Source: a virus. From it: 20,024 nt of DNA. The translations under genes and the position numbers were made by a program. The notes under the pieces were generated by a model. The model was not told the DNA's origin. It searched no databases and saw nothing but the letters and a program-made list of their open reading frames with translations. Shown here one piece after another: positions 1-20,024 of the stretch. Each line of letters opens with the position of its first letter. The first letter of the stretch is position 1. The stretch spans positions 1 to 20,024 of the IMG/VR virus record IMGVR_UViG_3300022841_000082; one strand, written 5' to 3'.

Positions 1-91
1 CCCACTCGGGCTTGTATATTTCAGATTCAGGAATGTTTTGGGTCACAATTTTTTCTCCGTCAAACCATATTTTTGTAATGTGTGCGGTCAT
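1..91 (-). CDS. Small phage protein, partial (C-terminus beyond the left edge)
   Basis: The ATG lies at 91-89, behind a strong Shine-Dalgarno sequence (GGAGAAG, five bases upstream) that sits inside the end of the preceding gene. The 30 visible codons begin MTAHITKIWFDGEKIV and run off the window without a stop. The KIWFDG start is a style I associate with small accessory proteins of phages, but I cannot assign a function. Its start overlaps the stop of the gene upstream as ATGA, so translation is probably coupled. Confidence 0.7.
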   Translation of the reverse strand, partial: MTAHITKIWFDGEKIVTQNIPESEIYKPEW

Positions 92-264
92 GTGTTCTTC
101 TCCTTAAGTTTGGCTTCAACAAACTGTGCAAACTCAAAAACAGTTGGGTGGTCTGGTAAATCCCAAGAATCAACATCTATTTGCGTCAGCCCAACCCAAG
201 GCTTCTGTGTTTCCGGCGGCGTACCTTTATACACATCTTTGACGGAAACGTGGTTTTCACTCAT
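88..264 (-). CDS. Small hypothetical protein with KPWVGLT motif (58 aa)
   Basis: The ATG at 264 has a strong ribosome site (AAAGGAGAAG, five bases upstream), and the stop overlaps the next ATG as ATGA. The protein contains KPWVGLT around residues 21-27 and ends in EAKLKEKNT. Both pieces are shared with the preceding gene (KPWVGLT and VEAKLKEKNK), so the two look like a tandem duplication in which this copy lacks the Cys-rich N-terminal part. PWVGLT-type motifs recur in small proteins of many tailed phages; the function is unknown. The codons for the KEKN tail also form the ribosome site of the next gene. Confidence 0.75.
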   Translation of the reverse strand: MSENHVSVKDVYKGTPPETQKPWVGLTQIDVDSWDLPDHPTVFEFAQFVEAKLKEKNT

Positions 265-578
265 TTGTTCTTCTCCTTTAACTTAGCCTCAACAATTGCC
301 GCAACATCAGCGAACGTAAAGTCATTGACGATGTACGGCGCACGAAGGCGCATTGAGTCGTAATCTTCTGGTGTCAGTCCCACCCAAGGCTTATGTGGTT
401 GTGTTGATGTGTAAAGCGGGGCGCACTCCTCGTTGTCAAAGAACTCGTCCTGCTCCTCGGCAGACATTTGAGAAAAGGTCTGAAAGTGGTTTTCACCACA
501 ACATTGGAACCGTGCCTTCTCGCACCCGCAGTAACAGCAGTATTGCGTGTCGTCTGCTAATAGTTCTTCTCGTGTCAT
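261..578 (-). CDS. Cys-rich small protein with KPWVGLT motif (105 aa)
   Basis: The ATG at 578 follows AAAGGT. The N-terminal part has a cysteine cluster (YCCYCGCEKARFQCCGENH, about residues 13-31) that could bind zinc; this is inferred from cysteine spacing only. The C-terminal half carries KPWVGLTPED and ends in VEAKLKEKNK, matching the gene that follows. The stop overlaps the next start as ATGA. The function is unknown; it may be an accessory protein expressed with the other small genes at this end of the minus-strand block. Confidence 0.8.
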   Translation of the reverse strand: MTREELLADDTQYCCYCGCEKARFQCCGENHFQTFSQMSAEEQDEFFDNEECAPLYTSTQPHKPWVGLTPEDYDSMRLRAPYIVNDFTFADVAAIVEAKLKEKNK

Positions 579-587
579 AACATACCT

Positions 588-740
588 TTAACTAAAATAA
601 GTTAACCAATGTACGTAAGTAGGTGCAATGTTGTGTAAAAAACTGTCATCTACACACTCTATTTTCACCCAGTTCAGCGCTGTTTCTGAAGCAAAGTAGC
701 AACCTATAACAGTGTCTCCTATAGCCTCAGTGATTGTCAT
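588..740 (-). CDS. Small hypothetical protein (50 aa), probably N-terminally broken by a frameshift
   Basis: From the ATG at 740, behind AGGGA with five bases of spacing, a 50-residue protein (MTITEAIGDTVIGCYFASE...) is open to the stop at 588. The same frame stays open upstream and reads as protein-like sequence back to about 818 (ADYFASTGRSVG...). It has only a GTG at 788 and then meets a stop immediately after an out-of-frame ATG ACT at 826-821. Restoring one base near 818-820 would give a 79-residue protein starting MTKADYFASTGRSVG. The ancestral gene may therefore span 826-588, with a one-base deletion or a sequencing error. In the present frame the ATG at 826 gives only 29 residues, ending at 737 with an ATGA overlap. 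Confidence 0.5.
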   Translation of the reverse strand: MTITEAIGDTVIGCYFASETALNWVKIECVDDSFLHNIAPTYVHWLTYFS

Positions 741-859
741 AACGGTCCCTTCGATAAAAACCGATGCTTGGTTTGTTTCAGTGCCCACAGAACGTCCGGT
801 AGACGCAAAATAATCAGCTTAGTCATGAGTTTTCTTTTTCAACTTAGTTAGTACAGACG

Positions 860-910
860 AAAAAAAGCCCCGGTTGCTGACCTCAGAAATGAGGCGCAAA
901 CACGAGGCTT
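860..910 (-). terminator. Rho-independent terminator
   Basis: On the minus strand, AAGCCTCG pairs with CGGGGCTT (one G-T wobble). An inner CCTCA/TGAGG helix follows, then a run of seven T. It separates the integrase/attP region from the small genes to the left. Confidence 0.65.
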
Positions 911-922
911 GAAGAATTCAAA

Positions 923-945
923 TTCCAAACTTTGGAACTTTGGAA
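923..945. repeat. attP left arm: three overlapping TTCCAAA(G/C)TT sites
   Basis: TTCCAAACTT is at 923-932 on the plus strand, and exact inverted copies AACTTTGGAA are at 928-937 and 936-945. The same 10-mer recurs on the other side of the tRNA-like core (1100-1109 and 1153-1162). Short repeats flanking a core are typical of integrase arm-binding sites. This role is inferred from their arrangement; the repeats themselves are directly visible. A perfect 10-bp inverted repeat (920-929 / 939-948) also results. Confidence 0.6.
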
Positions 946-955
946 TTTAGAAATC

Positions 956-987
956 AAAAAAGGCCACAAGCCGAAGCTTGTAGCCTT
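956..987 (-). terminator. Rho-independent terminator with UUCG-type loop
   Basis: On the minus strand a 12-bp stem (AAGGCTACAAGC / GCTTGTGGCCTT, one T-G wobble) is closed by a TTCG tetraloop and followed by a T run. It lies directly beyond the CCA end of the tRNA-like fragment. It may stop transcription from the integrase operon, or have been captured with the host tRNA end. Confidence 0.75.
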
Positions 988-1007
988 ATGATTTCATTGA
1001 ATAAAAA

Positions 1008-1057
1008 TGGCGGAGTGGACGGGACTCGAACCCGCGACCCCCGGCGTGACAGGCCGG
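1008..1057 (-). other. Probable attP core: 3' half of a tRNA-Asp(GTC) gene
   Basis: The minus strand reads an anticodon arm (CCGGC-CTGTCAC-GCCGG, anticodon GTC at 1050-1048), a variable loop, a T arm with GGTTCGAGTCCC, the 3' acceptor strand and an encoded CCA at 1010-1008. No D arm or 5' acceptor strand precedes it, so it is not a complete tRNA gene. A tRNA 3' half next to a tyrosine integrase is the classical attP arrangement: integration would rebuild an intact tRNA-Asp in the host. Phage-type genes lie on both sides, so the sequence looks like unintegrated attP rather than attL or attR. Confidence 0.8.
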
Positions 1058-1099
1058 TGCCAGAAGCCAATGAACATGCGGCTTTCAAGAGGATTGACG

Positions 1100-1162
1100 T
1101 TCCAAAGTTAGGGGTAATTTTGATACGTTTCTCCTATGAAGAAGAAATTATATTCCAAACTT
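1100..1162. repeat. attP right arm: two TTCCAAA(G/C)TT sites
   Basis: TTCCAAAGTT is at 1100-1109 and TTCCAAACTT at 1153-1162, between the tRNA-like core and the end of the integrase gene. They match the three sites on the left of the core. The spacing of 53 bp (about five helical turns) would put the two on the same DNA face. Arm-site function is inferred. Confidence 0.55.
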
Positions 1163-1171
1163 TTTGGCTGT

Positions 1172-2263
1172 TTACCCTGCTGGTTTTGCACGCTTTACAA
1201 GACGCCTGTCGTAGACCTGCTGGATCATCTTGTCTGATGCATGGCCGGTAACATTTTTGACATCGGTGTCACCTCGTTCAAGCTTGTCGCTGACTCCCAT
1301 AGGACGGCATTCTTGAAGACTGAATTGCTTGAATGGGATGCTCTCTTTCTTGGCTTCCAAGATACATTCACGCATCAAGTCAGTCAGCATAGACTTCCAG
1401 CCACCTTTGGTATAGCGGCTTCCTTGCATATTGCCAAAGATGTACAAGCCACTGGCGGTCTTGTTACGCTGGATAGCCAAAGCTTCAGCAATAGTTTCCC
1501 GCAAACCAGGACTCCACTCAATCAAGATTGCAGGCTTGTCATGGTTCTTGCCGTCTTGCCACAAGATGCCGTCTTCTTGGATATTTTCTTTTTGGATTGC
1601 ACGAACTTCAACAGAGCGTCTGACACACAACCAAGCAGTGCGCAGACCCATTGCAACAATGTGCCTTGCACCGCCAAACTTGCGCCCTACTCTAGTAGCA
1701 AGCTCCATTTCTGCAGCAGTGACTAAGCGTCTTTGTTTGACAGTCTTGTTCTTGGTTAGATCTGAGAATGGGTTGATTGATACCAAACCTTTCTTGATGC
1801 CGTACTCCATGAACAGCCTAGCCAATGCCATCTCTTTGTTGCCTTTCTCAGGGCGAGTGGCTTGGCAAGCTTCAAGGTACTCATAGCCCATGGTTTTGGT
1901 GAGCTCTTCAAGTTCAAGATGGCCAAAAGCTTTTACTAAGTTAGCAGCTTCTGGCTTGTTGCCTTTTAAGGTGGAGTCTGCACGCCTTTCTTTTGATTTG
2001 ATAGGTAATGCCTCTTGCCAAGCAAACCAAGCCGCCACAAGGCCGCTAAAGCTGCCTACAATTACTTGTGAGCCCATATTCATAGCAGTCTCTACAGCGA
2101 GCTTGCGAGTTTTGGCAACTTCAATAGGATTGTTGGCTGGGCAATCGAGGCGAAAAGCCCAACGACCATCCAGCATCTTGTAGCCGATTGAATAGACGCG
2201 AACGCCTATGCGTTCGTAGACACGAAATGGAAGTCCATCAGGTTTAACGCGACGATTGATCAT
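1172..2263 (-). CDS. int: Tyrosine-family site-specific integrase
   Basis: A 363-residue phage integrase. The C-terminal catalytic domain shows the box I arginine (RRSVEV, about residues 215-220), GHAS with His341 and the nucleophile Tyr351 in VYDRR. The usual HxxR motif reads QECR (317-320), so the first histidine is replaced by glutamine. The N-terminal half would hold the arm-binding and core-binding domains. It would recombine the attP just downstream with a host tRNA-Asp gene. Its ATG overlaps the stop of the DUF4224-type gene (TAATG), so the two are co-translated. The attP lies immediately 3' of the gene, as in many temperate phages. Confidence in the family is high; activity with QxxR is untested. 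Confidence 0.92.
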   Translation of the reverse strand: MINRRVKPDGLPFRVYERIGVRVYSIGYKMLDGRWAFRLDCPANNPIEVAKTRKLAVETAMNMGSQVIVGSFSGLVAAWFAWQEALPIKSKERRADSTLKGNKPEAANLVKAFGHLELEELTKTMGYEYLEACQATRPEKGNKEMALARLFMEYGIKKGLVSINPFSDLTKNKTVKQRRLVTAAEMELATRVGRKFGGARHIVAMGLRTAWLCVRRSVEVRAIQKENIQEDGILWQDGKNHDKPAILIEWSPGLRETIAEALAIQRNKTASGLYIFGNMQGSRYTKGGWKSMLTDLMRECILEAKKESIPFKQFSLQECRPMGVSDKLERGDTDVKNVTGHASDKMIQQVYDRRLVKRAKPAG

Positions 2264-2490
2264 TATTTTCTCAAGAAGGAAATGTTGGCACTGCGTGCTG
2301 GTGCATTAATTCCGGTATGCCGACCTGTACTGATTGCTTCGTAATGAGAGCGCTCTAGCACCAACCCTGCCTTGCCAACAAAAGCTCTTGTGAAGCCTCG
2401 TTGATGCAAGACAGAGAGTTGCTTTCCAGGTTTGGCGTAACCAGTCAACGCAACTAACTCGTTTTCAGTCAGTGTGATGCTTGCTGTCAT
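2263..2490 (-). CDS. DUF4224-type small protein, integrase partner
   Basis: The 75-residue protein has LTENELVALTGYAKPGKQ near its N-terminus. This pattern (acidic, LTGY, basic, KQ, then a short winged-helix-like stretch) is one I recognise as DUF4224, a family usually next to integrases in phages of Burkholderiales. It may act as an excisionase or recombination directionality factor, which is inference from gene position. The start overlaps the preceding stop as ATGA, and its own stop overlaps the integrase ATG. Confidence 0.75.
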   Translation of the reverse strand: MTASITLTENELVALTGYAKPGKQLSVLHQRGFTRAFVGKAGLVLERSHYEAISTGRHTGINAPARSANISFLRK

Positions 2491-2714
2491 GCAGGCACGC
2501 CGATAGATTGAAAGAGTTGAAGACCTATCTCGTATGGAAAATGAGCTCCACGGTCTGCGACCAGGAGCTCATCGTTTTGTCGATTAAGACCCACAGCGCA
2601 ACCGATAAAAAAGACTTCACCATCCAACAAAGTATTTACTCGAACGATGCCAATATTTTGACCGCTGATTGGTGCAAACCAAACAGAGTCTACGACGTCA
2701 AAAGTTGTTTTCAT
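2487..2714 (-). CDS. Hypothetical protein (75 aa)
   Basis: The ATG at 2714 has AAGGAAA upstream. It overlaps the preceding stop and its own stop overlaps the DUF4224 gene (ATGA), so it belongs to a tightly coupled run that ends in the integrase. The sequence (MKTTFDVVDSVWFAPISGQ...) looks like a small beta-rich domain without recognisable motifs. I do not recognise it. Confidence 0.75.
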   Translation of the reverse strand: MKTTFDVVDSVWFAPISGQNIGIVRVNTLLDGEVFFIGCAVGLNRQNDELLVADRGAHFPYEIGLQLFQSIGVPA

Positions 2715-2884
2715 TTTGTTTCCTTAATCGATTCCATAGCCCAGTCTGCATCGCCTGAAATTCCGTAAGACTCACCAAAATGTATTTCTTCCCAAGCAAG
2801 TGTTTCTGCGTGGTTTTCATCGTCTGCTTCTACATTGATGACTGTGTACGAGACACGGCGCATTTCTACTTCATAAGTTTTCAT
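2711..2884 (-). CDS. Hypothetical acidic small protein (57 aa)
   Basis: The ATG at 2884 overlaps the stop of the DUF2591-type gene, and the stop at 2711 overlaps the next start. The product (MKTYEVEMRRVSYTVINVEA...) begins with a beta-strand-like stretch followed by an acidic segment (ADDENHAETLAWEEI). Such small proteins are common among accessory genes of phages. No function can be assigned. Its position between two clear genes with ATGA overlaps on both sides makes it a real gene despite its size. Confidence 0.75.
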   Translation of the reverse strand: MKTYEVEMRRVSYTVINVEADDENHAETLAWEEIHFGESYGISGDADWAMESIKETK

Positions 2885-3198
2885 GCATGTTCCTTTGGTA
2901 GTTCAAATTCGTCGCCCAGCTTGGTTGCCACGTAGCAGCGCATAGCCGCGATAAGTGGCGTTGGGCCGTAGTAATAAAACACTTCTCCGCTTTCTGTGTG
3001 CCTATATGCACATCCTTGGGTACTGCCTATCTGCTGACATACCAGCCCGATGTTCTCCCGCTCAATGATCGGGCCACCTTGTGCCCAATCGGTTGATGGA
3101 GACACTGCCACCTTTCTCTTTTGTTCGTCATAAACAAAAGGGAAAGGTAGGTCGGCACACTTCGCCACCGCCCAGTCAAGGGCTTCGTATGTTTTCAT
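2881..3198 (-). CDS. DUF2591 / NinX-like phage protein (105 aa)
   Basis: The product begins MKTYEALDWAVAKCADLP and contains SPSTDWAQGGPIIERE and GPTPLIAAMRCYVATKLGDE. This is the layout of the DUF2591 (NinX-like) family found in many phages, whose biochemical role is not known. I chose the ATG at 3198 because the LDWAVAK segment starts the family domain and the gene upstream ends at 3195 with an ATGA overlap. A longer reading to 3234 would start inside that gene. Confidence 0.8.
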   Translation of the reverse strand: MKTYEALDWAVAKCADLPFPFVYDEQKRKVAVSPSTDWAQGGPIIERENIGLVCQQIGSTQGCAYRHTESGEVFYYYGPTPLIAAMRCYVATKLGDEFELPKEHA

Positions 3199-3374
3199 TC
3201 TGTTTCTACAATCTCGCACCACAGGTTGCGGCAAATGTTGTAAATGTGGCTGTTGGCTTCGTCAGAGCCCACTCCATAAAGGTCAATGGTTTCTTCGTAG
3301 TGACGCTCTTCTTCACCCTGCAAATAGTTGAGTACCTGCACAAGAGTGTCTTTAGTTATCAGTACTTTTGGCAT
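3195..3374 (-). CDS. Hypothetical protein (59 aa)
   Basis: The ATG at 3374 has AAAGGA about eleven bases upstream. The product (MPKVLITKDTLVQVLNYLQ...) is acidic, probably mostly helical, and ends overlapping the start of the DUF2591-type gene. It has no motif that I recognise. It fills a gap between two well-supported genes and keeps the coupled spacing of this operon. Confidence 0.7.
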   Translation of the reverse strand: MPKVLITKDTLVQVLNYLQGEEERHYEETIDLYGVGSDEANSHIYNICRNLWCEIVETE

Positions 3375-3394
3375 TTAATATTTTTCCTTTGAAA

Positions 3395-3610
3395 TTAAAA
3401 CTGGTTTTTCCACTCATGGTGGAATTGAGCGTCTTGCATGATTTGTTTGTCTTCCTGCTCTTGCTGTCGCAAGAAATGCACACTCACCAAGTGCGCTTTA
3501 GATTTAGGTGCTTTAAAACTGGAGACTGCTTTCTCATAAGCTTCAAAAGAAGACTGAGCAAATACTTGAAGTTCTTTGTTTGCGTAATACGCAAGGTAAG
3601 CGTGGGTCAT
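3395..3610 (-). CDS. Conserved small phage protein (71 aa)
   Basis: The product begins MTHAYLAYYANKELQVFAQSS and continues with an EAYEKAVSSFKA helix. I associate this AYLAYY...A.SS.EA..KA pattern with a widespread family of small hypothetical proteins in phages; it has no known function. The start overlaps the preceding stop as ATGA, indicating coupling. Confidence 0.75.
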   Translation of the reverse strand: MTHAYLAYYANKELQVFAQSSFEAYEKAVSSFKAPKSKAHLVSVHFLRQQEQEDKQIMQDAQFHHEWKNQF

Positions 3611-3987
3611 AAAAGCCTTAAAAGTTCAACGCGGCCATCGGCGACGTTGCTGAGTCCAGAACCTGTACCGAAGGCGTGGATGCAAGAAGATGAGACGACT
3701 GAGCGAAAACCTTCGCAGCGTTCTTTGTTTACAGACCAACACAGCACATCACCCACTTCCATTGCTTTAATCTTTTCGATGTAGCCGGGGTATTCAGCAC
3801 GCCAGTCGTTAGAACGTTTGCGTTGGGGCTTGATAACAGGCACTGCAATTTCAAGCGTGCCCAGTACTTGACCAGATGGCAGTTGAATGGCGTAAGGAAT
3901 TCTGGCAGCAGCTAGAAATTTAAGTGCTTTATCAACAGCGATTTGTTGCACAGCAAACAAAGCAATAGGAGGCGAATTAGTGATCAT
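3607..3987 (-). CDS. Hypothetical phage protein (126 aa)
   Basis: The first gene after the DNA polymerase terminator. The N-terminal half (AVDKALKFLAAARIPYAIQLPSGQ) looks like a small alpha/beta domain. The C-terminal half contains a basic linker (KPQRKR), then YIEKIKAMEVGDVLCW and a Gly/Ser-rich segment. A nucleic-acid-binding role is conceivable from the basic linker but is not shown. The ribosome site is weak (GAAAG before the ATG at 3987). The stop overlaps the next start as ATGA. I do not recognise the family. Confidence 0.75.
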   Translation of the reverse strand: MITNSPPIALFAVQQIAVDKALKFLAAARIPYAIQLPSGQVLGTLEIAVPVIKPQRKRSNDWRAEYPGYIEKIKAMEVGDVLCWSVNKERCEGFRSVVSSSCIHAFGTGSGLSNVADGRVELLRLL

Positions 3988-4003
3988 GTTTTCTTTCAGG
4001 CGT

Positions 4004-4025
4004 AAAAAAACCCGCCTAAGCGGGT
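4004..4025 (-). terminator. Rho-independent terminator after the DNA polymerase gene
   Basis: On the minus strand ACCCGC-TTAG-GCGGGT is followed by seven T. It lies just after the polymerase stop and before the integrase-proximal operon, so it would set replication genes apart from the lysogeny/accessory genes. Confidence 0.85.
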
Positions 4026-4046
4026 GGGTTAACTGGCAATAAAGGC

Positions 4047-6677
4047 TTAACTCGTTACAACAATTTGATGCTTGTCATGGAACTCTTTTTTAGTGTTGTC
4101 ACAGATGCTCCTAATCGTGTCCTGGTTGGCTTCATTAGGTAGCGTGGTAGCAGTGGCCCAGGTTGGCCAGAAGATGTCCAGAGCAGCACCTAGCTTCACA
4201 GTTGGATGCTGGATTTCAGGGAGTTCTTGCCATTGCATGGCAATGATCAGTTCCTTGTTAGCCCACTCCACAACAGCAACGTCATCTCTTATGAGGAGGT
4301 AGATGGCGTCGTGAATGAGAGCCACTGGTTTGATGTCCAGTCGGTAAGGCGATGCCCAGACTTTTCCCATAAAAGCTACAGCTGCACGGTTGTTGAGCAA
4401 GCCATAGGATTGACCTAGTGCATTGCCAGCGGTGCGGCCTTCAGCTGCAGCTTCGTAAGGCATACCTTTCTTGCCGAACATGACTTGCTTGAGCAAAGGT
4501 GTTCTGACCCTCAAGCCAAAAGCAACTTCCACATAACCGTCACTGGCTGCTTGATGCAGTCGTGCTTGTACGTAGTCGTCGCTTTCTTTGTAGAGGTCGT
4601 GGTAGCCCTTCTCAATGGCTTTGGATTTGTCTTCTGGCCAACCCAAGTTGTTCATCATCCCGTGATAAGTACCGCCGTAAGTTAGCAAGAAGGTTGGACC
4701 TTTTGAGTCTTGCCTTAGCTGGGGGTACTTTTTTTTAATGGTGTTAACACTGGTGGGATCGGACAAGATGATTTCAGGGCACTGGTCCCTGAAGTAGTAG
4801 GCGGCTCTAAGACAGTGTCCGTCAAAGCCTTGCTCATAAACGGCCAGTTTGTTTTTATCTTTGGTAGTAAGTGCACTGATGTAATCCTCCAATGAATTGA
4901 AGTCGGCTCCACAAAAGAGCCAACCTGGTGGGGCTTGAAAGCATTGCTTAATAAGTTTGCCAAACGTAGAACCTGCAGGCAAGTTCTGCATGTTGGGGTC
5001 ACTTGAAGACAAGCGGCCAGAGACTGTTCCGCCTAAGTTAAAGCTGCCATGCAAGTAGCGCATTCCATCGGCCTTCAGTAAGCCTTTTTCAAAAGCTGGA
5101 ATGAAGGTAGATAGGATTTTGCTGACTTTGCCATACGCTACTAAAGCAGTGAGCAAAGCTACGGCATCTGGATCACTGGCGTGGTTTACCAGTTTCTCTA
5201 AAGTGTCGGCACCTGTAGCGGGTTGCTTGGTGTCGGTGTAGTCCAGAACAGGTAGCCCCATTTGTACGTACAACAACTTTTGCAGCTGAATACCAGAGTT
5301 GGGGTTAAAGCAAACGTCTTTGAATTTCTCCAAAGGGTGTTGCTTTGTTTTGAGCTTGGTATTGGCTGCAGCTTGAGCGTTGCGTTGAAGGAGCAAGTTG
5401 AGCATGGTGATTTGAGAGCTGTTGGTTATCACAGACAAATGCTCGGCATGCTCTTGTTTTAGCTTGGCTTTGGTTTGCTCAATGGTTTCTGGAGACATGG
5501 GCATACCTTCCAGTTCCATTTGAATGATCAACTTGAGGCTGGGTAGCATCAAGTCTTCATAGAGTTGTAGCTGCTTGTCTTGAACCATCACGGAGTGATG
5601 CTTGTTGAACACATATTGCGTGCAGAGTGCATCAACCAAGTTGTACTCCAGCAGTTTGGTTAACGGCACCTTGCGGATGTCCTTAACCTCGACTGCCCAG
5701 TTGCCAGCAAACTCATGTGCCAAGGCTTTAAGACCTAGTACGTTACCTGCTGTGGAGTTGGTAGCTAGGTACGCAATGATTTTGGTATCTTGAAAGCGTT
5801 GAGTCATGATCTCTAAACCATCAAGGCAACCTGCTGTGTCTAAAAGATTTTTCATCCACAGAGTAGCAACGATAACTTTAATGTCATACGTTGCGTTGTG
5901 GAAGACAAGCTCACCTTGGTAGTTTGTAAAGAACTCTATAAGTAGCTGCCTGACCTCCAGGTTGACGTACTGATAGCCGCAAAGACCGTTTTCAACTTCT
6001 GTGTAAGGCGCGTAGTCACATGCGAAAGCAATGCCGTTGTGTTGGTCCCAGGCAAAAGCAATGGTGCCAATGCCAGCTTTGTTAAACCGAAGCGAAAACG
6101 CTTCGATGTCACACATCAAGCGAGGATGCTGGTGCAGTGCTTGTAAAGTAGCTTTGATGCTGACGTAGTCTTGTGGATACGCAGCTGAGTGAATGACGTT
6201 TTTGCCGATAGCTTGGTAGCTGCCGTGATGAGCATCAGCTAAGGTCTTCAAAGACAAATCAAGCTTAGCTTGGAGTTCTGGGTTGAAGATCAGTTGCTGG
6301 TAGTTCAAGCCAAGGATGACACTCATGTCTTCATACCCTTTAATCTTGCAAGGCAAGACGTAGCCGAGATGAGGTTCAGCACGGGCTTGGCCTGCTAGCA
6401 CTTTGAAGTAAGCAGCATCAGCTACATAAAGACGCTTGACGCTTAGGTCTTGCAAGGTAGGCAAGAGTTCATCAAGATAAGCTTTGATAAAGGTAGCAGG
6501 CGCTTTGCCAATATCGTTGTATGACAGCGTGAACGCAATCACTTCGTCTTGGCGAACGCCCTGCTCTACCAAAGGCTCAACGTAGTTAGCCAGCACTTCA
6601 GCCTTGCTGAAGGAGTTGGACTTGCACAGTAGAGCGTTGGTATAGCGGTCAGCTTCTTCAAAGATGTGGTGGCGCAT
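4047..6677 (-). CDS. Family A DNA polymerase with 3'-5' exonuclease (N4 gp39-like)
   Basis: The phage replicative polymerase, 876 residues from the ATG at 6677 (GAAAG upstream); a TTG four codons earlier is less likely. Exonuclease motifs: Exo I DIE (190-192), Exo II HNATYD (260-265) and Exo III with Asp349. Polymerase motifs: the SGRLSSSDPNMQNLP segment (about 553-567), motif A GADFNSLE with Asp592, motif B RQDSKGPTFLLTYG (655-668) and motif C IHDA with Asp790. Motif A has FNSLE and motif C HDA in place of the Pol I forms YSQIE and HDE, which fits a phage branch. There is no 5'-nuclease domain. Its position after a helicase and a small unknown gene matches the N4 order. A strong terminator follows. 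Confidence 0.93.
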   Translation of the reverse strand: MRHHIFEEADRYTNALLCKSNSFSKAEVLANYVEPLVEQGVRQDEVIAFTLSYNDIGKAPATFIKAYLDELLPTLQDLSVKRLYVADAAYFKVLAGQARAEPHLGYVLPCKIKGYEDMSVILGLNYQQLIFNPELQAKLDLSLKTLADAHHGSYQAIGKNVIHSAAYPQDYVSIKATLQALHQHPRLMCDIEAFSLRFNKAGIGTIAFAWDQHNGIAFACDYAPYTEVENGLCGYQYVNLEVRQLLIEFFTNYQGELVFHNATYDIKVIVATLWMKNLLDTAGCLDGLEIMTQRFQDTKIIAYLATNSTAGNVLGLKALAHEFAGNWAVEVKDIRKVPLTKLLEYNLVDALCTQYVFNKHHSVMVQDKQLQLYEDLMLPSLKLIIQMELEGMPMSPETIEQTKAKLKQEHAEHLSVITNSSQITMLNLLLQRNAQAAANTKLKTKQHPLEKFKDVCFNPNSGIQLQKLLYVQMGLPVLDYTDTKQPATGADTLEKLVNHASDPDAVALLTALVAYGKVSKILSTFIPAFEKGLLKADGMRYLHGSFNLGGTVSGRLSSSDPNMQNLPAGSTFGKLIKQCFQAPPGWLFCGADFNSLEDYISALTTKDKNKLAVYEQGFDGHCLRAAYYFRDQCPEIILSDPTSVNTIKKKYPQLRQDSKGPTFLLTYGGTYHGMMNNLGWPEDKSKAIEKGYHDLYKESDDYVQARLHQAASDGYVEVAFGLRVRTPLLKQVMFGKKGMPYEAAAEGRTAGNALGQSYGLLNNRAAVAFMGKVWASPYRLDIKPVALIHDAIYLLIRDDVAVVEWANKELIIAMQWQELPEIQHPTVKLGAALDIFWPTWATATTLPNEANQDTIRSICDNTKKEFHDKHQIVVTS

Positions 6678-6685
6678 GGGTTCTT

Positions 6686-7204
6686 TCAAATAAGCAGATT
6701 AGTAACCATCCTGCGTTTCATTAAATGAATAGTGTCTTTGTTTTTATCTTGAAGCAGAGATACTGTCTCATTAGACAATTTCTTACCTCGGCAAGGACAA
6801 GAGTCAATAAGCCTTTGCACAGGATGATGTAAAGATTCAGGTAACAGACGTAAATAATCATGTAATTCGTTGGATGAATTCAATACTTGATTAATAAAGC
6901 CCATGACAAAAGGCAACTCTTTTTCATTAAGTAGCTTTGCGTCAGTGAGCCAATCATTCATCAGAGGTTGCAACTGAATCAATAAACGATTCTGCTTGCG
7001 AGGCAAAGCAGTAGTATCGCAGTTGTACGTAACGTTCTTAAAAATAAAAGAAGTGTGCGCGTAGCCACCTAACAAAGTGTTCTTGTGAGCGATTTGATTA
7101 AGTCGGTCTTGAAATTCCTTATCAATAGGCGCATATAAAAACGTGTATAAAGTGTCTTTTATTTGACTTTTGGTTCGGGGATCTAGTTGCAAATGTTCTG
7201 ACAT
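6686..7204 (-). CDS. Hypothetical protein between helicase and DNA polymerase (172 aa)
   Basis: A mostly helical 172-residue protein with no motif I recognise, apart from a CPCRGKK segment near residue 135. GAGAA precedes the ATG at 7204, and the stop lies a few bases before the polymerase start. Its place between helicase and polymerase corresponds to the gene found there in N4 (about gp38), so a replication role is plausible. This rests on gene order alone. Confidence 0.8.
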   Translation of the reverse strand: MSEHLQLDPRTKSQIKDTLYTFLYAPIDKEFQDRLNQIAHKNTLLGGYAHTSFIFKNVTYNCDTTALPRKQNRLLIQLQPLMNDWLTDAKLLNEKELPFVMGFINQVLNSSNELHDYLRLLPESLHHPVQRLIDSCPCRGKKLSNETVSLLQDKNKDTIHLMKRRMVTNLLI

Positions 7205-7228
7205 GTGATTTCTCTGGGGGTTAATTAA

Positions 7229-8491
7229 TTAAGCTAAATCTCCGGTAAGAAATACTTTATTCCTAGCGCGACTAACTGCGACATAAAGCATCCTTGCTAT
7301 TTGATCGCCACTATTACAGCGGCTAACGTCATCAAGATCAATAAAGACCTCATCAAAAGTAGAGCCTTGGGCTTTGTTAATCGTGCAGGCATATGCTGCT
7401 CGCAGATCAACCCAACGCTCTTCTATCTCTTTTACTGCGTCCAGATCCTCATCAGCACGGGCTTGTTTGATACGTGTTTTTTTGTCATGCAAAGTTTTAG
7501 GCATGAAAGCTGCAACTTCGTTATCTAGTGCAAAGTTGTTGCCTAGAACTCCCAGGCGTTCTACGTCTGATGAGATGCCTGTGATTTGCACCATTTGGTT
7601 TGCTTTGATGCCTTTCCTGCCTACGGATAGAAAGTTGTTAGAAACTGCGTAGTCTTCTACTGCAAAGGCAGGAGCGCCTTTAACATGAGCACTAACATAG
7701 TCGTTAAAACTAATCACGCACTTGTTGGTCCAGCCCAAGATTTTGGAATCTGAGAAGCGCCAGTTGGGACGGTTGAACTCTTTTGCAATAGCTTGGTTGA
7801 ACTCAGCACGCTCAAGGTAAACAACATGATGGCCATCAGGTATGAATTTGAAGAACTCACCTGAGTTAACAGTGTCTCTGAACTTGGTAGAAAGAGCCAC
7901 AATAGGGTTGCCTTCAGCTTGCCGTACTACTTGTGTAAGAGTAGCGCCTGAAAACTTAGAACTAAATACAGGTGTGCCTTTGCTTTTGACAGGTGTCAGC
8001 TGTGCAGGATCACCCACAAACACCACTTTGCAGTTGCTTGTCAGTGTGAAGATGAATTCCAGCAGCTGTTTGTCGATGTAGCTGGCTTCATCAATAAACA
8101 ACAAGCAGTCTTCTTTAACGTCGTGTGACCTGGGTATCAGCGTGGTTTCGTTGGTTTTGTAGTCTGTTTGGACACGCAAGCCTAGAAACGAATGGATAGT
8201 GCTTACCTTTTGTCCAGTGATGTGGGCGAGGTTCTCAGCCGCCTTGTTAGTAGTAGCTGTAAGCTCAATTTGGTAGTCCCGTTGTGCGGGGTTAACCAAC
8301 TTGCCAACCTTTAGAAAATTAGGTGCAGCTTCCACTAAGGTTTTAACCAAAGTGGATTTGCCACAGCCTGAAAAGCCTGACAAGACAAAAACTGTTTCAA
8401 TGGGATCAGCCAAGAATTGATAAAACAAATCTGTGGCTTTTTGTTGATCTGTTGTCAGCTCAAAAGGAGCAATCGCAGTCAAAGTATTCAT
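7229..8491 (-). CDS. RecD/Dda-type SF1 DNA helicase (N4 gp37-like)
   Basis: A 420-residue ATP-dependent helicase. Walker A is GFSGCGKST (39-47) and Walker B LLFIDEAS (about 130-137). Motif III is VGDPAQLTPV (159-168), the UvrD-C2-type motif V is INKAQGSTFDEV (371-382) and motif VI YVAVSRAR (403-410). The compact length fits Dda-like phage helicases that act with the replisome, probably unwinding 5' to 3'. The start overlaps the previous stop (ATGA) and has GGAG upstream. It is followed by the unknown protein and the DNA polymerase, as in N4. Confidence 0.92.
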   Translation of the reverse strand: MNTLTAIAPFELTTDQQKATDLFYQFLADPIETVFVLSGFSGCGKSTLVKTLVEAAPNFLKVGKLVNPAQRDYQIELTATTNKAAENLAHITGQKVSTIHSFLGLRVQTDYKTNETTLIPRSHDVKEDCLLFIDEASYIDKQLLEFIFTLTSNCKVVFVGDPAQLTPVKSKGTPVFSSKFSGATLTQVVRQAEGNPIVALSTKFRDTVNSGEFFKFIPDGHHVVYLERAEFNQAIAKEFNRPNWRFSDSKILGWTNKCVISFNDYVSAHVKGAPAFAVEDYAVSNNFLSVGRKGIKANQMVQITGISSDVERLGVLGNNFALDNEVAAFMPKTLHDKKTRIKQARADEDLDAVKEIEERWVDLRAAYACTINKAQGSTFDEVFIDLDDVSRCNSGDQIARMLYVAVSRARNKVFLTGDLA

Positions 8492-8802
8492 GAGTGTGCA
8501 GGCTCCGGTTCAATTTTTATAAGATCAGCAGGCTTTATTCCTAACAAAGCTGCTACTTTGATACGCACATATTCAGCGTGAGATAGTAAGTGTGTTTCAA
8601 GCACATTACGGTCTATTTCACTAATGGTATGTTGCCCATCATAAGGTTCATTAAGTGCTTCCGCATTAGACAAAGAGTTAATAAAAGTAACGCCATCTTT
8701 GTAAGGCAATACAATTTTATGTCCCCAAGACATTTTTATAACCATGTAATTTTCTTTAATTTTTGCAGCAGTTACTTTTTTGTGCGCTTCTTCAAAGTTC
8801 AT
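8488..8802 (-). CDS. Hypothetical protein (104 aa)
   Basis: The ATG at 8802 lies directly after the VWA gene stop, with GGAG upstream. Its stop overlaps the helicase start. The sequence (MNFEEAHKKVTAAKIKENYMVIKMSWGHK...) suggests a small mixed alpha/beta protein with a C-terminal helix that ends in LGIKPADLIKIEPEPAHS. No function is recognisable. Because it is coupled to the helicase, it may belong with replication. Confidence 0.8.
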   Translation of the reverse strand: MNFEEAHKKVTAAKIKENYMVIKMSWGHKIVLPYKDGVTFINSLSNAEALNEPYDGQHTISEIDRNVLETHLLSHAEYVRIKVAALLGIKPADLIKIEPEPAHS

Positions 8803-9942
8803 TTAATTCTCCATAGAGTAATGAATAGTTTTGCCGAATGGGGCATTAAACTGCGGATTGTCATTAATAAGCCAAAGCATATTAACTTTGGTTTCAGTGG
8901 TATAGAAATGGAAATGACCATCGGTAAATACCAGAAGTAATTGCGGTTTATTTTCATTAGCCCAGTCGAGAACTGGATTAATATAAGTACCCCCTTGACC
9001 TATGAATTTGACATCCATAAGTTGTCGTACTGTTTTAATAGTATGTACTGAATTAATATCTGTATCAAACTGAATTAAACTAATTTTGTCAGGCTGCATC
9101 ATTTTTAAAATAGAATGTGTTTCTGTGACAAAACGTTGAAAGTCAGTATTAGATACTGATCCAGATATATCTATTGCAATAGCAATATCCATTAACTTAT
9201 TGCTAAACAAACTAGGTAAATGATACTTAGGAAAGAACCGTCTATTTGGTTTGCGAAACGTGTAATCATTTTTGGCAAAGTTAAAAAGATATTTCTGAAG
9301 TATGCGATTCCATGGAAGTTTAGGTTTAAGTAAATGATCTAAGTAAATCTGAATTTCCCCAGGAATACTACCAATCTTGTCAGAGCTCATCTTGGATTGC
9401 ATAGCTGCACGCATTAAGATGTTTTGGATGTCTTCTTCTAGTTGATCACTAGATTGATCACCAGGAACAACATCGTTATCCATAGGGTTTGGAGGTGGCT
9501 CAGGCTGCGCAATTAAAATAGCGTATATCTGTTCTGCACTAAGACCTTCATAAATACTGTCGGCATATCCATGAGCTGGCATTTTAAAACCGCGTTTAAT
9601 TAACTGAAGGTTAATAACATGGTCGCACGCAATATTAAATATGCGCTGCTTATACCCTACACCACGACTCATGTGCAGATATGCACAGTGCATGGCTTCG
9701 TGTATTAAAAGAAATACTCTTTCTGCTGGAGATAATTCCATAAAGAATACGGTATTAAACTTAATCCATTTACCATTAGTAGCGGCGGTAGGAATACTAT
9801 TATCAAAGCTGGTCTTTAAAGAAAAACACAGCGTAGTAAAGAAAACTGAATCTGGCGTAGATAACAGTTGCAGTTTGGTTTTATTTAATGCTTGCTGATG
9901 TTCAGTATTTACTGCATTAAGTGTTTGAATTTCGGAGGCCAT
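8803..9942 (-). CDS. VWA/metallopeptidase-like protein (DUF2201 type, N4 gp25-like)
   Basis: The N-terminal part (about 70-110) holds HEAMH (81-85) with a following CDH, the pattern of a zinc-binding metallopeptidase-like domain. The C-terminal part (about 250-379) is a VWA-like domain with the MIDAS sequence DISGS (258-262), GGTY (317-320) and FTDG (339-342). A low-complexity Pro/Asp/Ser linker joins them. Such proteins pair with MoxR-type AAA ATPases as metal-dependent chaperone or remodelling systems, and the AAA gene is two genes upstream. The N4 pair gp24/gp25 is the likely equivalent; its role is not well established. AGGGA precedes the ATG at 9942. Confidence 0.88.
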   Translation of the reverse strand: MASEIQTLNAVNTEHQQALNKTKLQLLSTPDSVFFTTLCFSLKTSFDNSIPTAATNGKWIKFNTVFFMELSPAERVFLLIHEAMHCAYLHMSRGVGYKQRIFNIACDHVINLQLIKRGFKMPAHGYADSIYEGLSAEQIYAILIAQPEPPPNPMDNDVVPGDQSSDQLEEDIQNILMRAAMQSKMSSDKIGSIPGEIQIYLDHLLKPKLPWNRILQKYLFNFAKNDYTFRKPNRRFFPKYHLPSLFSNKLMDIAIAIDISGSVSNTDFQRFVTETHSILKMMQPDKISLIQFDTDINSVHTIKTVRQLMDVKFIGQGGTYINPVLDWANENKPQLLLVFTDGHFHFYTTETKVNMLWLINDNPQFNAPFGKTIHYSMEN

Positions 9943-9961
9943 AGGTATCCCTTTTTAAGGC

Positions 9962-9984
9962 AAAAAAAAGAGCCCTATGGCTCT
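9962..9984 (-). terminator. Rho-independent terminator upstream of the VWA gene
   Basis: On the minus strand AGAGCC-ATAG-GGCTCT is followed by eight T. It lies between the 60-residue gene and the VWA gene, so the VWA-helicase-polymerase block probably needs its own promoter or read-through. Confidence 0.85.
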
Positions 9985-10007
9985 GTGGTTATAAAAAATA
10001 TATCTTA

Positions 10008-10190
10008 CTAGGCAAGAAATTTCTGACTGTCTTTAAGGCGCTCTAAACCCTCTCTGTAATATTCAGACATTTTTTGGCTATAAGAAGTAGCCGCTTCATG
10101 TCTAATTAACTCTCTCGCATACTCTTCTATATTATTTTTAATAATATTTTGTGCTTGGGGTTTTTTGAAATAGTTAATAAGAATATCCAT
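10008..10190 (-). CDS. Hypothetical helical protein (60 aa)
   Basis: AAAGGA lies upstream of the ATG at 10190. The product is rich in charged residues and probably one long helix pair (NNIEEYARELIRHEAATSYS). No family is recognised. It sits between the AAA ATPase and VWA genes, so it might assist that pair, which is speculation from position. A terminator follows. Confidence 0.75.
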   Translation of the reverse strand: MDILINYFKKPQAQNIIKNNIEEYARELIRHEAATSYSQKMSEYYREGLERLKDSQKFLA

Positions 10191-10204
10191 GATTTCCTTT
10201 TAGT

Positions 10205-11218
10205 TTAGTAATACGCTACAGCTGACTCATCTTGCCATTTAATAAAGGCAGGGTGTTGAGCTAATTGCGTTTTTCTTTTAATAGCAGTTTTCAGGGTTAT
10301 AACTTGAAACTCTACTGGCATACGCATGATGTATTTCATGAGTTGACCAATATTACTATTCTGCATGTTTTCTGCAATAGAGCCTGTAATGGCATACAGC
10401 ACTGACGGTTCTTCAGGAATAGCCACAGTCTCAGGAGATGCTTCAATCTGGCTCATCTTGGGTAATGAGTCATAGATCTTGCAAAAGGTGATGAACTCAC
10501 GGGCAATGCCTTCAGAAACAGCGCCTGAATACAGAATAAGCTCTTCTGGAGAGTTCTCAGGCAATTTACCAATCAGACGGTTTAAAAACTCCCATGTTCG
10601 TGGGCACGCATAGGTACTGTCTGTGTGATCTGGCTGAAAACTGAACAAAGCTTTGCCATTAAAGCCTATGTAGTCGGTAATCTTGTGGTGAATGCCGTTG
10701 TTATTGGCCCAAGTTATCCATTCCTTGACATCAACGCGCAACTCCACATGTACTAATCGGGATTGTAAAGCTGTGCTCATAGGATTTACGATAGCGTTGT
10801 CTGTTTCCAGATTACCAGCGCATACAGTGATTACTTTAGAGTTTAAAGAGCTTTGACCTACCATTCGATCAAGTACTAGCTTGTAAGCAGCAGCTTGAAC
10901 AGCAGGTGAAGCAGAGTTGAACTCATCTAAGATCAACATCCAGCCAACATAGCCTTCAGGAATAGGGTCATCCTCTAATGGAAAAGTTTCCATAGGAACA
11001 TATCCAGCTTTATTGCCTTTAATGTTAGGGAATCCTAGTAAGTCTGTTGGGTCACATTGACTTAAACGTAGGTCAATGACTTTAAGGCGGTACTCTTTAG
11101 CAATCTGGTGGAAGATTTGGGACTTTCCACAACCTGGACTGCCTACTAGCATGGGAACTAGCTTGGCTTTGATGATAGCAGTGATTACAGACACGGCTTG
11201 ACTGGCTTTAACTTGCAT
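10205..11218 (-). CDS. MoxR-type AAA ATPase (N4 gp24-like)
   Basis: A 337-residue AAA+ ATPase. Walker A is GSPGCGKS (26-33), Walker B LILDEF (95-100), and sensor 1 is around VCAGNLETD with Asn136. The probable arginine finger is ALQSRL (Arg154). MoxR-type ATPases act as ring-shaped remodelling machines together with VWA proteins such as the one encoded at 8803-9942. In N4-like phages this pair is conserved in the middle region, but its substrate is unknown to me. The ribosome site is weak (GAAAG, spaced long), so the start is likely but not certain. Confidence 0.9.
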   Translation of the reverse strand: MQVKASQAVSVITAIIKAKLVPMLVGSPGCGKSQIFHQIAKEYRLKVIDLRLSQCDPTDLLGFPNIKGNKAGYVPMETFPLEDDPIPEGYVGWMLILDEFNSASPAVQAAAYKLVLDRMVGQSSLNSKVITVCAGNLETDNAIVNPMSTALQSRLVHVELRVDVKEWITWANNNGIHHKITDYIGFNGKALFSFQPDHTDSTYACPRTWEFLNRLIGKLPENSPEELILYSGAVSEGIAREFITFCKIYDSLPKMSQIEASPETVAIPEEPSVLYAITGSIAENMQNSNIGQLMKYIMRMPVEFQVITLKTAIKRKTQLAQHPAFIKWQDESAVAYY

Positions 11219-11229
11219 GAAATAGCTTT

Positions 11230-11418
11230 CTAACTGGCTTTAAGTTGATAAAGCAGTGTGTTTTGAAACGTCATCAACAAAGTAGTGATGTCGTTTTTGT
11301 TAGTGATAGGTAACTTGGATTCAGCAAAGTCGATGACTTCTTGTATGCTGCCCATGGTCGGAAAGAGGGCCATAGGCACCGCACGGAGTGACGGCTGATG
11401 CAATGAAGGTTTAACCAT
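11230..11418 (-). CDS. Hypothetical small protein (62 aa)
   Basis: The ATG at 11418 overlaps the end of the HTH gene by eight bases. An internal ATG at 11373 (MALFPTMGSIQEVIDFAESK) could be the true start, because the protein-like part begins there; neither has a strong ribosome site. The C-terminal segment (KNDITTLLMTFQNTLLYQ) looks helical. It directly precedes the AAA ATPase gene. The function is unknown. Confidence 0.65.
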   Translation of the reverse strand: MVKPSLHQPSLRAVPMALFPTMGSIQEVIDFAESKLPITNKNDITTLLMTFQNTLLYQLKAS

Positions 11419-11662
11419 GCTTAGGTACGTCTTTCTTTTGGATCAGGTCTTTAAAAAAGCGCAGCACCACAGCAACAAAATTAAACCTAGTTTGAATGGA
11501 CTCTGGTTTGATAGGTTGATTACGAATTTGCTCACGCAGCACTCGGTGAATAGTGCGGGTTGAGCAATTAAAAGCACCAGCAAGATCAGAGATGTGTATC
11601 CCTTTTTGATAGTGTTGGAAAACTTGCTGTTGCTCGTGTTGTGTCAGACATTTGACGGTCAT
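11411..11662 (-). CDS. Small helix-turn-helix DNA-binding protein (83 aa)
   Basis: The N-terminal half contains a clear resolvase/Hin-like helix-turn-helix (QGEQ-type first helix, then ISDLAGAFNCSTRTIHRVL, about residues 24-42). The rest is a basic tail (FFKDLIQKKDVPKHG). It could be a transcription regulator acting on the 11.8-12.0 kb intergenic region just upstream, which holds a perfect palindrome. It is the only obvious candidate regulator in the window. The start overlaps the preceding stop as ATGA. Confidence 0.8.
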   Translation of the reverse strand: MTVKCLTQHEQQQVFQHYQKGIHISDLAGAFNCSTRTIHRVLREQIRNQPIKPESIQTRFNFVAVVLRFFKDLIQKKDVPKHG

Positions 11663-11805
11663 GATAGATCTTTCTTAATAAGTGTTTTAGGGCTATGTGA
11701 GGCTTTCCATGCTTGGCGGGCTGCCAGTGCATGGGGCAGAAGAACAAACGCTACCTTGCCTGCTTTGAGCAAGATGGGGACTAGTTTGAAAAGGATGGGA
11801 GACAT
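11659..11805 (-). CDS. Small basic hydrophobic protein (48 aa)
   Basis: The ATG at 11805 is behind AGGAAACCTG, a good ribosome site with seven bases of spacing, and the stop overlaps the HTH gene as ATGA. The N-terminal half (MSPILFKLVPILLKAGKVAF) is hydrophobic and may form one membrane segment or an amphipathic helix. The C-terminus is basic (KTLIKKDLS). The function is unknown. It is probably the first gene of the transcript that includes the HTH protein and the AAA ATPase. Confidence 0.6.
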   Translation of the reverse strand: MSPILFKLVPILLKAGKVAFVLLPHALAARQAWKASHSPKTLIKKDLS

Positions 11806-11975
11806 CAGGTTTCCTGTAATATTTGTGCGTACTTTTTAAAGTTTTTTGGGTGTCTTGGTATATCGGCTGCGTATAGTCAAAAAACCCATTTTCTGAAAGT
11901 TAGAATATCGGTTTAATGTTTTTGAGAAGTCGGTAAATACTTCTATAGAAGTCTACGTTTTGTTTTGTGAGGTAT
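11806..11975 (-). promoter_or_regulatory. AT-rich intergenic region, candidate middle promoter/operator
   Basis: About 170 bp without a gene lie between the RNA polymerase terminator and the first gene of the next operon. It holds a perfect 14-bp palindrome, ACTTCTATAGAAGT (11939-11952), two copies of AGAAGTC nearby, and a 16-bp element (11859-11874) that recurs with two mismatches at 16268-16283. Since a strong terminator precedes it, a promoter is needed here. Whether RNAPII or host polymerase uses it cannot be read from the sequence. Confidence 0.45.
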
Positions 11976-12019
11976 AAAAAAAAAGAGTGAACACATCTGG
12001 TTTGATGTATTCACTCTTT
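11976..12019 (-). terminator. Rho-independent terminator after the RNA polymerase genes
   Basis: On the minus strand, AAAGAGTGAA pairs with TTCACTCTTT (10 bp). After one mismatch ACATC/GATGT continues, with a six-base loop, and then comes a run of nine T. It is one of the strongest terminators in the window and ends the transcript carrying the two RNA polymerase genes. Confidence 0.9.
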
Positions 12020-12056
12020 CAAATCGCCCAGCGCAAGGAATGCGCCTGTTTAGCTG

Positions 12057-13301
12057 TCAGCTTAAACCGTAGTTGCTCTCACGAATGTGATCTGCCAAGT
12101 CATATGTCATCTTGGGAAAGACTCCAGCACGGCCATGTATCTGGCTTAACAAGTCATCTAACAACATAGATTGAGCAATCTCTGCCATGAGTTCTCTGTA
12201 CTGCCATCGAACTGCGTTAAGGTTGTTTGGATGAGCTTTAAACTCATCATGAACAGTTACTAACTCAAAAGGTTTGTATGAAAGCATGCTTGTGACAAGA
12301 TGTAACAAACCTTTAAGGTGCGTATCTGACAAGCACATAACAGAAGAATCATCTAGATAAGGCAGGATAACTGCGCTAATCATGGTGCTACGTTCGTACT
12401 GCTCAGCGTAGTATGCTACTTTGTCATTACAAGGCGGTAGATTCCGCACTTCGAATAAGCTTCGCTTAGTTATTTCTGCATCAATAGCTTCTACTACATC
12501 GTTCAGCATAGCTGCATCGTAGTTACAACGTCTATGCATCTCACGCAAGACGTAACCGTCTACTGAGTGAACAACATTGGCAGCGTTAGATAGACCAGCA
12601 CGTTGTCCAATGTTTTCATAGAACTCGTATGTAAAAGTAGCATGGTCTAATTCGTCAACCTCAATACGTACTTCTTTCTTATTCATTACCTTTATTTTGG
12701 CGTCAAATCCGTCAGGCAACTTCCACTCATGTAAAAGTGCCCATGGCTTCCAGCTGGCCAGCAAGTCTTGCAGCAACGTCCAAGCACCAGGTGCTACTTC
12801 GTTTGCTGCTTGATAGAAGGCATCCAGCTCAGGCGTATCTTCACCAAAGATCTCCTTTGGCATGGCTTTAGAGCCGTAGAAAGATGTCATAAGCGCTTGT
12901 TTTGCGTCTTGTCGTGAGATGTTTACTGCGTTACCTTCTCCTAAAATAGTATTCATCATTTGGGTAGCTTTGGTATAGGCGTCAGCTCGCTCATTAGGGT
13001 TGATCAGACCTGTAGCTGTAGCGCCTTTCAAGCAGCCTGTCATGACAGACATGATCTGAATGCCTGAACAACACGCATCTAAGCCCACCATGTGGCCACT
13101 AGGAATGCCTTGTTGTGCTTTGCGCACAGCCATTACAGCCTTCATAAACAAAGGCTTGGTTTCAGCTTCTGCAGACAATAGCTCTAAAGTCTCCAAGTTG
13201 TCTGTAGCCCACTTGATACGTTCTTCAAAGATTAGCTTGTCATGGCCAAACTGGTTGGCTACGTCGATGAGCAGGTAGTCCCAGCCGGTATATGTTTTCA
13301 T
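12057..13301 (-). CDS. Single-subunit RNA polymerase, catalytic (large) subunit (N4 RNAPII gp16-like)
   Basis: This 414-residue protein carries the palm and fingers of a T7-family polymerase. Motif A is GLDACCSGIQ with Asp75 (T7 Asp537). Motif B is RQDAKQALMTSFYG, with Arg130, Lys134 and Tyr142 (T7 Arg627, Lys631, Tyr639). VVHSVDG follows at 243-249 (T7 FVHSQDG), and motif C is VHDEF with Asp352 (T7 Asp812). The N-terminal half of the enzyme is encoded by the preceding gene, 29 bases away, so the active polymerase should be a heterodimer as in N4. It would transcribe the middle genes. Compared with T7, about 80 extra residues lie between HSxDG and HD. AGGA precedes the ATG at 13301. Confidence 0.93.
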   Translation of the reverse strand: MKTYTGWDYLLIDVANQFGHDKLIFEERIKWATDNLETLELLSAEAETKPLFMKAVMAVRKAQQGIPSGHMVGLDACCSGIQIMSVMTGCLKGATATGLINPNERADAYTKATQMMNTILGEGNAVNISRQDAKQALMTSFYGSKAMPKEIFGEDTPELDAFYQAANEVAPGAWTLLQDLLASWKPWALLHEWKLPDGFDAKIKVMNKKEVRIEVDELDHATFTYEFYENIGQRAGLSNAANVVHSVDGYVLREMHRRCNYDAAMLNDVVEAIDAEITKRSLFEVRNLPPCNDKVAYYAEQYERSTMISAVILPYLDDSSVMCLSDTHLKGLLHLVTSMLSYKPFELVTVHDEFKAHPNNLNAVRWQYRELMAEIAQSMLLDDLLSQIHGRAGVFPKMTYDLADHIRESNYGLS

Positions 13302-13330
13302 AAGAGTCCTTTGAAAGTTAGATGTATTGA

Positions 13331-14239
13331 TTAGGTTGGAACACCTTCAATCAATTCAGGTGTGGACAGCTCAAGCATGGCTTTCTTGAATGCTGACCCT
13401 TGAGTATTTATGTGGTATCCATGTGAATAAATACGACCTCTTTTGTCTACTTTGTGGTTAAAGTAAAACTTATTGCCTTGCGTTGCCATGAGTAGGTAGA
13501 ACTCATAGCTTTGCTTCTTGAAATGCGCCCAGCCTTCCTCTTTATCTTGGGTGTCCAAGTCAAAGGTTGGCTCTTCTTCAACAGTACTTAAGAACTCGGT
13601 GTCTACTTGTAGAGCAACCTTGTTCATGGTGTTTAAAACATCTAGACAGATGTCTCCGTCATGGTGGTTGCCTGATCCTAAGATTAAGCTGTCGTTGTGC
13701 GTGAGATAGCCTGATGAGTAGTTGTGAGTCAACTCTAAAGGCTCGCACACCATAGGAGGTAAGAACTGGCTGTTGTCTATGAACTCAATGAGCTTTTGAG
13801 GTAACGGAATACAAGACTGGACCATTAAACTGGCGCTTTTGTTGTCTTTAGTAATGTCAAAGGCATCTGTTCTACACAGTACTGCCATAAGTTCAGCAAC
13901 TGTAGTAATAGCTTCTGTTCTGTCACTTAGTTTTAAGCGCGAAGACATCTGCGATGACACAGAAGTAAACAGTTCAGGACGCAAGCAGTAAGCAATGCCT
14001 ACAAACATGTCCATTACTAAAGATGAGATGTCCATGTTGTCTAACTGCTCTAATCTCTTCATTTTGGAGCTGTAGTACGTAGCTGAAAGGTACTCTGTGA
14101 CTAACTCAATACCTCTTTTAAGCTTGTCTTGCATTTCAGAGCTGGCTTCAATGGCTTTTCTGATCTTCACATCAATGTGCTTCTTGTTGAAGCGCTCTTC
14201 GTTTATCTCTTGTACGACAATGTCACGCATAGTTTCCAT
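13331..14239 (-). CDS. Single-subunit RNA polymerase, N-terminal (small) subunit (N4 RNAPII gp15-like)
   Basis: A 302-residue protein matching the part of a T7-family polymerase before motif A. Near its end it has FYFNHKVDKRGRIYSHGYH and NTQG (about 258-281), corresponding to T7 MDWRGRVY and NPQG. It stops shortly after, where a one-chain polymerase would continue. The catalytic residues lie in the next gene. Such a break between the DxxGR segment and motif A is the known arrangement of N4 RNAPII, so this is a natural split and not a recent nonsense mutation: the next gene has its own strong ribosome site. I chose the ATG at 14239 (GGAG, six bases of spacing). Confidence 0.9.
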   Translation of the reverse strand: METMRDIVVQEINEERFNKKHIDVKIRKAIEASSEMQDKLKRGIELVTEYLSATYYSSKMKRLEQLDNMDISSLVMDMFVGIAYCLRPELFTSVSSQMSSRLKLSDRTEAITTVAELMAVLCRTDAFDITKDNKSASLMVQSCIPLPQKLIEFIDNSQFLPPMVCEPLELTHNYSSGYLTHNDSLILGSGNHHDGDICLDVLNTMNKVALQVDTEFLSTVEEEPTFDLDTQDKEEGWAHFKKQSYEFYLLMATQGNKFYFNHKVDKRGRIYSHGYHINTQGSAFKKAMLELSTPELIEGVPT

Positions 14240-14263
14240 AATGATCTCCAATGAATGTTTTTT

Positions 14264-14653
14264 CTAGTACTTTATGACTAAAGTTAGTTTATTTAAAGAC
14301 TGCATTTTTTGAACAAGCAAGTCGGTTTGTTTTGCTGGTCCTTTGGTAAAGGCCAACAAACCGTCAGAGAACAAAGACATGTCTCTTGTTTGGTTATGGA
14401 CTGCAGCTATGCCGTCTAGCACCCAATGAGTTATGAATGGATAGCAAGGAAGGTCATACTCTCGTGCGAATCTTCTACCTTGGGTATCTGCACCTTTGGT
14501 CATGTCACTGACAATGGCTATGTTGCGGTCAGCAAGCTCTCCATCAGCCAAGGCAAAGATAACGCGAGTCATTAATGCGTAATCATTAAAATAATGATCA
14601 CCAGTCACAATAAGCTTGTACTCAGGCAGCACTTCTTCAGTTCCTTGGTTCAT
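14264..14653 (-). CDS. DUF2493/SLOG-fold (YspA-like) protein
   Basis: The sequence begins with a beta strand and KLIVTGDHYFNDY, then has IAIVSDMTKGADTQGRRFAREYDLP and FITHWVLDG. This order (VTGxRxFxD, GxxxGADxxAxxFA, PFxAxW) is that of the DUF2493/SLOG Rossmann fold, which is thought to bind nucleotides or related ligands. The GARGAD-type loop reads DMTKGAD here. Small proteins of this type occur in many phages, and their function in infection is unknown. The start overlaps the preceding stop as ATGA, and the gene is followed by the RNA polymerase pair. Confidence 0.75.
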   Translation of the reverse strand: MNQGTEEVLPEYKLIVTGDHYFNDYALMTRVIFALADGELADRNIAIVSDMTKGADTQGRRFAREYDLPCYPFITHWVLDGIAAVHNQTRDMSLFSDGLLAFTKGPAKQTDLLVQKMQSLNKLTLVIKY

Positions 14654-14913
14654 AGGGTTACTACCAAGGTTTTGCGCAAGTCGTAAATAAACGCATTGCG
14701 TTTAACTTGGGCATCAGTGCTAAAACCGATATTGGCTTTTTCATACGCACTGAAGCTGCTGATGAAGACGGGATTGGCTTGAGCTTTGGCTTTAAGCACA
14801 CGACGAGCATCGCGTCCTCTTGTCCAAACGCTATAGTCATCGCTCATTTCATAGCTCCAGTCATGCTGGTTTAAGTCTTTGACATAGGCGTCAAATTGTT
14901 CAAGCGTGGGCAT
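14650..14913 (-). CDS. Hypothetical early protein (87 aa)
   Basis: The ATG at 14913 has AAAGGA seven bases upstream, and hairpin promoter A lies 35 bases further upstream. A longer reading to 14997 would include the promoter itself and is rejected. The product (MPTLEQFDAYVKDLNQHDW...) is charged and without a known motif. It overlaps the SLOG-type gene as ATGA. It is probably the first gene of the transcript carrying the split RNA polymerase. Confidence 0.8.
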   Translation of the reverse strand: MPTLEQFDAYVKDLNQHDWSYEMSDDYSVWTRGRDARRVLKAKAQANPVFISSFSAYEKANIGFSTDAQVKRNAFIYDLRKTLVVTL

Positions 14914-14940
14914 AGTTAATCCTTTGATGTGGCAAAAGCG

Positions 14941-14961
14941 CCAGCCAATGGCCGTAGGCCA
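14941..14961 (-). promoter_or_regulatory. Hairpin early promoter A
   Basis: On the minus strand TGGCC-TAC-GGCCA is followed by T, four variable bases and TGG. This is one of five copies of the same 21-bp element. A short hairpin with a 3-base loop and a fixed initiation distance is the form of N4 virion RNA polymerase promoters. Initiation would be expected at or near the conserved TGG, about 12 bases past the loop centre. It would drive the 87-residue gene, the SLOG gene and the RNA polymerase pair. Confidence 0.75.
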
Positions 14962-14983
14962 AGCTAAAGGAACAACTAAGAAC

Positions 14984-15018
14984 AAAAAAAAGGCCACACA
15001 TCACCTGATGTGCAGCCT
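14984..15018 (-). terminator. Rho-independent terminator upstream of promoter A
   Basis: On the minus strand AGGC, CACATCA/TGATGTG and GCCT form a two-part stem, followed by about eight T. It would insulate promoter A from transcription arriving from the right. The 76 bases between it and the next terminator (15019-15094) have no start codon and show nothing else recognisable. Confidence 0.7.
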
Positions 15019-15094
15019 GTGGTTAGCTGAAACAGTAAATCTGCGGACTGTCTCGGCTGGGGTAAATATGCCTATAAATAGACACTAAATATGT

Positions 15095-15134
15095 AAAAAA
15101 ACACTGCTCTCACCTGTGAGGGTGAAAACAGTGT
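15095..15134 (-). terminator. Rho-independent terminator after the 90-aa early gene
   Basis: On the minus strand ACACTG/CAGTGT and TCACC/GGTGA are separated by a small internal loop and followed by seven T. It lies seven bases beyond the stop of the gene ending at 15142. Confidence 0.8.
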
Positions 15135-15141
15135 AGTTAGA

Positions 15142-15414
15142 TTAGCTCAGATCAAAGCCTGAAGCTTCTGATCCTTCAACGCGGGTGTATTCAATGATCA
15201 GCTTGGCCAATAACGCGCTTACTCGCGTTGGGTCTTCGTTCAACCAATCAAGCATTTCGCGTTCGCCTGTCTTGTTATTCCTGAGTGGAATAAAACCTAA
15301 TTTGCGGCGCTTGCTACCATCTTTTGATGGCAAATAGAGGTTTAAGAAACCTTGAGCTTCCCAAGCAGTATTGGGTTTAACAGAAGCTGGTGAGACGTTG
15401 GATTTGAAAGACAT
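15142..15414 (-). CDS. Hypothetical early protein (90 aa)
   Basis: I chose the ATG at 15414, because a longer reading to 15510 would run through hairpin promoter B. GGA lies eight bases upstream. The sequence contains NTAWEAQGFLNLYLPSKDG and KLGFIPLRNNKTGERE, followed by a helical C-terminus. The layout is that of a small beta-rich domain with a basic loop, which could contact nucleic acid, but this is speculative. I have the impression that similar proteins occur in other N4-like phages. It is a one-gene unit with its own promoter and terminator. Confidence 0.8.
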   Translation of the reverse strand: MSFKSNVSPASVKPNTAWEAQGFLNLYLPSKDGSKRRKLGFIPLRNNKTGEREMLDWLNEDPTRVSALLAKLIIEYTRVEGSEASGFDLS

Positions 15415-15452
15415 GTGGTGTTCCGATAAAAGTGAGAGAGGATCGAATTGAC

Positions 15453-15473
15453 CCAATATATGGCCGTAGGCCA
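15453..15473 (-). promoter_or_regulatory. Hairpin early promoter B
   Basis: Same element as promoter A: TGGCC-TAC-GGCCA, then T, four variable bases (ATAT) and TGG on the minus strand. It lies 38 bases before the 90-residue gene start, leaving space for a short leader. Confidence 0.75.
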
Positions 15474-15587
15474 AGCAACGTCTTTTTGTTAAAAAGGCTG
15501 CAAAAGACAATTCTTTACACTTTTGATTAGTTTTGTTGTAAGGCGGTAGTGTAAGAGTGTACCCTGCCTTTTTGTAAGGGAAAACCT

Positions 15588-15659
15588 TTAGAAAGCTAGC
15601 AGAATGCCGATGCCTGCAAAAACAGCGACGGTTAAAACGCCATAAAAGAAATCGCTCAT
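15588..15659 (-). CDS. Tiny membrane peptide (23 aa)
   Basis: The ATG at 15659 follows GGAG with nine bases of spacing. The 23-residue product (MSDFFYGVLTVAVFAGIGIL) is one hydrophobic segment followed by LAF, so it would be a single-span membrane peptide. No function is known. It lies after a terminator and has no hairpin promoter of its own, so it would depend on read-through from promoter C. Its size makes it less certain than its neighbours, but small membrane peptides are common in early regions of phages. Confidence 0.5.
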   Translation of the reverse strand: MSDFFYGVLTVAVFAGIGILLAF

Positions 15660-15686
15660 GAAATGAACTCCGGTTGTAAAAAGACG

Positions 15687-15709
15687 AAAAAAAGAGGACA
15701 AAAGTCCTC
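15687..15709 (-). terminator. Rho-independent terminator after the 38-aa early gene
   Basis: On the minus strand GAGGAC-TTTT-GTCCTC is followed by seven T. It lies 24 bases beyond the stop at 15734. Confidence 0.85.
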
Positions 15710-15733
15710 AGTGATTGGGTGAAGTGAGGCTGA

Positions 15734-15850
15734 TTAAGTCAGCCACTCTTCTGAGTATTCGGTTTGAAGTGCGTCTTCAAGAGCAAAGACAATGTCTGTT
15801 GATAGAACATCAAAGTCGTTGAGCGGTAAGGACAAGTCGTTGTATGACAT
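15734..15850 (-). CDS. Tiny acidic early protein (38 aa)
   Basis: The ATG at 15850 has GGAG upstream, inside the palindrome GGAGATCTCC; a longer frame to 15940 would run through promoter C and is rejected. The product (MSYNDLSLPLNDFDVLSTDI...) is strongly acidic (about nine Asp/Glu, one or no basic residues). Small acidic early proteins of phages often bind and inhibit host nucleic-acid-binding proteins or act as DNA mimics, but here this is only a possibility. The gene has its own promoter and terminator. Confidence 0.7.
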   Translation of the reverse strand: MSYNDLSLPLNDFDVLSTDIVFALEDALQTEYSEEWLT

Positions 15851-15909
15851 AAGGAGATCTCCAATGAATGGGACAAGTGGTTGGGAAGTAAAGAAAGCCT
15901 TTACTAACT

Positions 15910-15930
15910 CCAGGAAATGGCCGTAGGCCA
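15910..15930 (-). promoter_or_regulatory. Hairpin early promoter C
   Basis: TGGCC-TAC-GGCCA, then T, four variable bases (TTCC) and TGG on the minus strand. It lies 59 bases before the 38-residue gene. Confidence 0.75.
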
Positions 15931-15954
15931 GGAAGAGCAAAGAGAAAGAACCTA

Positions 15955-15969
15955 TCTCCGATAAGGAGA
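15955..15969 (-). terminator. Possible weak terminator
   Basis: TCTCC-GATAA-GGAGA forms a 5-bp hairpin after the two-span membrane protein gene. On the minus strand the following bases (TAGGTTCTTTC) are only partly T-rich. It fits the pattern of one terminator per early unit, but is weak. Confidence 0.35.
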
Positions 15970-15991
15970 CGGTCTTAGAGCTCTTGGCTTC

Positions 15992-16195
15992 TTATTTGAT
16001 AGGTGCGGTAAGCACCAGGCGGTAAGCGCCGTAGATGGCCAATACATTAGTTACAAGACCTAATGAGAAGGCAATGATTGGGTGAAGGCCAAAGCCTTGA
16101 GTGATGTATTCAATGCCTAAGACAATTAGTATTACTGACATCATTGCCAGAAAGATGCAGCAAACAAAGATAGCAACAGTGTTGAGAGTAGTCAT
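15992..16195 (-). CDS. Small early membrane protein, two spans (67 aa)
   Basis: The ATG at 16195 is behind GGAA. The 67-residue product has two hydrophobic segments: about residues 7-28 (AIFVCCIFLAMMSVILIVLG) and about 40-60 (IAFSLGLVTNVLAIYGAYRL). A short loop containing YITQGFGLHP joins them. It would sit in the host inner membrane early in infection. An alternative start at 16225 is possible but has no better ribosome site. Function unknown; membrane proteins made early can mediate superinfection exclusion, which is only a hypothesis here. Confidence 0.75.
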   Translation of the reverse strand: MTTLNTVAIFVCCIFLAMMSVILIVLGIEYITQGFGLHPIIAFSLGLVTNVLAIYGAYRLVLTAPIK

Positions 16196-16234
16196 GATTA
16201 GTTCCAATGAAGTTGTGAAGAACATAAGGTATGT

Positions 16235-16255
16235 CCAATAGATGACCGTAGGTCA
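16235..16255 (-). promoter_or_regulatory. Hairpin early promoter D (compensatory variant)
   Basis: TGACC-TAC-GGTCA, then T, four variable bases (CTAT) and TGG on the minus strand. It differs from the other four copies by two changes, on opposite arms, that keep the stem paired (G-C to A-T). This is strong evidence that the hairpin itself is selected. Confidence 0.78.
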
Positions 16256-16381
16256 GAGTAGTGCTGATATATCGTCTGTGTATCGGAATGAGAGAGATAG
16301 AGTTAATAGAGTTAATTAGGTAAAGGTTCTTACTACTTAACTGACTATCTAAATGTGTTGTGTATGTGTAGGACTTAATAG

Positions 16382-16399
16382 GCTACCCCGAAGGGTAGC
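16382..16399 (-). terminator. Strong hairpin after the first early gene
   Basis: On the minus strand GCTACCC-TTCG-GGGTAGC, a 7-bp stem with a UUCG tetraloop, lies seven bases beyond the stop at 16406. The T tract that follows is poor (CTATTAAG), so it could be an RNA-stabilising 3' hairpin as well as a terminator. The sequence between it and promoter D (16256-16381) has no ATG on the minus strand and holds the 16-bp element at 16268-16283. Confidence 0.6.
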
Positions 16400-16405
16400 G
16401 TGATA

Positions 16406-16594
16406 TTAAGGTGCTGTGAGAGCAGCTAGCTCTTTAGCTTGGTTGATGAGTTTGACCTTGCGGTCATTGGCAGCTTCGTCAGCGAATGCTGCTGATGTGC
16501 CTTCGGCCCATGAACTAATGTGAGCGAATGCTCGGCAGAAGTTGGTGATACCTTCGATCAATGTAATGATCATGATGTTGAATGCACGGAACAT
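16406..16594 (-). CDS. Small early protein with hydrophobic N-terminus (62 aa)
   Basis: The first gene of the minus-strand early region. The ATG at 16594 has only a weak ribosome site (GAAAG). The N-terminal segment (MFRAFNIMIITLIEGITNFC) is amphipathic to hydrophobic; the rest is Ala-rich and helical, ending KLINQAKELAALTAP. No family is recognised. It is preceded by promoter E and followed by a strong hairpin, so it is a one-gene unit. Confidence 0.75.
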   Translation of the reverse strand: MFRAFNIMIITLIEGITNFCRAFAHISSWAEGTSAAFADEAANDRKVKLINQAKELAALTAP

Positions 16595-16621
16595 AGTTAA
16601 CTTTCAGTTGGTTGTGGATAT

Positions 16622-16642
16622 CCATTGGATGGCCGTAGGCCA
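16622..16642 (-). promoter_or_regulatory. Hairpin early promoter E
   Basis: TGGCC-TAC-GGCCA, then T, four variable bases (CCAA) and TGG on the minus strand. It is the most upstream copy, 27 bases before the first early gene and directly preceded by a run of ten C on the minus strand. Confidence 0.75.
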
Positions 16643-16823
16643 GCTATAGGGGGGGGGGTATTTGTGTTTATCCGCTCTGCGGATATCAGTCCTTCACTCA
16701 TACCCATTTTTTAAAATTCCTCCAAATGCGATTAAAAAAATCTCACATAATTTTTTGAAATAATCCGACACCCTGAATGGAGTACCATATACACCCGATA
16801 CACTAACTATTGGTATTAGCTAT
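16643..16823. promoter_or_regulatory. Divergent early/late switch region
   Basis: This 181-bp stretch separates the minus-strand early genes from the plus-strand late genes and has no convincing gene. It holds a run of ten G (16649-16658) and a 7-bp stem with a 3-base loop (TATCCGC-TCT-GCGGATA, 16669-16685). It also holds an AT-only inverted repeat near 16735-16756 and the first of two CACTAACTATTG repeats. A TTGAAA at 16755-16760 could be part of a host-type late promoter, but no well-spaced -10 sequence is convincing. Confidence 0.4.
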
Positions 16824-17519
16824 ATGACCGCACTAACTATTGAGCAATTTAAACAAGCTTTGCCTGATAAGGTAAAGAAGTCTGTGAGCCAAGACTTAAT
16901 TGATTCAGTTAATAACACGCTAGGTGATCCAGAGATGTTTGAGGCATACAGGGATAACCTACTTAGTTACACCAAGGTAATGGCTGATGGCCGATTTAAG
17001 GTGCCCAACTACATTGATGCAGTTCGATATGTGAGCCACAAGCTCATGGGCTGCAGCAACATTGAGGCTTACACCAAGGCGTTCCCTGATAAGTACGCCA
17101 GGTTCATGGCTCAAGGTGTGGTGGCTAAAGACATTGCCAGCTATGTCACTGCTTACAACAAGAGCAAGCTGGTGAACCTAATCTTTGAGCAGACGCTGAT
17201 TCCTAGTTATGTGTTGAACCAAGATCTGTATCAACGGGCGCTCAATGTGCAGGCCGATCTAATGATCAACGCCAACAGTGAGAAGGTAAGGACGGATGCG
17301 GCCAACTCACTGCTGACCCAACTCAAGATGCCTGAAGTGACAAAGGTAGAGCTGGAGATTGGAATGAAGGAAGATTCTTCTATTGCTATGTTGCGGACGG
17401 CGACTATGGAGCTGGCTAGACAGCAACGTTTGGCGATGGAGTCTGGAGCCATGAATGCTCAGGCAGTGGCGCATTCTAAGATTAATGTAATTGATGTAGA
17501 AGCCAAGGAAGTAATTTAA
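16824..17519 (+). CDS. Probable terminase small subunit (N4 gp69-like position)
   Basis: The first gene of the plus-strand block, 231 residues, mostly helical. The segment around residues 72-90 (KLMGCSNIEAYTKAFPDKY) resembles the helix-turn-helix start of small terminases, where S/N...AY..A.P follows a conserved helix. A central helical part could form the oligomer, and a Gln/Ala-rich C-terminal helix follows. Its place two genes before the large terminase supports a role in recognising DNA for packaging. The ribosome site is poor. I did not see a decisive catalytic or binding motif, so the name is tentative. Confidence 0.6.
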   Translation: MTALTIEQFKQALPDKVKKSVSQDLIDSVNNTLGDPEMFEAYRDNLLSYTKVMADGRFKVPNYIDAVRYVSHKLMGCSNIEAYTKAFPDKYARFMAQGVVAKDIASYVTAYNKSKLVNLIFEQTLIPSYVLNQDLYQRALNVQADLMINANSEKVRTDAANSLLTQLKMPEVTKVELEIGMKEDSSIAMLRTATMELARQQRLAMESGAMNAQAVAHSKINVIDVEAKEVI

Positions 17520-17674
17520 TGATTTCTTTTCTTTTTAATCTTTTATTTTTTAGTTTGGCAATTGCCGGTTTCTTTTGGTGGGAAGCTGCGCAAGCTTTAT
17601 GCGGTTTATTCTTATTAGGTGCTTTTCTTGGATCTTTATTTGATAGTAATAGAAAGAATGCACGACGAAAATAA
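17519..17674 (+). CDS. Small holin-like membrane protein (51 aa)
   Basis: The ATG overlaps the last base of the previous stop (TAATG) and follows AAGGAAG at seven bases, a strong site. The product has two hydrophobic segments, about residues 4-21 (FLFNLLFFSLAIAGFFWW) and 25-41 (ALCGLFLLGAFLGSLF), then a basic tail (NRKNARRK). Two spans, small size and a charged C-terminus fit a holin or pinholin. The next gene resembles a lytic transglycosylase, which makes a lysis role possible but not proven. Confidence 0.65.
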   Translation: MISFLFNLLFFSLAIAGFFWWEAAQALCGLFLLGAFLGSLFDSNRKNARRK

Positions 17675-17698
17675 CTAGATATTGCGCAGTCAATTACA

Positions 17699-17717
17699 CT
17701 AGTCGCTACGCGACTGG
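17699..17717 (+). other. Intergenic hairpin with TAC loop
   Basis: CTAGTCGC-TAC-GCGACTGG gives an 8-bp stem (one T-G wobble) with a 3-base loop, just before the ribosome site of the lytic-transglycosylase-like gene. The loop is the same TAC as in the early promoters, but the stem is different and the TGG lies closer to the loop. It may regulate translation or transcript processing. Confidence 0.45.
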
Positions 17718-17734
17718 AACAAAAGGAATTAATT

Positions 17735-18538
17735 ATGGCTGCAACAAATGACTCGTCTTTACTATCTATGCCGGATGAAATAGTTAAGATGCTGGCGGCA
17801 GAGGATAAGAGAAAGAATTTTCCTGCTGGAACAATGCAGTCATTGATGCAGCAAGAGGTGGGCGGTAATCTTTCTAAATATATGAAAGACCCTACCACTT
17901 ACCATTACGGTTTGAATGCTAAAGGCAAACGAATTGCTGGGCATACCGGCAAAGTATCTACTGCTTTTGGTCCATTCGGTTTGTTGGAGTCTACGGCGGC
18001 TAAGCCAGGTTATGGCGTAACGCCATTAGGAGATAAATCTAGTTTGGTTGAACAAGCCAGATTTGCAGCTGATTACTTAGCAGCCAGGTCTAAAAAAGCA
18101 GGTAGTTTAGATGGCGGCTTGGCCGGATATGGTGAAGGGGCCAAGTATGCGAGCCAAGTAGCTGGGCGAATTCCTAGTGCTCAAGCCACTCCGCCTCGTC
18201 GTGAGTTTAGTCACCCTTTGATGCAGGAGCCTGTTTTAGCTGACGCTGCACCTGTTAATTTATCTGCTGTATCTGCTGCTCCCCAAGCGGTTGCCTCACC
18301 GGATGTGGCTCAAGTTGCGGCGGCGAGTTCTCCAGGTATGCCTAATGCAGACCCATGGCAAGAGTTTTTACAAAGATCGCGTGAAGCAGGTAAGCCAGAA
18401 AAGATGGCGTATGGCGCTGGAGCACCAATTGCACAGCAGCCTAACATTCAATTAAATGTTCCAGATTTTATGGGAATGGCTAAATACATGGACAGCTCAA
18501 AAAGTTCAAATTCATTGCGTGGGTTTGAGTCTTTGTGA
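17735..18538 (+). CDS. Lytic-transglycosylase-like virion protein (267 aa)
   Basis: The N-terminal 145 residues resemble a lysozyme-like (SLT-type) domain: the possible catalytic Glu41 in QQEVGGN, GPFGLLESTA (79-88), then an AADYLAARSKKAGSLDGGLAGYGEG-like helix pair (split here as AADYLAARSK and LDGGLAGYGEGAKYA). The second half is Ala/Pro/Ser-rich and probably disordered, ending in a short helix (DFMGMAKYMDSS). Such proteins are often carried in the virion to open the cell wall during DNA entry. AAAAGGA precedes the ATG. The stop overlaps the GTG start of the large terminase. The enzyme assignment comes from motif order only. Confidence 0.65.
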   Translation: MAATNDSSLLSMPDEIVKMLAAEDKRKNFPAGTMQSLMQQEVGGNLSKYMKDPTTYHYGLNAKGKRIAGHTGKVSTAFGPFGLLESTAAKPGYGVTPLGDKSSLVEQARFAADYLAARSKKAGSLDGGLAGYGEGAKYASQVAGRIPSAQATPPRREFSHPLMQEPVLADAAPVNLSAVSAAPQAVASPDVAQVAAASSPGMPNADPWQEFLQRSREAGKPEKMAYGAGAPIAQQPNIQLNVPDFMGMAKYMDSSKSSNSLRGFESL

Positions 18539-20024
18539 GTGATGCTGTAGCTGAAGCGCTGGCACCTTGGAAAGTAGAGGATTACCTTAACGCTACTGAT
18601 TACACTAGCGATTCCAAGTACGTACCCAGCGACTTTGCGCTGGAGTTTGTTACCTTCATCAAACTAGTAAATGGTGAGCAAGGCGAAGAACACAAGACAC
18701 CTTTAGTTCATTACCGGATGCTAGACACCATTACTGAAGGTGGGCGGCGCATTGTGAACTTGTGCCATCGAGGTATTGCAAAGACCACAGTCATGGGTGA
18801 GTATTTGTTTTTGTACATAGCTGTGTACGGAGAAATCCCTGGCTTTGGCAAGATCTCCTTGGCGCTGTACGTCTCCGACTCAATTGAGAACGGTGTCAAG
18901 AACATGAGGAAAAACTTGGAGTTTAGGCGTGACAACTCTGACTTTTTGAAAGAGTACATACCTGCTACACGGTTTACTGATATTCGGTGGGAGTTCACCA
19001 ACGCTGACGGCAAGATGTTCATTGTCAAAGGCTACGGCGCTAAAACTGGTGTTCGTGGTGCCAAAGAAATGGGAACTCGTCCGCAGCTGGCTGTGCTCGA
19101 TGACTTGATCTCAGACGAGGATGCACGCTCAGCCACGGTGATCTCTGCTGTGGAAGACACGGTTTACAAGGCAGTGAACTACGCCTTGCATCCAACCAAG
19201 AACATGATCATCTGGTCAGGCACACCCTTTAACGCTAAAGATCCTTTGTACAAAGCAGTTGAGTCAGGTGCTTGGGCAGTCAACGTATTTCCTGTTTGCG
19301 AGATGTATCCCTGCACGCAAGAAGAGTTTAAAGGCAGCTGGCCAGATCGCTTCACCTTCGCCTACGTCAAAGATCAGTACGACACCGCTGTGAAGTCGGG
19401 CAAGGTTGAAACCTTCAATCAAGAGCTGATGCTGCGAATTATGAGCGAGGAAGACCGGATGATCCAAGACGGCGACATCGGTTGGTACAAAGTAGACGCT
19501 GTGCTGCGCAACAAAAGCCGCTTTAACTTCTACATCACTACTGACTTTGCTACGTCTGAAAAAGACAAAGCTGACTTTTCCGTAATTAGTGTCTGGGCCT
19601 ACAACAACGTAGGCGATTGGCTTTGGGTAGACGGTATTTGTAAACGCCAACTAATGGACAAGAACATTGATGACCTCTTTCGTCTCGCACAGATCTACAA
19701 ACCACAGTCTGTGGGCATTGAAGTTACTGGTCAACAGGGTGGGTTCATCCAATGGATACAAGGACAAATGCTCGACCGGAATATTTACTTCCCTCTTGCA
19801 AGTGAAGGAAATGATACCAAACCAGGAATTAGACCTAACACCAATAAGATGGTACGTTTTAATACCGTGGTGCCTTTGTTTAAGTCACGAAAGGTATTCT
19901 TTCCAATTGAAAGAAAGACAGAAGCTACAATAGTTGAAGCTATGAATGAACTGGGACTGGTATCTGTATCTGGCTTTAGAAGTAAACATGATGACTTTTT
20001 AGATACTATATCTATGCTGTCTTC
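18535..20024 (+). CDS. terL: Terminase large subunit, partial (C-terminus beyond the right edge)
   Basis: Starts with GTG at 18535, overlapping the preceding stop as GTGA; 496 codons are visible. The ATPase domain has a P-loop-like CHRGIAKTT (77-85), Walker B LAVLDDL (185-191) and the coupling motif SGTPF (228-232). The nuclease domain has TTDFATS with Asp337, GIEVTGQQGG with Glu396 and a late HDDFLDT segment just before the window end, giving the acidic residues of an RNase H-like nuclease. This motor cuts and packages phage DNA into the prohead. The P-loop lacks the standard GxxxxGK spacing but matches the RGxxKT form of phage terminases. It is the N4 gp68 equivalent by position and type. 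Confidence 0.92.
   Translation, partial: MSDAVAEALAPWKVEDYLNATDYTSDSKYVPSDFALEFVTFIKLVNGEQGEEHKTPLVHYRMLDTITEGGRRIVNLCHRGIAKTTVMGEYLFLYIAVYGEIPGFGKISLALYVSDSIENGVKNMRKNLEFRRDNSDFLKEYIPATRFTDIRWEFTNADGKMFIVKGYGAKTGVRGAKEMGTRPQLAVLDDLISDEDARSATVISAVEDTVYKAVNYALHPTKNMIIWSGTPFNAKDPLYKAVESGAWAVNVFPVCEMYPCTQEEFKGSWPDRFTFAYVKDQYDTAVKSGKVETFNQELMLRIMSEEDRMIQDGDIGWYKVDAVLRNKSRFNFYITTDFATSEKDKADFSVISVWAYNNVGDWLWVDGICKRQLMDKNIDDLFRLAQIYKPQSVGIEVTGQQGGFIQWIQGQMLDRNIYFPLASEGNDTKPGIRPNTNKMVRFNTVVPLFKSRKVFFPIERKTEATIVEAMNELGLVSVSGFRSKHDDFLDTISMLS

Follow-up and report, generated by a model that had tools for sequence, protein, structure and literature searches.

Results

Gene setting and integrase

The window, that is, the whole analysed stretch of 20,024 bp, is a linear virus fragment without a host junction. 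Its genes comprise the halves of an N4-type RNA polymerase, a family A DNA polymerase, a helicase and an ATPase/VWA pair. Profiles for the N4-type RNA polymerase and the DNA polymerase were matched (phrog_2166, E 2e-100; phrog_2051, E 2e-152; phrog_17, E 2e-148), and for both polymerases the closest named phages are N4-like. Judged from this gene content, the window is a fragment of an N4-like phage (Schitoviridae); a virion RNA polymerase is absent from the set of scanned genes, which covers an incomplete genome. Two genes with open frames lie beside the att region:

1172-2263, minus strand: tyrosine integrase (Int), 363 amino acids, reading towards att (phrog_1, E 7.7e-20; best Foldseek matches are lambda Int)
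2263-2490, minus strand: excisionase-like protein, 75 amino acids (phrog_1266, E 1.7e-5; phrog_4764, E 8.5e-4)

A phrog_1 integrase is present in 10 of the 29 records retrieved by the RNA polymerase. One of these ten (L083, from G001) combines an integrase 72% identical to that of the window with a similar att region and is the nearest relative of the window. The nine other N4-like records (L074-L082; the number of the L078 record, IMGVR_UViG_2838247499, is of the kind given to isolate genomes) have different phrog_1 integrases, for which tblastn against the window integrase showed weak similarity in L079 and L081 only; a tRNA scan of these nine of the ten integrase-bearing relatives found none. 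With the window integrase as single query, no relative was returned from viral_contigs or genome_contigs; with an alignment of two integrases (window and L083) as query, five further loci were obtained, comprising the L083 phage again and L088-L091.

The integrase model, built from six sequences and of middling confidence (pLDDT 72), has full-length lambda Int as its best whole-model Foldseek matches (1z1b_A, E 6e-9), and VIA aligned 231 residues with 1z19_B at Z 15.0 and rmsd 12.4. The predicted structure thus shows the tyrosine recombinase fold. Residues R216, K239, R320, H341 and Y351, assigned by eye, are invariant in six integrases. The tyrosine recombinase catalytic set is R-K-H-R-H-Y; by eye, the histidine position of HxxR appears to align with Gln317, which is itself invariant in the six relatives. 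Residues 12-63 of the model follow an E-E-E-H order, and residues 1-68 as a whole consist of three strands plus one helix, a topology shared with the arm-binding domain of lambda Int. When the N-terminal domain was modelled alone, no fold match was found at E ≤ 0.001 and no convincing match to the lambda N-domain, the P4-like integrase chain 3rmp_C appearing at Z 3.8 among unrelated rows. The integrase had no Pfam match and nothing useful in NCBIfam, and its best match in a sequence search of solved structures was at E 0.24. The Int N-domain is accordingly a putative binder of the arm sites described below.

Five arm-type repeats at 923-1162

The original prediction had placed five copies of TTCCAAA(G/C)TT around a tRNA-Asp core, three to the left and two to the right. 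An exact pattern scan of the window bears this out, with TTCCAAASTT at 923-932(+), 928-937(-), 936-945(-), 1100-1109(+) and 1153-1162(+), and no sixth exact copy anywhere in the 20,024 bp. Likewise as predicted, three copies are identical apart from orientation, all reading TTCCAAAGTT, and the two left sites of the same orientation (928-937 and 936-945) share two bases. The arms can be summarized as:

923-945, no strand assigned: CCA-side arm, three overlapping arm-type sites, TTCCAAACTTTGGAACTTTGGAA; 22 of 23 bases kept in L083
1100-1109, plus strand: anticodon-side arm site 1, at +51 from the loop centre
1153-1162, plus strand: anticodon-side arm site 2, at +104 from the loop centre and 9 bp from the int stop codon

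Rarity of the 10-mer elsewhere had been set as a test beforehand. All five exact copies in the window lie inside the att region, a count that covers 20 kb for the own record, which is a fragment of that length; the genome-wide count, run in the nearest relative G001 (69,382-bp record), gave exactly five copies, again all in the att region. The shorter string TTCCAAA occurs six times in the window, five of these within 923-1162, as compared to 0.04 copies expected per 240 bp on both strands in a composition model, for which P(≥4) is 1e-7. Allowing for one mismatch gave 6 matches in the window against 5.4 expected, and it is therefore the exact copies alone that stand out from the background. 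The sites at 923-932 and 928-937 overlap by five bases and together form one inverted repeat, TTCCAAA-C-TTTGGAA. As halves of a single inverted repeat, they reduce the five copies to at most four independent events, and the left cluster consists of this inverted pair and a third copy.

The tRNA-Asp core and its predicted crossover

Between the arms lie the following features:

1008-1058, minus strand: att core, the tRNA-Asp(GTC) 3' half that begins with the 5' strand of the anticodon stem and ends with the CCA, by identity with intact tRNA-Asp
1041-1057, no strand assigned: anticodon stem-loop CCGGC-GTGACAG-GCCGG, an inverted repeat by sequence; the core shared between prophage ends stops inside it

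The predicted tRNA-Asp core holds as regards identity with tRNA-Asp(GTC), though as a 3' half only: ARAGORN found no whole tRNA in the window. In comparison with intact tRNA-Asp genes of three genomes, identity extends to 1058 on the anticodon side; on the CCA side it reaches 1006, 1007 or 1008, depending on the genome. The core matches the tRNA-Asp genes of the genomes compared, and its anticodon stem, being an inverted repeat, is likely to present a pair of core-type Int sites flanking a 7-bp overlap. The crossover is accordingly placed, as the likely position, in the anticodon loop (centre at 1049), with the loop as the 7-bp overlap. Two observations agree with this placement, namely that the shared core ends within the anticodon stem in the three prophages for which both ends were found, and that arm distances are constant from the loop centre, a tRNA-Arg(TCT)-like core included. 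A 54-base core pattern retrieved 43 matching stretches from many Proteobacteria, none of which continues into the window's downstream sequence by more than 3 further bases, and the core therefore gives no indication of the host.

Integration of relatives at tRNA-Asp

The original prediction depended on integration at tRNA-Asp, and this is what the relatives display. Among 399 genomes from the family of G035, a Variovorax genome, six carry a close integrase relative at E ≤ 1e-60 (G035 itself matches only at E 3.2e-9 and so counts as int-negative at this limit). In all six, an intact tRNA-Asp(GTC) neighbours the integrase and TTCCAAA copies occupy the interval from the gene to the CCA; the provirus record L090 has the same arrangement. 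The far prophage end, with the second arm, was located in three of the six genomes. A loop-arm pattern was found in 3 of 7 int-positive and 0 of 14 int-negative records; it missed the int-positive G376, G281, G199 and G040, the int contigs of three of which end close by. Both prophage ends are on one contig in G321 (~51 kb apart) and in G056 (~37 kb apart). Among the 29 genomes of the genus of G056, its joined flanks are uninterrupted in G440, G441 and G449; in most of the others, the match to the flank begins at or near the CCA and is hence undecisive.

Arm conservation and spacing

Comparison with the att regions of related integrases, as proposed along with the original prediction, revealed conservation of both the arm sites and their spacing, with arm sites flanking the core on either side in window and relatives alike. 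L083 has all five copies at the window's spacing to within one base. Window and L083 are identical at 41/43 arm positions, 48/50 core positions and 101/161 of the other positions of 918-1171 (arms against non-arm, non-core positions, Fisher p 1e-5), and the arm differences are G/C swaps at the eighth base. What L088-L091 and the genome loci have in common is a unit of about ATTCCAAA; the 10-mer of the original prediction, present in five exact copies in the window, is not the repeat unit that the family conserves.

On the anticodon side, TTCCAAA stands at +51/52 and +104/105 from the loop centre in 8 of 8 att sites having this arm (the window, L083, L088, L089, L091 and L114-L116), where the first arm of L114-L116 was required by the search pattern and the free tests are thus the other five sites and all second arms. 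Only four stretches score high in the conservation profile of the eight sites, namely the core and positions +15 to +33, +50 to +58 and +103 to +111; the remaining positions are at ~0.3 and near chance. The profile adds one feature to the list:

1064-1082, plus strand: extra conserved block between the core and the first right arm, at about +15 to +33 (8-site conservation profile)

This block resembles CCAGCAnnnGCGCGG and is in some sites repeated before the second arm. The mirror symmetry of 936-945(-) and 1153-1162(+) about 1049, exact in the window, is not exact in the other sites and was not used.

The CCA-side arm has at least one TTCCAAA in 12 of 12 sites, at a distance varying from 76 to 126 bp. 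Its layout is a direct pair 21-22 bp apart in L089, L090, L091, L108, L109, L110 and L112, an inverted overlapping pair in L111 and L113, and an inverted cluster of three in the window and L083; in L088, an intact copy by the core is followed after 21 bp by a degenerate one, and another pair lies past an insert. By eye, the att of L088 (4500-5050) is broken by an insert resembling an HNH-type gene, and the CCA-side half core and arm pair are duplicated. In L091 (4100-4320) the arms are kept with a tRNA-Arg(TCT)-like core (tRNA identity by eye) and an integrase of the same family; on the evidence of its core, this att has switched tRNA target while retaining the TTCCAAA arms.

Orientation of att and a probable terminator hairpin

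In 10 of 10 non-N4 relatives (L088-L091, L108-L113), int is on the CCA side of the core and reads towards it, whereas in the window and L083 it is on the anticodon side, the att being inverted relative to int. The N4-type RNA polymerase profile phrog_2166 is present in G001, the source of L083, and absent from G038-G041 and from the six bacterial genomes. In the integrase tree, which has 12 rows including two partial ones, the N4-like pair occupies a nested position adjoining L088 and L089 (95/96). Given this nesting, the simplest reading is that att was flipped relative to int once, in the N4-like line. In an integrated N4-like phage, int would be at the prophage end opposite the intact tRNA.

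A further feature lies between the CCA and the left arm:

960-987, minus strand (that of tRNA and int): 12-bp hairpin with T run, from a terminator scan

The hairpin of L083 has the same loop and a stem changed in sequence yet still paired. Strong stems occupy this position also in L090, L108, L110, L111, L112 and L113; an arm site is part of the stem or enclosed by it in L089 and L109, and folding is weak in L091. Most likely, the hairpin ends transcription of the restored tRNA-Asp, and it may also serve as terminator for int transcripts crossing att in the free phage. Because of the att flip, the hairpin is downstream of int in the free phage and not in the prophage.

Discussion

The interval 923-1162 is understood, with high confidence, as the attP of a lambda-type (heterobivalent) tyrosine integrase of an N4-like phage, where Int binding and integration of the window's own phage are predicted from sequence. 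The likeness to the P and P' arms of lambda-type integrases that had been proposed is supported by the att comparison among relatives, in respect of site presence, spacing and link to the integrase family. In the proposed mechanism, the Int N-domain would bind ATTCCAAA arm sites on either side of the tRNA-Asp(GTC) core, and the catalytic part of Int would cut at the anticodon loop. On the anticodon side, the two arm sites would be separated from the crossover by ~5 and ~10 helical turns; the arm on the CCA side is looser. Recombination with the host tRNA-Asp would replace the 3' half of the gene by the phage copy, leaving the tRNA whole, and the restored tRNA-Asp would then have the phage terminator hairpin downstream.

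Alternatively, the region could be an attP in which TTCCAAA is bound not by the Int N-domain but by an accessory protein, be it Xis, a repressor or a bending protein of the host. The excisionase-like gene adjoining int, the inverted repeat of the left cluster, which is like many operators, and the further conserved block at +15 to +33 are compatible with such a role; however, both arms carry the sites, at distances that are usual for arm sites of Int, the sites track the integrase family across otherwise different phages, and lambda Xis sites are confined to one arm, so that we regard binding by an accessory protein instead of Int as unlikely. Still less probable is a non-functional relic of a decayed att. 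The fragment is uncultured and comes from a group long regarded as strictly lytic (PMC10654107), but the int and xis frames are open and, by comparison with L083, both arms and hairpin are under constraint. Chance or low-complexity repeats might be suspected from the one-mismatch pattern being at background and from similar palindromes in the unrelated L085 and L086; the P of about 1e-7 for four copies speaks against this, and same-spacing conservation in L083 and other att sites already refutes it, which renders chance a negligible explanation.

The proposed attP has analogies in known systems. As described in the sections available for lambda attP/Int (1z1b, 5j0n; PMC4880445), five arm-type sites are distributed over both core sides of a 240-bp att, as they are in the window, and int and xis likewise stand beside att with int reading towards it; the window differs from lambda in its tRNA core, its arm sequence, and the combination of arm sites at +51 and +104 on one side with an overlapping inverted cluster on the other. 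The Burkholderiales prophage modules (L108-L113, L090) share with the window the integrase family, the TTCCAAA arms, the tRNA-Asp target and the hairpin behind the CCA; their int is on the CCA side and opposite-convergent to the tRNA, in contrast to the anticodon side in window and L083. The class opposite-convergent, to which the non-N4 relatives belong, follows the InTr shape terms in the available part of PMC2951348. KplE1/IntS, as covered there, resembles the window in having integrase arm and core sites at a tRNA gene and exemplifies that the orientation of int versus the tRNA matters for regulation. Its int reads away from att and is autoregulated (PMC2951348, same part), whereas the window's int reads into att and, after integration, would be found at the other end of the prophage from the intact tRNA.

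The consequences of the flipped att can be carried one step further. With int transcripts ending at the hairpin in the free phage, and int and hairpin parted in the prophage, the arrangement might provide a sensing of integration similar to that by the lambda sib element, which is downstream of int in the free phage and not in the prophage; in addition, the overlapping inverted left sites, not all of which could be filled by two Int N-domains at once, might set the direction of recombination. We put this forward as a speculative possibility, on balance doubtful.

The attP is an element of a common type with three less usual traits: it belongs to an N4-like phage, its arm spacing is rigid across tRNA targets, and it is flipped. 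Integrase genes in N4-like genomes were already published (PMC10654107, available text); the term attP is absent from that text on integrase-bearing N4-like viruses, and none of the papers retrieved in literature searches describes in its title or abstract an attP for an N4-like phage. Our study has importance in that a testable attP, its target tRNA and its arm code are now defined for an N4-like phage. One integrase-att module moves between unrelated phages and keeps its arm geometry when the tRNA target changes, and the att can flip relative to int.

Lastly, similar strings were noted beyond the integrase family. The arm string TTCCAAASTTTGGAASTTTGGAA occurs in three records of viral_contigs (the L083 phage, L085 and L086), of which L085 and L086 were set aside for having no match to the window integrase. 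Palindromic CTTTTCCAAAGTTTGGAACTTTGGAAAAG is located at L085:4926-4948 and L086:43-65, the L086 copy adjoining cas1/cas2-like frames by eye. Burkholderia phage BgManors32 (L123:3640-4170) has a 27% identical integrase with a tRNA 3' fragment and three TTCCGAA downstream, copies that perhaps represent a shifted arm code.

Follow-up and report, generated by a model that had tools for sequence, protein, structure and literature searches.

An N4-like phage fragment, probably from a temperate phage, with an integrase beside a tRNA-Asp-derived candidate attachment site

The window analysed here, which is the entire IMG/VR record IMGVR_UViG_3300022841_000082, is a linear fragment of 20,024 bp, and it is confirmed as part of an N4-like (Schitoviridae) phage. 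Its minus strand carries both subunits of RNA polymerase II, the small RNAP1 (13331-14251; N4 gp15; phrog_2166 'N4-like RNA polymerase', 2e-100), with at most 47% identity to isolated Schitoviridae phages, and the large RNAP2 (12057-13301; N4 gp16; phrog_2051, 1.9e-152). These are followed by a small HTH protein (11411-11662; phrog_1303, 1.1e-4), a MoxR-type AAA ATPase matching gp24 (10205-11218; phrog_1297, 4.6e-121), a VWA/DUF2201 protein matching gp25 (8803-9942; phrog_1314, 6.8e-121; Pfam DUF2201), a Dda-like helicase matching gp37 (7229-8491), a protein equated with N4 gp38 by its place only (6686-7204; phrog_7095), and the family A DNA polymerase PolA (4047-6689; phrog_17, 1.7e-148; 47% identical to gp39). 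On the plus strand lie a gp69 homologue (16824-17519; phrog_2109, 4.2e-95; 46% identical) and the large terminase TerL, cut by the contig end (18535-20022; 56% identical to gp68). The homologues of gp24/gp25, gp37, gp39, gp68 and gp69 thus keep the gp15-gp16-gp24-gp25-gp37-gp39 and gp69-gp68 order of Escherichia phage N4 (NC_008720, Schitoviridae, Enquatrovirus), in which, unlike the window, no integrase was found, gp40-gp41 occupy the place of the integrase island and protein identity is 31-56%. An earlier note on this DNA had proposed a split RNA polymerase, a MoxR/VWA pair and a helicase-polymerase order, all of which stand on these matches.

The early hairpin promoters that the same note had described are also there. 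The motif GRCCTACGGYCA occurs five times in the window, always on the minus strand of the early region (16630-16642, 16243-16255, 15918-15930, 15461-15473 and 14949-14961), and not once in 100 shuffles; in the second copy both sides of the stem are altered (GACC/GGTC). The same search rule applied to N4 returned three sites, at 90, 559 and 4548, with a spacing of 3 nt in N4 against 5 in the window. From the promoter bases contacted in N4 (a purine at -11, -10G and -8G), the window keeps -10G alone, and the TAC loop places T rather than a purine at template position -11, so that recognition would differ from that of N4 (PMC4496689). The first hairpin adjoins a poly-C tract (16649-16658, with C on the minus strand) that has a variable hairpin upstream and presumably marks the joined ends of the virion DNA. 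A single tract of this kind lies at the corresponding place in 12 of 12 genomes, and in linear N4 it starts at nt 32, near the left end; at the level of sequence, this conserved end-like junction sits where virion DNA ends are expected.

At the other end of the minus-strand block we find a tyrosine integrase of 363 aa (1172-2263, minus strand; phrog_1, 7.7e-20), in which R216, K239, R320, H341 and Y351 line up with integrases of known temperate phages, the HxxR position being QxxR. The match and the aligned catalytic residues sustain this assignment, though a Pfam search reported no family, and AlphaFold modelling with two input sequences was not informative (mean pLDDT of 33.6). The gene is preceded on the same strand by a 75-aa Xis (2263-2490), whose stop overlaps the integrase start and which scores just below the cut-off of 22 for Pfam DUF4224 (20.4 bits, E 0.0005) and matches the excisionase family phrog_1266 (1.7e-5), in agreement with the DUF4224-type partner noticed before. 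Similar modules, in which a small gene of excisionase type immediately precedes the integrase gene or overlaps it, occur in Stenotrophomonas phage BUCT709, Burkholderia phage BgManors32 and phage mEp390, the last of which also has its attP just downstream, where the window has its putative one; their integrases are, however, only 19-28% identical to this one, and the phages are not N4-like by annotation. A terminator-like site on the minus strand (4025-4010), 3' of the polymerase gene, separates PolA from the module, as had been claimed, such sites being not above shuffle level in number. No host promoter for int/xis was found, with sigma-70-like sites at chance level.

Just beyond the integrase gene lies the 3' half of a tRNA-Asp(GUC) gene, from the anticodon arm to CCA (1008-1059, minus strand), recognised by its sequence, a T-loop scan and matches to tRNA-Asp genes; ARAGORN reports no tRNA there because only half of the gene is present. 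Around this putative attP core there are arm-type repeats, three distal AACTTTGGAAT-like sites (922-932 on the minus strand, 928-938 and 936-946 on the plus strand) and two on the integrase side (1099-1109 and 1152-1162, both on the minus strand), so that all five window sites with at most one mismatch fall within 922-1162. Immediately downstream of the tRNA half, a minus-strand hairpin with a 12-bp stem and a TTCG loop (960-987; fold z -6.2) would be a terminator supplied by the phage. The independently assembled relative G001, a circular genome of 69 kb, shows the same PolA-Xis-Int-tRNA-Asp half order, with an integrase 72% identical, one mismatch within the last 44 bases of the tRNA half, four arm-type repeats in its whole genome, all at its att site, and a hairpin of similar fold and the same loop but different stem sequence (z -5.0). 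The tRNA-Asp half with its flanking repeats therefore looks like a real attP, as the earlier reading had it, and this att anatomy is a new contribution. The T-loop motif scan located such halves near the integrase of five genomes; they are of tRNA-Asp in the window and in G001, and of an Arg-type sequence in G006, G007 and G019. An Rfam scan for tRNA fragments at the integrase loci gave no match.

Since the window is a whole record and a linear fragment, the virion RNA polymerase (vRNAP), the major capsid protein (MCP) and the portal are not visible within it. Relatives were reached with RNAP2 as the productive IMG/VR query, the search with the integrase confirming nothing. G001 carries MCP, portal, TerL and a vRNAP reading frame of 3,623 aa, and MCP (gp56) and portal (gp59) were likewise found in the other integrase-bearing relatives. 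A single frame of 3,396-3,623 aa matching N4 gp50 is present in seven of seven fetched integrase-bearing whole-genome contigs, the closest relative of the window among them, as well as in an Alteromonas prophage, and in this way the N4-type vRNAP on which the earlier note had made its reading depend was found in relatives, outside the fragment itself. The same note had also considered that the integrase end (0.9-4.0 kb) might be an assembly chimera; a junction between prophage and host would be a related possibility. The contig does stop 1 kb past the att site; yet the same gene order recurs in the independent G001 assembly, with 79% DNA identity across 919-1167, and the site holds a tRNA 3' half only, beyond which minus-strand frames run on, two of them with a common short repeat. 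We thus regard a chimera or junction as very improbable.

Integration itself could be followed in a distant relative. Alteromonas sp. BMJM2 (NZ_JAPVOT010000007.1) contains a 72.7-kb N4-like prophage (22,699-95,407) with identical 30-bp repeats at its edges, genes for vRNAP, MCP, portal and TerL, and an integrase beside tRNA-Leu. When joined, its flanks match one continuous stretch in the sister genomes G1166 and G248, the same flanks being split 72.7 kb apart in BMJM2 itself, and this empty site proves, as far as genome comparison can, that the BMJM2 prophage integrates. An integrated copy was shown for this relative only, and none was found for the window phage. The prophage has the full N4 gene set and resembles the window in a tRNA target and in the place of its integrase, with gp39 on one side and the gp42 block on the other; it differs in an unrelated integrase type (Arm-DNA-bind_2), in the use of tRNA-Leu and in an RNAP2 only 43% identical. 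In a family-level RNAP sample of 397 genomes the split type was found in BMJM2 only, the others being single chains of 835-878 aa. Sampling at the level of phylum (398 genomes) and class (369 genomes) gave, for the most part, further matches to single chains of 830-870 aa, with a few partial or weak.

The presence of an integrase is scattered over the RNAP2 tree, which suggests frequent gain and loss, and we find that integrases have been swapped repeatedly, for the most part at a single locus flanked by gp39 and gp42, which is new here. Such turnover would also suit a decaying module in a phage that is now effectively virulent. This is improbable, as the int and Xis frames are open with conserved catalytic residues, the arm repeats and the terminator pairing are maintained with respect to G001, and four of four members of the supported clade of the window bear an integrase. 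Altogether, a temperate N4-like phage, of whose genome the window is a part, is the best explanation as a whole, with a probability of roughly 0.85.

N4-like phages were long regarded as strictly lytic. In 2023, however, lysogeny genes were reported from 54 N4-like genomes, together with 40 proviruses (PMC10654107, mSystems 2023); like the window, these combine N4 core genes with a phage integrase. The temperate reading of the earlier note is thus supported, but its novelty is smaller than thought because that work had already described such genes and proviruses. In its main text the words 'attL', 'repressor' and 'hairpin' are absent, and 'tRNA' appears once, for host prediction.

In the life cycle that we propose, vRNAP delivered by the virion would initiate at the hairpin promoters (16.6-14.9 kb), leading to RNAPII, which would then transcribe the minus-strand replication genes, with the Xis-Int genes at the end of this block, past the terminator. 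The integrase would bind the arm repeats near 1.0 kb, and the tRNA-Asp half would recombine with a host tRNA-Asp gene, restoring the tRNA with a 3' half and a new terminator coming from the phage. The prophage would be permuted relative to the virion DNA, with att flanked by gp39 on one side and by the gp42-45 block on the other, and with the ends of the virion molecule joined inside. For the window phage itself we infer integration and lysogeny, the timing of int/xis expression and the route of induction.

Regarding dormancy, the repressor search covered two Pfam families, HTH_3 and S24, in relatives of the window phage. Six-frame searches of the seven integrase-bearing contigs and the prophage contig gave nothing above cut-off, with one sub-cut-off HTH_3 match in G002, and five of six control temperate phages had HTH_3, BgManors32 being the one without a match. 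The apparent absence of a CI-type repressor (HTH_3 or S24) from eight integrase-bearing genomes is new here. When the non-core ORFs of two prophages, Alteromonas and G026, were compared with Pfam, no CI/S24 appeared among the matches listed (25 of 39 for Alteromonas); this census was replaced by the six-frame searches, ORF picking in the GC-rich G026 being unreliable. The genes specific to integrase-bearing as against integrase-free relatives were mostly antisense noise, with no convincing regulator.

A temperate phage could still be silenced by a conventional, unrecognised repressor, in the unseen part of the genome or in the form of the small HTH protein (11411-11662). In its favour, a repressor gene is present in most temperate phages known, homologues of the small HTH protein recur in several relatives, and another HTH protein is encoded near int in the Alteromonas prophage (89782-90282). 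Against it stand the eight genomes without HTH_3 or S24 above cut-off, the lack of a convincing regulator particular to the integrase-bearing group, and the occurrence of the small HTH protein in integrase-bearing and integrase-free relatives alike (e.g., G012). This alternative, which concerns the dormancy step only, we place a little short of even odds. Tentatively, and at somewhat less than even odds, the prophage might instead owe its silence chiefly to the dependence of its early promoters on the polymerase that the virion usually brings in, in which case no CI-type repressor would be required. Extended to N4-like prophages in general, a repressor-free lysogeny, with early promoters readable only by a virion-borne polymerase, is rather doubtful. 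If true, lysogens would lack classical immunity, and the prophage would be activated in trans by the vRNAP that a related phage injects on infection.

Phage-therapy and ecology work infers lifestyle from family. Lysogeny in N4-like phages, until now deduced from gene content, gains a firmer footing from the exact att sites and the empty site. They also pose a sharp and testable question: how a phage whose first transcription relies on an RNA polymerase brought in by its particle can establish, maintain and leave lysogeny.

A minus-strand gene block of the window starts with short early genes at 16.6 kb, continues with RNAP1, RNAP2, genes for an AAA ATPase and a VWA protein, a Dda-like helicase and PolA, and ends, after a set of small genes of unknown function, with a DUF4224-type gene (Xis, 2263-2490) and a tyrosine integrase (Int, 1172-2263) at 1.2 kb; the gp69 and TerL (gp68) homologues occupy the plus strand. 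By tblastn, this is the order gp15-16-24-25-37-39 and gp69-68 of coliphage N4, in agreement with the earlier note, which had picked out the split RNA polymerase, the AAA/VWA pair and the helicase-PolA order as N4-like. As RNAP1 is about 47% identical or less to its nearest isolated phages, the phage is, on this comparison, a distinct lineage. Since the complete IMG/VR record (20,024 bp) is classed as linear, the window is a genome fragment, and the virion RNA polymerase (vRNAP, gp50) was looked for in relatives. With RNAP2 as query, 29 viral contigs matched at 37-75% identity, and the first five whole contigs taken from them (the closest relative G001, plus G002, G006, G011 and G026) all contain gp50, gp56, gp59, gp68, gp69 and the gp42-gp46 replication block. 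Exact end overlaps in G001 (43 bp), G002 (127 bp) and G011 (85 bp) are the pattern expected of circular assemblies. The vRNAP proposed as a marker of N4-like phages is a single long gp50-type reading frame in seven integrase-bearing whole-genome contigs (3,396-3,623 aa) and in an Alteromonas prophage (3,587 aa). In the RNAP2 tree, the window forms a supported clade (99/95) with G001, G002 and G003, all four with an integrase, and integrase presence is scattered across the whole tree. Single-chain RNA polymerases of 830-870 aa matching the N4-like RNAP1 family also occur in bacterial genomes G681, G793 and G618 (L122, L124, L125), probably as parts of other polymerase-bearing prophages.

Residues R216, K239, R320, H341 and Y351 of Int are kept in alignment with temperate-phage integrases, and the 75-aa DUF4224-type gene and int overlap stop-to-start, as in Xis-Int pairs of other temperate phages. 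Int is followed by half of a tRNA-Asp gene, the 3′ part (1008-1059, minus strand), with five copies of AACTTTGGAAT (at most one mismatch) around it and no others in the window; shuffled windows gave 0-2 copies, and the 69-kb G001 genome has four, all at its att site. The integrase, its partner and a probable tRNA-Asp-derived attP are present, as predicted from sequence. A TTCG-loop hairpin adjoins the tRNA half, its pairing kept and its stem sequence differing between the window and G001; we read this as a putative phage-supplied terminator for the restored tRNA. Past att, two adjoining small minus-strand genes (88-264 and 261-578) share a PWVGLT motif and a similar C-terminal end, VEAKLKEKN, which suggests a tandem duplication. 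In G001, tail-fibre-like, Mtd-N-domain and endolysin genes (57946-69167) occupy the variable island that separates the gp42 block from att; they are on the late strand, apart from the remaining structural genes.

Integration itself was observed in Alteromonas sp. BMJM2 (NZ_JAPVOT010000007.1), where a distantly related N4-like genome occupies 22,699-95,407 between identical 30-bp repeats, of which the right one forms the 3′ terminus of a complete tRNA-Leu, which int adjoins. In two sister genomes, G1166 and G248, the joined flanks align over the junction without a break; the match (84% identity) begins 28 bp to the left of the core and takes in the tRNA and about 300 bp of the right flank. The same two halves stand 72.7 kb apart in BMJM2, and together this shows a proven N4-like prophage integrated at a tRNA gene. 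Its integrase differs in type from that of the window. Across the group, the integrase sits in the interval from gp39 to the gp42 block, or next to gp39 where the contig is partial; the sole exception is the viral contig G023 (L120), where the gene (7499-8512, minus) is between the VWA and AAA genes. The integrases are of several types, mostly with less than 30% identity between types, so integrases have been exchanged within the group. In G006, G007 and G019, the 3′ half of a tRNA whose anticodon loop is CTACGAA, in our reading Arg (ACG), is found roughly 0.6-1 kb from int.

Hairpin promoters had also been claimed, and a rule of 5-bp stem, TNC loop, 5-bp stem, 5 nt and TGG matches the window at five places, each within the early region, and gives no match in ten shuffles. 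N4, with three known hairpin promoters (PMC3715699), differs in spacing: the same rule with 3 nt gives three early-region sites, at 90, 559 and 4548. Among relatives the stem varies on both sides and the loop pattern is constant. Of the template bases contacted by N4 vRNAP (-11A/G, -10G, -8G; PMC4496689), the window keeps -10G only, in our own numbering, so the match is one of architecture, and the phage's polymerase must read a somewhat different code. Another hairpin, AGTCGCTACGCGACT (17700-17716, plus strand, late direction), has a 6-bp stem and the TAC loop of the early promoters; it immediately precedes the gene at 17735, and its spacing to TGG is unlike theirs.

A run of at least nine C occurs once per genome in the window (16649-16658, minus strand) and 11 related genomes, each time in the interval that separates gp69 from the first early genes, and starts at nt 32 in linear N4. 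Upstream are a variable hairpin and a conserved CAGGACT-like stretch resembling the N4 right end (GAGTTCAGTATT), and the region probably represents the joined virion DNA ends. The run is internal in the Alteromonas prophage, which is therefore permuted relative to virion DNA.

How such prophages stay dormant was approached through repressor domains. HTH_3 gave no match above cut-off in the seven integrase-bearing contigs (the sole sub-cut-off one, 14.7 bits, being on the small HTH gene of G002) and none on the BMJM2 prophage contig, and S24 was absent from all eight; the HTH_3 search recovered lambda, KS5, mEp390, ZF40 and BUCT709, and gave no match in BgManors32 and N4. In N4, early transcription requires injected vRNAP and late transcription N4SSB, a middle product (PMC4496689), so a lysogen lacking vRNAP should be silent by default. 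We give this reading a probability of about 0.3; its main rival is that an unrecognised regulator keeps dormancy.

A temperate N4-like phage had seemed unusual from the sequence. The temperate gene content stands, but the kind is not new: a 2023 study (PMC10654107, which itself warns of chimeric assembly for one host group) reported lysogeny genes in 54 N4-like genomes, and 40 proviruses, and the window phage is a further, new example of the kind. To that picture are added here the missing CI-type repressor, the anatomy of att, the empty site and the shared integration locus.
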